A stretch of 64,000 nt of DNA, taken from the NCBI GenBank assembly GCA_030527015.1, contig JAUNBR010000009.1, positions 1 through 64,000 of the forward strand, given 5' to 3'. Below, in pieces: positions 1 through 64,000 of the stretch. A model generated the notes under the pieces. That model searched no databases. It was not told the origin of the DNA and saw nothing but the letters and a program-made list of their open reading frames with translations. The DNA comes from Planctomycetia bacterium. Its GTDB lineage: Bacteria > Planctomycetota > Planctomycetia > Pirellulales > Thermoguttaceae. The position numbers were made by a program, and so were the translations under genes. Position 1 is the stretch's first letter. The number at the start of each line of letters is the position of its first letter.

Positions 1-1
1 A

Positions 2-61
2 TTATTCTATCGTGCAAATTTTGGCAAAACTTTTGCGAAATTTTAAAATGGAATGAGTATA
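2..61. repeat. Left direct repeat, IS630-like terminus
   Basis: Nearly identical to 4788-4846 and in the same orientation. Read inward from position 61 on the minus strand it begins TATACTCATTCCATTTTAAA, close to the MITE left terminus TATACTGGTTCCACTTTAAA. Position 1 already differs from the right copy. It contains the palindrome GCAAAACTTTTGC. Confidence 0.7.
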
Positions 62-146
62 CTAAAATTGTCAGCAAAACTCTGCGCGACTTTAATGAAA
101 ATTTTCAGGTGAACCACCGTACAAACTATAAAACCCGCATTCACCC

Positions 147-155
147 AAAGGAGGG
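147..155 (+). promoter_or_regulatory. Shine-Dalgarno of cas12a
   Basis: AAAGGAGGG precedes two consecutive ATG codons at 158 and 161. Spacing from GGAGG is 3 nt to the first and 6 nt to the second, so 161 is the better start by spacing. A TATAAA box lies at 127-132, but no convincing -35 partner is visible. Confidence 0.65.
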
Positions 156-157
156 CC

Positions 158-3100
158 ATGATGACGATTTTCGACGATTTCCACAAGAAGTATTCAATCT
201 CCCGAACTCTTCGATTTCAGCTGCTCCCTCAAGGTAAGACGCGCGAGCATATCGACAAGCTAAACCTTATCGCCCAAGACGAAAAGCGGCACGAGGATTA
301 CAAGAAGGTCAAACTGCTGATCGACGATTTTCATCGATTTATCATCGAGCAGGTGCTTTCCGGTCCGATTACGCATGCTCCCGATCTGGAGTGGCGACAG
401 CTGGCCGATGCGATCGTGGCGTACCGAAAGGACCATTCCACGGTGCACAAATTGGAAAAACTGCAGGAAGAGTTTCGTAAGGTGATCGGAAACGCATTCA
501 CGGAGAATGAATCCTTCAAAAAAATCGACAAGAAGGAATTATTTACCGAGCTGCTGCCCCAGTTTTGGCAGACGCACCCGATTTCCGAGTCCGATCAGGA
601 AGCGGTCGAATCGTTTGACCGGTTTACCACTTATTTTTCTGGTTATCACGAGAACCGACGCAATATCTATTCCCCCGACAAACCGTCGGTCTCCATTCCG
701 TGGCGAATCGTCAACGATAATTTCCCCAAGTTTTTAGGCAATATAGAAATTTTTCAGCAGCTTCAGCAGGCGTGCCCGGAAGAATTAAAAAAACTTGAAA
801 AGGAACTAAAGCAAAATCATCGTCTGGGAAATTGGCAGCTGCGAGATCTATTTTCTATCGATTTTTTTGGACAGGTTTTATCTCAAAACGGTATCGACTT
901 TTATAATACCGTCATCGCCGGCGTTTCCGAGGGGGCGGGAAAAAAGAAAAAACAAGGCATAAACGAAAAAATCAATCTCTGGCGGCAAAAAAATCCGGAT
1001 AAGAAAATCCCGTTTATGACGCAGCTGTACAAACAGATTCTCTCTGATCGGAAGTCCGAGTCGTTCAGTTTCGAGCTGTTTCCTGACGATAAATCCCTGC
1101 TGAACGCAGTCAAGGCGTTTCATTCTGATGCGAAAGAAACGATTCAGGAAATTGTCAACTTGCTCGGACGTCTAAAAACGTTTGACGCCACACGTCTCCA
1201 TGTTCCAGCTTCCGCGGTTCAGCAAATTTCACATACGCTGTTTGGCAACTGGTCAATTCTGCGTTCACTGATTACCGACGAGGCGATTCGCGCCAGTGAA
1301 TCACTGAACACCAAAAAGCTGCGCGAGAAAAAGGTAAACGAAATCGAAAAGGCGAATTTCTATTCTTTGGCTTTTCTTAACGAACTGATTTCCCGATACG
1401 AACTGACCCCCGACGACGAAACCACGCAAACCAACGCTTCCGGTCCCGCGGTCTCCGCTGGCGCCATTTCCATCTTTAAATTTTGGTCGGGCGTTTCGGC
1501 TTTACGCAAACAGATTCTGGAGGCATATCGTGAATTTCAAACCGTCGCTGCAAAAGAGTTTTCAACGACCTCGCCCTTACGCGGCCAGCCGGACGACGTC
1601 GAGCGAGTCAAGAAGTATCTCGACGCAGTTCAAGAGCTGCTGCATTTAGTAAAGACGCTAGTGGTTCCGCCAGATCTCGACCGCGATTTGAATTTTTACA
1701 ATCAGCTTGACACGCTTTACCAAACGCTGAATAATATTGTGCCTCTGTACAATCAGGTTCGCAGTTCACTGACGAGAAAGGTGTCCGAAGTCGAAAAGTT
1801 CAAACTGAATTTTGAGAACCCGACCCTGGCCAACGGCTGGGATGAAAACAAGGAACAAGACAACACCTGCATTCTGCTTCGCAGGGACGGGAAATATTAT
1901 CTGGGAATTCTCAACGCGCGGAATAAACCGAAAACTCAAGATTTGTTAGACAAACAGGGCGGACCGAGGTATCAGAAAATCGTCTACAAATTGTTGCCTG
2001 GTCCGAACAAGATGTTCCCCAAAGTATTCTTTTCCGCCAAAGGCCTGCAAGTGTACAATCCGCCTGCCAGTATTTTGGAAGGATACAAAAAGGGGCGGCA
2101 CAAGAAAGGGAATACATTCAACCTGAAATTCTGTCATCGGCTAATCAATTTCTTCAAGGAAAAAATCGCAGAGCACCCGGACTGGTCGAAATTCAACTTC
2201 CAGTTTTCCGACACGTCAACTTATAAAGATATAAGCGATTTTTATAATGAAGTGGAAAAGCAGGGATATAAAATTGACTTCAAAAACGTCTCCGCCGCAC
2301 AAATCGATCAGTGGGTCGACGAAGGCAAGCTGTTTTTATTCCAAATCTATAATAAAGACTACGCATCGGGCGCAACAGGTGCTAAAAATCTACATACATT
2401 ATATTGGGAACAGATCTTTTCGAAAGAAAATCTCTCCGACGTCATTTTTAAACTCGACGGTCAGGCGGAGCTATTCTTTCGGCCGGTCAGTCCAAATCTC
2501 GATAAACCGGTAATTCACCGAGTTGGCCAAAAGCTGGTCAACCGACGCCTTAACGACGCGGATCGAACTCCGATTCCGGAAAATGTTTATACGGAACTGC
2601 TCGCGTTTTACAATAAACGTATCTCTAAAACCAAACTTAGCCCCGAAGCGATCAATCTGATTAACAGAAATCTCGTCGGTGTCCGATCGGTTCCATATGA
2701 CATCATCAAGGATCGCCGCTACACCATGCCCCAATTCCAATTCCACGTGAAAATCAAGATTAATTTTAAGGCACCGAGATCCCTCTCTGGTTTTAATTTT
2801 AACGTTTTGAACGTGCTCAAAGATAATCCTAACGTCCATATCATCGGCCTGGACCGTGGAGAAAGAAACCTTATTTACCTAACTTTAATTAATCAAAAAG
2901 GGAAAATCGTCATTCAGAAATCGTTTAACGTCGTCGGCGAGAATCAGCAAAAAACGGACTATGAACGTTTACTGGCAGAGAAGCAGAAGTACCGAGATGA
3001 AAAACGAAAATCCTGGCAAGCGATCGGGAAAATCCGCGAACTGAAGGAGGGTTATGTTTCGCAAGTCATCCATGAAATTATCCAGTTAATGATAAAATAC

Positions 3101-4024
3101 AACGCGATCGTCGTCATGGAAGATCTAAACTTCGGATTCAAACGCGGCCGATTTCACGTCGAAAAACAGGTTTACCAGAAGTTTGAGCTGGCGCTTATTT
3201 CAAAACTCAACTATTTAGTTTTCAAAGATCGGAAGCCCGGCCAGCCCGGCGGCGTACGGCGTGGTTACCAGCTGACACCCGAACTCCAGCAAGTCGATAA
3301 AATCGGACGCCAGTGCGGTTTCCTCTTTTACGTCCCGGCGGGATACACCTCAAAAATTGATCCCACGACCGGTTTCGTCAATCTGCTCCAATTTCATGAC
3401 CAGGTCGAAAAAGCACAGGAATTGTACCGTAATATGAACAAAATACGATACAATTCCCGACGCGATTATTTTGAATTTCAATTCGACTACAAAAACTTCG
3501 TCAAACACACAGACGCAGAGTCGTCACCGTGGACGGTATGTACATACGGAACGCACCGAATAATGGGGCGTAAAGATAAGCGCACGAATCAATGGATTCC
3601 GGAAAGTATTAACGTAACCCAACAGATAAAAAAACTATTTACGGATTACAAAATTGACTTTCAATCTGGCTCGGATTTACGCGCAGCAATTACATCACGC
3701 ACAGAAAGCGCCTTCTTCAAACGCCTCAACGGACTATTAAAACTAACCGTTCAAATGCGCTACAGTAACTCCCAGACGGGCGAAGATTTCATTTTGTCTC
3801 CGGTTGCGTACAATGAACAAAAAGGCCTATTTTTCCAGACGTCGGGAAATCCAAACGATAAACTTCCTGCGGATGCCGACGCAAACGGTGCGTACCATAT
3901 CGCGCTGAAAGGATTATGGCTAGTCCAACATGGAATTACGGAAGAGGGTGATAAAATTTCGCTTGCGTCTTTATCGAATTCTGTTTGGTTTCAATATGCG
4001 CGATCGCGAAATGAAAAATTTTAA
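158..4024 (+). CDS. cas12a: Cas12a (Cpf1) type V-A CRISPR effector nuclease
   Basis: RNA-guided DNA endonuclease that normally processes its own crRNA and cuts both strands with one RuvC site. The protein is 1,288 aa, a normal Cas12a length, and collinear with the family from the N-terminal ISRTLRFQLLPQGKT to the end. RuvC I is IIGLDRGERNLIY (D899), RuvC II is VVMEDLNFGF (E988) and RuvC III is DADANGAYHIALKG (1239-1252). The Nuc-domain arginine falls in VQMRYSN (R1201). The WED crRNA-processing triad appears as H787, R796 (usually Lys) and K851 in IIKDRRY. PAM-contact positions include LANGWDENKE (Asn where AsCas12a has Ser542) and the lysine in MFPKVFF. The nuclease looks intact. There are no adaptation genes; one repeat follows downstream. 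The start may be 161. IS630-type ends on both sides suggest acquisition by transfer. Confidence 0.97.
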   Translation: MMTIFDDFHKKYSISRTLRFQLLPQGKTREHIDKLNLIAQDEKRHEDYKKVKLLIDDFHRFIIEQVLSGPITHAPDLEWRQLADAIVAYRKDHSTVHKLEKLQEEFRKVIGNAFTENESFKKIDKKELFTELLPQFWQTHPISESDQEAVESFDRFTTYFSGYHENRRNIYSPDKPSVSIPWRIVNDNFPKFLGNIEIFQQLQQACPEELKKLEKELKQNHRLGNWQLRDLFSIDFFGQVLSQNGIDFYNTVIAGVSEGAGKKKKQGINEKINLWRQKNPDKKIPFMTQLYKQILSDRKSESFSFELFPDDKSLLNAVKAFHSDAKETIQEIVNLLGRLKTFDATRLHVPASAVQQISHTLFGNWSILRSLITDEAIRASESLNTKKLREKKVNEIEKANFYSLAFLNELISRYELTPDDETTQTNASGPAVSAGAISIFKFWSGVSALRKQILEAYREFQTVAAKEFSTTSPLRGQPDDVERVKKYLDAVQELLHLVKTLVVPPDLDRDLNFYNQLDTLYQTLNNIVPLYNQVRSSLTRKVSEVEKFKLNFENPTLANGWDENKEQDNTCILLRRDGKYYLGILNARNKPKTQDLLDKQGGPRYQKIVYKLLPGPNKMFPKVFFSAKGLQVYNPPASILEGYKKGRHKKGNTFNLKFCHRLINFFKEKIAEHPDWSKFNFQFSDTSTYKDISDFYNEVEKQGYKIDFKNVSAAQIDQWVDEGKLFLFQIYNKDYASGATGAKNLHTLYWEQIFSKENLSDVIFKLDGQAELFFRPVSPNLDKPVIHRVGQKLVNRRLNDADRTPIPENVYTELLAFYNKRISKTKLSPEAINLINRNLVGVRSVPYDIIKDRRYTMPQFQFHVKIKINFKAPRSLSGFNFNVLNVLKDNPNVHIIGLDRGERNLIYLTLINQKGKIVIQKSFNVVGENQQKTDYERLLAEKQKYRDEKRKSWQAIGKIRELKEGYVSQVIHEIIQLMIKYNAIVVMEDLNFGFKRGRFHVEKQVYQKFELALISKLNYLVFKDRKPGQPGGVRRGYQLTPELQQVDKIGRQCGFLFYVPAGYTSKIDPTTGFVNLLQFHDQVEKAQELYRNMNKIRYNSRRDYFEFQFDYKNFVKHTDAESSPWTVCTYGTHRIMGRKDKRTNQWIPESINVTQQIKKLFTDYKIDFQSGSDLRAAITSRTESAFFKRLNGLLKLTVQMRYSNSQTGEDFILSPVAYNEQKGLFFQTSGNPNDKLPADADANGAYHIALKGLWLVQHGITEEGDKISLASLSNSVWFQYARSRNEKF

Positions 4025-4090
4025 CGTTACACGAGGAACCTTACCCTTGTTTTTTTCCAAACCATCGGTATAATTATTTAGTCGAGAGCA

Positions 4091-4191
4091 ATTACTGTTT
4101 TCCTTTAAATTTCCATTTTGTACGGCTCTGGAAGCAAGCATTTTCAGTGAACAAAAGCGGAGAAAGGAAAAATTATAGTGTATCGGGTATA
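4091..4191 (+). repeat. MITE copy downstream of cas12a
   Basis: Diverged forward copy of the ~105-bp palindromic family. The right end (TATAGTGTATCGGGTATA) is well preserved; the left end reads TTACTGTTTTCC. It starts 66 nt after the cas12a stop and ends just before the crRNA-like repeat. The central hairpin is partly decayed. Confidence 0.75.
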
Positions 4192-4212
4192 TAAGTTTCC
4201 GCTACGACGGAT

Positions 4213-4248
4213 TGTTTTGTTCTTGCTGTAATTTCTACTCGAGTAGAT
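4213..4248 (+). CRISPR. Solitary Cas12a-type direct repeat (crRNA handle)
   Basis: Positions 4229-4248 read TAATTTCTACTCGAGTAGAT, matching the conserved Cas12a handle: UCUAC/GUAGA stem, UCGA loop, flanking AAUU and U. A 36-nt repeat unit would start near 4213. The 3' flank (4249 to about 4272) would be the guide. No second repeat is present in the flanking sequence, so this is not an array. Only the + strand gives the correct handle, the same direction as cas12a. Whether it is transcribed is unknown. Confidence 0.75.
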
Positions 4249-4272
4249 ATTGTATGGGCCTATATGGCACAC
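4249..4272 (+). ncRNA. Candidate guide/spacer 3' of the solitary repeat
   Basis: The ~24 nt immediately 3' of the handle occupy the guide position of a mature Cas12a crRNA. The stretch reads ATTGTATGGGCCTATATGGC and onward, with no second repeat to delimit it. By eye I found no matching protospacer elsewhere in the window. It could equally be plain flanking DNA beside a relic repeat. Confidence 0.35.
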
Positions 4273-4298
4273 ATTTTATTATTTTTTTACAACGAAAA

Positions 4299-4418
4299 TA
4301 ACTGGTTCTCCTTTCAATTTTCGTTTTATGAGATTTTGGAAGCAGAATATTTTTCACGAAGCAAAATGCCTGTTCATTAGAGCCGCATAAAATGGAAATT
4401 TAAAGTGGAACCAGTATA
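4299..4418. repeat. Chimeric MITE with two left-type ends
   Basis: The left half is a forward left-type end (AACTGGTTCTCCTTTCAATT) and the right half is an inverted left-type end (AAATTTAAAGTGGAACCAG, then TATA). Other copies pair a left with a right end. Its right edge truncates the IS630 transposase pseudogene, and together with the copy at 4091-4191 it encloses the solitary crRNA repeat. Confidence 0.7.
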
Positions 4419-4748
4419 GAACATGCCGCTGGAGTTTAGCCACTTTTGGGCAGAGATTTTCGTCTGGCACTTCCCGAGCTCTTTCTTTCAGAGGTTGGTG
4501 AGCCTGACCGCATGACCTCACAAAGGACGATGTTTGAGTGCCTCGATTCCGCCGGATTTCCATTTTTGAAAGTAGTTGCGCACCGTGTTTTCGTCAACCA
4601 TCAGCACCTCTGTCACGTCGCCGATGGCCCAGCCGCTTCCGAGCAGAAAAACCGCTTTTATCCTGTCTGCCAGCCACTTTTCACGGGTTCTCTTGTGCTC
4701 ACGGCGCAAGTTTTCTAAAATTTCTTGAGATAATTTGTAATTTTCCAT
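4419..4748 (-). pseudogene. IS630-family transposase, N-terminal remnant
   Basis: The reading frame opens at 4748 (MENYKLSQEILEN) behind an AAGGTGG ribosome site and encodes about 76 residues of the N-terminal helix-turn-helix region. Recognisable parts are GWAIGDVTEVLMVDENTV, then VRNYFQKWKSGGIEALKHRP. It hits a stop at 4518-4520. A further stretch in another frame (VPDENLCPKVAKLQRHV) looks like the continuation after a frameshift. The catalytic DDE domain is missing, cut off by the MITE ending at 4418. It must be inactive; a functional copy would have to be elsewhere. Confidence 0.75.
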
Positions 4749-4787
4749 TTTGCCCACCTTGATAACGGTTTTGTGTATTGTGATAAT

Positions 4788-4846
4788 TTATTCTATCGTG
4801 CAAGTTTTGTGAAAACTTTTGCGAAATTTTAAATGAAATGAGTATA
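4788..4846. repeat. Right direct repeat, IS630-like terminus
   Basis: Partner of the repeat at 2-61. It lies between the transposase remnant (start 4748) and unrelated flanking DNA, so it is the 5' terminal region of that insertion sequence. Read inward it starts TATACTCATTTCATTT. The GAAAACTTTTGCG segment corresponds to the palindrome of the left copy. Confidence 0.7.
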
Positions 4847-4851
4847 TCTGA

Positions 4852-4955
4852 GTTCTGACACCACCCACCTAAATTTCCATTTCTTGTGGCCAGAAAACCA
4901 GTTTTTCCGCGAAGCGTAATCTCAAGAAAAGAAAATTTATAGTGCGTCTGAAATA
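4852..4955 (+). repeat. Diverged MITE overlapping the folK 3' end
   Basis: Contains AAATTTCCATTTCTTGTGGC on the left and GAAAATTTATAGTGCGTCTG on the right, the expected order for a forward copy. Its right end, read on the minus strand, encodes the last residues and TAA stop of folK (...SDAL*). Confidence 0.55.
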
Positions 4956-5683
4956 ATACGATTATGAGGATTCGCCCCACGGCGCACGTCTTCAGTAATA
5001 AACTCCAGAAGTTTTTTCGCTGTACCGTCTTCTATTTCTCCTGAGTTTCTCATTAATTGACGTAACTGGAGTACGGGAATATGCATACGTCGTGCAGAAG
5101 AAAGACATTTTTGTAGATTCTCTGGTGTTTCATCGGGTTTAACCAGCAGAGAATGAGTCTGAGAGGGAATCCCCTCTGGAGAAAAAAGTGTAAAAGAAAA
5201 ATTCTCCGCACCATAAAGATGTTCTGCTAAATTTATTAACGTAAGCCCCGTGGGAGCATGAATCATATCTCCCGCCACGTGAATGGCCGCATCCAGAACA
5301 AAACGCCGCCACGGAATTAATGGATGTGGAATCATCAGCTGTGGCCAATCATCCAAAATCAGCTCGTCAAAAAGCAGTAAATCTAAATCAATTTTTCTTG
5401 CTTCCCAGCGAGAATGAGATTCCCTGCCAAGAATTTTTTCTATTTTTTTTAGGTGGATGAGAAGATCATGCGGAGTCACATTTTCTGCGATTTTAAGCCT
5501 AAAAACGGTGTTCAAGAAATTCGCGTCCTGAGAATTTCCGCCCACCGGTACAGTAAAAAGACACTCGCCACGACAGAAAGCGTCCGTAAAAGGTAACTCA
5601 CAAAGATATGCTTCTGCCTGAACGAGTGTTTTCTGCACATCCCCAAGATTCGCGCCAAAACCGATCAAAACATCATGTTTCAT
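4937..5683 (-). CDS. folK: 2-amino-4-hydroxy-6-hydroxymethyldihydropteridine pyrophosphokinase
   Basis: HPPK transfers pyrophosphate from ATP to 6-hydroxymethyl-7,8-dihydropterin in folate synthesis. Visible signatures are IGFGANLGD at the N-terminus, then SRWEARKIDLDLLLFDELIL and IPHPLIPWRRFVL, which carry the metal- and pterin-binding core. The start is placed at ATG 5683 (MKHDVLIGFGANLG), 13 nt after the stop of the upstream gene; the GGAGA in that gene's end is rather far away (about 18 nt), so coupling is likely. At about 248 aa it is longer than the usual ~160 aa: about 85 extra C-terminal residues (SFTLFSPEGIPSQ onward) match nothing I recognise. The last residues and the stop come from a MITE. 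Confidence 0.9.
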   Translation of the reverse strand: MKHDVLIGFGANLGDVQKTLVQAEAYLCELPFTDAFCRGECLFTVPVGGNSQDANFLNTVFRLKIAENVTPHDLLIHLKKIEKILGRESHSRWEARKIDLDLLLFDELILDDWPQLMIPHPLIPWRRFVLDAAIHVAGDMIHAPTGLTLINLAEHLYGAENFSFTLFSPEGIPSQTHSLLVKPDETPENLQKCLSSARRMHIPVLQLRQLMRNSGEIEDGTAKKLLEFITEDVRRGANPHNRIISDAL

Positions 5684-5696
5684 GTTTTTTAAAACT

Positions 5697-7766
5697 TCAT
5701 TCTCCTGTTTTTTCAGAGTGGGTTCCTTCCCTCTGTTCCTCAGCATCCTCTGACGCCGACGCAGAATGACGCTCTATCATCTCTGTTACACTGGTATTCG
5801 CAGCATCCTGAAAAAGCTCCTGTAAAATTCCACCAGAAACAGGACTTCCCTGCTCTGTCATTTTTTTCTCCGAAACCGGGGCACCCGAAACAGAAATTTC
5901 TTCCGAAATCACACTCTCACCCTCCTCGGCATGCGTCCCACTTTCAGTTCGGCCCTCTGCCTCTGGCGTCTTTTCCCCGGGTAAAATCACTCCACTTCCA
6001 GGAACACCTTCCGCTTCCAGATTCTTCACTCCAGATTTTTCCTTTTTACTTTCGCCCGTTCCGGATGCATGATCATGGTGAGCATGAGTGCAATTTTCGT
6101 CACACACATGACCCGCTTCTCGCACACTCTCACCTTCCTCGGCATGCATCCCACTTTCAGTTCGGCCCTCTGCCTCTGGCGTCTTTTCCTCGGGTAAAAT
6201 CACTCCACTTCCAGAAACACCTTCCGCTTCCTGGTTCCCCGCGCCAGATTTTTCCTTTTTACTTTCGCTCGTTCCGGATGCATGATCATGGTGAGCGTGA
6301 GTGCAATTTTCGTCACACACATGACCCTCCTCACCGGTATCATCTGTAAAAATAGAATGATGGGACAGACGAATTTCCTGATATACGGATTCAGGAATCA
6401 CATAATACCACTGTGCAAAACGTTCATTAAGTAAATCGGCACGGGTTTTTGCTTCCGACACAGCCGTTTCGTAACGCTCCGTTTCTTCCTGATTCATACT
6501 CTGAACTGCCTGCCTCTGCGCTTCCAGCTGCGCACGCTGAGTGTCCGAAACATTTTCCGGAATTTCAGGAAGATCATGCAGATGAGGCTCTGGAATGGAA
6601 TCCGTATCCAGTTCCGCGACGATAAATAAATAGCGATTTAACCCAAAAGGCGCATCACTTTCCGTGGAAATATCACCGGTTCCCGCCACATTTCCGAAAC
6701 GCAGGACGTACCGAATTCCCATTTTCGTCGTAACAGTAATTTCTCCTTCATTCGACAGTAACGCCATTTCAGTTCCCCCACCTGCCGTGGGAAAACTTAA
6801 AAGATAAAACCCTTTTTCACGAAGTGAATTCATGTCCTCTTCATTAAATTCATAATTCCCAGTAATTTTCAGCTGGGAGGAAAGTCCCTCTGGCTTACGC
6901 ACCACATTCACGATACGCATATCCGCCAGCGCATTCCGACAATCATCCAGCTTTTCCGTATCCAGACGTTTTCCAGAAGGAATCCCCCGATTACGCATTT
7001 CACCCGAGGGACCCGGTATTTCATTACTTATAAGCGTCCATGCAGGATCACTCATATCATCATATTCCAATTTAATAATCCCCTCCCAGCTCAGCTGCTG
7101 CGTACTGACATCCAGAGAATAATCCAGCGCATTTAATGCCTTAATATCCCACGGCTGAATCTGCATCAGGTCTCGCTGGATCCAGTCACTAAAATCCGAC
7201 GAAAGCTGTTTCGTGTCTAATTCCACCGTATATACCGGGTCTTGTCCAGTTCTGCGAACATACCGTTTCCCCTGCTGAAGATCCACTTCCTTTCCCACGA
7301 TCATATCCATCAGAACATTCCCTTTTTCATCCTTCATGATGATGCGCTCTCCCACACCCACTGCCCCAGAACGTAATGCATCCTGGTCAGGTGCTAAAAC
7401 TCCAAAATCACTGTGTGTCGACACATTTTCGCTCACCACACTAATCACCTGAAGCCCCATAAGACTCGTGGCAGCACGCACGACCTGATCTTTCGCATCC
7501 GCAGGATAATTCTGATGTGACGGAAGAATCCACCGATGATTGACCTGCCGCACCTCAAAAGGAATAATAGTTCCTTTATTTTTGTCATAACGAATTATCT
7601 GCAAAGAATTTACCGACAGAGCATCTGTTAACTGAGGGAAAAGTTCCTTTCCGATCATAACATTCGGAGTGTAATCCTGTTTCACAGGCCGAGTCACAAT
7701 AAATGCGGAAACGACTAAAACCAGAGCTACAAAAACAAAAATAAGTGTTTTTTTTATTTCATTCAT
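5697..7766 (-). CDS. DUF4340 domain membrane-anchored protein
   Basis: A 689-aa protein with one N-terminal membrane helix (TLIFVFVALVLVVSAFIV), then a long extracytoplasmic part with the DUF4340 pattern (GLLAPD-like FGVLAPDQDA, VGKEVDLQQGKRYVRR, YTVELDTKQLSSDFSDWIQRD). DUF4340 proteins commonly sit beside GldF/GldG-like ABC transporter genes, and this one directly follows such a gene (82-nt gap), suggesting one operon. The biochemical role is unknown. The C-terminal ~200 residues are acidic and low-complexity and hold a tandem duplication with a Cys/His-rich motif HVCDENCTHAHHDH, possibly metal-binding. Its stop lies 13 nt upstream of folK. Confidence 0.8.
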   Translation of the reverse strand: MNEIKKTLIFVFVALVLVVSAFIVTRPVKQDYTPNVMIGKELFPQLTDALSVNSLQIIRYDKNKGTIIPFEVRQVNHRWILPSHQNYPADAKDQVVRAATSLMGLQVISVVSENVSTHSDFGVLAPDQDALRSGAVGVGERIIMKDEKGNVLMDMIVGKEVDLQQGKRYVRRTGQDPVYTVELDTKQLSSDFSDWIQRDLMQIQPWDIKALNALDYSLDVSTQQLSWEGIIKLEYDDMSDPAWTLISNEIPGPSGEMRNRGIPSGKRLDTEKLDDCRNALADMRIVNVVRKPEGLSSQLKITGNYEFNEEDMNSLREKGFYLLSFPTAGGGTEMALLSNEGEITVTTKMGIRYVLRFGNVAGTGDISTESDAPFGLNRYLFIVAELDTDSIPEPHLHDLPEIPENVSDTQRAQLEAQRQAVQSMNQEETERYETAVSEAKTRADLLNERFAQWYYVIPESVYQEIRLSHHSIFTDDTGEEGHVCDENCTHAHHDHASGTSESKKEKSGAGNQEAEGVSGSGVILPEEKTPEAEGRTESGMHAEEGESVREAGHVCDENCTHAHHDHASGTGESKKEKSGVKNLEAEGVPGSGVILPGEKTPEAEGRTESGTHAEEGESVISEEISVSGAPVSEKKMTEQGSPVSGGILQELFQDAANTSVTEMIERHSASASEDAEEQREGTHSEKTGE
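5910..6326 (-). repeat. In-frame tandem duplication in the DUF4340 gene
   Basis: Two copies with a period of 213 nt (71 codons): 6326-6114 and 6113-5910. Over 68 aligned residues about 61 are identical. Each begins GHVCDENCTHAHHDHASG and continues with an acidic Glu/Gly-rich linker. High identity points to a recent duplication. Confidence 0.9.
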
Positions 7767-7848
7767 GGAAAATAATTATATAATCTAAATAAAACAGATA
7801 CCGACGGACCTCACATTATCCGTCAGAAATCTTTCATGACCACTCTTC

Positions 7849-10536
7849 TTAACGTAAACGCCTGCTGGAAACCCCTTCTCTCTGCTTCCACTGACGCCGG
7901 AAAAACACAACACACGCCACAAAAAGCGGTAAGACAGGCGGCAAAATAACCGCCATCAATTTACACTGATTCTGCGCACGTAAAATTTTAGTCTGAAGCG
8001 CCGTTTCCAGAAGCTGCTCCTCTCTTTCCTTTTCTTGACGAGCACGAAGTTCCTCTGCCACCATCCGCTTCATCCGATCTTCCATATATAACATGATCTG
8101 AACTTCCGCGTCTCGCTGACTGATTCCCCCTGACTGCAATTTTTCTTGTAATCGCACCTGCTGCTCATCTATTTTCTTTTTCTCTGTTTCGATCATTTTC
8201 GTAAATTTTTCTTGGAGCACTTTCTGCTGAGCCACCGTTTCCTTCTGTGCTTCCTGAGTAATTCGGTCGATCGCCTCCAATTTCCGATGAATCGGCTGAT
8301 GCTGCCGAATCGTGAAAAAACGATTTTCATTCGCCAGCCGATCTATCACATTCAGCGCAAAAATAACATTATCAAAATCCACGTCCTGTGAAACCGACTG
8401 CTTCCTGAACTGGAAGAATAAATCAAAAAGAAGATCCGCGTCTGCCGTCAAAATCACATGCACATCCTGTTTCTGATCCAGCGCCTGACCTTTCTTCAGT
8501 ATTTCTGCAGAAATCGTATATCGCTTATTCGTGGGCTCCATCTGAACATCTGCTTTCAGGTTATTCGCTGCAAAACCCATGGCCGGAATATAAAACATGT
8601 CTTCCACTTTTATAGAACCAGAATTTGTAGCCGCCGCAAGAAGTGGAGTAAAATGATAAGAATCCGTTTTCTTTCGCGCCACAGGAGTAAAGTATCCTCC
8701 AAAAGGTACCATCACCTGCCTCAGTCCTTTCGTAACCGGATGCGTTTCAGAAAAGCCCTTCTTTTCTTTCGATTTTTCATGATTATCCACAAAAACAAAC
8801 TGCGTCGGAAGCATTCCCAGCCGAGGAATCGGCGTGTATCGCTGCGCCACCACTTCCTTTCCTGGGAAGGAAATCCCCAAAATATTCCACAGCGGCTCTA
8901 TATTTCCCTGCGGTAAATTTTTTTGTAACGCCACCAGCGGATTATTCGTATTCCACGGCGGACGGCGCGGATACCCATATGGCGTAACGTCTGAATATAT
9001 CGGAGCCGGATCCTCAAAAATCGCCGTGGGTAAACCACTGTGCACGGCCTGAATGAAATTCGTCATCTCCACCGGAGGAAGCGTGGACGGCTGGACCGCT
9101 AACAGTGCATCTAAAGACGAAACATCTATTTTTTCACTGGCATTTACCTCCACCACATCATATGACCGCTGTAATTCCGTTACGATCGAACTCGGAGAAT
9201 CCACTTTCATCGTCGCCGAATTAAACCCTCCCATTACCTGAGCGTCCGTCCTCAAAATCCCGATCCGCTTTCTCTTTTGTGACGTAACACTTAACAGAGA
9301 ACGCAATAATTCGTATTCCACAGAAAGCCCACGGTTCAGAAAAGGCGTAACATCCCGATTTAGACCAGAAATCATCGCGACTCCTAAGAAAATATACCGC
9401 GTTTCAAGATTTCCACGGACAAAAACGTTTACCTGCTGCGGTAAAACACCAAAATCCTTTTCCGCCTGTAACGCCTCCTCTGTGAAACGTTCCAGATGAT
9501 GAATCGTTACCTGAATATTCCCATCCGAATATTTCTGCATCTCATGAAGCATGGCTTCCAGATGATATTTCGTCTGCACATAATCCTCTGGCACCTGTGG
9601 ACTAATATACGCATGAATATGCACCGGATGCTCTGGTTTCAGTTCTTTCAATAATCGAACGGTGTCCGGACAAAGAGAATTTAGTCCTTCACTGGTCATA
9701 TCATACTGTAAATCGGAGTGATTCCCCAAAACAGTGACCGCGATTACGATCACCGCCAGCGCCACTCCACGAATAAAGAAATGTACCGCACGAGTAAGCC
9801 CCTCATGACCTGTATACCAGTGACGCCGTCCGATAAGAATTACACAGAAATAAAGCATTAAAACAGCGATCGAAAAGAAATATAAAACAGACGCCAAGGA
9901 AAGTACTCCGCGTCCGAAGGGTTCAAAACGCATGGCAAAACTCCAGTATTTTACCGCCTGCGCTAACTCTGTATTCATGATCGTCTCTGCATAAACTGCA
10001 AAAACAAAAGGAGCATTTAATAACGCGCCTAAAATGTAAGCGATCGTAAGATTCGGCGTCAAAAAAGAAGCCGTCATGCCGATCGCCAGCATGGCCACTC
10101 CGATCAGCCAGTATCCAAGATACGTAGAAATGAAAAGCCCTGCATCCGGAGATCCTAACCATGACAGCACAAAATAATTACATACCGCGGAAAAAATAAG
10201 CGCCACGGAATAAATCGCCAGTGAGGCAAGATATTTTCCCGCCACGACATCCAAATCACGTGCTGGCAGAGTGAGAATTAATTCATCCGTCCCCAGATGC
10301 CGCTCGTCCGCCCAGATACTCATGGTAATGGCAGGAATAAAAACCAGCATGACAAAAGGGAAAAACGGCGTCAGCTGATCTAAATTCGCTAAATTCGTCG
10401 CGAAAAAAGCATTACTCCAAAATGCGGCGAACGTGCTTAAAAGGACAAAAACGCATATAAATACGTAACCTGTCGGACTGGAAAAGTAACTGAAAAAATT
10501 CCTGCAAAAAATAGCGTGAACAATCTGTCTATTCAT
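7849..10536 (-). CDS. Fused GldF/GldG-like ABC transporter permease
   Basis: An 895-aa inner-membrane protein. Residues about 15-250 form an ABC-2/GldF-type permease with about six helices (TGYVFICVFVLLSTFAAF, AITMSIWADERHLGTDELIL). A GldG-like extracytoplasmic region follows (YDMTSEGLNSLCPDTVRLL, VHIHAYISPQVPEDY, VNVFVRGNLETRYIFLG). About 110 residues of charged coiled coil precede a final C-terminal helix (LMAVILPPVLPLFVACVVFF). In other bacteria GldF and GldG are separate genes; the fusion is common in planctomycetes as far as I know. It pairs with the ATPase at 11046-11774 and the DUF4340 protein. The substrate cannot be told from sequence. Confidence 0.85.
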   Translation of the reverse strand: MNRQIVHAIFCRNFFSYFSSPTGYVFICVFVLLSTFAAFWSNAFFATNLANLDQLTPFFPFVMLVFIPAITMSIWADERHLGTDELILTLPARDLDVVAGKYLASLAIYSVALIFSAVCNYFVLSWLGSPDAGLFISTYLGYWLIGVAMLAIGMTASFLTPNLTIAYILGALLNAPFVFAVYAETIMNTELAQAVKYWSFAMRFEPFGRGVLSLASVLYFFSIAVLMLYFCVILIGRRHWYTGHEGLTRAVHFFIRGVALAVIVIAVTVLGNHSDLQYDMTSEGLNSLCPDTVRLLKELKPEHPVHIHAYISPQVPEDYVQTKYHLEAMLHEMQKYSDGNIQVTIHHLERFTEEALQAEKDFGVLPQQVNVFVRGNLETRYIFLGVAMISGLNRDVTPFLNRGLSVEYELLRSLLSVTSQKRKRIGILRTDAQVMGGFNSATMKVDSPSSIVTELQRSYDVVEVNASEKIDVSSLDALLAVQPSTLPPVEMTNFIQAVHSGLPTAIFEDPAPIYSDVTPYGYPRRPPWNTNNPLVALQKNLPQGNIEPLWNILGISFPGKEVVAQRYTPIPRLGMLPTQFVFVDNHEKSKEKKGFSETHPVTKGLRQVMVPFGGYFTPVARKKTDSYHFTPLLAAATNSGSIKVEDMFYIPAMGFAANNLKADVQMEPTNKRYTISAEILKKGQALDQKQDVHVILTADADLLFDLFFQFRKQSVSQDVDFDNVIFALNVIDRLANENRFFTIRQHQPIHRKLEAIDRITQEAQKETVAQQKVLQEKFTKMIETEKKKIDEQQVRLQEKLQSGGISQRDAEVQIMLYMEDRMKRMVAEELRARQEKEREEQLLETALQTKILRAQNQCKLMAVILPPVLPLFVACVVFFRRQWKQREGVSSRRLR

Positions 10537-10578
10537 ATAATATCATATATAGTAAAATAATGTTTAGCCGATAAATAA

Positions 10579-10683
10579 TATACTGATTCCACTTTAAATT
10601 CCCATTTTTTGCAGCTCAGAAAGCAGGCATTTTCATCGAAGCTAAATGCCGAGGAAGCGGAATTTTAGAGTGTATCGGGTATA
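10579..10683 (+). repeat. MITE copy
   Basis: Full-length forward copy with left end TATACTGATTCCACTTTAAA and right end GTGTATCGGGTATA. It sits between the GldFG gene and its ATPase gene; the core hairpin AGGCATTTTCATCGAAGC is present. Confidence 0.85.
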
Positions 10684-10684
10684 A

Positions 10685-10776
10685 TACACCTAAAATTTCA
10701 CTCTCCGACATTTCACGATTCTTGAAATACCTGCTTCCGTAACTGCAAAAATAAAATTAAAGCGGCACCAGCTTTA
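10685..10776 (-). repeat. Diverged MITE remnant
   Basis: Reverse-orientation remnant: ACACCTAAAATTTCACTCTC, then CCTGCTTCCGTAACTGCAAA and AATTAAAGCGGCACCAG. It resembles the second subfamily, which has a TTTCGTGA...TGAAATACCTG core. Confidence 0.45.
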
Positions 10777-11045
10777 CTCTCTCCCGTATTCTCACCACAT
10801 AAATCCCCATCTTTCATTCCCACTTCTCTAAATACCCTGCCCTCTTCTCATTTCCATATTCTTTACCCACGCATCACGCCGAATCCGATTTATTAACGCC
10901 ACCCATCTTTAACGTCCATTCCCAGCAGTCCGAGATAACCCGGGCATTCCCCATCAGAAAATATGAAAAACACACCATTCATAAGTGCGTAAGAAGTGGT
11001 GTACACTCCGGATTTCTTTTGAACAGAACACATTACGCCAGATGG
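10777..11045. other. Spacer between ABC genes, no gene seen
   Basis: C- and T-rich on the + strand. I see no open frame with coding character and no clear hairpin followed by a T-run. Together with the MITEs it separates the ATPase gene from the permease gene by about 510 bp, unusual for partner subunits of one transporter. Confidence 0.4.
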
Positions 11046-11774
11046 TCAGTTTCCCACAGGAGAAAAGGTCATTTCATGAAATGCATCATCCAAATTTCTT
11101 CCCGCCGTAAGCTCCTTAATCGGGCCATCAAAAATCAGACGCCCTTCATTAATAAATAAAACCCGAGATGTCATGGCCTCCACTTCCTGTAAAATGTGAG
11201 TCGAAAGTAAAATCGTTTTTGTCTGACCCAATTTTCGAATGGTCTCACGAACTTCCCCGATCTGATTCGGATCCAGACCAGATGTCGGCTCATCCAGAAT
11301 CAAAACTTCTGGTTCATGCAAAAGTACCTGCGCCATTCCCACACGCTGCCGGTACCCTCGGGAAAGCTTTCCGATCGGCTTTTCAATCACTGCTTTCAGA
11401 TCACATAACTCCACTACATCCGCGATCCGACTTCTCAGCCGAGCACCTTTCATTCCCCGTGCCAGACCAAAAAAATGCAGCAGCGCACGCGGCGTCATAT
11501 CCGGATAAAGCGGGCCATTCTCAGGTAAATAACCCAGTCTTTTAGCACCTTCCAGCCGATCTGTGTTCATATCATAACCAGAAATCTTGGCCTGCCCAGA
11601 ACTGGGAGCTAAAAATCCTGTTAACATCTTCATGGTGGTGCTCTTTCCTGCTCCATTCGGCCCAAGAAATGCGACAACTTCCCCTCTGGAAATCTGAAAA
11701 CTTACATCTTCCACCGCCGTAAAAGAATGATAATACTTACATAATGAAGATGCTTCTATTAAAATTTTACTCAT
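11046..11774 (-). CDS. ABC transporter ATP-binding protein (GldA-like)
   Basis: A cytoplasmic ATPase of about 242 aa that would power the GldFG-like permease encoded downstream. Walker A is GPNGAGKST (residues 38-46), signature LSRGYRQR (137-144), Walker B VLILDEPTSGLDP (157-169), and the H-loop falls in LLSTHILQEVE. YLPENGPLYPDMT is the Q-loop region typical of ABC-2 and Gld-type ATPases. The start is set at ATG 11774 (MSKILIEASSLCKYY); the longer frame to 11807 adds eleven residues that do not fit the family. No strong ribosome site is seen. MITEs now separate it from its permease. Confidence 0.88.
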   Translation of the reverse strand: MSKILIEASSLCKYYHSFTAVEDVSFQISRGEVVAFLGPNGAGKSTTMKMLTGFLAPSSGQAKISGYDMNTDRLEGAKRLGYLPENGPLYPDMTPRALLHFFGLARGMKGARLRSRIADVVELCDLKAVIEKPIGKLSRGYRQRVGMAQVLLHEPEVLILDEPTSGLDPNQIGEVRETIRKLGQTKTILLSTHILQEVEAMTSRVLFINEGRLIFDGPIKELTAGRNLDDAFHEMTFSPVGN

Positions 11775-12066
11775 AATGCTATTATTACATGTAAAGAATT
11801 TTTGCACAAACTCCGATTCTCTTCTGTTTTTCTTAAATTTCCATTTCCTGTGACTTCCTAAATATTAATTTGAGCACAAAAACGAATCTCGAAATTTAAA
11901 TTGAAAACAGACAATTAAATTATATCCATGACTTGGCCTTATGTCCAGACGAACTCCATGAAAATTCCATAAAATCAATAAAATATCACACAAATTTTCT
12001 CATTTAAGTAAAATTCTTCGTAACAAAAAAACTTTTTCATGCTTTACGGTCCCGAATACCGATTTA
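11775..12066. other. AT-rich spacer
   Basis: Upstream region of the ABC ATPase gene. A weak MITE-like stretch (CTTAAATTTCCATTTCCTGTG) lies near 11830, with no convincing right end. No open frame with coding character. Confidence 0.35.
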
Positions 12067-12171
12067 TATACTGGTTCCATTTTAAATTTCCGTTTTGTGC
12101 GGCTCAGAAAACAGGCATTTTCAGCGAAGCAAAATGCCGGGGAAACGAAAATTTATAGTGTATCGGATATA
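12067..12171 (+). repeat. MITE copy
   Basis: Full-length forward copy: TATACTGGTTCCATTTTAAA at the left and GTGTATCGGATATA at the right. The core hairpin GGCATTTTCAGCGAAGC, then AAAATGCC, is perfect. A good reference copy. Confidence 0.9.
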
Positions 12172-12310
12172 ATAATTATGATGTTACTTTAAATTATATC
12201 TTTCTGTGCTCTGCGTACCTTCATTTTTTAGCATGGCGAAACCCGAAAATTAGGAATTTATATCTGGATTTACATAAGTTTTTGATTTATATCATCAAAA
12301 ATTAATATTT

Positions 12311-12415
12311 TATACTCGATACGCTCTAAAATTTCCCTTCACAGGCATTTTGCTTCGCTGAAAATGCCAGCTTTCATATCCGCATAACACGGAAATTTAA
12401 AGGGAAACCCGTATA
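12311..12415 (-). repeat. MITE copy
   Basis: Full-length reverse copy starting TATACTCGATACGCTCTAAA and ending AAACCCGTATA. The hairpin core (AGGCATTTTGCTTCGCTG) is intact. It lies 80 bp upstream of the SNF2 helicase start. Confidence 0.85.
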
Positions 12416-12494
12416 TAATATTTCAGATTTCTTTACCAGAAATCACAGTTTTTTTTCATATTTTCATATCAAAAAATTTTGTTTTATTAAATAA

Positions 12495-14852
12495 ATGTTT
12501 AACCCAAAACCGGAAGTACTTTCGATTATCCCTTCTTTCCCGCGTGTGGAAATCCTTACGCTGGGATGGAATGTCGCGCTGAACCGCCCTCCAAAAATTG
12601 ATGTAAATCAGATGGATGCCTCTTTTTCGCCGCCAGTCGCGCTAACAGTACGAATCTCACCTCCTCATGTTCGCGTCCAGAGCTATTATTTTGGAAATCC
12701 GGACTTATTATGTCAAATTAAAGAAAAAAAGAAAATTAAAACAGACAAAAATTTTAACGAGGAAAATAAAGTAAAAATAAATACGCAAAATAATCCTCCT
12801 TCTCCCTCTGAAATTCCATCTTCGCCACCTGCCACAGTACCGTGTAAATGCTTACCAGAATTTACAGAACAGCCAAATTCCCCACCACCACTTTTTGGAG
12901 AAGAAAATGGTTCAGATTCTATTATTTCCCCGACAGATAATTTTTTGAAAACAGCAAAACAAATTTTGAACATGCCGGCCGTTCCTGGTCAGCTTTTTAT
13001 CGTCTCGGAAACTGAAAAAAATCATGAGTTATTCCAGGACAAAAATAAAATTTCTTCAGCAGACGCAGATATATCTTCTTTTTCATCTGAAGAACTTTTC
13101 CCTGACGGATTTTCTTGGGAAGATGATTTTTTACTGGACGATAAAAACGAAATACCGTCAGAGCGAACAGATTTACAGATGAATTCCGAGGGAGAAATTT
13201 CTTTTCCACAGACGTCATATTCTTCTCCAGAAAAACCGGTTTCCACTCCAGAAAGAACGGAGAAGAACATTCCAGATATGGAAATTCCCTCTGAACGTAT
13301 TCCTTTCTCTGAAAATTTATTTGAGGAAGACCGAAATCTGAGTAAACCAACAAAAGATTCCTCCCCGGAATCCACACCGACAGATTCCCCTGTACGCATT
13401 CAGCCGCCACGTGATTTAATTAAGCTGGAGGACCGCCTGCGTTATCTGCTCCAGCCTCCGCTGGAACAGCTTTACTCAGATCATAATCTTCATTTTCCTT
13501 TTGAACCGTTCCATTACCAGTGGGAGGGTGTATCCTTCTTATATTCACGTTCTGCCGCGATTCTTGCCGACGAAATGGGTTTAGGGAAGACCATGCAGTC
13601 CATTACCACCGCCCGATTATTATTAAGAAATGGAGATTTACGAAATATTTTGTTAATATGCCCAAAACCTCTGGTAAATAACTGGAAAAGAGAATTTGAA
13701 GTCTGGGCACCAGAAATCCCTGTCATGATTATAGAAGGAGACCCCACACGCCGAGCCTGGCAGTGGAGTTTATCTGACATTCCAGTAAAAATAGCGAATT
13801 ATGAACTTCTGAATCGTGATCGTGAATTTTATGCTCCAAATCACGGTGCACCCATTCATTTCGATTTAGTCATTCTGGACGAATCACAGCGAATCAAAAA
13901 CAGAAGTAGTGCCACATCCATCGCAGCACGAGCCATTTCACGTAACCGTAACTGGGCCTTAACGGGCACACCGATCGAGAATTCTTCTGAAGATTTAATC
14001 GGAATTTTCGAATTTCTTTCTCCCGGTTATTTACACAGTCATATGAAACCCGGCGTGATGAGCCGCGCGATAAACGATTATGTTTTACGCAGAACAAAAG
14101 ATCTGGTTCTAAAAGACATGCCTCCCCGATTATATCGAGACGCGAATTTAACTCTTTCTCCAGAGCAAGAAAATACTTACAAAATGGCGGAATCCCAGGG
14201 AACATTACGTCTGTCGGAAATGGAAGATACCGTAACCATCCAGCATGTTTTTGAACTGGTATTACGTCTAAAACAGATATGTAATTTTGACCCATACACG
14301 GGAGAAAGTCCAAAATTACAGCGACTGGAGGCAGACCTGGAAGAAGTGGCCGCCAGCGGACGGAAAGCGATTATTTTCAGCCAGTGGACGGAAACCATTT
14401 TTCGCCTGAGTAAATCTCTGGCACGTTTTGGACCTCTGGAATATCATGGAAAAATCCCCTCTTCAAAAAGAGATGCCGTAATCGAACAGTTTCGTAATTC
14501 ACCGGACCATCATGTTTTACTCATGAGTTACGGCGCGGGCAGCGTGGGCTTAAACCTCCAGTTCTGTAATTACGTATTCCTTTTTGACCGCTGGTGGAAT
14601 CCCGCAGTGGAAGATCAGGCGATTAATCGCGCACACCGAATCGGAGTAAATGGAGCCGTCACCATCACCCGATTTTTGATGCTGGGAACGATCGAAGAAC
14701 GTATCGACCGAGTTTTACAGGAAAAACGTGAACTTTTTGAAGCCATTATATGTGGAACCAGCCCTTCTCAGAAAAAATTGGGCCTCTCCCAGTCTGAAAT
14801 TTTCGGACTGTTTAACCTAAAAACCCCACGTGGTCCGATACAAATAAAATAA
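12495..14852 (+). CDS. SNF2-family DEAD/DEAH-like helicase
   Basis: A 785-aa ATP-dependent DNA translocase of superfamily 2. The C-terminal ~470 residues carry the full SNF2 core: Walker A ADEMGLGKTMQS (about 356-368), motif II DESQ (462-465), LTGTPIEN (motif III), SQWTETIF (motif IV region), SYGAGSVGLNLQ (motif V) and QAINRAHRIGV (motif VI, about 708-718). The first ~310 residues are low in complexity, rich in Ser, Pro, Glu and Asn, and probably disordered. Bacterial SNF2 proteins act in transcription recycling (RapA), repair or defence; context does not decide. A MITE begins 3 nt after the stop. Confidence 0.9.
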   Translation: MFNPKPEVLSIIPSFPRVEILTLGWNVALNRPPKIDVNQMDASFSPPVALTVRISPPHVRVQSYYFGNPDLLCQIKEKKKIKTDKNFNEENKVKINTQNNPPSPSEIPSSPPATVPCKCLPEFTEQPNSPPPLFGEENGSDSIISPTDNFLKTAKQILNMPAVPGQLFIVSETEKNHELFQDKNKISSADADISSFSSEELFPDGFSWEDDFLLDDKNEIPSERTDLQMNSEGEISFPQTSYSSPEKPVSTPERTEKNIPDMEIPSERIPFSENLFEEDRNLSKPTKDSSPESTPTDSPVRIQPPRDLIKLEDRLRYLLQPPLEQLYSDHNLHFPFEPFHYQWEGVSFLYSRSAAILADEMGLGKTMQSITTARLLLRNGDLRNILLICPKPLVNNWKREFEVWAPEIPVMIIEGDPTRRAWQWSLSDIPVKIANYELLNRDREFYAPNHGAPIHFDLVILDESQRIKNRSSATSIAARAISRNRNWALTGTPIENSSEDLIGIFEFLSPGYLHSHMKPGVMSRAINDYVLRRTKDLVLKDMPPRLYRDANLTLSPEQENTYKMAESQGTLRLSEMEDTVTIQHVFELVLRLKQICNFDPYTGESPKLQRLEADLEEVAASGRKAIIFSQWTETIFRLSKSLARFGPLEYHGKIPSSKRDAVIEQFRNSPDHHVLLMSYGAGSVGLNLQFCNYVFLFDRWWNPAVEDQAINRAHRIGVNGAVTITRFLMLGTIEERIDRVLQEKRELFEAIICGTSPSQKKLGLSQSEIFGLFNLKTPRGPIQIK

Positions 14853-14854
14853 AT

Positions 14855-14959
14855 TATACTGGTTCCACTTTAAATTTCCGTTTTTTGCGGCTCTGAAAGC
14901 AGGCATTTTCTGAGAAGCAAAATGCCAGGAAAGCGGAATTTTATAGTGTATCAGGTATA
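14855..14959 (+). repeat. MITE copy abutting the SNF2 stop codon
   Basis: Full-length forward copy whose left end TATACTGGTTCCACTTTAAA begins two nucleotides after the TAA. Its hairpin may serve as the 3' end structure of the helicase transcript. Confidence 0.9.
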
Positions 14960-15079
14960 AATTAAAATTTCTCTCAGATTTTCTTCGGTAAAGCTCCTCT
15001 CCCGGCATCTAATTTCACTCCGTTTATACCAGATGCATTATGAATTTTCACTTTTCAGATATTTTAAACCGATATATTA

Positions 15080-15095
15080 TATACCCGATGCACTA
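15080..15095 (-). repeat. 16-nt solo MITE end
   Basis: TATACCCGATGCACTA is the first 16 nt of a right-type terminus, directly followed by a complete copy. The break falls at the TA that is the insertion site in the two nested pairs at 53645 and 55484; here the rest of the outer copy is not visible. Confidence 0.6.
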
Positions 15096-15202
15096 TATAC
15101 TGGCTCCACTTTAAATTTCCGTTTTTTTACGGCTCTGAAAGCCAAGTATTTTCAGCGAAGCTAAATGCCGGTGAAGCGGAATTTTATAGTGTATCGGGTA
15201 TA
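15096..15202 (+). repeat. MITE copy
   Basis: Full-length forward copy (TATACTGGCTCCACTTTAAA at the left, GTGTATCGGGTATA at the right), ending 21 bp beyond the stop of the M28 peptidase gene. Confidence 0.9.
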
Positions 15203-15223
15203 AAACCACCTGTTATCTGAAAC

Positions 15224-16405
15224 TCACTTTTTATCAAAAAAACCCGACATTTCATCTTCCACAGGGCATTTCTCTCGGTACCATTCTTTCCGATACTCTG
15301 ATATTTCAGATTCTGCACAAGCCATCTGAAGTACCGTTCTGCAAAGAAAAATAGTGATTCGTTTCATTCCCGGTATGTTTATTTTATCGACTGTATCTTC
15401 GGGAGTATGATACGCAGGAGAAAGACCTGTCGCCATCATGGAAGCTGGAATTCCCTTTCCAACAAATACCGCATGATCACTTCTTAATAAATTACTCCAG
15501 GGAAAAATTAACTGCAGGGGTTCCGAAGAATCGTTACTCTCCTGGTACCAGTCTTTCAGTTTCGTTCCCGTACGTGTGCTAAAAATATATAGCCGTGACT
15601 GTTTATCCAGCCGACCTGTCATATCCAAATTAATCGCCAGTATCACATCTTCCAGAGGAATCGTGGGATGAGTTATCCAAAAACGAGAGCCAAGTAACCC
15701 TTTTTCCTCTCCATCAAAAAAAAGAAAGAGAATCGAATATTTAGGCGTCACAGGTAACTCTTTCAGAGCTTTCGCGACACTCAGTAAAACCGTGACACTA
15801 CTCGCATTATCATCTGCTCCAGGATAAATAATGCGCCGTGATTTTTTGGACTCCACGTCCTCTGATGCCCCACCATCTTTTTCATCTGAAACCGTTTCTG
15901 GTAAAAAATGAAAAATACTTTCACGCTTCGTTTTTATCGGCACATCTCGAAAACCCAGGTGATCATAATGCGCACAAAGAACGATATATTTTTTGGCCAG
16001 CTGAGGATCACTGCCAGGAAGAATAGCCATCACATTTTGCCCTGCTTCAGGACATGTTCGATACGTCCCTTCCGGAATATTTTGAAAAAAACCGTCCTCA
16101 TTTATCGTCGGCGTATACCCATATGACTGAAGCTCAGAGGCAAGATATTCCGCAGACTTTCGCCCAGTTTCGGTTCCGTATTCACGCCCAAGAAATTCTT
16201 TTCCACATAATTTTTCCATAATTTGTAGTATTTTTTCTTCTGAAATTCCAGAAACCGCTTTCTCGATCACCGTGGCATCCAGACCGACCGGGTATGAAAC
16301 AGAAACCTCAGAATCACTGGCCACAACAAAACAGGATTCTCCTGAAATTATAAGATTAAAAATCAGAGAAAAAATAAGTAAAAACATGATTTTCAAAAGT
16401 TTCAT
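15224..16405 (-). CDS. M28-family secreted metallopeptidase
   Basis: Zinc aminopeptidase-type enzyme, probably exported: the N-terminus MKLLKIMFLLIFSLIFNLII is a signal peptide or anchor. Two-zinc site motifs of family M28 are present: CAHYDHLG (H146), YPGADDNASS (D198/D199), FDGEEKGLLGS (E233/E234), INLDMTGR (D261) and LRSDHAVF near the C-terminus. The start is at ATG 16405, with AAGGAG about 8 nt upstream; the frame extends to 16438 but the ribosome site fits 16405. Length about 393 aa. Residues about 160-190 form a charged insert between the first two metal motifs. Confidence 0.9.
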   Translation of the reverse strand: MKLLKIMFLLIFSLIFNLIISGESCFVVASDSEVSVSYPVGLDATVIEKAVSGISEEKILQIMEKLCGKEFLGREYGTETGRKSAEYLASELQSYGYTPTINEDGFFQNIPEGTYRTCPEAGQNVMAILPGSDPQLAKKYIVLCAHYDHLGFRDVPIKTKRESIFHFLPETVSDEKDGGASEDVESKKSRRIIYPGADDNASSVTVLLSVAKALKELPVTPKYSILFLFFDGEEKGLLGSRFWITHPTIPLEDVILAINLDMTGRLDKQSRLYIFSTRTGTKLKDWYQESNDSSEPLQLIFPWSNLLRSDHAVFVGKGIPASMMATGLSPAYHTPEDTVDKINIPGMKRITIFLCRTVLQMACAESEISEYRKEWYREKCPVEDEMSGFFDKK

Positions 16406-16476
16406 CAGGCAGACTCCTTCAGATTCAGTAAACAACAAAAATAATTAAGCTTTTTATGTTTATTCCCAGCCTATAA

Positions 16477-16582
16477 TTTACAGGCATTTCCATTTAAATT
16501 TCGTTCGGCATGTGGCTAAAAGTAACCATTTTCTGAAAATACAAAAAAGCTGGAAAAGTTAAATTTTATAGAATATCATATA
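16477..16582 (+). repeat. Diverged MITE copy
   Basis: Recognisable by TTTCCATTTAAATTTCG at the left and AAATTTTATAGAATATCATA at the right. It abuts the next copy, sharing the terminal TA. Confidence 0.5.
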
Positions 16583-16686
16583 TGCCCGATACACTATAAA
16601 ATTCCGCTTCCTCGGCATTTAGCTTCGCTGAAAATGCCTGCTTTCTGAGGCGCAAAAAACAGAAATTTAATGTGGAATCAGGTATA
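16581..16686 (-). repeat. MITE copy
   Basis: Full-length reverse copy (TATGCCCGATACACTATAAA at the left, GTGGAATCAGGTATA at the right) with an intact core hairpin. Confidence 0.88.
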
Positions 16687-16810
16687 TATGGAATAAATTA
16701 TACTCTCTCAAAAAGAAAAATGTAAGGACGGACTGCACTTCTTCTGCATTTTTAGAAAAAATTTTCACATAAAAATTTCATAAAAAAAGATAGACGCTTA
16801 ATACATTTTA

Positions 16811-16915
16811 AATACCCGATAGGCTATAAAATTCTGCCTCTTCGGCATTTAGCTTCGCTGAAAATGCCTGCTTTCTGAGCCACACAAAAAAGAAATTTAA
16901 TATGGAACCAGTATA
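16811..16915 (-). repeat. MITE copy
   Basis: Full-length reverse copy (AATACCCGATAGGCTATAAA at the left, ATATGGAACCAGTATA at the right). The left TATA has mutated to AATA. Confidence 0.88.
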
Positions 16916-17250
16916 ATTTTCGTTTTCCGCATATATTTTAGTTAGTATGCCACGATAATACAAAATACCATTTCTGTAACCATATAAAACAAAAAGCGAA
17001 GGATACCTGCACAAATAAATTTACACAGGTATCCTTGAATAAATAGACATTCCACATAAAATATACTGTGATTATTTTTGTAAAGTATCATTTATATTTT
17101 CGTATGCCCGATTCCATTTAATCCATTTTGTGCTAATATTCTTTGCAGAAGAAAGAAGTACCACTCTGATTATTTCCATCACCGAATATAAAACAGCATT
17201 AAACAGAAATTAGTACACACATCTGCTATTTTTTATAGCTTTTCGAATTT
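16916..17250. other. AT-rich spacer
   Basis: No gene with coding character. A short MITE-like fragment (ATGCCCGATTCCATTTAATC) occurs near 17104 without a matching end. Confidence 0.35.
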
Positions 17251-17361
17251 TATATCCGATATACTATAAAATTCCGCTTTCCTGACATTTTTAGCGAAAA
17301 CTATAAAATATCAGAGTTTAAAACCACATAAAACAAAAATTTTAAAAGCAGAACCCGTATA
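17251..17361 (-). repeat. MITE copy, partly decayed core
   Basis: Reverse copy with left TATATCCGATATACTATAAA and right AGCAGAACCCGTATA. The central hairpin has been altered by small insertions. Confidence 0.75.
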
Positions 17362-17583
17362 TTACAGAAAAATAAAAAACCATACTTACATAATCCAAAA
17401 ATTTTATTTAATCCTAAAAATAAATCTAAAATAACCATTTCCGAAGTACGATAATATATTTTATTTCTCTGCTTTTTTGCTTTGTCTGCCAATTAAGCTC
17501 TGGTGGGAAATGTTTATAGACATACCATAAAAAACAAAAATTTAATTAAAATCAGTAAAACACTTTATTTTCCGAAAGAAATT

Positions 17584-19821
17584 ATGACAAAGAATGATCC
17601 TGTACGTTTTGTGCTCGCCATCCATAATCACCAGCCAGTGGGTAATTTTGGCTGGACGATCGAGCAGGCATACCAAGACAGTTACCTTCCGTTTTTGGAT
17701 GTTTTTTCTCAACCAAAATATGCATCTATTAAAATGTCCCTGCATAATAGTGGATGTTTAATGGACTGGCTGGAAATAAATCATCCAGAATATCTTGACC
17801 GTTTAGCGAAATTAGTGGCGGAAGAACGAGTGGAAATTCTTGGCGGCACTTATTATGAAGCTATTCTTGGAATGCTGCCTTCCCGAGACAGAATCGGCCA
17901 GATTCAGCGTTTTACGAACTGGCTTACCTCACGTCTCGGTGCGAAAATCCGTGGAATGTGGATGCCGGAACGTGTCTGGGAAGCCTCTTTTGTCCGGGAT
18001 ATCGTCTCGGCGGGAATCGAATATACGATCGTCGACGATTTTCATCTAAAAAAAGCGGGCCTGAAAGACGAACAGCTTTACGGTTACGTGGTTACAGAAG
18101 ATGATGGTGCCGTAATGGGTATTTTCCCAGGAAGTGAAAATTTCCGGTACTGGATTCCATTCCACGATCCACAAGAGAGCATTCAGTATATGCAAAAAAT
18201 TCGGCAGACGCATCCTCATGCCATTCTTGTTTTTGGTGATGACGGCGAAAAATTTGGTACTTGGCCGGAAACGCATCAGCACGTTTACGGTTACGGATGG
18301 CTGGAAAAATTTTTTGATGCACTTCTGGAAAACGCAGACGATATTCGGTGCGTTACACTCGCAGAAGCATATGATGAAGTAACACCCCTTCAAAAACTTT
18401 ACCTGCCTGACTGCAGTTACAGAGAAATGACAGAATGGTCGCTGCCCGCAGAACGCCTGACTGAATACGAAAATGCGATTCAGATTCTCCCTCAAAATGA
18501 CCCACAGTGGAATATGTTAAAAACATTCATCACGGGAGGAAACTGGCGGAATTTTAAGGTAAAATATCCTGAGACGAATGAAATGTATGCCCGAATGATG
18601 TATGTTAGTCGGCGTCTGATGAATTTAGAGAAGCGTGTAACGCAAAATGCCTGTGAAACACCCGAGGGAGAAATTTCCCGCCCTCAGTTAATGGAAATGC
18701 TGGAAGAAGCACGTGGGCACTTATATCGCGGACAGTGTAACTGCCCATACTGGCACGGTGCTTTCGGCGGTGTATACCTTCCTGTTTTAAGAGACGCCAT
18801 TTACCGTCACCTGATTACCGCAGATCTCATCCTGGATAAGATAAAACTCGCGCTGGACGGAAGCCTGCCACGGATCACAAAAGAAGTCCGAGATTTTGAT
18901 TTTGACCACCATGACGAAATTCGTATCGCGAACGACTTTCTAGTCGCGTGGATTTCCCCCCAGCGTGGTGGCACACTTTATGAACTGGACCTTTTACGGA
19001 TTCCGCATAATTTGTTGGCGACTCTTGCGCGAAGAAAGGAAGCATATCATCAAAAAATCGTTCAGTACCATAATGCTTCCCATGAAGAAGACGTCAGCAG
19101 CATTCATCAGCGCGTGGTCTTTAAACAGAAAGGACTGGAAAAATTTCTCCAGTACGATTCTTATTTAAGAAAAAGTATGACAGATCTTTTTTTCTCTCCA
19201 GGCACGACTCTTGATCGGCTTTTTTATGGAGAAATTCTCCCTCAGTCGGATTTCGCAGCAAAAGAATATACCGCCAGCGCAGAAATTCTTGATAACGCAT
19301 GTGAGGTTATTTTAAGAACATCAGGAAAAGTAATCGCACAGGACAGTACGGTTCATCCCATCCAGCTTACAAAAATCCTGACGCTTCCCGTAAATTCATG
19401 CAGTCTCCGGATACGTTATCACCTGGAAAATCTTCCTCATGATGCCGTTTTCCATTTCGGTTCTGAATTCCATTTTTCCGGACTGCCCGCAAATTGTAAA
19501 GACCGATTTTTCTATAATTATAATCCTCATGAAAAGAATCCGGAACGACACACTCTGGGGCATCTCGGAACCCGACTGGATTTAGTGGATGCCACTCAGC
19601 TGGGAATAATCGATGAATGGCTAAACCTGGATATTCACTTTCAGGTTTCTCGACCTGCGCGAATGTGGACTTATCCTGTGGAAACGGTCAGTAATTCGGA
19701 AGGAGGTTTCGAAATGGTCCATCAGTCCGTGGCCGTGGTGCCAAACTGGTTCGTGCAGGGAGACGAAAATGGAAAGTGGGAAACGGAAATCGAAATAAGT
19801 TTTCCCTCCGACACACTATAA
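17584..19821 (+). CDS. GH57 alpha-amylase / 4-alpha-glucanotransferase
   Basis: Glycoside hydrolase family 57 enzyme acting on alpha-1,4-glucans, probably cytoplasmic in glycogen or maltodextrin turnover. The N-terminal (beta/alpha)7 domain shows FVLAIHNHQPVGNFGW, GGTYYEAILGMLPSRD, GMWMPERVWE (E129, nucleophile position) and VFGDDGEKFGTWPETH (D219/D220, acid/base position). YWHGAFGGVYLPVLR and the beta-rich C-terminal half fit the DUF1925/DUF1926 domains of the Thermococcus-type glucanotransferase. The start is set at ATG 17584 (MTKNDPVRFVLAIHNH), because the preceding 27 codons are not family-like. The gene ends inside a MITE terminus that encodes its last residues (SDTL) and stop. Confidence 0.9.
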   Translation: MTKNDPVRFVLAIHNHQPVGNFGWTIEQAYQDSYLPFLDVFSQPKYASIKMSLHNSGCLMDWLEINHPEYLDRLAKLVAEERVEILGGTYYEAILGMLPSRDRIGQIQRFTNWLTSRLGAKIRGMWMPERVWEASFVRDIVSAGIEYTIVDDFHLKKAGLKDEQLYGYVVTEDDGAVMGIFPGSENFRYWIPFHDPQESIQYMQKIRQTHPHAILVFGDDGEKFGTWPETHQHVYGYGWLEKFFDALLENADDIRCVTLAEAYDEVTPLQKLYLPDCSYREMTEWSLPAERLTEYENAIQILPQNDPQWNMLKTFITGGNWRNFKVKYPETNEMYARMMYVSRRLMNLEKRVTQNACETPEGEISRPQLMEMLEEARGHLYRGQCNCPYWHGAFGGVYLPVLRDAIYRHLITADLILDKIKLALDGSLPRITKEVRDFDFDHHDEIRIANDFLVAWISPQRGGTLYELDLLRIPHNLLATLARRKEAYHQKIVQYHNASHEEDVSSIHQRVVFKQKGLEKFLQYDSYLRKSMTDLFFSPGTTLDRLFYGEILPQSDFAAKEYTASAEILDNACEVILRTSGKVIAQDSTVHPIQLTKILTLPVNSCSLRIRYHLENLPHDAVFHFGSEFHFSGLPANCKDRFFYNYNPHEKNPERHTLGHLGTRLDLVDATQLGIIDEWLNLDIHFQVSRPARMWTYPVETVSNSEGGFEMVHQSVAVVPNWFVQGDENGKWETEIEISFPSDTL

Positions 19822-19899
19822 ATTTCGTTTCCTCAGCATTCCTCCTTCTGGAAGCCTGCGGGAATAACACACAAAAGAAAACATAAAATAAAAAGTATA
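19803..19899 (-). repeat. MITE supplying the GH57 stop codon
   Basis: Reverse copy whose right-type terminus (GACACACTATAAATTTCG) overlaps the GH57 3' end. Its other end is decayed (AAAATAAAAAGTATA). Confidence 0.6.
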
Positions 19900-19929
19900 A
19901 TGTATACACAGATAAAACTGCGGTCATTT

Positions 19930-20030
19930 TATACCTGACACACTATAAATTTCGTTTCCTCAGCATTTTTCGCTGAAAATGCCTGCTTCCTGTGCCACAC
20001 AGAACGGAAATTTAAAGTGGAACCAGTATA
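19930..20030 (-). repeat. MITE copy
   Basis: Reverse copy (TATACCTGACACACTATAAA at the left, AAGTGGAACCAGTATA at the right). The core is slightly shortened. Confidence 0.85.
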
Positions 20031-20082
20031 TGCCCGATACACTAAAATTTCCGATCTTTTGTCCGCCGCCAGCAGGCATTTT
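20029..20082 (-). repeat. Truncated MITE
   Basis: Right-type half only: TATGCCCGATACACTAAAAT, then CCGCCAGCAGGCATTTT, breaking off where the next copy begins. No remainder is visible beyond that copy. Confidence 0.6.
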
Positions 20083-20187
20083 TATGCCCGATATACTATA
20101 AAATTCCGCTTCTCCGGCATTTAGCTTCGCCGAAAATGCCCGCTTTCTGAACTTTAGAAAACGAAAATTTAAAGTAGTGCCAGCATA
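20083..20187 (-). repeat. MITE copy
   Basis: Full-length reverse copy (TATGCCCGATATACTATAAA at the left, AGTAGTGCCAGCATA at the right), 16 bp past the end of the lipoprotein gene. Confidence 0.85.
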
Positions 20188-20203
20188 ATACTCGTTTTAT
20201 TTT

Positions 20204-21118
20204 TTAATTTTCGATTTTTATTTCCTCTGGCAGAGGTAATTCATATGTAGCAGTACCTGGTTTTTTTTGTAAAGATTCCTGTATTTCCGGAACATGATTC
20301 CCTATTTGTGCAGAAGGATTTATGAATACTGCCTCAGGCGTATCATTCATTTTTTCTGAAACAGGCTCTTTCGTTTCGACGTTCTTTTCTTTCTGAGCAA
20401 AATCTGATTCTGAAATTTCTTTATTATTCATAAAATTTGCTTTTTTGCAGACAGGGAACTCTTCCTCGGAAGCACTTTTATCACCAGGAAAAGGAATCGG
20501 CACATCCAGACCCGCAAGTTTACTCTGTTTATATATTTCTCCATGCTGGATCGGTCCGGCTCCCAGTATCCAGATATTTTTTGCGTTACTTTCTGCTACT
20601 AAATTACCGGACTGCCATAAAGGACGTCCTGTTTTTGCGTGATAAGCAAAAATACCCAGTTTTACCACCGCTTTTTGAGTTGAGTTTTTAGCCAGCGCGA
20701 TTTCCGGAATTACACTTATATTTACAGAAGGAACCTGAAACGGCAGGGAGGTTTCAGGCACACCCCAAAGCACATTATGCTGATCGGTTCCCACAGAACC
20801 CGCTCGTAATTCGACGATATATTCTGCTTTTTCCTTATCATTCTCCACTAAACACCCACTGCTTAAAACATGCTGACGCACTAAACTGATGAGATAATCA
20901 GAATCCGTTACCGCATCCACATATGTCGAATCAATAAAAACCGACTTTCCTGCCAAAACAGTAAAATCAGCTTGGGACACTGCCCGGTCCATGGCGTCTG
21001 AAAGAATGAGCTGTTCCGTGGCAGTCCGTGCAGTTCCAGTCGATTTTGTGGAGCCACATCCCAAAATAAAACCAAAATAGAAAAAAAACATTAATAAAAT
21101 TTGTATCTTACACCACAT
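20204..21118 (-). CDS. Putative outer-membrane lipoprotein (DUF6655-like)
   Basis: The N-terminus MWCKIQILLMFFFYFGFILG followed by CGS is a lipoprotein signal with the lipidated Cys at position 21. The mature part starts GSTKSTGTARTATEQLILSD, a segment I associate with a planctomycete lipoprotein family (DUF6655), though this is from memory. Residues about 40-195 look like a compact domain (FIDSTYVDAVTDSDYLISLV, VELRAGSVGTDQHN, LGIFAYHAKTGRPLW). The final ~90 residues are charged and probably disordered. No biochemical role can be assigned. Confidence 0.65.
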   Translation of the reverse strand: MWCKIQILLMFFFYFGFILGCGSTKSTGTARTATEQLILSDAMDRAVSQADFTVLAGKSVFIDSTYVDAVTDSDYLISLVRQHVLSSGCLVENDKEKAEYIVELRAGSVGTDQHNVLWGVPETSLPFQVPSVNISVIPEIALAKNSTQKAVVKLGIFAYHAKTGRPLWQSGNLVAESNAKNIWILGAGPIQHGEIYKQSKLAGLDVPIPFPGDKSASEEEFPVCKKANFMNNKEISESDFAQKEKNVETKEPVSEKMNDTPEAVFINPSAQIGNHVPEIQESLQKKPGTATYELPLPEEIKIEN

Positions 21119-21179
21119 GTCACAAAATTTTCATTTCCAGAAATTATAAATGCTGTTTCTTTTTGCACATCAGCCGATT

Positions 21180-21285
21180 TATACCCGATACACTATAAAT
21201 TTCCACTTCTCCGGCATTTTTGCTTCGCTGAAAATGTCTGCTTTCAGAGCCGCAAAAAACGGAAATTTAATGTGGAACCAGTATA
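21180..21285 (-). repeat. MITE copy
   Basis: Full-length reverse copy (TATACCCGATACACTATAAA at the left, AATGTGGAACCAGTATA at the right), close to consensus, in the upstream region of the lipoprotein gene. Confidence 0.92.
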
Positions 21286-21600
21286 ACATGTTTTGTCGCC
21301 ATCCAGCGTCTGCCAAAAACCATATGTACACATCTCCATATATAATATATTTCAAAAAATAAGAAAAGATTAAAAATTACTTTTTTTTGGGATTCACTTC
21401 ACATTTTATACTGCGTTTTAGACTCTTTTTTTTAAAACCTCTTAAATTACCGCTCAAAATGATATTTCATTAAAAAATCTAAAACGAAAATTTTTATGAT
21501 GCCATTTTCATTTTTTTATACTTCTTTTATACTTCATGCTGACGCACGCATTTTCAACAAAATAAGTTTCTCTGAAATTTTAGCTTATCAGATATAAAAA
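21286..21600. other. AT-rich spacer
   Basis: No open frame with coding character and no full MITE. A run of T occurs near 21381-21388. Confidence 0.35.
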
Positions 21601-21706
21601 TATACTGGTTCCACATTAAATTTCCGTTTTGTGCGGCTCTGAAAGTAGGCATTTTCAGCGCAGCAAAAATACCTGGAGAGTGGAATTTTATAGTGTATCG
21701 GGTATA
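21601..21706 (+). repeat. MITE copy
   Basis: Full-length forward copy (TATACTGGTTCCACATTAAA at the left, GTGTATCGGGTATA at the right). It touches the terminator at 21707. Confidence 0.92.
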
Positions 21707-21734
21707 AAAAAAGGCGAAATGTCAAAATTCCGCC
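21707..21734 (-). terminator. Rho-independent terminator of the DUF11 protein gene
   Basis: On the minus strand: GGCGGAAT, a 6-nt loop, ATTTCGCC, then a run of six T. The 8-bp stem includes one G-U pair. It lies about 180 bp past the stop at 21917, with a MITE-derived stretch in between and another MITE immediately beyond. Confidence 0.6.
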
Positions 21735-21736
21735 TT

Positions 21737-21903
21737 TATACTGGTTTTACTTTAAAAATTTTTCTCGGTTCATGGCTTACACCACCGGAATTAATTTATG
21801 TTCTGATTCCATTCAAAAAATCCTTTTTTTACTGCCAAAAAAGCGAGGCATTTTCAGCGAAGTAAAAATGCCGGAGAATCTAAATTACAGAGTATCGGGT
21901 ACA
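21737..21903 (+). repeat. MITE with enlarged or composite left half
   Basis: Starts TATACTGGTTTTACTTTAAA, contains a second left-like segment (TTCTGATTCCATTC) near 21799, then a good core (GAGGCATTTTCAGCGAAG) and right end AGTATCGGGTACA. It looks like one copy with an insertion, or two overlapping copies. Confidence 0.6.
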
Positions 21904-21916
21904 AAACTATCAAAAA

Positions 21917-24241
21917 TTATTGATAAAATACAGTTTTTTGTTCTAAAAGATCGATTTCTTTCGATTCACTTTTTACCTGCACGCGCACCAGATGCTTTCC
22001 TGGTTTCAGGCCTTTTGCTCTGACAAGAAAATTTCGACTTTCGCCAGGCATAAAGGTCTGCTCCGCATAAGTCAGCACTCCATTTATTGCCCGTGGTTCT
22101 GTCAGTGTAACTGGCTCTAAACCCTCTGAGAAAAAATAATAAATCTTGGCATCTTGTATGGCTTCACTTCCTACATTCGTTACTTTTAATATATATTCCC
22201 CATTTTGTGATAACATCATGGGCATATCCGGAACATCCAGCTCGATCTGCATATTCGCCAAAGAATTACACATCACCGAAACAGTCTCACTTACTGGCCT
22301 GGTATACTCAGCTTCTGCGTAAACTTTCAAAAATGCCTCGCCAACATTTTTCGGACGAAAACATGCCGTAATTATCTGTGTCTGGCCAGGGATAATTTCA
22401 CCTATTTCCCATATAACTTTTCCCTCTCTCTGGATAACGGGGAATTCCGAGGAAATAAACTCCAAATTTTCAGGAAAAACCATTTCAATTTTCGTATCAG
22501 CAGCTTTTGACGTACCCGTATTCGAAATGTATAATTTGTACTCCGATTTCATCCCGACATACTGCACAGAAACAGAGTTCATCTTTATTTTAAGTTCAGA
22601 ATGACGTACGTCTATTAATTTACTGGCAGTCTTTTCTGTACCAGAACGTGTACTTACCTTCGTCTGAAAAATCGTACGACCTGGCTGCTGTGGCACATAA
22701 CTGATCGTATGTTTTTTACTTTCGCCAGGTAACAAATTTCCAATTTTTTGTATGACTTTCGATTTATGTTCCGTATTATCATCAGAAAATACAAAAAAAT
22801 TAATATCTTCAGCGATACAATTACCCACATTTTTAATTGTCACGGTAAATGATTCTGTTTTTCCCAATAAAACACTCGATTCACCGGAAAGTTCCACTTC
22901 CAGTTTTGGCTCTTCCACAATAACAGACTTTTGTGTCGACGACTGCAGACTCCGCCATGTTACGTCCATATCAAAATGACGTTTCATTTTAGGTATAATT
23001 TTAAGGTATAAAGTTTCTTGCTGATTTACAGCGAGATTTTCAATTAACCATTCTCCCTGATTCATTTCCTGCTCTGGGAGTTTTTTCATATCAAAATTTC
23101 CCAAAGAGCCAGAAATATTTACGATTTCCACCCATGTGGGAATCTTTACACTTACAATAATATTTTCCGCTGAAATATCTCCGCTATTTTCGATTTCGAT
23201 TTCATAAAGAGCTTCGGTTCCCACCGCGATTTTTGAAGGACCTTTTGTATTTATTTCCAGTACAGGCCTTCCATACTCCATATTTTGTTCCGAAACTAAT
23301 GATATTTCTTCTTTTTTTCCTTTCTGAATATTATTCTGTGTCTCATTTTGCACAGTTTCCGGAACATCTAAATTAAATAATTCTGAACTCTCTTCAGGCT
23401 CTTCTTTATTTTTTGTTTCTTGTGTCGTTATTTCTGTCGGAGATACGAAAGCGCCGATTCTCTCTTGGCTGGATACAATTTGTGTCATATCCTCCGGAAG
23501 TGGTGGAAGTAAAGTCTCCAAAAACTCTTTCTCATTTTGATTTTCAGATAAAATTTCCACTTTTCTGTTTTTTTCTAGTACGTTCCACGTCGGAGCCAAG
23601 AGTCTTCGAGAAGGATCTCCTAAACTCTCCGTAAATACTTCCTTATTCGCTAATTTTAATTGAGGTAAACTCGCCTTATATTCTTTTTCAGTTTTATGCA
23701 CATTAAATATTTCAGGTCTCGCTTCCTCTGAAATCACTTCACTGGGAACGAGCGCGTTTTTTTCCACCGTCTCGGATACAAAAATCTCAGGTTTATCTTT
23801 TATTTTATCCTGCTCTGGCTCATCTTTCCCTTCTGAAAACAACTTTTGAGTTTTAACCTCACCATAAGAAGGTGAAATCGGCGGTACACGATTAAAATCC
23901 TCTGAATAATCCAGATTTACCTCTGAATCCACCTTTTCAGCACGACTTTCATCTTTTTCCGTATTTTTCAGATTCACTGCGGCTAAACTCTTCTCCTGTA
24001 CCACTTTTTGTGAATCAGATTTTTTCTTGAACGGAGAAGAAAACAGAGGTTTTCTTTTAACCAGTGGCTCCTGTTCACGAACTACAGGTTCTTTTTCTTT
24101 TTTTGAAAATTTTTCGTTAATTATTCCAAACAGCCCTCCGGGCGCCTTTTGCTTTTGTGCCGACTCTGCCACAGTCATATTCGGACAAATAAAACACAAA
24201 GAAAACAAAAGTATAAAAATACCACGTTTTGTAAATTTCAT
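21917..24241 (-). CDS. Secreted protein with DUF11/CARDB-type Ig-like repeats
   Basis: A 774-aa exported protein with N-terminal signal peptide MKFTKRGIFILLFSLCFICP. Residues about 30-340 are highly charged (Lys/Glu) and probably disordered. The remaining ~430 residues hold about four beta-sandwich repeats of the DUF11/CARDB type: KIAVGTEALYEIEIENSGD, LLGKTESFTVTIKNVGNC, YVGMKSEYKLYISNTGTS and MLSQNGEYILKVTNVGSE. Each is followed by a PGE- or PGQ-type turn (LLPGESKKHTISY, IIPGQTQIITACF, FMPGESRNFLV). Such proteins are cell-surface or envelope structural proteins in planctomycetes; a specific role is not known. Confidence 0.8.
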   Translation of the reverse strand: MKFTKRGIFILLFSLCFICPNMTVAESAQKQKAPGGLFGIINEKFSKKEKEPVVREQEPLVKRKPLFSSPFKKKSDSQKVVQEKSLAAVNLKNTEKDESRAEKVDSEVNLDYSEDFNRVPPISPSYGEVKTQKLFSEGKDEPEQDKIKDKPEIFVSETVEKNALVPSEVISEEARPEIFNVHKTEKEYKASLPQLKLANKEVFTESLGDPSRRLLAPTWNVLEKNRKVEILSENQNEKEFLETLLPPLPEDMTQIVSSQERIGAFVSPTEITTQETKNKEEPEESSELFNLDVPETVQNETQNNIQKGKKEEISLVSEQNMEYGRPVLEINTKGPSKIAVGTEALYEIEIENSGDISAENIIVSVKIPTWVEIVNISGSLGNFDMKKLPEQEMNQGEWLIENLAVNQQETLYLKIIPKMKRHFDMDVTWRSLQSSTQKSVIVEEPKLEVELSGESSVLLGKTESFTVTIKNVGNCIAEDINFFVFSDDNTEHKSKVIQKIGNLLPGESKKHTISYVPQQPGRTIFQTKVSTRSGTEKTASKLIDVRHSELKIKMNSVSVQYVGMKSEYKLYISNTGTSKAADTKIEMVFPENLEFISSEFPVIQREGKVIWEIGEIIPGQTQIITACFRPKNVGEAFLKVYAEAEYTRPVSETVSVMCNSLANMQIELDVPDMPMMLSQNGEYILKVTNVGSEAIQDAKIYYFFSEGLEPVTLTEPRAINGVLTYAEQTFMPGESRNFLVRAKGLKPGKHLVRVQVKSESKEIDLLEQKTVFYQ

Positions 24242-24639
24242 GGAACCATTCGCCTCTTTACCTGTTTTCCATTAACTTCATAAACCCCTAATTTTTACAT
24301 ACTAAAAACGGGAATCCAGTCCTCTTTTTAATTTTCGGATGAAAGTGGAAGTAAATTAAGGTAAAATAAAATGATTTTTTGTTTTTTTTGTATTTTAAAG
24401 ATTATATGGAATATTTTGGAATATTTTAAATCAAAAAATATAAAATTTAAGACAAAATCCTTTTGTAATTTCAATTTTTACATTTTTAAAATCATGGCTT
24501 CCATAAAAAATATGTCTTCAAAACAATAAATATACCTATTATCTCTCAGAATTTTTGTTTTACGTTCTTAAATATAATTTATACCACACATAAGATTTAG
24601 AAGCAAAAAACGCATACCGTAAAAAAGAGCTTTAAAAAG
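24242..24639. other. AT-rich spacer
   Basis: Very AT-rich spacer between the DUF11 gene and the giant gene; no coding frame or full MITE seen. Confidence 0.35.
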
Positions 24640-24770
24640 AAAAAAAGACCGTTTTATACCTGATGCACTATAAATTTCCATTTCACTGACATTTTAGCTT
24701 CACTGAAAATGCCGGCTTTCAGAACCGCACAAAACGGAAATTTAAAGTAAAAACAGTATATATAACGGCC
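24640..24770 (-). terminator. Giant-gene terminator with a MITE in its loop
   Basis: On the minus strand, GGCCGTT (24770-24764) pairs with AACGGTC (24653-24647, one G-U), followed by about seven T (24646-24640). The MITE 24655-24760 occupies the loop. Without it this would be an ordinary intrinsic terminator 33 bp past the stop at 24803. Confidence 0.6.
24655..24760 (-). repeat. MITE copy inside a terminator loop
   Basis: Full-length reverse copy (TATACCTGATGCACTATAAA at the left, AGTAAAAACAGTATA at the right) lying between the two arms of the giant gene's terminator. Confidence 0.88.
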
Positions 24771-24802
24771 TTTTCTCTCAAAATTTAGAAATGACGCTCC
24801 AT

Positions 24803-27800
24803 TTACTTATTCTTTCTCCATTTTCCAGTGGAAAGGAGAAAATCGATTGCCGACAAATCTTCATTCGTTACGGTATTACCCTGCCCGACAAGAAGATCCG
24901 CCGCCTCTTTATCCGAATTATCAGAACGGGAAGTTTCTGGCTGCAACAAGTCATTTTCCACCAATTCACTCACCACGGCATCCGTAATTTGTGCGGCATT
25001 AGGCACCGCAAGAGAACCGCTCGTATCCACACTCTGGAAACTGTAAACGGACATGGCATATTTATTATTAACCATTCTCGTATACGCAGGCGAAAACAGC
25101 AGATCACTGTCCGTATTTGTGTCGACAAGATAAGCACTATCATTTCCACCGGTGGTAGAGTATACGGAAGTGGTTTTAAATCCACTGGCATAATTATAAA
25201 ACTTCTCATTAAACAGATGCACCGTATTCTGCTTCGTATAAAGGTTATCATCATTTTCCGAATCATAAATTCGCGCCTGGTCATTTCCTCCATTAATACT
25301 ATAAGTACTGATGTTACGGAAACCACTTACAAGAATCGAATAACCCGCTCCATACATATGAGCAGAATATGGATTCATCACCAGAATGTCATCTCCTTCC
25401 GAATCATATAAAGCCACCGTGGCCGTTCCCTGATCTGCCTGATTTACCGCGATATTTGTAAATCCGAACACACTCAGAGTAACCGTTTCACCATCAGCGG
25501 TACGCGTTTCCCGAATCACACTGTTCGGCAAAACAGTAAAGGTATCATCACCACCAGTACCACGGACAGTCGCCTGCCGGCCACCATTTCCGTAAATATT
25601 AGCTTGCGCGAAACCTCCTGTCAGCTGATGATGATAATCCGAACCTTCCAGAGAAATATCATATCCTGTCACCTCCACACGATCTTCCGACGAACTGCCG
25701 AAAACTTCCAGACTCACGTCTTTCTGTTTATTCTCCGTCTGAATTTCGCTAAAGTCATACAGATACGTTACCGACCGACCTTTCGCATTTACCACCTCAA
25801 GATTCCGTCCCGTGAGGATTAATTGATCTCCCTGCTGAATGGAATCCATTACTGCCAAATCATTACCGCCCTGTGAAGCATATACCGTTACCATGGCCTG
25901 CGACATATCCAGACCTGTAACTTCCGTATCGTATGCTTTTTCGCGATTCGCGACCGTTTTTTCCGTCATCTGAACCGTCCGAATTCCATCAGAATTCACT
26001 TCGTCCTGATAAAGATCATCCCGATAAGATCCGTACAGCTGGACAGCGTCCGCGCCACCATTTCCATCAGCGGTTATCGACGTGAAATTTCTCACCACGA
26101 CACTTAAATTATAATCCTGCAAAATAAAGTATCCTTCCGTCGGCCAAATAAGCATGTTCTCCACGCCCTCTGTTCCTACGAAATGGAAGGAATCCTTACC
26201 TGTCAGAGCATCTATCGTTACCATCCGGTACTGTGAAATGTCATACCTCGTGGAAATTCCATTCATATTCACGACAAAATGAGTGCCTTCTTCCGAAATC
26301 TCAAAAGTAACCACATCTCCACCTGTCGTCTGCTCCAGACCCAGCAGTTCCAGAACTTCAGAATCATTAGAAGGCAGCCTTCCGATCGTTACCGCATAAT
26401 CCTCCACTTCACCTGTCGCACAATAACCCGTGGGAGATAAACCACCCTCGGCACTCAGACGGAAACGTGCATACGATTTTCCGCTGAACGCAGTCTTCGG
26501 CACCGCGACGGTTATCGTATTTTCTCCATTCACTACAGTGTAAGAAGTTAAAATCTGATCACCCGCATCCAGCCAATTTCCATTTCCGTTAAAGTCGATC
26601 CATGCATCCAGCTTCGCAGACTCCACATCCTGCGGTAAAGTAACATTTACCTTAAACGTGGCGGTCATTCCTGGTATCAGAAGGAAATTATCCGGGAAAA
26701 TAACACCATCTTCATCATTCGTAATTAACGTATTATCTCCGTCCGCATTCACCGAAGGACGTCCGTCCGTGTCCGCGTCAATTTTTGTTCCCAGTAAATA
26801 ACCTGAATTCGCATTATGACGCGCACCATTATCATTTAATAACGTCGGGTACGGTGCCGGCGTATCACCGAAGTCCATATTCCCATCATCATTAAGAATC
26901 ACTATCGTGGCTTCATCCTGACGAATAATTACATTTCCATCTCCGACTTCCTGAATCAGCAGTTTAAAGATTTCATCTTCCTCGATTTCATAGTCGCCGT
27001 AAATGACTAGCTTAATCGTCTCAACAATTTTTGGAGTCTCTTTCGTGGCAATATAAATCTGATACGCACCAGAATTCGTATCACTGCCACGCCAGACAAT
27101 CATATCTTCCGAGATTAACGGACTACTGTCATTTTTGTCGTCCTGCGTAATATTCAGCGCGATCGCGCCGGTCTGAATATCATAAAAATACACATCCCAG
27201 ACAGAAATTCCTTCCTTCACCAGAGATTCTGTTTCTCCACGCCACGCGATATAATTTCCCATAATCACCGGCGCATCATCATGATATACACTGTTACTGA
27301 TATTTACCACGCCGGCATTCTCACTATTAGTATCATAGTAGAAAATATCCCATGACCCCGTCAGTGCATCTCGGCCCCGCCAGCAGATAATCCCATCTGA
27401 AACCTGTGGTACTAAATTCGTACCACCAGCAGTCGGAACTCGCACGGGAGCTTCCTGCCCAATCATATAATAATATATATCTCTTTGGGTATTCGTCCCA
27501 CTTTCGTAAACGATCACTCCATTCGAAATCTGAGGATTCGACTCATCCTGCGTCGCGGCAGGATTCACTGCTCCAGAACGAGTACCATCATAATACCAGA
27601 CTCGTGTGGAATCATTCACAGTGGAACGTACTGTCCACACCGCCTGCGCCACTCCCGCTTCATTCGTGTTTATTCGTATGGAATCTACCAAAATTTCATA
27701 ACCTGGAGTATAATAATACACCGTTACGACATTCGCCAGCGGATCACCATTCAGATCCGCCATCTTTAATTCACTGCGTCCCTGCGAAGAATTAATAACC

Positions 27801-30800
27801 TCCTCCCAAATCACAGTCGTTCCGGAAATACGCGGATTAATACACTGACGTTCCGCGCTGTCCGTAACACGCACCGTTCGATTCGTCTCCAGATTATAGG
27901 CGAATAACTGATACCTCCCGTTTTCCACCGTGGACCAGATCGCCCAGTCTCCGTCTATATCCGCGTAATTATCTTCCACCGCATTATCCGTACACCAGAT
28001 AACCGCTCCCACTGAATGATCATACACATAAATTTCATCATCATTTCCATCATTACTGACGTAAATAATGCGATTACCCGATATACGCGCATCATAATTA
28101 TTTTGATTCAGCGTATTCGTTAATTGCGTAATCGTCCATGGCGTGGCCGGCGTTCCCTGAGGTGTCGTGATAAACTGATAAATACCACTCTGCTGCCGAT
28201 AATCCGCATAAATGGGAATCTCTTCATCTTCACCCACGACATATGAAGAACCATCCTTATTCAGCAGGGTAACACCCGCTGCGTAATAACCCACGATTTC
28301 GCCCGCCTCACCGCCAAGAGCCTGTCCTGCATATATCGGTTCCGTGGTTATATTTCCAGCTTCGTCGACACGATACCCCAAAATCTCACCCGAGGCGATC
28401 AGAGCATCCGATGTTCCATACGAGAAGGCATACTCACCACCGAAAGAGCCTGTCAGCTCCACATCCACTTCTACGATCGTTTCTCCCTCATTTCCTTCCG
28501 TAATCGTCGTATCCACGATTCGGATCTCACCTTTCCGGAACGCTCCAAAATCGACTCCCGAAACCTTATCCTTTCCATTCTCCCCACTTTCATTACCTTC
28601 CAGGAACACGACATAATGAGCAGGCCGATCTGCGGAAGCAGGATTCGTATACGACGTAATAATTTCCATCGCGCCATTCAGGCCAGAAAGATTCACGTCA
28701 TAAAGTATCGTCGCGCTCACCGTCTGAGTGGCCGCCGTGGGACCGATTTCGATCACGCCATTTACAATTTTTGCACTCAGCGCAAAAGCATTATTTCCGG
28801 CTTTCATCGCAACGATTACTTTTTCCATCACATCTAAAGGAGCATCCATCTGACTGTTAAACCCGATCGGAATTCCCAGACCAGAAGCCGCCATACCTAA
28901 CGATTCATCCACAAACTGGAATGTAATCGGACTCAGTACTCCATCTTTGAGCTGCGTAATGGTAAAGGTGGAATTATGCTGGATGCTCTCCACATCCGAA
29001 ATCTGAAAACGCATCGTCCCGTCACCGAGAAGTGTCGTCGTACGATTCGGAGCAGTCGCCACCCATAAATCGCCCTGCAGCTCTTCCATATAAACGATAT
29101 ATTCGCCGGCGAACAGATCCGTAAATTCAAAATACCCCATTTCGTCCGTAACAGTTAATGGGTTATCCATCCAAGGATGCGTATAAACTTTCTCACCATT
29201 CGAATATTCCAGACAGATGCGAATATCATAATTATAATATCTCTGAGTAGCCGGGTCATACACATCATACTGCGTCATCCCGGGTTCCAGTCCGCCAGGC
29301 ATTCCTGTACTGTTGTCGAAACGATAAGTATAAACATTTCTTTCCAAGAATTGTGCACTCTGAGCCTCTGTCAGCGCAGATCGCACCACCACCGGCGCGG
29401 CATTCGCTCCAAAGAACCCTGCCACCGCCGCGGTACCAACCGAACTTTCTTCATCTTCGCCCACCGTGCCAAAACCATTCACGCCGTCCGCACATGTCCA
29501 CTGGATTTTATCATACCGCATGGCCATGATACTGCCGTCCGGATGATTTTCGATATACAGAACATACGTATTCGTCGCCGAAGCGCTTCCTCCACTGGCC
29601 GCGACATCATTCCAAATAATCTGTATATACGCATTTCCTTCATCCGTAAAGCCTTTATCATAAGAAACCATTCCATTCGTCCGCGTGTCATTATCAGACC
29701 AGAACACCGCAATCATCGGTACATTCGGATCCTCCTTACTGACCGGCTGTGTGTCTCCAAAGTAAACATAACCATCCGTATGAATCGTAAGGGAAGAATA
29801 GGTCGTGCCGAAATAATTCAGGTTAAATCCCAGCGGGACTCTCTGATAAATCCCGTCTCCCTTCGTTAATCGGGAAGTCGTACTGAATGACGGCTGAACG
29901 AACGTAAACTGAGGCACCGAAGTATACGGCTGCATATCCCACTGACCATTTTTATTCAGGTCATTAAAGACATAACCGCTGATGACCGCGTCTCCCAGCT
30001 CGATCTTCACTTTATAATCTTCCACTTCACCAAAAGAACCAGCCTCCGGATCATTTTCATCGATCCGACCAGATCCGACCGGACCCGTCGGAAGCACTCT
30101 TTCACTGCTTAGACGGAACCTGGCATAAGTTTCGCCTGCCTCCAGATTCTCTGGCACCGGAACGGTAAAGGTAACGACTTTTCCTGCTCCTCCGTCCACA
30201 AAATAACCTGGAATATCTTCATTCGTCGTGGGTTTCGCCACCTCCAAATTATCGCATCCTTCGTAAATAATTATTTCTTCCGGATCAAAAACTCCATTCC
30301 GATTATAGTCGATCCAGCCTGTCAGGTATCCCGCACCGGTAACCGTTACATCTATCATCGCATTCCTGCCAGGCACGATCCGTTCTACAAAAACCACTCC
30401 ATTTTCATCATTATAATATCCACTCAGATCATCACCCTGCGCCGTATCCGTGGGCAGACCATTCATTTCCGCGTCCACTCCCGAATATCGAACATCACCG
30501 GTATCTTTCCCTAAATACAGGTCATAATTCAGTGCGATATAATGCCACGCACCATTCGCTGCCTGATTCGTACCATAAGTATTCGGGGCGTCTCCAAAAT
30601 CTTTTGGATCACTCGTGCTGAAAATCTGATAATCTTCGATTTCTCCATCCTGCGCGAGAGAACATGGATCATTAATCCTCTCCGAACTAATCCGGAATCG
30701 GATATACGTCTCGAAATCTTCCGTGTCTTCTGGTAATTTATATTCCGCGGTAATTTCATGGATTCCATCTTCCCGCACAACATGATTATTAATAATGCAT

Positions 30801-33800
30801 ACCCATTCCCAGCCGTCATCCTCCGTTTTCATAACCATCCACGCAGAAATGTATGCCTGCGTCGCTCCGTTAAGATTCACTTCCGCATTCACCTTAAAAT
30901 CAGAACCAGGAATGAGCATGCCCAAAATGATTCCATTTTCATCATTTCTTCCTGAATTATCATCATCACCCTTCGCATCATTCGACCACTGCGGCTGACG
31001 ATCCACATCCGGACGAATCGCGCCAAAATATGGCCCCACGAAATTCCCGTCCGCGTCATACGTCACGATATGCCGACCTGAGGTCTTCGGATCCTGCCCA
31101 TCATAAATTGCAGGCATGTCACCATAATCGAAATAATTATTTACCAGACGCACTTCATAATCTTCCACTTCTCCGTCATCCGCCGCGCCGCTAAAGTCGA
31201 TTCCCGCTTCCGCCGCAGTAACACTCGTCAGACGGAACCGGAACTGTGAACTGTAAAACGCATCCGGATCATTCCGATCAAAACCTTCTGGAAGCGTAAT
31301 GTTCGTCAGGTCTACGAAAATCCGATTTTCACCCGACTTCACCTGAAGATCTCGTAAAACGTAATCTCCATCATTATCCCATACCCCATCACCATTCACA
31401 TCCAGCCAGGCATTCAAATAACCCACATAACCATCCGCATCCTGATAAGATTCGCCAGCGGTTACGTTCACCGTGATTTCCGTTATTTCGCCAAGCTTTA
31501 ACTGATAATCATTATAAATTGTAACCCCGTCATCAAAAGTATCCGTATCATTTTCTCTGGCATCCAACTCAGCAGAGACGTTCTGCCCCAGCTGGAACCC
31601 CGGCACAATAATATGCCGTGCGCCATCATTTTCCTCCAGCGTCGGATACGTCGGATCCGGCGCATCTCCAAAATCATATCCCGACAGTCGAATCCAGAAC
31701 TGCGTCGTTCCCTGGAACATACCGCCCTGCTCCTGATTTCCATTCGGACGATTCGCCTGTAACAAATTCCCCGCCAGGTCTGTAATGCTCGCAGGATCTT
31801 CCGAATTGTTCGAGACAATAATCTGATAACGGTAACCCTGCTTCCACACGCCCGTCACCGGATACAGATGAATCACATTATTCAGGCTGTCATAATCAAA
31901 AACGTAATCGATCGTATTCGACAGAAGAATCGCTTCTTCGGGATTATACGTATTCGAATTAGGCCACAGATATACCTGCACCGAGGACGCCAGTACCGAC
32001 GAATCCTGAATGCCCGTGCCATTATCCAGTAACTGAATACTGAAAACGGACATCGGTTCACTGACCACCAGCGCGTCTCCACGTAATGGATCGATATCAC
32101 TGCCCACGTACGTCGAATTTCCACGATTATCCAGCGGCATTACCAGCTCCGCAGTCGGACCCTCAAAATCGACTCGGTCGATCGCTCCGATGTCCTTAAA
32201 GGAAGTAACACCACCGCCTACATAATAATTATTATTCGGATCATCCGTTCGTCGCTGACCATACATGTCAAGATCCGGCGCGATAATCGGCGACTCCTCG
32301 ATTCCAAGCATCCGCTTTAAATTCACGAATGCCGCACGATCCGGTAAACTGTCTCTGGCCGCGTCTATAATCTTTGATTCCATGGCCGGATAAAAGTTTA
32401 ACTCGCCCGGATTCACGAAAACGCGTTCTTCATCATCAATAATAATAGCGCGATCTCCCACCGTGCCGATGTCCACATTCTGATGAAATGCGTTATGCCC
32501 GACCACCGTCGTCGCACGTGAAGTCGCGTCAATCGAAATCGCCACATCCGTATTCGCCACGACGTTATTTAATAAAGTTGGCGCACTGTTCGGACCAACC
32601 AAAATTCCGATTACCTCACCTTCCTCCGACGTTCCGCCATAAATGGTATTATTTGCCACGTGTGCGAAGAGACGCGCACCGCCAAAAAATGCATCCGCTG
32701 AATTATCACCCTCAAATGAAATGCCCGCCTGATTCGAATACGCGATCACATTATTAATAATCGCGACTCCATTCACCAGACGATCCGCGTTCGTCTGCAC
32801 CAGTGTGGCAGAAACGCCCGGATGCGGATAATTCTCTTCCATATCTCGTGTGCCAGCAGAGCTAATATTCACTCCGTTTTCCGCCGAATACGCGATCATG
32901 TTCGAATTAATGAAGATCAGTCCCTGCGACGACACCGCATTATTATCTCCATACGCAGTAAAGCCGCCATTTCCAAAATCTCCATTCGCCGCGCCCTGAT
33001 ATGAAACATTCTGTTCGTCTCCGTCATACTGATACATTCGGAAATTCGTCGTTTCCGGATCCCCAAACGTAATCCACGCTCCACCATACAGATCCACGCC
33101 GCCTTTACCGCCGTCTCCATTTAATGTCGCCTGAACGTCAAACGTAAATAAATATCCCTCACCATAAATGCGATTTGCACGATTCACCGCATCCACCAGC
33201 AGGGCGGCCATTTCCAGCTTCGACTCCGAACCCGTGTAAATCACAGGGATCGCGCCAGCCGCCGTAAACATTACCCTCGGATCCGACGCGCTGGGAACCA
33301 AAAGCCCTTCCGTGTCCGCCAAATCTGCTAAAATCATCTGGAACTGAATTTCATTGTCACCGTCCCCGATAATTATCCGTTCCAAATGATGAATCGCATT
33401 TCCCTGCGGACACAGCAGCGTTAATTCCCGAGTCAGACGAGAATTCGTGTCCAGAGAACGCGCAATTTGCAGAACGCCTCCCTGCGACACGCCATATTCT
33501 GTACCCGGACGAATCTGCAGCTGATAACTGCCCTCCGTCACCGCAGGCGCACCCACGGTTACGAAATCATACCAAGATCCCACACCCGCCGGAAGTGCCT
33601 GATTCGGCTCCGTGGCCGTATACATCGTACCGCGTTCATAAAAACCGAGAATGAAATCATCCAGATAAATACCCTCACCGGAATTATTTCCACCCTGCTG
33701 CGGCAAATCATCAATTCCCGTGTCCGCCTGCAGCCGATGTGTAAATGGTAATGGCCCGCTGGACATCAAAATCCGCGGATTCACGCGTGAACCTATTATA

Positions 33801-36800
33801 TTTACCTTATCATCCTCTCCCACTTTAATCTTCGACGCAGTATACGTCCCCAGCCGATTCAGTGTATAAACCGTTTCCTCTGCGCCAATGGTCGTCGTCA
33901 ACTGAACGTCCGTATCAACCGGATAAATCGTGTAATGTGTATAAATGAGAAATACACCCTGTTCACCACGATCCAAAACGTCAAACATTAATGAATTATT
34001 CTCTAACAGCGCATCTCTGACCTGCACCGCGATTTCATAATCCGTCGCACCCGCCGTGACGTGTATTACCTCGTCGCCACCAGCAGTCGCCGTCTGACCT
34101 TCCTCCTGAATGACATATTCCACACCATTAAAACTAATTTTATCGTTCGTCTGCCAGGCTTCCACTGGCACCTGAATCGAATTAAAGCAATTTTCCATCG
34201 CCAGAGCGATCGCCTGCGCGACATGCTCCTTACTGGCACCATACGTAAGCTCAGTAAATTCCATTCCACCAGTTTCATTTTCCACGATTCCTGCAAAACG
34301 TACAGGGAACGCCGACGGATTCAGCTGCGTATAACCACCCGATTTCCATGTATGCCCAACGAATACGTCTTCACGTGGTCCTTCCTCAGAATGAACCCAA
34401 TTCGCCGCTTTTATCATAACAGAATCACCCGTGGCGTATACTTCCAAACCACGAAGAATTCCCGCGTCAATCTGTTCCTGAATGACCATCGCGATAATTG
34501 TCATCGCATCCTGAGTATCAAAATCTGAATCGCCGTCTACATCTCCCGGAACCCGATTTCCCTGAATGTCATTTCCAGCATCCATACGCGGGAAATTACC
34601 AAAAATAATCGGAACCACGTCGGGCTCTAGTGGATTCACTATTCTTTCTTGTATCGAGAACAGTCTGAAATTCACCACCGATCCATAACGATCCGCGACG
34701 GAAAATTCATACGGATTCGCTTCACCATTAAGAAAGTCCACTTCCGTCCACGCTTCAGCTCCTCCTTCTTCTTCAATAAATCGGAATCCCACAAACTGCA
34801 GACGATCCACGGAATCCAGCGCAATCGTTCCAGTCGAATCCACTCGCGCCTGACCGTCCACCGACTCAATCAGTGCCAAATCTTCCGGAAGCTCGCCCTG
34901 GCTGGTCATATGCAGTTCCAGATTATACGCACCGCTGATGCACACATTCTGCTCATCCACGATCGTATCATCTTCCGTCACATCATCCGCCGTCACTCCA
35001 CGTATAATTCCATCCACCACAACAGCTCGACGAATCGCATCTCGAATTTCATCCGCGACTTCCACAGACGTCATATTATCAGTAATCCGAATCGGAACCG
35101 CATTACCAGACGCACCATCTGGAATTTCAGTATTATATTTCACGAAGTAAAAGTCCGCCTGATTTCCAAAACGATCTTCCATTCGGAACCAGTCTCCCTC
35201 CGCGATACTCGCTCCCGCGGAGCCTGGCAGCAACATTCGGTAACCCAGCATTAACTCGAAATCCTGAATATCACCCACCGAAAACGCATTCACCGCCGAC
35301 GAAATGCTGAACGTATCACCTGATGAAAGCTGATAGCCCGGCAGCGCATACAACCAGTCTCCTTCCGACTGAAAATGCCCCACGCCCACTGAGTCACTGG
35401 TATTAAAGATAAAGCGTAACTGCAAATTATTCATCCCGGCATATGCCGACATGTCTATCGCTATCTGCCGGAACATACCGTTATTTTCCTGAATGTTTCC
35501 GATCGCCATATCACTGGAGGCAATTAAATTCCAAGACGGCGTGCCCAACTGTGCATCTAAACCGTTTTCCGCCACGGTCACATCTTCCGGCGCAAAATGA
35601 TTTTTCCACGCAGGATCTGTCGACGTAATATACACCCGGAATGAATCCAAAGCATCTGCGTCGTCCGTATCAAGATAATAATTAAACGTCAAAACCGGTT
35701 TATCTTCCGCCGAATACCCGACCAAACTGAATTCTTCCGTCAGCAGAGATCCGTTACTGCCTCCAGGTGTTTCATAGGTATTCAGTGCATCCGCGTTCGT
35801 CCCACGATAATTCACCAAAATGCGATTATTCGCGGCATTATTCGCGCCCGCATCTTCAAAAATCTGCATTCCCGCATTCGGATCCAGACCATACCGCCAA
35901 CTCGTTCCACCAGCCGTGTCTTCGTGTGACCCCGTGTACGTCTGCGTAAATCCATGACCCGCAGTCGTTTCACGCTCGGTCGTTTCGTGCCAGAGATTAA
36001 AGTCAATATTCGAGAATGTAATCCCTGTAACCACATCCAGTCCCGTCGAAATGGAAGACTGACCATTATAAAACACGTTCTGGAAATTACCTTCCGTATC
36101 AAAACAATAAATATTTCCCGCATTATCCGTGGCAAAAAGGAAATTACTGTATAATCCCTCTTCCACAGTTTGCGGTCCGTTGGACAGACTACTGAAATTA
36201 ATGCCTAAATCCGCAATAAATTCCAGCCGAATCGTGTTCCGAACCTGCTCGATCGTTCTATACTCACCCTCTTCATCCACCGGCGCATAATTATAATCAT
36301 TCACACGCACCGACACCGCTTCATCCGGTAAACCGATCACGCGATATAAACCACCTGCGTTACACACCGCGTATAATTCATCGTCATCTTCTCCGCCATG
36401 CAGCCACGCCATACCCGTGATTTCTCCACCAGGGCCTTCTCCCTCATGACGAATCGAATCCGCATGCCTCTGCGTAATTTCAATACCTATAACATTTACG
36501 TCCGTCCAATTATCACCCGGCATTAAAACCACGTTTTCACCATCTAAAATGGACGTGTAAAAATTATTATACGGTTCCGCCTCCGTGGCATGTATCGCCG
36601 CATTAAACGCCTTCGAGATCTCCGCTCCCGTCATCTCCGCCGTAATAAGAATTCGATACGCCTCGGGCAAAATCACGCCATCCGTCGCAAGCGTTCCATC
36701 ATGACGATAATCCTGACGATAAGTAAGACCCTTCGTTCCTCGGTGACCGCCGCCCAGAGTTACCGTATGCCCGGCTCCCAGTGCTAAAAGACCACTACCA

Positions 36801-39800
36801 TCATTCACCGCCCCCGCCTGATCCGGCTGCTGAAGCTCCGCGATAAATGGCTGGAACGTCGTACCATGTCGGGACGTAAAGCTGAAATTATTAATCGCGT
36901 TTATAATATCATTCGCCGTGTGCACATTCGGATTATACGTGATCGTCAGAGCCGACGCACTAAGTACTTCCGTAACCGCATTCCATGTTTCATTATAATT
37001 CACCTGAACATCTGCCAGTGCCGTATTCATCTGGAAAATGACATCCACGCCATTAAAGAATCCACCATGATGATCCATCACATCAAGATCCGGATTATTG
37101 GGATCTGCCTGCACCGGACTCATTCCCGAAATAATAATATTATTATTCTCACCCGGTGAAACCACATTCGTAAACGCCGCGCGACCATTCAGTGTTACCG
37201 TAATATTATCCCCGGCACCCAGACTGGCGATCGTGATCCGATCTCCCACCGTCCGATTATAAATACTCGTCACACCAGCATTATTTATCTCCTCACCCGT
37301 ACGATTCGCATAAGACGCAATCACCTTCCCCTGCAGCTTCGTATTAATTGCTTCTACGATCGCCTCGCCCAAAGCACGATTCGCATCAATATACGCACCC
37401 CCCACCGCACCCACCTGATGCATGGGATCAAAGAAAATCGGAGTATTATCCCCTGTTACGCCATCTCTGCCAATCGCCACGATACCCGGAAGTGTGTTCC
37501 CCACCTCTCCGTTATACTGCACCAACGAAAGCGTGGTATCCCCCGAGAGAGAAATTCCCCACGGCTCGTTGCCCTCCTTATCCTCCCCATCATAATTAGT
37601 ATCCTTATGATAAATCGTAGCCGTTATGCCAAATCCTTCTACACTATTAATCGCAGTGGCAAACGCCGAGGCAAGACTCATGGGAATAGAATCCGTATTA
37701 TCTGGGGCCAAAGCAATATCTATTGCCACTCTTCCCTCCGGCGCCGTGCTATCCTCTAGCCGATCAGAGGTACTATCTACCAACTCAAAAAGAATAAATT
37801 CATTATTTTCCATATTCACAATGGTAAACGTGAAAGGTGGATTTCCCTCTCCAAAATGATTCGCCTGCAGCCATTCAAGGATCCCCATATTCCTATCCGC
37901 CGTCACCACCTGATTCGGAATCATAATCGAAGAATTCGATTCAAATTCAAATACATACGATTCCCCATCCACGTCGATCGCGAATGTATCACCATCCTGC
38001 ACCGCGTTCGGTCCCACAACTCCCCACGGATTCAGTTCTAAATCATAACCCGTGTCGAATTCAAAACTCAAACGATGCTCTTCATTATCCGGATCATCCA
38101 CGTACGAATACACGAAATCAACTCGCGTTCCGTCATGAATGTCACCCGGCGTCAGGAATGTATTCGCATCTCCCCGAACAAATTCCGTATCCGTGGCATC
38201 CGTAAACTGGAATGTCGTAGAAGTGTATAACTGTGCCAGCGGAATCGGATTCGTCGGCAAACGATCCGCATCCACGCCATCCCACGGATAGGGAACCGCT
38301 GTTCCATTATCATTAAACGCCCAAATCAAATTTCTCGTCGGGGCCGTGGCGTCCTGATTCTCAATCTGCGGCGTGCTTCCCACGCCATAAAAACCACGAT
38401 TCGTTCGGATATTCCCCACGGAATTACCAATTCCCGATACCAGTGCATGTATCGTCACGAAATGATTATTTACCTGCACCACATCTTCCGGTTCACCATC
38501 CGGCCACAGTGCGATAAGATTCGTACTGCGATCGTCCAGCGTCGTCGCCGCATTACCAAGATTCAGCTCCTGAAATTCCGGAGGTGTCGCATCTCCCCAC
38601 TCCACATTAGGCATGGCAAAGATCCGCCCATCATTCCGCATGTAAATATCACCATAATAAACACCCGGCAGTACGGCCATGTCCGTCGATACGTCCACTA
38701 AGACTTCACCCGTAAACGGATTCACGGAAAACAGATCGCCCGCAGTCGAGATATACATCGTGACATCTGAAAACGCATACTTTTCCGCCGTAAAACCGAA
38801 AGACGTTTCATGCGAAGTAGGCACATTCGCCTCTTCAGGAGAAGGACTAATATGATCCTCAACAATTCGCGTCACCGACTCTATCGGTTCTATACGTAAC
38901 TGCGTCTGCTGAAGAATTGCCGGCACCATGCCTCCCAGCGCCACCGCCACGTGATATGTTCCCACCGGTAAATACACCGTCCCGATGGTCGCGTCGTCCG
39001 AACCATAACTGCCGTTCTGCAGAGGATTCGACGTATCCGGATACTGCGTATCATCCACCAGTGAAGAAGAATTGCCACCTAAAATCAGCTGTCCCGCTTC
39101 ATTAAAGACCCAAATGTCCACGTCCGGACGCCCCAGGTCATCCGCATAATCGATATCAAATTCCACGGGATAAAGCGTCGCCGCATCCGGCGTTACGCCA
39201 GGTATGTTCTGAATTCCCGTCACTTCCACGCGAAATTCATACCAGTCGACATCATTTTCTCCCGAAACATACCCCGAAACCGTTACCTTCGCCTGATTCG
39301 TCTCCAGCACATTCCCGATATACTGAGCGTTCGCCCGAGTTTCATTATTCCCATTATCTCCAACTTCTGTCGTCAGTGGTGAATTCACAGGAAAACCTTC
39401 CACCGTAATACCATTCATGGCATAACGAATATCACCATATGAAATCATGGAGCCCGGTTTCTGCTGGTCTTCCTGCAGACGCACCTGAATCTGATAACGC
39501 CCGCCCGTCTGACCTCCGTTTATAATATCTTCTTCCGTTATCGGAACCTCGACACCATCCTTCAAAACAGATAACGGTATCTTTTCGCCATTTCCATCAT
39601 AAAGTGTCTCGCCATTCGCGTCCGTTTCATATAACAGATAATCCGGAACATAACTTGACACCCGGAGATAATAAGTATTTTGCGTCGCACTGGTTCCCAA
39701 AGAACCCGGCAGTACGACACGCATTCCGGCATCTTTCGGATTAATCGCATAATAATCACGTGAATCACGCACCCAAACATTATCATTCATGCTCGACTGC

Positions 39801-42800
39801 AGACCCAGTGCACGAAACTCTTCTTTCGATTTTTCCGCCTCATCTTTCCATAACTGTGTCACCTGCATGGCAAGAACATGAGTTACCATTAAATCATCAT
39901 ACGTCAGCAGACCGGGCCCAAGTGTGATTCCCGCTGCCTCACACATACGCTGGAACAGTGCTGGATCATTACGAAGTTTTTCCGCCACATGCTCATTTAG
40001 TGCTTCCGTGCTTTCCGCCAACGCGATTCCAGAAAGAATATTCTCTTCATTCAGAGAATAAATACTCGTCGCCAAAACATTTCCCTGAAAATCAATAATT
40101 TCTATGATCGTATCCAGATTATAATTTGTTTCGTCGACATCCACCCAAATCGTCTGACCCGGAGTGCCACTAAACGAATAAACATCCACATCCGAACGTC
40201 GGTCAGTCTGAACATTTCCATGGATCTCAAAACCCAGTCGGAGATTTTCATCACCAGAGACTAAATTTCCCGCCAGTGCGCCAAGATACTGCGCTTTCGC
40301 CGGCACACCATTCAGCTCCACTCCTCCGGTGGCAAGCTCCGATTCAATCACCGTTTCCATATTCGTGTCATTACTGTACTGAGACAGTACCAGACCACGC
40401 CACTCTCCCGGAAAACTCGAACCAAGACTATTATCCGTGTCTTTAAGCATCTTGCCGTTCAGATCCACTCCCGCGCCCACCGTATCATCAGAAAGCCCCG
40501 TTAAAACCACAGGATAACCAGGCACTCCAATTATCTGAAGTGTGCCACCGATACGATCCATTATATCCACCGGCTGACCCGTCGCCGTAATTCCCGCATT
40601 TTCTCCCTGGAACTTCACCACCAGGCTGCCTTCCGTCGAACTCTGTAACCTTAAGCCGCCGTACGTGTGGAAATTCGGAATCGTAATCTCGTCAAAAACG
40701 ATATGCACGATATCCACATCATCCCATGTGGACTCCGTGGTCAGCGTTTCTGCACGAACTACCATTCCATTCAGCTCATTCCCGGACATTCTATTTTCAC
40801 GCACCAACGGACCAGAATTATCCGAATATTTGTTGAAAATAGGCAGATAACTGTCTTCCGTCGCGGAGTAATATCCTGTCGCACGACCAGTGTCCGTGTT
40901 TAACGCATAAGACATGGCGTTCACATTTATACTGATCACCGCGCCTTCATTATTCAAAAACACATTATTCACAATAATCGGCTGACAATTCGTAATATTA
41001 AACAGCGCATCATTCGAAGGCCCATGCCCTATTCGCTGCCCCGTAATCTCTGTCGCGGCATTATTCTCAAAAACAGAATTCGCCACACGCAAGAACGCCT
41101 GACGTGCTTCAAAAGTATTAAAGTCAAAATACTCACCGCCGAACGCGACCGATCCGCCCGCATACATGAAACGTGCTAAATCAAAATATCCCGCAGAATC
41201 CGGCTGGAAATAAAATCCTCCCCAATTACCGGCCTCTGCCACCACCAACTGCTGATTCGAGTTAGTGTCAAAAACACCTCCGGCACCATAACGATCATCA
41301 TAAATCGAAGTAAAGATAATAGGCTCTGAGGTTTTTCCTTCCGCGATAATATGCGCTCCCGTTTCCGCCTCTATCAGCGCCTGATTCATTTTCAGAATAA
41401 TTCCCGAATCGATATGCAGACCCGCATCCGGCCGAGCTTCATAATGTAAAAATTCATTCGTAAGCGCATGATACCGAGCAATCGCCCCGGTATCCCCCCC
41501 TTCCAGGGTGAGATTTTCATTCAAAATATGGACGATATCATAATCATCAAATCTGGCTGTAACTTCCAGTGTTTGTAGCGATGATCCCGGAAGCGTGTCC
41601 ACCCGAATCATTAAACCGTTCATCGAATTCGTATACGTCGTGGTAACCAACTCTTCTTCCACCAGCTGAGTTTCTGTCGTCGTCAGCCGATTCCAACGAA
41701 TGTTTGGCCCCACACGATTATAATCCTGCGTGTAACGCTCCTCGACGACTTCCGTCGCCTGAGAACTGTCATGGAATGTCGATTCCATAAAACTGTTCGG
41801 ATCCGCAGAAATCACGGCGTTCGAGTTCCGTGTCAGCGTATTAAAGAGCACATTCACACGAGCTTCTTCCATATAAACAGGAGAATACGGTGTCCCGGCC
41901 AGTGCCCCGGAAGAAATCGGCTCTCCGCCTGTATTCACCCGGCCACCACCATACCGCATGTCCGCGAAAGCGACTGTGTTCAGGAAAATTCCCTCATTTT
42001 CCAGAATCGTTCGCGCGATTTTTGACGCATCCTCATTATGCGAATAATCCATTTTATTCCGGAACACCAGACCGCCCCAGTCACCATAACCCGGCGCACT
42101 ATTATTCGGATCCGTCTTTATGGATTCAGGTAATGCGTCATAAGAGCCGATGGAATCATCATTATAAGACGTAAAGTAAACCGGGTGATACGGCGTTCCC
42201 AAAACCTGTAATGACGCCAGGCTCTGGTCAATTCCCGTCATTCGGGAACCCACTTCAATATTCGCCTGCCGTAATTTAATCACCACGCCTTCATCGACGG
42301 TTACATTCACACCGTAAGGCACACAGAGAGTATTTCCATCCGGCAGCGCGTCATTCTGATTTCCCCATCCGATTAAATATGCCTGATTATCCGTCAAATC
42401 ACCATTCTGATTTACCTGCACATTTCCATCATATTCATACGGATTCGCGCGTTCATCAATAAAATCATTCCCATAATTATTCCCCAAAACACGCACCGCC
42501 GCGCCGATCGTGGTTTTCTCACCTTCCACCGTACCAGTTTTCTCAGACGCCAGATTCATGGCCGTATCCAGCGTTTTAACAGTCCGTGCCGTACCCGTGA
42601 CCGTGAGATTTCCATCCTCGCCCGTGACAAATTGCACTTCACGACCCAGCTTATCTACATATACTGTATTCTCCGTGGAACGAACGTCAAACCATGTATT
42701 CGAGATTCCTCCCGCCACACCATCCAGATCCCCATCCAGCAAATTACCATAACGGTCCGTTAAACCTTTCGTCGTATCCGGCATGAAATTCAGACGCAGT

Positions 42801-45800
42801 TCATAATCACCTTCCGTGTTTCCATACATTCCAGAATTCGCGATCGTCGGATCATAATTATCATTTCCCGTGGAACTAATCCCGATATAATACGTCCCGG
42901 CCTCTAACGCCATTTCCATGAATGAATCCTGACTGAAATAATCATCATTCCTCGCGACGATATTTCCATTCGCGTCAAAGAGAATTAAAACCGCGTTCAG
43001 CGAACTGGAGTCATAAAGCCGTTCCGCGACGACTTCTGCGGAAAACTTTCCACTACAATTCAGTGTAAATTTATGTAAATCGATATCCATTCCGTCCAGC
43101 CGGAATAAATACTGACCGTGAATCACATCATAATTTCCAGGAAACGCCGCTTCAGCATTCGACTCATAATAAACATCCCCTGACGTATTTTCGCCTGCAC
43201 CATCCCCCATAATCGTGCCAGCATCTAAATCGTACGTATGACCAAAACCTAAATTATGCATGATTTCATGCATCATCACGGAAGTAAAACCGGTACCAAT
43301 AAAACCATCTTCCGAAGTACCAAAATCTGCCGCATCCAGAACAGCAGCTCCACCGCCGCCAAGACCTGCCACCGAACCGGGACCACTCGTGCCACCCAGC
43401 ATGGCTAAATCACCCACACAGATCACTAAATCACAGGCCGGAGACGTGCCGTCCGCAAAATTCTCCACCTCTCTAAACTGGATTCCCATCCGCTGAGAAA
43501 TCATCGCCAGAATCTGACGCGCACCGTCCTTCTGCGCTTCCGAAATAACATTATCGAAACCATTATACTCATTCGGGAAGTTATATGACCACAGCGTAAT
43601 TCCAGGTTCCTGATCCGACGGATTTTCATCCACATCCGGATAATCCCACCCGGTAATATGCTGCTCTGAATCTAACGCCGTATCATTCGTCGGATGCAGC
43701 CTGTGCCCCGGTTCATCATTTCCACCAGGCCACACCAGATCATACACCTGATTTACGCCTGCAAGACGCCCATTATTCGGCGAAATCTGACCCTGAATCA
43801 CCAGCGTCTGACCATTTCCATCCAAAACCCGATTTCCAAATTCCGACAGTCCCTTCTGCTGACGCTCCACATTTTCGAACTGCGCCTGAAGTGCTACAAA
43901 TTCCGCCTGTTTTTCTGCAAGAGTTTCCCGAAGCACTTCAATTTCTGCATTATCAGGATCCACCCTTTCAAAAAATTCAATTATTCTTTCCAGATCAATA
44001 ATTTCCGCTTCCTTCGCCAGGATATAAAAATCTTGCTGAGACACCTCTTTCGCAGTCGCGAAAGAATCATCCCCTGCCGTTTCTTGCACCGCCACTTCCA
44101 GCACATCATATCCACGTATCACCTCTCCGATACGTAAACGGAAAGATCCCTGACCATCTTCTATAACTTTATCTGTCTCCTCATCCGTTTCTTTAAACAG
44201 ATTCGCCAAATCGTCCGCAAAAAAGAGTGTCGCCTTCCCTACACGCGTTTTCTCATCAAAAACATATGACACGCGAACCGGCGTTACATATTTATCATCC
44301 GTCGTCGTGGCCGTATCTCGCGTATAAATTAAACTGAAAAATTCAGGTGCCAGCGCATCATACTCATTTCCTGCACCATCCTGTGCTTTATATGTTTCCA
44401 GTGCATCATTATTAAAGTACACATCCACCCGGTCACGATACTGAATGATATTTCCCTCCGCATCCGAAACCGTCGGCTGCGGCACTACCGTGGTAATATA
44501 CGGCGCTAATTCCAATTCAAAATGAAACGCTTCGTCCCGGCCAGGTGCGTCAAATTCCTCCGCGCCATACGGCACTCCGACAGTGTTCTGTAACACCACA
44601 TCTTCCGCACTAAGCGCGTTTCCATGAATCCGGATTTCATAATGATCATCCACCAGCGTTTCCGCAAAACGAATAATCACTTCATTCGAATTATCTCCCA
44701 CTCCGATATATCCGATCGGAACCTGATACTCATATGTCAGACTTTCTTCTATATTTTCTGAGGCCTCAAAATCCGACAATTCATGCATATTCCCCGTGCG
44801 CCATACCGTAATCGCGCTGAGAGTTTCTGGATCGATCGCCTGCCCTAAACTAAAGCGCAGAGTCAGCTCCGTCGGCGCAGCTTCCACCGTGTCTCCCGAC
44901 TCGATGACTTTTCCCGTACTGGGAATAACCGCACTTAAAGAAGGCCCACCACTTACTCCTTCCACTCCATGAATCGATAAAGACCAGTCTGTAAATGTTC
45001 CCGTACCGCCCGTGGCCAAATCCCGAACAGTTAACTGCCAATCACCGCCAGATTCCTCACCCCAACAAAACGTGGAACTAAACGTCCATTCATTATAACC
45101 AAAAGATTCCATCCCCATAAATGCCGCCATCTGCGTGTCATGCAGCTCTGCCAGTACCGACTCCGTACCAGAAGGCGAAATCAAAACGACTTCCAAATCT
45201 CCCGTTACCGTATGTGGAATATTCACCTTCACTTCCACCCGCTCCACAAACTGAATATAATTCGGCATACTAATCGTGGAGCTTACCCCCTGCGTGCTGC
45301 TGTCTGGAATACGCTGATTCACCGCCACCGTACCAGAATGAATGGAACCCATGGGCAAAACATTCGTCCATTCCTGAGCTGCTTTCACCGCCGCGGCCGC
45401 ATCTATTAAACCAAAACCATATTTATGATTCACCCAGTTTCCTGCACCATTCCGCTTCCAACCAGCGTCATCCGGATCATTCTTCACCGCGGTCTGCTGC
45501 AAAATATACTGCACATCTCGATATGTCAGAGCAGGATTCGCTTCCAGCATCAGCGCGATGACTCCCGAAACGATCGGTGCCGCGGCGGAGGTCCCGCCAA
45601 AATCATTCGTATAATTCGCATCTTCATAATTCTCCGCGGAATTACCGTCATTATATCCCGCCGTACCCGTTCTGTCTGTGGTGGTAATCCCGATCTCCAC
45701 CGCATCCGTGGCATCACTTGACGGTGCCGAAATAAACAGCGCAGCTCCCGGTGTGGAATAATAAGTCTGTTTTCCATCCGGCCCGACAGCCGCGACACCA

Positions 45801-46906
45801 ATTACATGAATATTATTTACCAGACCATCCTGGTTCACGTTTCCGCCCGTCTCTAAATCATTACCACCAGCGACGACATAAATAACGCCCTTACCATTCC
45901 GGCCTTCCGTCACTCCTGCTTCGATCGCCGCCTGAGCCAGCGGACCGATTCCTTCCGGAATACCCACGCGCGGACCGATCGGCCCCCAACTATTACTGGA
46001 AATGTCGATCTGATCGATATGACTGCCCAGCGCAAGTGCCGTGGTGAAATCCGTCATATTCTCACCCAGCAGACGTACTGCCACCAGATTCGCGTCAAAA
46101 GCGGAGCCTACACCACCAACTTCATTATTATTTCCCAGTGCAGCACCCGCCACCGCCGTACCATGCATATCCTCGTCCGTCTTCGGTGAAGGATTCGTAT
46201 TATCTTCGTCATAATCATAACTTAATGCAGCCAAATAATGTGCCCGTAAATCCTCGTGTGTGAAATCCACACCGTCATCCACGATCGCGATCGTCACCCC
46301 GGCACCCGTGGCTAAATCCCATGCCTCCACAATATTAATATCAGTCGTACCACCCTCAAAACCAAGAATTTCTCCGTCATTTTCTAAATGCCACTGTTCC
46401 TCAAAAAGTGGGTCGGCGGGCACATAACGTGTGGTATACTCCGTAATCGTTAATGGATAATAAAACGCTAAATCTTCCAGGGTACCTAGACGCGCCGCCG
46501 CTTCACGCCAACTGGTATTCGTGGAAAACTCCCATACATACGTCCCTTCCACGAAACCTGTCGACCCGCGCTGATCGGCTCCTATAAGATCCGCCATTTT
46601 TAGTGAATCCACGCCGTCTTTTACCCCGACGACCCACGAATCCACATTCGCCAACTTCTCCTCAGAATACCGCGTCAGATCAGAGGCTTCCTGCAGCGCG
46701 TTCTCCTGATTATATGCCCACAACAGATCCTTATACTCGATCGTGGACGGAGTCACACTTAACAGAACACGCTCCTCACACTGTTCCAGATGTAAACCAC
46801 GTGGCGTCCCCGCTTCAGGACGGCTCTTCGAAGCCTGCCCATATGATCCACGATTCTTCTTCAGAATGGCTGCAGAAAAGCGATACAACTTGTTCCAAAT
46901 ACCCAT
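24803..46906 (-). CDS. Giant multidomain surface protein with subtilisin and metzincin-like sites
   Basis: A 7,367-aa protein with AAGGAG 7 nt before ATG 46906. The N-terminus lacks a standard signal peptide but has LEQCEERVLLS (40-50), the planctomycete LExRxLLS-type element. Subtilase domain: VDDGVDF (D210), DMHGTAVAG (H248), GGTSAAAP (S440). A P-domain follows (about 550-650). At 1213-1223 HEIMHNLGFGH is a metzincin zinc motif. PPC-type beta domains (about 1270-1360, 2225-2285), right-handed beta-helix segments (about 1950-1985, 4720-4795), a dockerin-like GDVDGDSDFDTQDA (about 4119), GEVED/DFGDAP modules (about 5075-5650 and 6834), an SdrD-type region, a Calx-beta stretch (about 6130) and a beta-propeller-like part (about 6260-6635) come next. 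It is probably a secreted adhesin or protease; the exact function is unknown. Confidence 0.9.
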   Translation of the reverse strand: MGIWNKLYRFSAAILKKNRGSYGQASKSRPEAGTPRGLHLEQCEERVLLSVTPSTIEYKDLLWAYNQENALQEASDLTRYSEEKLANVDSWVVGVKDGVDSLKMADLIGADQRGSTGFVEGTYVWEFSTNTSWREAAARLGTLEDLAFYYPLTITEYTTRYVPADPLFEEQWHLENDGEILGFEGGTTDINIVEAWDLATGAGVTIAIVDDGVDFTHEDLRAHYLAALSYDYDEDNTNPSPKTDEDMHGTAVAGAALGNNNEVGGVGSAFDANLVAVRLLGENMTDFTTALALGSHIDQIDISSNSWGPIGPRVGIPEGIGPLAQAAIEAGVTEGRNGKGVIYVVAGGNDLETGGNVNQDGLVNNIHVIGVAAVGPDGKQTYYSTPGAALFISAPSSDATDAVEIGITTTDRTGTAGYNDGNSAENYEDANYTNDFGGTSAAAPIVSGVIALMLEANPALTYRDVQYILQQTAVKNDPDDAGWKRNGAGNWVNHKYGFGLIDAAAAVKAAQEWTNVLPMGSIHSGTVAVNQRIPDSSTQGVSSTISMPNYIQFVERVEVKVNIPHTVTGDLEVVLISPSGTESVLAELHDTQMAAFMGMESFGYNEWTFSSTFCWGEESGGDWQLTVRDLATGGTGTFTDWSLSIHGVEGVSGGPSLSAVIPSTGKVIESGDTVEAAPTELTLRFSLGQAIDPETLSAITVWRTGNMHELSDFEASENIEESLTYEYQVPIGYIGVGDNSNEVIIRFAETLVDDHYEIRIHGNALSAEDVVLQNTVGVPYGAEEFDAPGRDEAFHFELELAPYITTVVPQPTVSDAEGNIIQYRDRVDVYFNNDALETYKAQDGAGNEYDALAPEFFSLIYTRDTATTTDDKYVTPVRVSYVFDEKTRVGKATLFFADDLANLFKETDEETDKVIEDGQGSFRLRIGEVIRGYDVLEVAVQETAGDDSFATAKEVSQQDFYILAKEAEIIDLERIIEFFERVDPDNAEIEVLRETLAEKQAEFVALQAQFENVERQQKGLSEFGNRVLDGNGQTLVIQGQISPNNGRLAGVNQVYDLVWPGGNDEPGHRLHPTNDTALDSEQHITGWDYPDVDENPSDQEPGITLWSYNFPNEYNGFDNVISEAQKDGARQILAMISQRMGIQFREVENFADGTSPACDLVICVGDLAMLGGTSGPGSVAGLGGGGAAVLDAADFGTSEDGFIGTGFTSVMMHEIMHNLGFGHTYDLDAGTIMGDGAGENTSGDVYYESNAEAAFPGNYDVIHGQYLFRLDGMDIDLHKFTLNCSGKFSAEVVAERLYDSSSLNAVLILFDANGNIVARNDDYFSQDSFMEMALEAGTYYIGISSTGNDNYDPTIANSGMYGNTEGDYELRLNFMPDTTKGLTDRYGNLLDGDLDGVAGGISNTWFDVRSTENTVYVDKLGREVQFVTGEDGNLTVTGTARTVKTLDTAMNLASEKTGTVEGEKTTIGAAVRVLGNNYGNDFIDERANPYEYDGNVQVNQNGDLTDNQAYLIGWGNQNDALPDGNTLCVPYGVNVTVDEGVVIKLRQANIEVGSRMTGIDQSLASLQVLGTPYHPVYFTSYNDDSIGSYDALPESIKTDPNNSAPGYGDWGGLVFRNKMDYSHNEDASKIARTILENEGIFLNTVAFADMRYGGGRVNTGGEPISSGALAGTPYSPVYMEEARVNVLFNTLTRNSNAVISADPNSFMESTFHDSSQATEVVEERYTQDYNRVGPNIRWNRLTTTETQLVEEELVTTTYTNSMNGLMIRVDTLPGSSLQTLEVTARFDDYDIVHILNENLTLEGGDTGAIARYHALTNEFLHYEARPDAGLHIDSGIILKMNQALIEAETGAHIIAEGKTSEPIIFTSIYDDRYGAGGVFDTNSNQQLVVAEAGNWGGFYFQPDSAGYFDLARFMYAGGSVAFGGEYFDFNTFEARQAFLRVANSVFENNAATEITGQRIGHGPSNDALFNITNCQPIIVNNVFLNNEGAVISINVNAMSYALNTDTGRATGYYSATEDSYLPIFNKYSDNSGPLVRENRMSGNELNGMVVRAETLTTESTWDDVDIVHIVFDEITIPNFHTYGGLRLQSSTEGSLVVKFQGENAGITATGQPVDIMDRIGGTLQIIGVPGYPVVLTGLSDDTVGAGVDLNGKMLKDTDNSLGSSFPGEWRGLVLSQYSNDTNMETVIESELATGGVELNGVPAKAQYLGALAGNLVSGDENLRLGFEIHGNVQTDRRSDVDVYSFSGTPGQTIWVDVDETNYNLDTIIEIIDFQGNVLATSIYSLNEENILSGIALAESTEALNEHVAEKLRNDPALFQRMCEAAGITLGPGLLTYDDLMVTHVLAMQVTQLWKDEAEKSKEEFRALGLQSSMNDNVWVRDSRDYYAINPKDAGMRVVLPGSLGTSATQNTYYLRVSSYVPDYLLYETDANGETLYDGNGEKIPLSVLKDGVEVPITEEDIINGGQTGGRYQIQVRLQEDQQKPGSMISYGDIRYAMNGITVEGFPVNSPLTTEVGDNGNNETRANAQYIGNVLETNQAKVTVSGYVSGENDVDWYEFRVEVTGIQNIPGVTPDAATLYPVEFDIDYADDLGRPDVDIWVFNEAGQLILGGNSSSLVDDTQYPDTSNPLQNGSYGSDDATIGTVYLPVGTYHVAVALGGMVPAILQQTQLRIEPIESVTRIVEDHISPSPEEANVPTSHETSFGFTAEKYAFSDVTMYISTAGDLFSVNPFTGEVLVDVSTDMAVLPGVYYGDIYMRNDGRIFAMPNVEWGDATPPEFQELNLGNAATTLDDRSTNLIALWPDGEPEDVVQVNNHFVTIHALVSGIGNSVGNIRTNRGFYGVGSTPQIENQDATAPTRNLIWAFNDNGTAVPYPWDGVDADRLPTNPIPLAQLYTSTTFQFTDATDTEFVRGDANTFLTPGDIHDGTRVDFVYSYVDDPDNEEHRLSFEFDTGYDLELNPWGVVGPNAVQDGDTFAIDVDGESYVFEFESNSSIMIPNQVVTADRNMGILEWLQANHFGEGNPPFTFTIVNMENNEFILFELVDSTSDRLEDSTAPEGRVAIDIALAPDNTDSIPMSLASAFATAINSVEGFGITATIYHKDTNYDGEDKEGNEPWGISLSGDTTLSLVQYNGEVGNTLPGIVAIGRDGVTGDNTPIFFDPMHQVGAVGGAYIDANRALGEAIVEAINTKLQGKVIASYANRTGEEINNAGVTSIYNRTVGDRITIASLGAGDNITVTLNGRAAFTNVVSPGENNNIIISGMSPVQADPNNPDLDVMDHHGGFFNGVDVIFQMNTALADVQVNYNETWNAVTEVLSASALTITYNPNVHTANDIINAINNFSFTSRHGTTFQPFIAELQQPDQAGAVNDGSGLLALGAGHTVTLGGGHRGTKGLTYRQDYRHDGTLATDGVILPEAYRILITAEMTGAEISKAFNAAIHATEAEPYNNFYTSILDGENVVLMPGDNWTDVNVIGIEITQRHADSIRHEGEGPGGEITGMAWLHGGEDDDELYAVCNAGGLYRVIGLPDEAVSVRVNDYNYAPVDEEGEYRTIEQVRNTIRLEFIADLGINFSSLSNGPQTVEEGLYSNFLFATDNAGNIYCFDTEGNFQNVFYNGQSSISTGLDVVTGITFSNIDFNLWHETTERETTAGHGFTQTYTGSHEDTAGGTSWRYGLDPNAGMQIFEDAGANNAANNRILVNYRGTNADALNTYETPGGSNGSLLTEEFSLVGYSAEDKPVLTFNYYLDTDDADALDSFRVYITSTDPAWKNHFAPEDVTVAENGLDAQLGTPSWNLIASSDMAIGNIQENNGMFRQIAIDMSAYAGMNNLQLRFIFNTSDSVGVGHFQSEGDWLYALPGYQLSSGDTFSISSAVNAFSVGDIQDFELMLGYRMLLPGSAGASIAEGDWFRMEDRFGNQADFYFVKYNTEIPDGASGNAVPIRITDNMTSVEVADEIRDAIRRAVVVDGIIRGVTADDVTEDDTIVDEQNVCISGAYNLELHMTSQGELPEDLALIESVDGQARVDSTGTIALDSVDRLQFVGFRFIEEEGGAEAWTEVDFLNGEANPYEFSVADRYGSVVNFRLFSIQERIVNPLEPDVVPIIFGNFPRMDAGNDIQGNRVPGDVDGDSDFDTQDAMTIIAMVIQEQIDAGILRGLEVYATGDSVMIKAANWVHSEEGPREDVFVGHTWKSGGYTQLNPSAFPVRFAGIVENETGGMEFTELTYGASKEHVAQAIALAMENCFNSIQVPVEAWQTNDKISFNGVEYVIQEEGQTATAGGDEVIHVTAGATDYEIAVQVRDALLENNSLMFDVLDRGEQGVFLIYTHYTIYPVDTDVQLTTTIGAEETVYTLNRLGTYTASKIKVGEDDKVNIIGSRVNPRILMSSGPLPFTHRLQADTGIDDLPQQGGNNSGEGIYLDDFILGFYERGTMYTATEPNQALPAGVGSWYDFVTVGAPAVTEGSYQLQIRPGTEYGVSQGGVLQIARSLDTNSRLTRELTLLCPQGNAIHHLERIIIGDGDNEIQFQMILADLADTEGLLVPSASDPRVMFTAAGAIPVIYTGSESKLEMAALLVDAVNRANRIYGEGYLFTFDVQATLNGDGGKGGVDLYGGAWITFGDPETTNFRMYQYDGDEQNVSYQGAANGDFGNGGFTAYGDNNAVSSQGLIFINSNMIAYSAENGVNISSAGTRDMEENYPHPGVSATLVQTNADRLVNGVAIINNVIAYSNQAGISFEGDNSADAFFGGARLFAHVANNTIYGGTSEEGEVIGILVGPNSAPTLLNNVVANTDVAISIDATSRATTVVGHNAFHQNVDIGTVGDRAIIIDDEERVFVNPGELNFYPAMESKIIDAARDSLPDRAAFVNLKRMLGIEESPIIAPDLDMYGQRRTDDPNNNYYVGGGVTSFKDIGAIDRVDFEGPTAELVMPLDNRGNSTYVGSDIDPLRGDALVVSEPMSVFSIQLLDNGTGIQDSSVLASSVQVYLWPNSNTYNPEEAILLSNTIDYVFDYDSLNNVIHLYPVTGVWKQGYRYQIIVSNNSEDPASITDLAGNLLQANRPNGNQEQGGMFQGTTQFWIRLSGYDFGDAPDPTYPTLEENDGARHIIVPGFQLGQNVSAELDARENDTDTFDDGVTIYNDYQLKLGEITEITVNVTAGESYQDADGYVGYLNAWLDVNGDGVWDNDGDYVLRDLQVKSGENRIFVDLTNITLPEGFDRNDPDAFYSSQFRFRLTSVTAAEAGIDFSGAADDGEVEDYEVRLVNNYFDYGDMPAIYDGQDPKTSGRHIVTYDADGNFVGPYFGAIRPDVDRQPQWSNDAKGDDDNSGRNDENGIILGMLIPGSDFKVNAEVNLNGATQAYISAWMVMKTEDDGWEWVCIINNHVVREDGIHEITAEYKLPEDTEDFETYIRFRISSERINDPCSLAQDGEIEDYQIFSTSDPKDFGDAPNTYGTNQAANGAWHYIALNYDLYLGKDTGDVRYSGVDAEMNGLPTDTAQGDDLSGYYNDENGVVFVERIVPGRNAMIDVTVTGAGYLTGWIDYNRNGVFDPEEIIIYEGCDNLEVAKPTTNEDIPGYFVDGGAGKVVTFTVPVPENLEAGETYARFRLSSERVLPTGPVGSGRIDENDPEAGSFGEVEDYKVKIELGDAVISGYVFNDLNKNGQWDMQPYTSVPQFTFVQPSFSTTSRLTKGDGIYQRVPLGFNLNYFGTTYSSLTIHTDGYVYFGDTQPVSKEDPNVPMIAVFWSDNDTRTNGMVSYDKGFTDEGNAYIQIIWNDVAASGGSASATNTYVLYIENHPDGSIMAMRYDKIQWTCADGVNGFGTVGEDEESSVGTAAVAGFFGANAAPVVVRSALTEAQSAQFLERNVYTYRFDNSTGMPGGLEPGMTQYDVYDPATQRYYNYDIRICLEYSNGEKVYTHPWMDNPLTVTDEMGYFEFTDLFAGEYIVYMEELQGDLWVATAPNRTTTLLGDGTMRFQISDVESIQHNSTFTITQLKDGVLSPITFQFVDESLGMAASGLGIPIGFNSQMDAPLDVMEKVIVAMKAGNNAFALSAKIVNGVIEIGPTAATQTVSATILYDVNLSGLNGAMEIITSYTNPASADRPAHYVVFLEGNESGENGKDKVSGVDFGAFRKGEIRIVDTTITEGNEGETIVEVDVELTGSFGGEYAFSYGTSDALIASGEILGYRVDEAGNITTEPIYAGQALGGEAGEIVGYYAAGVTLLNKDGSSYVVGEDEEIPIYADYRQQSGIYQFITTPQGTPATPWTITQLTNTLNQNNYDARISGNRIIYVSNDGNDDEIYVYDHSVGAVIWCTDNAVEDNYADIDGDWAIWSTVENGRYQLFAYNLETNRTVRVTDSAERQCINPRISGTTVIWEEVINSSQGRSELKMADLNGDPLANVVTVYYYTPGYEILVDSIRINTNEAGVAQAVWTVRSTVNDSTRVWYYDGTRSGAVNPAATQDESNPQISNGVIVYESGTNTQRDIYYYMIGQEAPVRVPTAGGTNLVPQVSDGIICWRGRDALTGSWDIFYYDTNSENAGVVNISNSVYHDDAPVIMGNYIAWRGETESLVKEGISVWDVYFYDIQTGAIALNITQDDKNDSSPLISEDMIVWRGSDTNSGAYQIYIATKETPKIVETIKLVIYGDYEIEEDEIFKLLIQEVGDGNVIIRQDEATIVILNDDGNMDFGDTPAPYPTLLNDNGARHNANSGYLLGTKIDADTDGRPSVNADGDNTLITNDEDGVIFPDNFLLIPGMTATFKVNVTLPQDVESAKLDAWIDFNGNGNWLDAGDQILTSYTVVNGENTITVAVPKTAFSGKSYARFRLSAEGGLSPTGYCATGEVEDYAVTIGRLPSNDSEVLELLGLEQTTGGDVVTFEISEEGTHFVVNMNGISTRYDISQYRMVTIDALTGKDSFHFVGTEGVENMLIWPTEGYFILQDYNLSVVVRNFTSITADGNGGADAVQLYGSYRDDLYQDEVNSDGIRTVQMTEKTVANREKAYDTEVTGLDMSQAMVTVYASQGGNDLAVMDSIQQGDQLILTGRNLEVVNAKGRSVTYLYDFSEIQTENKQKDVSLEVFGSSSEDRVEVTGYDISLEGSDYHHQLTGGFAQANIYGNGGRQATVRGTGGDDTFTVLPNSVIRETRTADGETVTLSVFGFTNIAVNQADQGTATVALYDSEGDDILVMNPYSAHMYGAGYSILVSGFRNISTYSINGGNDQARIYDSENDDNLYTKQNTVHLFNEKFYNYASGFKTTSVYSTTGGNDSAYLVDTNTDSDLLFSPAYTRMVNNKYAMSVYSFQSVDTSGSLAVPNAAQITDAVVSELVENDLLQPETSRSDNSDKEAADLLVGQGNTVTNEDLSAIDFLLSTGKWRKNK

Positions 46907-47116
46907 GAAACTTCTCCTTAAAACTTATGTTTTATTCAGACACTTACGTCCATTAAATTTCTAAACAAAATAATATTACACTTATATCCGTACTCGTCTT
47001 CATTCATACCCGTATTTTTTAATCGAATACCGGGATCACTGAATTTATATCTTTTCTTACTTTTTATTTTTTATATATCTGGTGAATTTCCAAATCAAAT
47101 ATAAAATCATATACAA

Positions 47117-47132
47117 TATACTTGATTCTCCT
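47117..47132 (+). repeat. 16-nt solo MITE end
   Basis: TATACTTGATTCTCCT directly precedes a full copy starting TATACCTGATTCTCC. It is broken at the same position as the other 16-nt ends. Confidence 0.5.
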
Positions 47133-47237
47133 TATACCTGATTCTCCTTTAAATTTCCGTTTAGTGCGGCTCTAAAGCAGGCATTTTCAGCGAAGCAAAA
47201 TGCCGAGGAAGCAGAAATTTATAGTGCATCGAGTATA
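47133..47237 (+). repeat. MITE copy
   Basis: Full-length forward copy (TATACCTGATTCTCCTTTAA at the left, GTGCATCGAGTATA at the right), upstream of the giant gene start. The core hairpin GGCATTTTCAGCGAAGC is intact. Confidence 0.88.
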
Positions 47238-47735
47238 GATACCTCATTTTGTAAAAATTTCACTCAAAAAATTTATATTTATAATCATAAAAAACATTAC
47301 ACTTCCCTATTATTAAAATCTAAATCGTCCAAAAATGCAAGTAAAAAATTAGAGAATCCAGGTAAATCTTACTTTTTTTTACAAAAATATCACTAATTTC
47401 CATATATTTCATATATTCCAAATATGTTCTTCATTCAAAATTTTCGTTATTTCCTGAACTTTCTTGAAAAAACTTTAAAAATTCAATTTTATAAAACACA
47501 CAAAAAACAATAAAATTTTCTTTGTCCTTTTATTTAAAATTTCCGCCAAAATATATTCAAATTATTTTCATATAAATTTAAATTTTAATTTTCTTATGTG
47601 TCCCACATTCTTTTAAGATTTACGTCCAATTTATTTTATTTCCGTAATCTAAAACAGAAATTAAATTTTAGAGAATTCATTTCATTACATTTCCATTTCA
47701 AATTTACACTTCGTGCAGTGATGAAAATAGAATTT
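47238..47735. other. AT-rich spacer
   Basis: About 500 bp of very AT-rich DNA, with no coding frame and no repeat I can place. Confidence 0.35.
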
Positions 47736-47837
47736 TATACCCGATGTTCTATAAAATTCCGATTTTCCAGCATTTTGCTTCGCTAAAATATCTGATTCAG
47801 AGCCTCACAAAACGGAATTTAAACGAGAACCAGTTTA
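47736..47837 (-). repeat. MITE copy
   Basis: Reverse copy (TATACCCGATGTTCTATAAA at the left, ACGAGAACCAGTTTA at the right), slightly diverged. Confidence 0.8.
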
Positions 47838-48109
47838 CGTGTCATAAAATATCCAAAAAAAGAATTTCTTGTAATTCTGTCTAAAAACTCTGCCTGAAAC
47901 AGGAAACCTCCACGAATATCTTTTCCAGATGTTATTCTTTACTTAATCATTCGCATAAAATATGAAAAAAAGCAAAAAAAGTTTTGCCAAAATTCTGGCT
48001 CAGAGTAAAATTAAAATAGGAGTTTTGAGGCGAATAAAATTTTTGTCTTTAGAGGAAAAATGTTTTTACCGTTTTCCTCGTTATCCAGACAGAGTTCAGT
48101 ACCTCACTT

Positions 48110-48243
48110 TATGTAACCGATACACTATAAATTTCCACTTTCACGGTTCTCTGACAGGCAGATCGGCCTTTTTTGTTTCGCTAAAAATACTTGCGTTCAG
48201 AGTACAGTATGAATGGAAATTTAAAGTAAAAATCAGCAGTATA
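48110..48243 (-). repeat. MITE copy with enlarged core
   Basis: Reverse copy (TATGTAACCGATACACTATA at the left, AAATCAGCAGTATA at the right). About 25 extra bases lie in and around the hairpin. Confidence 0.65.
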
Positions 48244-48266
48244 ATCACAGGACCATCACAAATTTC

Positions 48267-48379
48267 ATATCCAGATTTACTTTAAATTTCTGCGCCTTTC
48301 GCATTTCGTGACGCATGAAACACCTGTTTCTGTGGCCACGCGAAATATTAATTTAAAGTAAAAAAGCGGAATCAGCATA
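48267..48379 (+). repeat. MITE, second subfamily
   Basis: Inverted ends TTTACTTTAAATTTCTGCG and ATTAATTTAAAGTAAAAA surround a different core (TTTCGTGACGCATGAAACAC, then TGTGGCCACGCGAAA). The same core type recurs at 59993-60102. Confidence 0.6.
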
Positions 48380-48412
48380 AACGTATTATTTTTATTTCAG
48401 GGAGTATCTTTC

Positions 48413-49063
48413 GTGGGTCACTTACATTTTCACATTCCCCGAATTCTGAATTTTTACCATGATTATGTGAAAGATCATGATCTGTTATATTTTCTCAAAA
48501 AAACTGAAGACTATTATTCTCCCGGAACTCTTGCCCGGCTTACGCAGCACCATTCAGCTTCCGTGCGCAGAGCCAGTGTTTTAGCGCTAAATACACTGGG
48601 AAATTATCGTCAAAATGCCATTCTGGCAGCATCCCTGCATGACCCTGATACCCTGGTATCCATTTTAGCAGAGGCAGGAATAAAAATGCTCTGGAAAAAA
48701 GATGGGACCGCCGAAAATCAGCATATTCTGCATGAAATTATTCAGTCTATTCACTCAGAAAAATTACACCAGGCGATTTCATTAGCCACGCATCAGATAC
48801 AAGTCATTCCTACTTTCGCAGAAATGTGGCATCAGAGGGGAAATGCATGGTATCAGCTAAACAATTATTCACAGGCAGTTACCGATTATTCTCACGTATT
48901 AAAACTAAACCCATATCATTTTGTCGCCGCTTCCCAGCTGGGTTTTACCTTTCTGCATCTGAATAAACCAAAACGTGCCCGTGCCGCATTTCGCCAGGCA
49001 TTACGGATTAATCCATCTTTAAAAAATGTCCAAATTCAGTTAAAACTTCTCAAAACACGCTGA
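48413..49063 (+). CDS. HEAT-like / TPR repeat protein
   Basis: A 216-aa soluble protein starting at GTG 48413, with CAGGGAG about 8 nt upstream. Residues about 40-100 look like HEAT-type helical pairs (HSASVRRASVLALNTLGN, DPDTLVSILAEAGIKML). Residues about 125-215 form two or three TPR motifs (AEMWHQRGNAWYQLNNYSQA, HFVAASQLGFTFLHLNKPKR, ARAAFRQALRINPS). Such repeats bind other proteins; no catalytic domain is present and neighbours do not suggest a partner. Confidence 0.8.
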   Translation: MGHLHFHIPRILNFYHDYVKDHDLLYFLKKTEDYYSPGTLARLTQHHSASVRRASVLALNTLGNYRQNAILAASLHDPDTLVSILAEAGIKMLWKKDGTAENQHILHEIIQSIHSEKLHQAISLATHQIQVIPTFAEMWHQRGNAWYQLNNYSQAVTDYSHVLKLNPYHFVAASQLGFTFLHLNKPKRARAAFRQALRINPSLKNVQIQLKLLKTR

Positions 49064-49096
49064 TTTTTTAGACTCCAGATAATATTTTATACCATG

Positions 49097-49203
49097 AATA
49101 CTCCGGTTCCACTTTAAATTTTCGTTTTTTGCGGCTCTAAAATCCCGGCATTTTCAGTGAAACAAAATACCGGGGAAGCGAAATTTATAGTATCTCTGGT
49201 ATA
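49097..49203 (+). repeat. MITE copy
   Basis: Forward copy (AATACTCCGGTTCCACTTTA at the left, TATCTCTGGTATA at the right), 33 bp after the HEAT/TPR gene. Confidence 0.8.
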
Positions 49204-49208
49204 AAATA

Positions 49209-49330
49209 TATTCATTCCGCTTTTTCACTTTAAAATTTAAGTTTTTTTGCAGTCACGAAGCAGACATTTCATGTATCACAAAATATCTGCTTCCATAACC
49301 ACACAGTACAAAAGAAGGAAGTGGAGCAGC
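49209..49330 (+). repeat. Diverged MITE-like palindrome
   Basis: TTCACTTTAAAATTTAAG at the left, and a core hairpin GAAGCAGACATTTCATGT, then ATCTGCTTC. The right end is not recognisable. It lies just past the dapB stop. Confidence 0.4.
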
Positions 49331-49378
49331 CATTCTCTTCACGGAAAACTTAAAATTTCATTCAAAATAAAAATATCA

Positions 49379-50179
49379 TTAACGTAATTCCAGCGCGTCA
49401 AACATATCATAAATCCCCGGCTGTTTACCCTGTAAAAATTTTACCGCGGCATATGCGCCATTCGCGTAACCATCTCGAGAAGAGCAGCGCACCGTCACTT
49501 CGATCGTCTCTCCCAGCATTCCAAAAATTACTGTGTGCTCACCCGGATTATCACCAGTACGAATCGCATGATACGCGATTTCATTATGTGGCCGCGCTCC
49601 CACCACTCCAGATCTGCCGTCACGAAACTCGGTTATTTCCATTTCCTCCGCGATAAGCTGTCCAAATTTTAAAGCCGTTCCGCTGGGAGAGTCCACTTTA
49701 TACCGGTGATGACGTTCCAGGATTTCCACATCTGCATCATGCGCCGCCAGTACTTTCGCCGCCGTCTGAGCTAATTTTAACGCGACATTTACCGCCAGTG
49801 ACATATTCGGTGCAAAAACGATCGGAATTACCTTTCCTGCCTCGTGCAGTCTGGCAATTTGTGTCTCATTCAGACCTGTCGTGGCCATCACCAGCGGAAT
49901 TTTTCGCTCCACACACAGATTCAAAATATTCATGGCACCTTCAGGTAAAGAAAAATCGATCATCGCATCCAGATTTACCTCTTCCGGTAAAGTATCTGAC
50001 AGAGGAACCTCCAATTTTTTGATTCCTGCCAGTATCCCGGCATCTTCCCCAAGATGAGGATGCCCTGCCCGATCCAGCGCAGCGACTAATTTTATTCCTG
50101 GAGTCTGAGAACCTATTACGATTAAACGTCCTCCCATACGTCCCGCCGCGCCATGAATGCCAACTTTTATTTCTTTCAT
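49379..50179 (-). CDS. dapB: 4-hydroxy-tetrahydrodipicolinate reductase
   Basis: NAD(P)H-dependent reductase of the diaminopimelate/lysine pathway, feeding peptidoglycan and lysine synthesis. The nucleotide-binding loop is GIHGAAGRMGGRL. The catalytic and substrate motif is ERHHRYKVDSPSGTALKFG. ATTGLNE and FAPNMSLAVNV are the usual DapB cofactor-side segments. The start is chosen at ATG 50179 (MKEIKVGIHG) because AAGGAG lies 6 nt upstream, inside the longer frame that begins at 50197. Length about 266 aa, typical. Expressed alone. Confidence 0.95.
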   Translation of the reverse strand: MKEIKVGIHGAAGRMGGRLIVIGSQTPGIKLVAALDRAGHPHLGEDAGILAGIKKLEVPLSDTLPEEVNLDAMIDFSLPEGAMNILNLCVERKIPLVMATTGLNETQIARLHEAGKVIPIVFAPNMSLAVNVALKLAQTAAKVLAAHDADVEILERHHRYKVDSPSGTALKFGQLIAEEMEITEFRDGRSGVVGARPHNEIAYHAIRTGDNPGEHTVIFGMLGETIEVTVRCSSRDGYANGAYAAVKFLQGKQPGIYDMFDALELR

Positions 50180-50232
50180 CTTTTGCTCCTTTTTCATATT
50201 TTACAGATCCATCTTCCTCTTTTCCCCTAATT

Positions 50233-50337
50233 TTGTACTTAATATACTATAAATTTCCATTATACAGAATTTCGTTTCACTAAAACGCTCTGCTGCAGGA
50301 ACCACGTAAAACGGAAATTTAAAGTAAAATCAGTATA
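50233..50337 (-). repeat. MITE copy
   Basis: Reverse copy, diverged at the left (TTGTACTTAATATACTATAA) and good at the right (AAGTAAAATCAGTATA). Confidence 0.7.
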
Positions 50338-50495
50338 ACAGAATGTCCTCAAAACACAAGGAAAACTCCCCAGAAAGATTTTCATGCTGATTCTTCGTGA
50401 ATATTTTTGTCTTTACGCCGCGCCGTTATCCAGCATTTCATATATCGGAAAACGCAGGAAAAGTAAAAATTCACAGTATATTGAAGATAATATAA

Positions 50496-50597
50496 TATAC
50501 TGATACCACGTTAAATTTCCGTTTTGTGCGGCTCTGAAAGCACGCATTTTCACCGAAGCTAAATCCCGGAAAAGCGGTTTATAGTATATCGGATATA
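50496..50597 (+). repeat. MITE copy
   Basis: Forward copy (TATACTGATACCACGTTAAA at the left, GTATATCGGATATA at the right) with small deletions on the right. Confidence 0.85.
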
Positions 50598-50726
50598 AAT
50601 ATAATCCAGATAAATCACATCTTGTACGAAATCCACTCCCCCCCTCTAGTCACCAGTTCATAACAAGAGTATACTAATAATTCACCGTGATTTTATAATA
50701 TGGCTTATTTTGCTAAACGATAAAAT

Positions 50727-50833
50727 TATATGCTGGTTCCACGTTAAATTTCCGTTTAGTGCGGCTCTGAAAGCAGGTATTTTCACCGAAACTGAATGCC
50801 GGAAAAGCAGAATTTTATAGTGGATCGGGTATA
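50727..50833 (+). repeat. MITE copy
   Basis: Forward copy (TATATGCTGGTTCCACGTTA at the left, GTGGATCGGGTATA at the right). Confidence 0.85.
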
Positions 50834-51041
50834 TTATACCTGCTTTTTATAACCGAATTTTCATACTGCGTATCACGTGAAATGAAATTTATATCTTTTT
50901 GCGTATTTATAAATTCATTTCACAGATATTTTGCGATAAATGAACAGTTTTGTAACCATATAAGACTATAATTTTAGATGGAAGCCAGAGCATTTTTTGT
51001 AACGAAATAAGCAGAATAAATCAAACAAAAATAAAATCACC

Positions 51042-51079
51042 GTGTTTTGGATACCCGACTTTCGTATCGTCGGGAACAC
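51042..51079 (+). promoter_or_regulatory. thrS leader hairpin with anticodon-like loop
   Basis: CCCGAC (51054-51059) and GTCGGG (51069-51074) form a perfect 6-bp stem around the loop TTTCGTATC; GTGTT (51042-51046) and AACAC (51075-51079) can extend it across a bulge. The loop contains U-CGU-A, as in the anticodon loop of tRNA-Thr(CGU). In E. coli, ThrRS represses its own mRNA by binding such mimics. The hairpin ends 45 nt before the ATG. Function here is inference. Confidence 0.45.
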
Positions 51080-51119
51080 ACAAAACAATTTCTCTATAAA
51101 ATTAAGAAAGGCATGAATC

Positions 51120-53081
51120 ATGCTACAAGTTACCCTTCCTGATGGAAAAATTCTGGAATTTAATAAACCGGTGCGTGCTATAAATGTGGCGGAGGAAATC
51201 GGCTCTGGTCTGGCGAAAGCGACGATCGCCGCAAAAATTAATGGCCAGCTGCAAGACGCGGATACTTTTCTTCCCGAGGATGGTAAAATTTCATTAGAAA
51301 TTATCACAAAAAATTCGTCTGAAGCACTGGACATCATGCGCCACAGTGCCGCTCATTTAATGGCCCGGGCAGTCATGCGCCTTTTTCCGAATGTTCAGCT
51401 GGCTTTCGGTCCGACAGTAGAAAACGGGTTTTATTATGATTTTGCGCTGGAATATCCGCTGTCTGAATCAGATTTTCCAAAAATCGAAAAGGAAATGGAA
51501 AAACTGATAAAAGAAGATGAAGTATATGAACGTTTAGAACTTCCGCGTGAAGAGGCCATTAAAGTTTTGAAAGATATGGGCCAGACGCTTAAGGCCGAAC
51601 ACCTGGAAGAAGGTCTGGCAGAAGAGGAGACCGTTTCTTTTTATCGGCAGGGCGAATTTCTGGATTTATGCAGAGGACCACATGTTCCGCGTGCAAAGAT
51701 GATCGGAGCCTTTAAGCTCATGTCCGTGGCGGGTGCTTACTGGAAAGCAGACGCGAATAACCAGCAGTTACAGCGGCTTTACGCCACGGCTTTTTTTGAT
51801 AAAAAAGAACTGAAAACTTACCTCACCCAGCTGGAAGAAGCGAAAAAACGTGATCACCGGGTTTTGGGAAAACAGCTGGAACTTTTCGCGATCGACCAGC
51901 GTGTCGGTTCTGGCCTTATTCTCTGGCTGCCGAAAGGTGCAATTATTCGCCGGCAGCTGGAAAACTTCCTTTATGACGAATTAATCCGCCGTGGTTATCA
52001 GGTCATATACTCTCCCGTCGTGGGGCGTGTGGGGCTTTACATGACCTCCGGGCATTATCCTTATTACGCCGACAGTCAGTTTCCGCCGATCGAAGTGGAT
52101 AAGGGGGATCCTTATCTGTTACGCCCCATGAACTGTCCACATCATGTTATTATGTACGCTCAGAGACCGCGCAGTTACAGGGAATTACCTCTGCGGCTGG
52201 CAGAATTCGGAAACGTTTACCGTTTTGAACAGTCTGGTGAGCTAAATGGCCTTACGCGTGTACGTGGGTTTACCCAGGATGACGCTCACATTTTTTGCAC
52301 GGAAGAGCAGGTAAAGGATGAGTTCCGTAACTGTCTGGATATGACACAATTTGTTTTAAAAATTCTCGGATTTCAGGATTACCGTGTTCGCCTGGGATTC
52401 CGTGACCCGGACAGTGATAAATATGTCGGAGACGCGGCCACGTGGGATAAAGCGGAACGCGCTCTGGAAGAGGTGTGTCAGGAACTGAATCTGCCGAATC
52501 TCACCATCACCCGAGGTGAGGCCGCGTTTTATGGTCCGAAAGCGGATTTCGTGGTTTCAGACTGTATCGGCCGAGAATGGCAGCTTGGAACGGTTCAGCT
52601 GGATTATAATTTACCCAGTGAAAATCGTTTTAATCTCACGTATATCGGACCGGATAATCTTCCGCACCGTCCCGTGATGATTCACCGTGCACCTTTTGGA
52701 TCTTTTGAACGTTTTACCGGCATTTTAATCGAACATTTCGCCGGGGCCTTCCCCCTCTGGCTGGCTCCAGAACAGGTACGAATTTTGGTCGTCAGTCAAA
52801 AATATGAAGAATATGCGAAATCTGTCGAACAAAAATTACGAGACACCGGCATACGTGTTACCGGAGATTATCGCCCGGAAAAAATTGGCGCTAAAATCCG
52901 TGAGGCTCAGCTGCAGCTGATTCCTTATATGTTCATCATCGGACAGCGAGAAGAAGAGCAGCAGACGGTTTCCGTACGTGACCGAATTTCTGGAGACCTG
53001 GGAAGTATGTCTCTGGAAACCGCCATTCAAAAATTACAGCTGGAAATAAAAGAAAAAGTAATTCGCCGTAAAGATACTTAA
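51120..53081 (+). CDS. thrS: Threonyl-tRNA synthetase
   Basis: Class II synthetase that charges tRNA-Thr. At 653 aa it has all the bacterial ThrRS parts: an N-terminal TGS domain (1-60), an editing domain with [10 protein letters not shown] (H75, H79) and a later CRGPHVP, and a catalytic core with [13 protein letters not shown] (zinc Cys), motif 2 [23 protein letters not shown] and motif 3 [13 protein letters not shown]. The C-terminal anticodon-binding domain starts near [14 protein letters not shown]. The start ATG 51120 is preceded by AAGAAAGG. A leader hairpin may give autoregulation. Confidence 0.97.
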
Positions 53082-53130
53082 CGTTTACCGGAATATCTTA
53101 TTATTCGGATTCCCACATGCAGACGTTACT

Positions 53131-53232
53131 TTTACTGATTCCATCATAAATTTAAATTTCGCGCGGCGTGAATCTGTATTTCAGGCCGCGCGAAATGGCG
53201 GGGAATACGACATTTACAGTGCACCAGGTATA
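53131..53232 (+). repeat. MITE variant with GC-rich hairpin
   Basis: Left end TTTACTGATTCCATCATAAA and right end GTGCACCAGGTATA. The core is replaced by ATTTCGCGCGGC and GCCGCGCGAAAT, a perfect 12-bp stem around about 17 nt. It begins 49 bp after thrS and could act as a strong transcript 3' end. Confidence 0.7.
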
Positions 53233-53316
53233 AATATTTAATAGTACTTCGAGTATATAAAGTGAGAATTCGCTTTATTATCATTTTAGATAAATAATAA
53301 ACATAAGGAGGAAAAC

Positions 53317-53640
53317 ATGTCGAATGTTAAATCTGTAACCGATGAAAATTTTACATCAGAAGTAATGGAACATAACGGTCTGGTTCTGGTGGATTTCTGG
53401 GGGCCAGGATGCGGTCCCTGCCGTATGATTGCGCCGATAATTGACGCGATTTCTGGTGAAAATGAAACACTAAAAGTCGTTAAAGTAAATGTCTCTGAAG
53501 CACCGCAAGTCGCGAATCAGTTTCAGATCACTTCCATTCCCACGCTCATTTTTATTAAAAATGGAAACGTTCTTGAGCAGTTTATCGGTGTGGTTCAGAA
53601 ACAAAAATTACAGGCAGTAATCGACGAAAATCTTGCGTAA
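53317..53640 (+). CDS. trxA: Thioredoxin
   Basis: A 107-aa thiol-disulfide oxidoreductase of the cytoplasm. The active site reads FWGPGCGPC (W28, C32, C35), with Gly-Pro-Gly where many thioredoxins have Ala-Xaa-Trp before the first Cys. The cis-proline follows in SIPTLIFIKNG. AAGGAGG lies 5 nt before ATG 53317, the clearest ribosome site in the window. Single-gene unit with MITEs on both sides. Confidence 0.93.
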   Translation: MSNVKSVTDENFTSEVMEHNGLVLVDFWGPGCGPCRMIAPIIDAISGENETLKVVKVNVSEAPQVANQFQITSIPTLIFIKNGNVLEQFIGVVQKQKLQAVIDENLA

Positions 53641-53644
53641 ACAC

Positions 53645-53865
53645 TTATGCCCCGATGCATTATACTGGTTCCACTTTAAATTCTCGTTTTGTGCGGTTCT
53701 GAAAGCAGGCATTTTCAGCGAAGCAAAAATGTCGGGAAAGCGGAATTTTATAGTGTATCGGGTATATAAATTTCCGCTTCACCGGTATTCTTGCTTCGCT
53801 GAAAATGCTTAAACTTTTATGGCCACGAAAACAGAAATTTTATAAGTAAAATCAGAATCAGTATT
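53645..53865 (-). repeat. MITE interrupted by another MITE
   Basis: The outer reverse copy starts TATGCCCCGATGCAT (to 53660), is broken at the TA, and resumes after the inner copy with TATAAATTTCCGCTTCACCG. It ends AAAATCAGAATCAGTATTA at 53865. The inner copy is 53661-53766. Removing it and one TA restores a normal full-length element. Confidence 0.75.
53661..53766 (+). repeat. MITE copy nested in an older copy
   Basis: Near-consensus forward copy (TATACTGGTTCCACTTTAAA at the left, GTGTATCGGGTATA at the right) inserted at a TA in the terminal repeat of the element at 53645-53865. Confidence 0.9.
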
Positions 53866-53869
53866 AAAT

Positions 53870-53970
53870 TATACCTGATTTCCTCTTAATTTCCATTTTA
53901 TACGGTCATGGAAACAGCGTTTCATGTTTCGCAAAATGCCGCAGAAGTGAATTTTATAGTGCATCGCGTT
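53870..53970 (+). repeat. Diverged MITE copy
   Basis: Forward copy (TATACCTGATTTCCTCTTAA at the left, TAGTGCATCGCGTTT at the right). The core matches ACAGCGTTTCATGTTTCGC, then AAAATGCCGC. Confidence 0.65.
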
Positions 53971-54032
53971 TCGAATTACATCTTACTCAGCCAAGGATTC
54001 AGAATATTCCATCCACGACTCTCTGTGTATGT

Positions 54033-54139
54033 TATACCGGTTTTCCTTTAAATTTCCGTTTTATGTGGTTCTGAAAGCAGATATTTTCAGCGAGAAATAA
54101 AATGCCGGAAAAGCAGAAATTTATAGTGTATCAGATATA
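54033..54139 (+). repeat. MITE copy
   Basis: Forward copy (TATACCGGTTTTCCTTTAAA at the left, GTGTATCAGATATA at the right), 28 bp upstream of the lactonase start. Confidence 0.85.
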
Positions 54140-54166
54140 TCATATTTCATCACACGAAAAAAACTT

Positions 54167-55309
54167 ATGCAAAAAAATAATTTCCCTGACATTTTTTATA
54201 TCGGCACAAAATCTCTTCCCACGAATCATCCTGACATCATGCCGAGCGAGGGAATTTACGCTTTTTCATTAAATTCCTCAGGTAAAATTACGTCTCTGGG
54301 CCTGGCTGCCGAAGCGAAAAGCCCGGCCTTTCTGGCAAAACATCCGACTCTCGATATTTTTTACTGTATCGCGGACAGTGAAAACCCACAGCGAAAAGAC
54401 GGAATGGTCATTTCTTTTCGCCGTGATCCTCTCACGAATCGGCTTCAGCGAATAAACTCCTTACACACCGAAGGTGCTGGCGCGACTCATCTTTCCGTTC
54501 ATCCCCACGGTAAATATCTTTTTACCGCTAATTTTCATAGTGGAACCGCTTCATGCTTCACTCTGAATCCTGACGGCAGCCTGGGAACACTAATGAATCT
54601 CATTACCCTTCACGGTCACGGGCCAAATAAATCACGTCAGTCGGCCTCTCACCCTCACTGGATACACGCAGATCCGACAGGAAAATATATCCTCCTCTGT
54701 GACCTGGGTGCAGACAGAATTTACTCTTTTCACCTTAACGACACAAAATCCGCATGGATCCCTAACGAAAATCAGCCATACGCCACCGTCTCCAGCGGTG
54801 CAGGATGCCGTCATGGCGCATTCTCTGACGATGGGCGTTACCTTTTCATTCTTAATGAAATTTCATGTACCCTGGACATCTTTTCCTTCTGTTCTTCCTC
54901 TGGCATTTTAACGAATATTCACTCTGCCGCCACTTTACCTTCCGAGTTCTGCGGAGAAAATAAATCGGCAGGAATCTGCCTCCATCCTTCCGGAAAATTT
55001 CTTTATCTCTCTCACCGCGGCGCCGACATCATCACCACTCTCTCCATGACGTTTCCTGAAAATTTTATCCCCGATTCGGGGCTTTCCATTTCTCCAGTAA
55101 CACACGCCAAATTTTTCCACAGCGGAGGTAAATTTCCCCGATTTATCCTTCTAAATCCTTCTGGCCGCTTCCTTCTGGTCTGTAACAAAAAATCCCACCA
55201 TGTGCAGATTTTCCATGTGGATCCGAACACCGGCGCTCTTACCCCCACAGATCATACTTCTGTTCCGTGGCCCGTGGGTGGCGTTTTTGCAGAAAACTTC
55301 CTTTCTTAA
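54167..55309 (+). CDS. Lactonase family beta-propeller (6-phosphogluconolactonase-like)
   Basis: A 380-aa seven-bladed beta-propeller of the PF10282 lactonase type, whose members include E. coli Pgl, which hydrolyses 6-phosphogluconolactone in the pentose phosphate pathway. Characteristic blade segments are SPAFLAKHPTLDIFYCIADS, ATHLSVHPHGKYLFTANF, SHPHWIHADPTGKYILLCDL, GCRHGAFSDDGRYLFILNE and AGICLHPSGKFLYLSHRG. No signal peptide is seen, so probably cytoplasmic. The ATG at 54167 has no clear ribosome site. Substrate not proven; other members act on different lactones. Confidence 0.82.
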   Translation: MQKNNFPDIFYIGTKSLPTNHPDIMPSEGIYAFSLNSSGKITSLGLAAEAKSPAFLAKHPTLDIFYCIADSENPQRKDGMVISFRRDPLTNRLQRINSLHTEGAGATHLSVHPHGKYLFTANFHSGTASCFTLNPDGSLGTLMNLITLHGHGPNKSRQSASHPHWIHADPTGKYILLCDLGADRIYSFHLNDTKSAWIPNENQPYATVSSGAGCRHGAFSDDGRYLFILNEISCTLDIFSFCSSSGILTNIHSAATLPSEFCGENKSAGICLHPSGKFLYLSHRGADIITTLSMTFPENFIPDSGLSISPVTHAKFFHSGGKFPRFILLNPSGRFLLVCNKKSHHVQIFHVDPNTGALTPTDHTSVPWPVGGVFAENFLS

Positions 55310-55349
55310 ATGCACACCCTTTTTATAAACTGAAAACTTTTGCCAGACC

Positions 55350-55455
55350 ATACTCTGGTTCTGCTTTAAATTTCCATTTCGTACGGTTCTGAAAGCAGGC
55401 ATTTTCAGTAAAGCAAAATGCGGAGAAAGCGAAAACTTATAGTGTATCGAGAATA
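55350..55455 (+). repeat. MITE copy
   Basis: Forward copy (ATACTCTGGTTCTGCTTTAA at the left, GTGTATCGAGAATA at the right), 40 bp after the lactonase gene. Confidence 0.82.
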
Positions 55456-55483
55456 AAAAATATTACAGATAAAATTATAAAAT

Positions 55484-55694
55484 CATACTGGCGCCACTTT
55501 ATACTGATTCCACTTTAAATTTCCGTTTTTTGCGGCTCTGAAAATACGGTATTTTCAGCGAAAACTAAATGCCCGGGAAACGAAATTTTATAGTGTATCG
55601 GGTATAAATTTCCATTTCATACGGTTCTGAAAGCAGGCATTTTCTGCGCAGCAAAAATGCTGAGAAAGAGAAAATTTATAGTATATCGGATATA
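55484..55694 (+). repeat. MITE interrupted by another MITE
   Basis: The outer forward copy begins CATACTGGCGCCACTT (55484-55499). It resumes after the inner copy with TAAATTTCCATTTCATACGG and ends AGTATATCGGATATA at 55694. Joining the two parts gives one complete element; the inner copy 55500-55606 is flanked by TA duplications. Confidence 0.8.
55500..55606 (+). repeat. MITE copy nested in an older copy
   Basis: Complete forward copy (TATACTGATTCCACTTTAAA at the left, GTGTATCGGGTATA at the right) inserted at the TA at position 17-18 of the outer element. Confidence 0.9.
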
Positions 55695-55793
55695 TAAATT
55701 ATCCGAATCAAAAATATATCGCGGCAGACATCTGAAAAATATTTTGAAACTGTCATACATGGATACGTTATCTAAAGTTCCATTATCTGTTAT

Positions 55794-57122
55794 TTAAAGC
55801 TCCATTAACAGATTTTCCAGATCCATTCCCACTTCAGAAAGCACCCGCGCCCATTTCGGATGCAGAAAAAGCCGCACTCTTTTCACGACATCATCAAACT
55901 GTTCTTGCGCCAAGGCACGAATCACTGGAGAAACTTCTCCCAGCGGATAATATTTCCCAGTTTTTGCGGAATAAACATCCACAATAAATTCCACTTCTCT
56001 TTCCACCGGGGGAGCATCCAGAATCACATCATCCGGTGAAATAACCATTCCTGTACGCACAGAGAGTTTTTCAGCAAAACACACCGCTTTCTCCACGAGT
56101 TCTGCATAAGGAAGCCGTGCAAAACGACGATAAACTTCCGGATACTCAAAAACACTGTACTGCGCCACCTGTTTATAAAGCGCACGACGTTTCCCAAAAA
56201 GCCCCCCCCAGAGCGGACAGTCTGAGCGCCCACGCATTTCCCGCAGCATATGAATGGCCTCCACGTCCGTCACTTCCATATATTTCTGATGAAAATCGCG
56301 CCTTTCTTCTGACGTCATCTCGCGCCGCGACTCATAATATAACCTCTGAAACATGGCCGTGGCACTACGTACCGCATGATGCCAGTATACTTCACTAAAC
56401 ATAACATAACGGGCAAAAACCATCATTTCCGCCGCCGTTTTCCCCTTACTGGAAATGGCTAAACCATCTCCCGCCGCATTCAGACACAGACTCCCCAAAA
56501 GACGTTCCTGATCAAAATTCCGCCCATACGGCACTCCCGCATGAAGACTGTCACGATATAAATAATCCATTTTGTCGATATCCACTGGCCCCGACAGCAT
56601 ACTACTCAGCAGACGCCGTGATAAACTGGACGTATCTTTACACAAAATCATGTAAACATCTTCCGGTGTACAGCTCCAATCTTCCTTAATACAAGAAAAA
56701 ATTTCGGAACTCTCATTCCTCAGATACCGGATCATCCCCTTCTCATGAGAAGTCACCTCCGGTAAAAACATATCCTCCACAGGATGACAAAAAGGATAAT
56801 GCCCTAAATCATGTAACAGAGCAGAAAGAATAAATACCTCCGCATCCGCTGGAGAAATCGCCTCCGCAAAACGTTTATCGTATAACATCCGCTTTATCAG
56901 AAGGACCGCCAGACGATACACACCTAAAGAATGCTCAAAACGTGAATGCAGCGCACCAGGATATACCTGTGCCACCAGTCCTAACTGACTAATATGCTTT
57001 AACCGCTGAAACTCAGGTGTATCTAAAACACGCCTCACCCGAGCCGTCAGAGGGACATCCAGCTCTGATGGAATACGAATAATATTATACCGGGCATCCA
57101 GCACCGCGATTTCAGGAATCAT
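55794..57122 (-). CDS. HD-domain phosphohydrolase (dGTPase/SAMHD1-like)
   Basis: A 442-aa protein of the HD superfamily, COG1078 type, probably a metal-dependent nucleotide triphosphohydrolase. The HD metal site is complete: HSRFEHSLGVYR (H64), LLHDLGHYPFCH (H104-D105) and PVDIDKMDYLYRDSLH for the last aspartate. The N-terminus IIRIPSELDVPLTARVRRVL resembles other members. It stands alone, transcribed on the minus strand. The exact substrate (dGTP or other) is not decided by sequence; some relatives have defence or regulatory roles. Confidence 0.85.
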   Translation of the reverse strand: MIPEIAVLDARYNIIRIPSELDVPLTARVRRVLDTPEFQRLKHISQLGLVAQVYPGALHSRFEHSLGVYRLAVLLIKRMLYDKRFAEAISPADAEVFILSALLHDLGHYPFCHPVEDMFLPEVTSHEKGMIRYLRNESSEIFSCIKEDWSCTPEDVYMILCKDTSSLSRRLLSSMLSGPVDIDKMDYLYRDSLHAGVPYGRNFDQERLLGSLCLNAAGDGLAISSKGKTAAEMMVFARYVMFSEVYWHHAVRSATAMFQRLYYESRREMTSEERRDFHQKYMEVTDVEAIHMLREMRGRSDCPLWGGLFGKRRALYKQVAQYSVFEYPEVYRRFARLPYAELVEKAVCFAEKLSVRTGMVISPDDVILDAPPVEREVEFIVDVYSAKTGKYYPLGEVSPVIRALAQEQFDDVVKRVRLFLHPKWARVLSEVGMDLENLLMEL

Positions 57123-57312
57123 AATATGTCAGCCAATAAAAAAACATTATCCTCTGCTTATCATAAAAGCAGAACTTAAATATAAAACACATTTCATACA
57201 TATATCATCAGATAAATGATAACATGTCTGCTTCATAACCACGTAAAACCCCTATTTTTAAACATAAATTTCTATTTTTTAAAAAATAGGCATATGAATC
57301 AGACGTCACGGC

Positions 57313-58053
57313 TCACCCTCCCGGTGGTGGCGGAGGCGGTACTTTTTCCCCACTTCCAGAAGCTGAATATGACGCATTCTGTGCAGAACTGACAAAATCT
57401 ATTCCTCCCACATAACAGAGAGAAAGTGTAATAATTATATAAAATACCATATGTACCACACCATCTCCCCACTCCAAATTATAACACACGGAACCAAATA
57501 ACGCGCCAACAATCAAAAATGGAACCGACATAACCAGCCATACTAATAAATCCCCTCCGAAAGCAGGCACTACATTTTTCGAGAAGAAAATAAATCCGCC
57601 CCACAGCAGCACATACGCCGCCGTGCATAATGCCGTACGGAGAACAAGTTCCCTGATGGAAAGCCCTTCTATTTCTTCCGCATTACGCAAAAAAATGTAC
57701 GGCAGATACACCAGCGGTGGTGTTATAACCACCAGTGAAATGGCCGTAAAAATTGTAGATTTATTCAGAACTGTTCCAAGTAAAAATGTAATCGCGTATG
57801 TCGCCAGCGTACCAATAATCACCACCACCCACATTACCGGATCCACCTTCCATTCACGCCGTTTAATGGGTTTTAGCACCATCTGACCAGCATTCGCACT
57901 AAAGGCTTCCCCCCCATGTACTTTTACCGCATTTTCTGCTTTCGGAATCCTTATTTTTGTCTTACATTTCGGACATGGACCCGTCTGACCCGCGAATTTT
58001 TCAGATACCGAAAAACTCTTTCGGCACCCCGGACATGTTACAATAATCGCCAT
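57313..58053 (-). CDS. Zinc-ribbon integral membrane protein
   Basis: A ~246-aa protein with an N-terminal zinc ribbon (C7, C10, C27, C30: VTCPGCRKSFSVSEKFAGQT followed by GPCPKCKTKIRIP) and five predicted membrane helices, for example VVIIGTLATYAITFLLGTVL, AISLVVITPPLVYLPYIFL and MVFYIIITLSLCYVGGIDF. It ends in PPPPPPGG. Two ATG codons in tandem start it; 58053 fits better with the upstream AGAGGG. This ribbon plus membrane layout is common in planctomycetes and its role is unknown. The divergent gene at 58968 carries a related ribbon. Confidence 0.75.
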   Translation of the reverse strand: MAIIVTCPGCRKSFSVSEKFAGQTGPCPKCKTKIRIPKAENAVKVHGGEAFSANAGQMVLKPIKRREWKVDPVMWVVVIIGTLATYAITFLLGTVLNKSTIFTAISLVVITPPLVYLPYIFLRNAEEIEGLSIRELVLRTALCTAAYVLLWGGFIFFSKNVVPAFGGDLLVWLVMSVPFLIVGALFGSVCYNLEWGDGVVHMVFYIIITLSLCYVGGIDFVSSAQNASYSASGSGEKVPPPPPPGG

Positions 58054-58178
58054 CATTACCCTCTGCCAAAACTCTTTAAATATTTTTCATAATTCTATTC
58101 TTAACGCACATTTTTAACATACATTTTTATATTTCATACCATTTCAGAATTAAATCACATAATTCGAAGTATTTTAAT

Positions 58179-58284
58179 AAATTTCTGGTTTTCCTTTAAA
58201 TCTCTGTTTTATGCGGCTCTAAAACCAGGCTTTTTAGCGAAGCAAAATGCCGGAAAAGCGAAATTTTATAGTACATCAGGTATA
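58179..58284 (+). repeat. MITE copy
   Basis: Forward copy (AATTTCTGGTTTTCCTTTAA at the left, GTACATCAGGTATA at the right). The hairpin stem is shortened (AGGCTTTTTAGCGAAGC). Confidence 0.75.
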
Positions 58285-58299
58285 TAAACCGAAAACATT

Positions 58300-58423
58300 T
58301 TTCCATTTTCACTTTAAATCTTCATAAATTTATGCGGCCACACAAGCTGCATTTTCAGCTCCGCTCGTGCTGACAGGGAAACAAAATACCGCAGAAACAG
58401 AAAATTATAGTACATCAGATATA
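58300..58423 (+). repeat. MITE copy with extra core sequence
   Basis: Forward copy (TTTCCATTTTCACTTTAAAT at the left, GTACATCAGATATA at the right) with about 20 extra bases in the loop (GCTCCGCTCGTGCTGACAG). Confidence 0.6.
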
Positions 58424-58756
58424 AATTTCCGTTTTACCTGGTTTCACTTCTTAATATATCTTGGATAAAATCTTAATTTTATCAAAAAAACTTGAAAAAA
58501 CTTCTCTCGAATAGTTGACGAAAAAAAATTTCCTGTCAGAATATTTAATATACATTTCTTTAACTTTTTTTCCCAGCCACCCACCAAAGAAATTTATAAA
58601 AAAACTTTTTCTGATGATTTTTATTTTCCTTCCTGTCCATTTACCGGCAGGATTTCTCTAAAATTAATATTCGCGCATTAATTTTAGAATAAAATTATCT
58701 AAAAATGTAAAAAATCCTATAAAAATTAAATTATATTTTACCATTTTAATTCATTA
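58424..58756. other. AT-rich spacer
   Basis: Upstream region between the divergent zinc-ribbon genes, with runs of T. No coding frame seen. Confidence 0.35.
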
Positions 58757-58862
58757 CGAGAATGTTTCTACTTTAAATTTCTGTTTTATACGGCTCTAAA
58801 ACCAGGCTTTTTGGTTTCGCTAAAATGCCGGAAAAGCAAAAATTTATAGTATATCAGACATA
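58757..58862 (+). repeat. Diverged MITE copy
   Basis: Forward copy recognisable by TTTCTACTTTAAATTTCTG at the left and ATTTATAGTATATCAGACAT at the right; the ends have lost the TATA. Confidence 0.65.
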
Positions 58863-58967
58863 AAAGCAAAACTTTCCGTACTTTAAAGATATAAAAATCA
58901 TTTAATGATTCTATAATTTTTATCATCATTCGTTTTTATTTTTCACTTTTTTAATTTTTTGTACATC

Positions 58968-59921
58968 ATGCAATTTGAAATTCCCTGTCCTAACGGTCAT
59001 AACGTACGTTTTGGTTTAAAATTCGCAGGCGCAGTATGCCAGTGTCCTAAATGCTCTGCAAAAATTCCGATTCCTCCTCTGGCGGACCTCCGTGAATCGC
59101 TCGGCGATGAAATCGACGAAGAAACGGAAGCAGCATTCCAGGAAGCTGAAAAATTTATCGCTGAAAGAAAAGCCCGCAAAAAACAGAAATTACTTTCTAA
59201 AAAAACTGCCACAGAAAATACGCAGAAAAATTCCCAAAATTCTGACGCAAAAACACTTTCAGGTTCTCCAGCTTCAGATCTTTCCATTTCAGAAGATGAC
59301 GACACTCAGGACGAAGAAGTAATCGAATTTTTCTGTCCGAATAACCATTCTCTTTCCGCTCCTCTTTCAAAAGCAGGTACACCCGAGACCTGCCCCGTGT
59401 GTTCTGCGCGATTTATCGTTCCTGGTCTGGATGACGAAGACGATTTTTCCGCCCAGGCAGGAGCACCCGTACAAGTAGCCGTACCCCCAGTCGTCAGTAA
59501 TCCAAAACCACAGATTTCCATTTCTTCTCCCCAAAGTAACGCACCGGATGCATTCTTTATTCCCGGATTATCTGCGGAGACTACTACAAATAATGATTCT
59601 TTGGTTCTGAGTCTCAGTGGATTTTCTCAGAATGCAAAACGGGATACCACCCAGAATACACAGGATATTTTTCAAAATACAAAACAAGATACCCCAGATC
59701 CCATGTTCCATATGTTCAAAATATTTTGGGAACGCACCACCGACGAGGGAACGATCGAATTACATACTGCTGATGGAAAAGTTTTCCCCGTGCAGGGATT
59801 TTTTGAAAATGAAACGACTCAAGATATCGGCGTTTTTAAAATTAAGAATTCCAGCGACCAAAAAGTTACTGTCGCCATTCGTTGGCAGCACATTAATTGG
59901 ATACAGGAAAAAAAATCATAA
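58968..59921 (+). CDS. Double zinc-ribbon soluble protein
   Basis: A ~317-aa protein with two zinc-ribbon modules: the first at the N-terminus (FEIPCPNGHNVRFGLKFAG, then CQCPKCSAKIPIP), the second near residues 125-155 (FFCPNNHSLSAPLSKAG, then TCPVCSARFIVPG). Acidic, Gln- and Ser-rich linkers connect them. The last ~70 residues (MFHMFKIFWERTTDEGTIEL onward) look like a small beta-rich domain. The ATG at 58968 is preferred over a TTG nine bases upstream. The first ribbon resembles that of the divergent membrane protein at 57313, suggesting a common module. Function unknown. Confidence 0.7.
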   Translation: MQFEIPCPNGHNVRFGLKFAGAVCQCPKCSAKIPIPPLADLRESLGDEIDEETEAAFQEAEKFIAERKARKKQKLLSKKTATENTQKNSQNSDAKTLSGSPASDLSISEDDDTQDEEVIEFFCPNNHSLSAPLSKAGTPETCPVCSARFIVPGLDDEDDFSAQAGAPVQVAVPPVVSNPKPQISISSPQSNAPDAFFIPGLSAETTTNNDSLVLSLSGFSQNAKRDTTQNTQDIFQNTKQDTPDPMFHMFKIFWERTTDEGTIELHTADGKVFPVQGFFENETTQDIGVFKIKNSSDQKVTVAIRWQHINWIQEKKS

Positions 59922-59976
59922 TTTTCGGTTTTCTGTTTTATCTAAAAACCATCTCCGACATGCCGTATCTTCACTT

Positions 59977-59992
59977 TATACCAGGTGCGCTT
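59977..59992 (-). repeat. 16-nt solo MITE end
   Basis: TATACCAGGTGCGCTT directly precedes a second-subfamily copy; same 16-nt break as elsewhere. Confidence 0.45.
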
Positions 59993-60102
59993 TATTCCAG
60001 GCACACTAAAAATTTGAATTTCTCCGGCATTTCGTGATGATGTATGAAATACCTACTTTTGTGGCCGCACAAAATTAAAATATTAATGTGGAACCAAGAA
60101 TA
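59993..60102 (-). repeat. MITE, second subfamily
   Basis: Starts TATTCCAGGCACACTAAAAA and ends AATGTGGAACCAAGAATA. The core GGCATTTCGTGATGATGT, then GAAATACC, resembles the copy at 48267. It lies 17 bp upstream of kdsD. Confidence 0.7.
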
Positions 60103-60118
60103 AAATAAGAATGATTTC

Positions 60119-61141
60119 ATGGAAAATACCCATTCTTCAGATCAAACAAAAAATTTAACGGAAAAAAGGATCATTTCTGCTCAAGAAATTTTGCAGGCAC
60201 AGTGTAACGCACTTCTGAGGCTCCAGAATGGGTTAAACGACACTTTCTCAGACGCTGTTTCCATCATTTTATCCTGTAAAGGTGCAGTCATGACCACGGG
60301 TGCAGGAAAAGCGGGTATAATCGCGCAAAAATTTTCCGCCACGCTGGCGTCTCTGGGGACTCCAAGTCATTACATACACCCCACAGATGCTCTTCATGGT
60401 GACTTGGGGCGTATTTCTCCGCAAGACATCATGGTTATGTTTTCATTAAGCGGTGAAACAGAAGAAATCTGTCGGCTCTTACCACCTTTAAAAGAACAGA
60501 TTCACACCCTTATCGCCATCACCGGGAACAAAAACAGTACCCTGGCACAAAATGCGAATGTCGTTCTAGACATTCACTTTACTCGTGAAGCTGGAAAACT
60601 AGGACTGGCGCCCACCAGCAGCACTTTAGCCATGCTCGCTCTGAGTGACACGCTGGCGCTTATCGTTTCTGAAGAACGTGATTTTACTGACGTTCATTTC
60701 GCGCAGTTTCATCCTGCTGGTATGTTAGGACGTAAATTAAGTCATGTGGAAGATTACATGCGCCCACTCTCTCTGTGCCGTTTAGCCAGTGAAACAGAAT
60801 CGGTACGTAACGTCTTCCTCTCCTTACGCCGCCCCGGACGAAGAACGGGAGCCATTATGCTTACCACATCAGACGGTACACTTTCCGGATTCTTCACAGA
60901 CAGTGATCTTTCCCGATTATTTGAACGTGGTGCAGAAAAGGATTTTGACGCTCCTATTTCCACCGTCATGACACGTTCTCCGATTTCCGTCGCCGTGGGC
61001 ACTCCCATGGAAAAAGCAGTCGAACTGATGATTCACAAAAAAATCAGTGAATTACCGGTTATCGATTTACAAAAAAATCCTGTGGGCATGCTGGACATTA
61101 CAGATGTAATCGCACTTTTCCCTCACATTACCAGAGAATAA
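60119..61141 (+). CDS. kdsD: Arabinose-5-phosphate isomerase (KdsD/KpsF/GutQ family)
   Basis: Interconverts ribulose 5-phosphate and arabinose 5-phosphate, the first step to Kdo for LPS. A SIS domain (residues about 40-175) shows VMTTGAGKAGIIAQKF, SHYIHPTDALHGDLGRIS, MFSLSGETEEI and LAPTSSTLAMLALSD. HFAQFHPAGMLGRKL follows, then two CBS domains (about 215-335) with TVMTRSPISVAVGTPMEKAV and SELPVIDL. Length 340 aa, slightly above average because of about 15 extra N-terminal residues. The OstA/LptA-like gene follows 352 bp downstream on the same strand. Confidence 0.93.
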   Translation: MENTHSSDQTKNLTEKRIISAQEILQAQCNALLRLQNGLNDTFSDAVSIILSCKGAVMTTGAGKAGIIAQKFSATLASLGTPSHYIHPTDALHGDLGRISPQDIMVMFSLSGETEEICRLLPPLKEQIHTLIAITGNKNSTLAQNANVVLDIHFTREAGKLGLAPTSSTLAMLALSDTLALIVSEERDFTDVHFAQFHPAGMLGRKLSHVEDYMRPLSLCRLASETESVRNVFLSLRRPGRRTGAIMLTTSDGTLSGFFTDSDLSRLFERGAEKDFDAPISTVMTRSPISVAVGTPMEKAVELMIHKKISELPVIDLQKNPVGMLDITDVIALFPHITRE

Positions 61142-61185
61142 TTCCCTTTCCCACACACAAAAAATACAGGTTTCACCTAAAATTT

Positions 61186-61201
61186 CATACCTGATGCACG
61201 A
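61186..61201 (-). repeat. 16-nt solo MITE end
   Basis: CATACCTGATGCACGA directly precedes the full copy at 61202; same 16-nt break as elsewhere. Confidence 0.5.
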
Positions 61202-61305
61202 TATACCCGATACGCTATAAATTTTCGCTTCACAGGATTTTTGCTTCGCTAAAATACCTGTTTTAGAGCCGCACAAAACGAAAATTTAAAGGAGAGCCAG
61301 ATATA
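61202..61305 (-). repeat. MITE copy
   Basis: Reverse copy (TATACCCGATACGCTATAAA at the left, AGGAGAGCCAGATATA at the right), about 60 bp past kdsD. Confidence 0.85.
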
Positions 61306-61379
61306 TTTCCGTCCGTGCTTTTTTTGAGCAGAGCAGACACCGAACATGTTTTCTGCGACACATAATCTGGATATATTTC

Positions 61380-61456
61380 CAGTTTTATTCGGAATCTCTG
61401 CTTTTAGAGCCGCATAAGACGAAAAATTAAAGAAAATCAGGTATTACCCTTTTTAA
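61380..61456 (-). repeat. Partial MITE
   Basis: GCTTTTAGAGCCGCATAAGA, then GAAAAATTAAAG and AATCAGGTATTA match the left-type half in reverse. The other half is lost or rearranged. Confidence 0.5.
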
Positions 61457-61493
61457 ACAAGAATAACATCATTTCAGATGGAGAGAACAAAAC

Positions 61494-64000
61494 ATGATGA
61501 ATACCTATTTACGTGTCTTGTCGACGCTCACCATCCTTATCAGTTTTTACTTCGTGGACATGCTTTTTTTAGCCCCCCTGGTAACCCCACCTGCCATTAT
61601 CATTCCACCAGATACCAGCCAGAGAAGACTCGAAAAAAATCTTGACTTACTGCCCTTTTTTCCCGCCGGTTCTTGGGAAATTTCACACTCAAATTACCGT
61701 GTTAATTTTGGAGAGGGCATCTTTATTTTTAATGATTATGAAATCGAAGAAAGAAAAATTATTCATGTAAACACATGTACCTTCATTTTTTTCCCAGATC
61801 GGAAAAACGCTTCTCCCTCCTCTGAAAATCCAGAACGTGAATTCGCCATCATCGTACGCGTTCCAGAAGGAGCGGAACTTCATCTCGACTCACCCATTAA
61901 CATCATGGAAGGAAAGCTGGGAACGCCCGTCTGGGGAAGACTCCGAGGGAAAGTCGAAATTTATTCTTTTGGAAAGACTCACGCACCGGACGATGATCTG
62001 AGAATCGAAACCCGCGACATCATTTACGAAAATCTTCAGATACGAAGCACACATATCGTGGAATTTCGTTTTGGCGCACATTCCGGCCGGGGAAGTGACT
62101 TCATCATCACTCTCGACACTTCTCTGGATAATAACAGTATGCAGCTTTCTGGAATTAAATCTTTTGAGTTAAAGCACCTTTCTCAGCTTAATATCCAGGT
62201 TCCGATCACAGAAAATATGCTTTCTGGAATTTCTGATAATCCCTCTAAAACATCAGACTCTCTGGAAACTCCGACAAATATTCAGCAGCTTCTTTTTCAT
62301 TCCGCCGATCTGACAGGAATGCACACCGTGGAAAACAGAATGCCTCATATTTCTCCCCTGCAAGACCCGGCATCCGCCGACTATGTTTCATCACCACCTG
62401 CACTTTCCACTTCATGGTATCTTCCTGTAAAGCTGACCTGTGATGGCCCCATTTTTTATGACGTTTACTTGGGAGAAGCCTCTTTCTCTCAAAACGTTTA
62501 TGTCGAATGGTTTTATAAAACTCACTTATCCGATTATCTTCACTGCGAAAAACTTCAGTTTAACCTTCTTCCAGAAACTCAAGAAACCGCCTCCGAAATT
62601 ACCTCCGAAACTGACTCAAAAATCGCACCGGAAATCACGCCAGAAAATTTTCCTGCATCAGAAAATCTGGCATCCGAACCGACTCAAGATTCTATAAATT
62701 CTTTCTCAAAACTTCAGCCACATCAGATTATCGCCAGCGGAGCAGAAGTCATTCTCCATTCCCGACAATTTTCAGTCGTCGCCAAAGGAAACCAATTAAA
62801 CATGAACATTCCCCAAAAAGTTTTAATGCTGGAATCCTCACAGGAAGCCACGCTACAAAGAAATAATCAGGAATTTCATGCACGGTCCATAAGATTTACA
62901 CAGACGAAAACGGGCATGGGAGAAGTAAACGTCATGGGGTCTGGCTGGATGCAGTATTTAATGCAAGAAAACGGAATCACACAAGATATTATACGCGCCA
63001 GCTGGCGAACAGAATTTCGTATGTATCCCGAAATCGCCGAGGAATATGCCATTACGCTCGACGGAAACACCACCGTGGAGTCACAAAAAATCGGAAAACT
63101 TTCCGCTGAAAAATTATTTCTTTGGCTCCGCAAAAAAACACCTGAGGAAATCGCATGGGAACAAAATCAAAAATCACTCATGCTTTCATCACCGGCAGCC
63201 TCTGATTCTCAAAAAGAAAAAGATTCACTGCCTTATCGTCTCGCGCGTATTCGTGCTTTAAATAATGTCACACTCTGGGCAAATCTCGATAAAACCGGGA
63301 TTCATGGCCGATTCGCACAAATGGATTTATGGTTTTTAAGCATTCCTGAAGCAGGAAATACTTTACCTACTGCCGAAATCCTTCACGCCGTGCAGCAAAA
63401 CAGCTCTCGTTTTTCCTCCAAAACTCATTCCCCCACAGACACTCCTGACACTTTATCACACACATCCGAAACACCCAAAACACCACCGAACATTTTTAAC
63501 ATTCAGGCGGAAACGCTTCAGGGAAATATCATTTTACAGGACTCTCTCGTTTTCGTCTCAAAAGTTTTAATTCAGACGGGAGTGCAGATTCAAGAACGCA
63601 GTGAAGAACCTCTTCCATCTGAAATTCCACTTTATGTTCAGGGAGATAAAATCACTTTAACTGACCTGCTGCCCACCACGCTTCAGGCGGAAATCGTCGG
63701 TTCTCCCGCCATACTGAAAGGCCGTGGCGCAGAGCTTTCCGGTAACGCCATTTTCATGAACTGCCGTTCAAATAATGCTTGGATTCCAGGCACAGGAAAG
63801 ATGACGCTTTTCTTACGGAAAGACCTGGACGGAAAAATGCTGGCCACCCCACAGCACATTACCATTACCTGGGAAGACGGCATGAATTTTGACGGGCAGA
63901 TGACCACTTTTTCCAGGCAGGTACATATCCGACATCCTCAGCATACCATGAAGGCTCAGCAGTTACAGACTTTTCTTTCGGAAAAAATTATTTTTAGTAA
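61494..64000 (+). CDS. OstA/LptA-like envelope protein, 3' end outside the window
   Basis: An open frame of at least 835 codons from ATG 61494 (GGAG 10 nt upstream) to the window edge without a stop. The N-terminus has one membrane helix (LSTLTILISFYFVDMLFLAP), so the rest is probably extracytoplasmic. Beta-rich segments such as FNIQAETLQGNIILQDSLVF, AEIVGSPAILKGRGAELSGN and TFSRQVHIRHPQHTMKAQQL resemble the OstA/LptA fold of LPS-transport proteins. An LptC-like role for the N-terminal part is possible. The position after kdsD recalls the kdsD-kdsC-lptC-lptA order of Gram-negative LPS loci. It is far longer than LptA or LptC. Assignment is tentative. Confidence 0.6.
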   Translation, partial: MMNTYLRVLSTLTILISFYFVDMLFLAPLVTPPAIIIPPDTSQRRLEKNLDLLPFFPAGSWEISHSNYRVNFGEGIFIFNDYEIEERKIIHVNTCTFIFFPDRKNASPSSENPEREFAIIVRVPEGAELHLDSPINIMEGKLGTPVWGRLRGKVEIYSFGKTHAPDDDLRIETRDIIYENLQIRSTHIVEFRFGAHSGRGSDFIITLDTSLDNNSMQLSGIKSFELKHLSQLNIQVPITENMLSGISDNPSKTSDSLETPTNIQQLLFHSADLTGMHTVENRMPHISPLQDPASADYVSSPPALSTSWYLPVKLTCDGPIFYDVYLGEASFSQNVYVEWFYKTHLSDYLHCEKLQFNLLPETQETASEITSETDSKIAPEITPENFPASENLASEPTQDSINSFSKLQPHQIIASGAEVILHSRQFSVVAKGNQLNMNIPQKVLMLESSQEATLQRNNQEFHARSIRFTQTKTGMGEVNVMGSGWMQYLMQENGITQDIIRASWRTEFRMYPEIAEEYAITLDGNTTVESQKIGKLSAEKLFLWLRKKTPEEIAWEQNQKSLMLSSPAASDSQKEKDSLPYRLARIRALNNVTLWANLDKTGIHGRFAQMDLWFLSIPEAGNTLPTAEILHAVQQNSSRFSSKTHSPTDTPDTLSHTSETPKTPPNIFNIQAETLQGNIILQDSLVFVSKVLIQTGVQIQERSEEPLPSEIPLYVQGDKITLTDLLPTTLQAEIVGSPAILKGRGAELSGNAIFMNCRSNNAWIPGTGKMTLFLRKDLDGKMLATPQHITITWEDGMNFDGQMTTFSRQVHIRHPQHTMKAQQLQTFLSEKIIFS

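Follow-up and report, generated by a model that had tools for sequence, protein, structure and literature searches.

Planctomycetes are typified by their giant surface proteins, few of which, to our knowledge, have a known function. The LExR-type export motif is reportedly the motif of Studholme 2004. Outside the giants, kexin/furin-type proteases with an S8 domain and a P-domain are found in bacteria as well, and ASP of Aeromonas sobria is such a protease. Giant planctomycete genes have been described already (PMC11573180 and PMC5177795). According to PMC8567305, RRLxxExLExRxLLA is a planctomycete extracellular motif; in Tuwongella immobilis it occurs in 8 of the 10 longest proteins, which the authors judged likely to be surface exposed, and of the 20 motif proteins that were detected, 8 were found only in the SDS fraction. 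The giant protein described here has its size class, adhesion-type repeats and phylum in common with these LExR-motif giants, and its N-terminus carries a motif that resembles theirs. However, the accessible parts of PMC5177795 and PMC8567305 describe neither a metzincin-core family nor an exchangeable protease head. A limited literature search (LEPR-XLL, planctomycete giants, kexin or matrixin fusions) found no description of this metzincin-core family or of its exchangeable heads either. The parts of the giant are familiar; what is new is their arrangement and the turnover of the head.

We analysed a window of 64,000 nucleotides, that is, bases 1-64000 of its contig, from an assembly of 3.84 Mb in 132 contigs. 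A first, sequence-only reading of this stretch had reported one uninterrupted frame of 7,367 residues at 24803-46906 and had left its strand unstated. The frame is indeed open for 7,367 codons and lies on the minus strand (46906 -> 24803), as do all the features of the giant given below. Blast alignment showed that relatives from other genera match it in blocks of about 25-50% identity from residue 1 to about residue 7363, and the N-terminal start MGIWNxxxRFS...LExxExRxLLS is kept across the aligned orthologs. Because the relatives from other genera align over nearly the full length and the start is conserved, the giant frame is a real gene. The same near-whole-length alignment rules out a chance frame. 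It could still be suspected that the giant is a chimera private to its lineage, or an assembly artefact of one genome, since we searched seven genomes of the same genus and found no such giant gene in them. However, other genera carry the same fusion as one open frame, as do independent assemblies, and one of its carriers, G030, is a single-contig genome. The orthologs in other genera refute a private or artefactual origin, and we give it practically no credence.

The first protease is located in the N-terminal head. The Peptidase S8 domain (residues 201-499; 45410..46306) was found with Pfam at an E-value of 1.2e-41. The triad D210, H248 and S440 lies exactly where the sequence-only reading had put it and is complete in each of the 16 aligned members; N349 is the oxyanion Asn. 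The S8 domain is followed by a P-domain (residues 554-644; 44975..45247; Pfam P_proprotein, PF01483, 2.6e-22), which the earlier reading had missed and which places the first protease as kexin/furin-type. The nearest solved structures by sequence are Kex2 (1.8e-72) and furin (5.4e-70). An AlphaFold2 model was made for residues 121-1320, and its confidence is mostly high over the S8 domain and the P-domain. In the structural comparison, this part of the model came closest to furin, with a Z of 49.7 and an rmsd of 2.0 over 451 residues; Kex2 reaches a Z of 48.4, and the P-domain falls inside the furin/Kex2 match. Because a P-domain follows the S8 domain and the closest sequence and model matches are Kex2 and furin, the N-terminal protease is, by sequence and predicted fold, a kexin/furin-type S8 + P-domain unit. 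The head resembles the kexin/furin proteases (Kex2, furin, ASP) in sequence, triad, P-domain and predicted fold, but in the giant the S8+P unit is fused to a giant stalk. Free-standing S8+P proteins that lack the giant core are widespread, and occur in Poseidoniales archaea, Cyanobacteria, Verrucomicrobia, Desulfobacterales and others.

In furin, the basic groups are bound by Asp258 and Asp306 in S1 and by Glu236 and Asp264 in S4 (PMC8453481). Our alignment placed furin E236, D258 and D306 at T289, G311 and D360 of the giant, so one of the three acids is kept and two of these furin-type S1/S4 acids are absent from the S8 head. All three are retained in most free-standing homologs and in some giants (G010, G018, G112). 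Because the equivalents of E236 and D258 are T289 and G311, dibasic cleavage by the S8 head of the giant seems unlikely. The head is therefore named kexin-like and not proprotein convertase, as just one of the three S1/S4 acids is kept.

A propeptide-like segment (residues 68-161; 46424..46705) precedes the S8 domain, with the junction ...TTR160-YVPADPLF. The segment is conserved among free-standing kexin-like homologs, and the matches of many of them begin at residues 68-70 of the giant. We compared the pocket with the propeptide junction in 95 kexin-like homologs. Lys or Arg was found at the junction in 71 of the 74 rows that have the acidic S1 pair and in 9 of the 21 rows that lack it (Fisher p 1.8e-7). 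This association contains only 2 to 5 phylogenetically independent contrasts, and thus we treat the covariation of pocket and junction as a lead and not as a result. The head of the giant retains R160 at the junction and has lost the pocket. The propeptide-like segment and R160 are in keeping with an S8 head that activates itself in the ordinary way.

It may be supposed that the giant processes itself, in that the S8 head, the metzincin or both would cut it after export and free the head or fragments of the stalk. The propeptide-like segment, which has R160 where the junction is expected, agrees with this idea, and a basic junction that tracks the acidic S1 pocket is what would be expected for propeptide autocleavage. 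However, the junction evidence covers ordinary propeptide removal only and does not extend to a cut that would part the head from the stalk, the pocket/junction association lacks phylogenetic support with its 2 to 5 independent pairs, and two of the pocket acids are gone from the giant's own head. We consider self-processing of this kind rather improbable.

The second protease is predicted to be a metzincin domain of the matrixin-like type (residues 1050-1262; 43121..43759). The zinc motif HEIMHNLGFGH occupies residues 1213-1223 (43238..43270), precisely as first read, and the Met-turn GTIMGDG (residues 1230-1236; 43199..43219) contains M1233, which is invariant in the alignment. The M10 metzincins MMP-12 and karilysin share HExxHxxGxxH and the Met-turn with this domain, whereas the domain of the giant is embedded about 1,050 residues into the protein. 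Taken alone, the giant's metzincin stays under the curated Pfam cut-offs (Reprolysin_3, 20.5 bits; M10, 14.9 bits), and in the comparison with the relatives it scores 20.1 against a cut-off of 24. All of the 28 aligned family members match Peptidase_M10 at E<=0.01. The profile of 28 relatives, searched against solved structures, matched MMP-12 (1.9e-8) and karilysin (1.6e-5), with the match to matrixins covering the C-terminal half of the domain. This profile supports a metzincin, probably of the matrixin type, as the second protease. Structure prediction had been proposed as the check on both folds; the S8+P module came out furin-like as described above, and the metzincin model, which was built on 6 sequences, has a low mean pLDDT of 38.9. 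That the giant carries two proteases, each with a complete active site, is supported, and other genera of the family have kept the pair.

The catalytic motif is intact in 64 of the 79 metzincins sampled, including that of the giant. Its Gly is replaced by Ala in G083-G085. The full zinc motif has been lost in the other 15, among them the S8P-headed G012 and G017 (10,025 aa). Because these 15 lack the full motif, catalysis by the metzincin is, judging from the motif, dispensable in some family members. Such losses would also suit a giant in which both proteases are vestigial or structural, namely an adhesin or matrix protein that uses enzyme domains as binding folds, and adhesion-type modules make up most of the giant. 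However, an S8 triad that is intact in 16 of 16 members and a metzincin motif that is intact in 64 of 79 are not maintainable by drift. We therefore regard a purely structural role as very unlikely.

The head and the conserved core join at about residue 654, and the core family consists from there on of Ig-like, metzincin, PPC, beta-helix and GEVED modules. The first core domain (residues 654-955; 44042..44947) is Ig-like according to the strands predicted in the model. It is linked to the metzincin by a helical hairpin (residues 949-1029; 43820..44062), which appears in the model as long helices. This charged hairpin is apparently private to the giant, and the blast blocks to the relatives break at about this place. 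A beta sandwich of the PPC/collagen-binding-like type (residues 1275-1387; 42746..43084) was found just under the cut-off of the NCBIfam model DVUA0089, and Foldseek matched its low-confidence model to PPC 5sv5 and to the ColG CBD. The beta-helix-like region (residues 1504-2290; 40037..42397) is the best conserved part of the core, with about 35-50% identity in relatives, and ends in a Pfam PPC match (residues 2239-2287, 6.2e-8).

Pfam found GEVED (1.4e-41) in four stretches in the C-terminal third. They include an array at residues 5078-5640 (29987..31675) and the last GEVED domain at residues 6766-6840 (26387..26611), which is the best GEVED stretch. A NIDO-like domain lies at residues 5705-5852 (29351..29794; Pfam 5.5e-9). 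Two Calx-beta-like halves (residues 6126-6170 and 6633-6675; 26893..28531) surround propeller repeats at about residues 6235-6600. Both module types gave sub-cut-off matches (Calx-beta, E 0.059; TIGR04275, 44 bits against a cut-off of 85). The Calx-beta-like domain (residues 6126-6675) appears to be split by the inserted propeller repeats, and this region is conserved in relatives. The Pfam domains of the giant are Peptidase_S8, P_proprotein, PPC, GEVED and NIDO. From the list of modules in the sequence-only reading, PPC and GEVED were recovered with Pfam, while Calx-beta and the propeller repeats remained below the cut-offs.

We explored the distribution of this core in other genomes. A scan of genome contigs with the single protein gave no match, and an alignment-based scan recovered the relatives. 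Searching with the metzincin segment gave matches in 172 of the 396 genomes sampled from the order; within the family to which the giant's genome belongs, 32 of 119 were positive. The frames of the core family are mostly several thousand residues long and reach 11,105 aa. Named contigs on which the two-protease arrangement is complete come from MAGs of Pirellulales; one of these is labelled Thermogutta sp., another Blastopirellula. By these sequence searches, the core of the giant is a widespread Pirellulales giant-protein family. The module order had been called unusual; this is true of the N-terminal head only, because from about residue 654 on the order is common to widespread Pirellulales giants.

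The slot between the export motif and residue ~654 holds different heads in different relatives. Within the giant's own family, the S8+P head occupies it in 19 frames, the giant included. A Vps10/BNR-like propeller is found there in G011, G069, G070 and G071. G022 has a reprolysin-like M12 metzincin at this place, and a second giant from the same genome has an S8 domain that lacks the P-domain. A propeptide with a gingipain-like C25 peptidase (1.6e-64) fills the slot of the relative G034, not that of the giant itself. The slot is empty in G060, G061, G062 and G139. In the headless relatives, and as a rule in other families, the export-type motif is followed at once by the domain whose start here is residue 654. 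Some members of other families (G285, G317, G363, G373, G377, G386 and G226) have a second HExxH-type domain in the slot.

A core tree was built on residues 654-1320. One fully supported clade of 11 mixes S8P, C25, M12 and empty slots, and in genus g28 the C25-headed G034 groups with the headless G061 and G062 in one starred clade. A single fusion followed by vertical descent of head and core was rejected, because forcing the S8P-headed cores into one clade gave an AU p of 5.7e-10, which is to be read as indicative since the S8P group was chosen after the tree was seen. The tree of the S8P heads is poorly resolved and is compatible with one capture or several. Because the core tree mixes the heads and an S8P-headed clade is rejected, the heads have, according to these trees, changed repeatedly, by gain, loss or replacement. 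No detached head was found beside the headless giants in the stretches checked.

The export-signal-like motif RGLHLEQCEERVLLS (residues 36-50; 46757..46801), which was located in the ortholog alignment, is preceded by the conserved start MGIWNxxxRFS. When compared by eye with RRLxxExLExRxLLA, it matches 7 of the 10 fixed positions, and it is conserved in the orthologs. The model PF07595 (Planc_extracel) found no match in the first 100 residues of the giant at E<=5; thus formal membership in PF07595 is not claimed, and this is a further difference from the described LExR-motif giants. Judging from the N-terminal motif, the giant is probably exported. At the other end, the tail VTNEDLSAIDFLLSTGKW (residues 7346-7363; 24818..24871) resembles xVDFLxxxGxW of relatives, and C-termini of this kind were seen in G012, G020, G022, G030, G033 and G034. 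The conserved tail may have a role in anchoring. Surface display with two proteases is our best reading of the giant.

We also inspected the neighbourhood of the gene. Immediately downstream lies a gene of the same orientation (21917-24241, minus strand) for a DUF11/CARDB protein that weakly resembles the Chlamydia cysteine-rich outer membrane protein 6. A GH57 amylase-type gene (17503-19821, plus strand) lies near the giant, and one with 51% identity lies near the giant of G030 in a different relative orientation. GH57 was the only conserved neighbour of the giant that is shared, and it is shared near one relative; therefore no operon partner is claimed. A complete-looking Cas12a of 1,288 aa is encoded at the contig edge (window 158-4024, plus strand). 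One repeat-like TTTCTACTCGAGTAGAT follows cas12a at window 4232-4248, and seven Cas12a-type repeats form an array on another contig (C63:41246-41716). Direct repeats of 46 bp, 93% identical, flank cas12a at 2-47 and 4788-4833, and could delimit a piece of DNA that is mobile or has been duplicated. A second giant frame of the same genome (3,777 aa; L220, on C37 around 19452-20591) shares the C-terminal repeat type (8e-15).

Taking these results together, we think it fairly probable that the protein is an exported or surface giant of the LExR-signal type, with a conserved metzincin core and an exchangeable head, which is here a kexin/furin-like S8+P unit. Export would proceed via the N-terminal motif. 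The S8 head would fold with its propeptide (residues 68-161), which would be removed near R160, and the P-domain would stabilise the head. The beta-rich core could keep both proteases off the cell or anchor them in the envelope, and the S8 head and the metzincin might jointly cleave extracellular or envelope proteins. The degradation of prey or polymers, which had been suggested at first, is a speculative role.

A broader proposal concerns the Pirellulales giants as a whole. They may form a modular display, in which the metzincin stalk is conserved, export is constant, and the effector at the N-terminus is swapped from one lineage to another; this effector would be a protease (kexin-like, gingipain-like, M12-like or another S8 enzyme) or a Vps10/BNR propeller. 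We put this forward tentatively, as a possibility to which we would give somewhat less than even chances. By analogy, the head and core of the giants would resemble polymorphic toxin systems, which carry a variable effector on a conserved trafficking scaffold (PMC3482391). However, the variable part of the giants is N-terminal, and what they carry as heads are proteases of the extracellular type or a propeller.

Recognition of the family turns the giant into testable enzymes of ordinary size, with heads of about 600 aa and a metzincin of about 210 aa. The family also offers a natural experiment, in which one stalk carries different heads in comparable genera.

Follow-up and report, generated by a model that had tools for sequence, protein, structure and literature searches.

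A MITE family of the IS630/Tc1-mariner type with nested insertions and an oriented target bias in a Planctomycetia draft genome

Introduction

Among the short multicopy elements described in bacteria, the nearest analogue found for the family presented here is RUP of Streptococcus pneumoniae, an element of about 107 bp that is described as tightly folded, bears ends resembling those of the resident IS630-Spn1 and is thought to be moved in trans by it (PMC3049150). The likeness lies in size and partner only. Copies of RUP insert into one another, and an earlier proposal had them landing within or close to IS copies (PMC3049150); nested insertion is in itself already known in bacteria. The portion of that account available makes no mention of an oriented target, unlike the situation in the MITE family treated below. 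The Correia elements of Neisseria, comparable by their description as another short multicopy bacterial MITE, are given in a 2024 review as the first prokaryotic MITE, with a length of 204 bp and more than 120 copies; according to the same review, no MITE load comparable to the 8-10% of plants has been observed in prokaryotes (PMC10969869).

The movement of IS630/Tc1-mariner elements in bacteria is exemplified by ISY100 from Synechocystis, which transposes by cut-and-paste, inserts almost only at TA and duplicates the TA in the process, with 34 of 39 products obtained in vitro being normal (PMC2170065). ISY100 is an autonomous IS for which the available part of the report mentions no AAA-oriented bias, whereas the present element is a MITE that displays one. 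In plants, the Stowaway-type Mariner MITEs are likewise short Tc1/mariner elements that use TA within A/T-rich targets, and their copy numbers are reported to far exceed those of the autonomous elements (PMC5738225). Their target is given as the symmetric [T/A][T/A]nnT-Ann[T/A][T/A] (PMC5738225), in contrast to the one-sided target described here.

The present family is found in a draft assembly of 132 contigs (3.84 Mb) from a Planctomycetia bacterium, and was noticed in contig C14, here called the window, meaning the whole stretch of 64,000 nucleotides that was analyzed. With a probability of roughly 0.88, we read it as a MITE family that moves by cut-and-paste, probably with an IS630 transposase acting in trans, that duplicates TA and that inserts in an orientation set by a TA followed by AAA, the two nested pairs of the window being examples of this behavior.

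The element and its nested copies in the window

The consensus element is about 105 bp long and is bounded by imperfect terminal inverted repeats of about 26 bp, the left and right ends agreeing at 21 of 26 positions. Most of the features looked for as marks of membership were found, and the family can be placed among the MITEs of the IS630/Tc1-mariner type. A profile HMM of the family (446 sequences, 107 columns, drawn from the window and 20 further stretches) was used to scan the window together with 40 stretches of the same genome, a sample of 767,080 bases or 20% of the genome, in which it located 836 copies, 610 of them near-full. The same 767 kb read backwards returned 0 matches, as did 79 loci of other genomes (675 kb).

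The first nested pair, which the preliminary description had placed at 53645-53865, occupies 53646-53865, where the letters reveal an older copy of about 105 bp on the minus strand split near its right end by a younger one. The right-end piece of the outer copy, TATGCCCCGATGCAT, lies at 53646-53660 on the minus strand and is recognized from the letters and from the rejoined HMM match across the junction. The complete inner copy, supported by the letters, the HMM and the rejoining test, follows at 53661-53766 on the plus strand and carries the two copies of the target TA at 53661-53662 and 53765-53766. The rest of the older copy, beginning TAAATTTCCGC and extending to its left end, lies at 53767-53865 on the minus strand (HMM positions 2-91 at 53858-53765 of that strand). 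Once the inner copy and one TA are removed, a normal element is obtained; the joined flanks score 62.7 bits with the family HMM versus 0 for the left flank alone and 48.0 for the right flank alone.

The second pair, at 55484-55694, lies entirely on the plus strand and comprises a left-end piece of the outer copy, CATACTGGCGCCACTT, at 55484-55499 (letters and rejoined HMM match), a complete inner copy with the duplicated TA on both sides at 55500-55606 (letters, HMM and rejoining test) and the remainder of the outer copy, beginning AATTTCCATTT, at 55607-55694 (HMM positions 16-106 at 55604-55695). Removal of the inner copy and one TA again yields a normal element, with 85.0 bits for the joined flanks versus 66.4 for the left and 67.4 for the right flank alone; we take the value of the left flank to stem from a neighboring copy within the 130 bp considered on that side. 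The break in each pair falls at a TA 15-16 nt inside the end of the outer copy, in its right-end repeat in the first pair and in its left-end repeat in the second. Both nests are thus real, as had been proposed from the letters.

Further copies of the family, each located by the HMM on the plus strand, surround these pairs at 54033-54141 and 55351-55457, with degraded ones at 53131-53234 and 53870-53973. A possible third nest was seen at 10579-10772, where a plus-strand copy (candidate inner copy 10579-10684) stands beside a minus-strand remnant that lacks its right end; this candidate did not pass the rejoining test. The window also holds a 210-nt repeat present as a tandem pair (5910-6332, 93% identical). 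A search of 53000-56000 against Rfam gave five matches (E up to 1), every one far below the gathering score.

Load and distribution

The window contains 45 copies (0.70 per kb, 7.1% of bases), compared to 313 copies (1.00 per kb, 9.8% of bases) in 20 stretches taken by contig number (313 kb) and 495 copies (1.27 per kb, 12.7% of bases) in 20 stretches chosen around hits. Pooling the window with the by-number stretches, which begin at contig starts, are mostly whole contigs shorter than 21 kb and were not drawn at random, gives 358 copies in 377,108 bases, or 0.95 per kb and 9.3% of bases. Extrapolated to the draft genome, this amounts to some 3,600 copies, or about 2,700 at the density of the window, as against the 110 copies of RUP given for the strain described (PMC3049150). 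Only 9 of 588 copies lie mostly within ORFs of at least 150 aa, so that the family is mainly intergenic, and it makes up 32% of the sampled DNA outside such ORFs.

Matches to the family were found in 5 of 40 genomes searched, namely its own genome and G001, G004, G005 and G007, all of a single genus, while the 32 genomes of other genera in that search gave none. G007 harbors a diverged version of the family (L099-L106), with 223 candidates at first look and a best full-length match of 75% identity, and the flanks of its copies also look A-rich on the right side. No DDE_3 match was found in the G007 genome, so the partner could be a different one there. In G004, two copies (L097, 10404-10508, and L098, 7375-7479) have the right flank TAATACTTCGCG in common, as if they had inserted into another repeat or possessed a longer end; a third copy (L093) has TATAATACTTCG.

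Nested insertion across the genome and empty sites

The frequency of nesting was assessed by a rejoining test on 588 of the 610 near-full copies, namely those flanked by 200 bp of sequence, the other 22 lying too near an end. Each copy was excised by script, with 0, 2 or 4 bp of its two TAs left in place, and was scored as nested where the joined flanks reached at least 20 bits and exceeded either flank alone by more than 8 bits. Fifty-nine of the 588 copies split another copy by this measure, compared to 0 of 3000 random non-element TA sites, which were tested with the 2-bp join only. The two nests of the window are therefore not special, and nested insertion is common in this genome. The best rebuild retained one TA (2 bp) in 37 nests, 0 bp in 14 and 4 bp in 8, so that a join other than 2 bp scored best in 22 of the 59; among the 38 nests in which the TA is intact at both inner ends, the corresponding counts are 27, 9 and 2. 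The inner copy has the higher HMM score in 57 of the 59 pairs, as would be expected if inner copies are younger, in a comparison that is biased because the inner copies had to be near-full and the outer ones are cut.

The clearest view of an insertion is provided by a filled and an empty site on one contig (L079). The filled site (17116-17221) reads GCGCTGTA, followed by the element from TATACTGG to CGGGTATA, with its right end reading GGGTATA, and then AAACTTG. Its empty counterpart, 4.7 kb away at 12351-12488, reads GCGCTGTATAAAACTTG, and over 138 bp the flanks of the two share 89.9% identity. Insertion has added the element and a single TA, next to an AAA that the site already carried. Together with the predominance of the 2-bp join, this clean pair supports the earlier claim of real mobility with duplication of TA. 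The L079 pair is one of four non-nested empty-site candidates with less than 40% element content, of which two junctions were read and one was clean; a candidate at L057 (12979-13086) displays a small discrepancy at the junction.

The nearest genomes searched represent other species, the three best of them being 71-73% identical in DNA along thrS, and these relatives are too diverged for orthologous empty sites beside thrS; the closest named ThrS record, with 71% protein identity, comes from a Thermoguttaceae MAG from goat reticulum, and the host probably belongs to that family. A lactonase comparison gave no name for the host.

The resident IS630-type element

Six DDE_3 matches (L009-L014) are present in the genome, each of which is partial, broken or truncated by the end of a contig, and no intact transposase gene was found in this draft assembly. 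Transposase fragments score 102.9, 69.3 and 50.0 bits against the NCBIfam IS630 model NF033545, two of these values lying below its cut-off of 100, and a fragment scores 95.8 bits against Pfam DDE_3. L010 contains an IS copy that retains its two ends, TATACTCATTCCATTTTAAAATTTCG and, in the inward reading, TATACTCATGCCATTTTAAAATTCAG, and whose transposase gene is interrupted by two MITEs. The left end of the MITE matches the left end of this IS at 21 of 26 positions, and its right end matches the same IS end more weakly, at 18 of 26; of 5557 non-element TATA sites, a background in which IS ends are still included, 7 reach 21/26 and 23 reach 18/26. Judging by its ends, an IS of the L010 type probably moves the MITE, and by analogy with the known mechanism of the IS630/Tc1-mariner family, the MITE would move by cut-and-paste.

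The three copies of the IS in this genome that cover the region (L009, L010 and L012) share a MITE insertion at a single position of the transposase gene, just upstream of what we take to be the first catalytic-type motif, suggesting that the MITE-broken IS was itself multiplied. This site is empty in three copies from genomes of the same genus (L061, L062 and L067), with a one-base discrepancy. L012 was also considered as the clean, unoccupied counterpart of the first MITE insertion in L010 and was rejected; it reads TTCTGAAAATG versus the rebuilt TTTTAAAAATG, a length that fits one TA at a site that differs.

Readable ends of the IS comprise 26 distinct left ends (30 fetched loci) and 25 distinct right ends (26 of 30 fetched loci). 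Eighteen of the former and 16 of the latter, 34 in all, lie within about 55 bp of a contig terminus (window 1-61 and L113-L167), a pattern typical of a multi-copy element whose near-identical copies have been collapsed by the assembler, and we infer that near-identical, recently active IS copies exist and were left unassembled. The window itself begins in this manner, contig C14 stopping within an IS630-type left end on the minus strand (1-61; IS-end comparison). A further minus-strand stretch at 4363-4847 is an old remnant of the IS630 type that is 82% identical to the L010 copy and holds an element of the family. Of the 51 IS ends, ten lie directly against a MITE, including 6 that fall within one, and the IS at L159 interrupts a MITE at the terminal-repeat TA that was also used in the nests of the window. 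The orientation bias of the IS itself is weak (AAA on the right flank in 6 of 25, p = 0.01), and the excess is in part explained by IS copies sitting in MITEs.

These comparisons leave some room for a different transposase, encoded by another, unassembled IS630-type IS with ends nearer to TATACTGG... and TATACCCG..., of which the IS seen here would be a cousin. Such a partner would account for the 5 to 9 of 26 positions at which the ends of the MITE and the IS differ, for a strong AAA orientation bias in the MITE as against a weak one in the IS, and for the many diverged copies in G007 in the lack of any DDE_3 match. However, no second IS630-type match was seen in the genome of origin, where all six DDE_3 matches answer to one related query, and we regard this alternative as unlikely, if still worth serious attention.

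Target choice

The target of the MITE was assessed from the 287 non-nested copies with a TA at both ends. AAA stands on the right flank in 133 of these (46%), compared to 7.7% of 35,540 background TAs, while TTT stands on the left flank in 23 (8.0%), against a background of 8.1%. With an excess on the right and background on the left, the target is asymmetric and insertion is oriented, the rule being a TA followed by AAA at the right end of the element. The nests inside elements display the same preference, as 38 of 39 have AA on the right versus 28% of the available interior TA orientation-sites (p = 5e-20); among the nests at terminal-repeat TAs this is so in only 6 of 15, the TA there being usually followed by AAT or TAA.

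One might instead regard the AAA as part of the element, since it directly adjoins the TATA belonging to the end and the family HMM took in AA as its last two columns, or as an effect of retention rather than of target preference. This is improbable: the AAA is present in the empty site at L079 and is already carried by the outer copies of the internal nests, and the bias is equal across the four quartiles of HMM score, a proxy for age (32, 32, 36 and 32 of 71).

The oriented target does not extend to a preference for the terminal repeat, which had been proposed on the basis of the two nests in the window. The 59 nested insertions divide into 15 at TAs of the terminal repeat, 39 in the interior of the element and 5 at other places. 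Counted per AA-flanked TA, the terminal repeat received 15 events at 1400 sites compared to 39 at 588 interior sites (odds ratio 0.16, p = 2e-10), a usage about six times lower per available site. The TA of the terminal repeat is thus frequent without being preferred, and this part of the preliminary description does not stand. The idea that elements attract insertions was likewise considered and found no support, as copies received 10.0% of the tested insertions, compared to their share of 13.8% among TAs, 20.2% among TA-AAA sites and 32% in the sampled non-ORF DNA.

Head-to-tail arrays with a spacing of about 104 bp and flanks up to 99% identical were seen at L080 (762-1155) and L053 (7045-7335), and possibly arose by repeated insertion at the terminal TATA, or by recombination. 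That the nests themselves formed through slippage in replication or through recombination between palindromic repeats, as the palindromic family and arrays of successive copies sharing ends (L080, 762-1075) might suggest, is very hard to credit given the precise element borders and single duplicated TA in non-element flank at L079, which contradict it, the many positions of the 59 nests and the weak, unremarkable single-strand folding of the inner copy (z = -1.5).

Implications

Transposition in trans, the reading preferred here, would proceed from an element of about 105 bp, without room for a transposase gene, for which the transposase would most likely be supplied by an IS630-family element of the Tc1/mariner superfamily. 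Movement would be by cut-and-paste. Insertion takes place at a TA, which is duplicated, and joining is oriented, with the right end placed against a TA that AAA follows. Copies build up between genes, so that new insertions often fall within older copies that offer a suitable TA.

Neither this MITE family nor an oriented target of TA followed by AAA was reported in the open-access literature searched. On balance, we lean towards regarding the family as a bacterial Tc1/mariner-type MITE that couples fixed-orientation insertion before AAA with a load like that of plants, a single family accounting for about 9% of the genome and for roughly one third of the DNA that separates the larger ORFs. What is striking is scale and targeting, in an element that is ordinary in kind, extreme in amount and unusual in its oriented target. 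The many copies with their graded divergence make target choice, orientation and the history of insertion readable from sequence alone, and an oriented target in an element of the Tc1/mariner type is directly testable in vitro.
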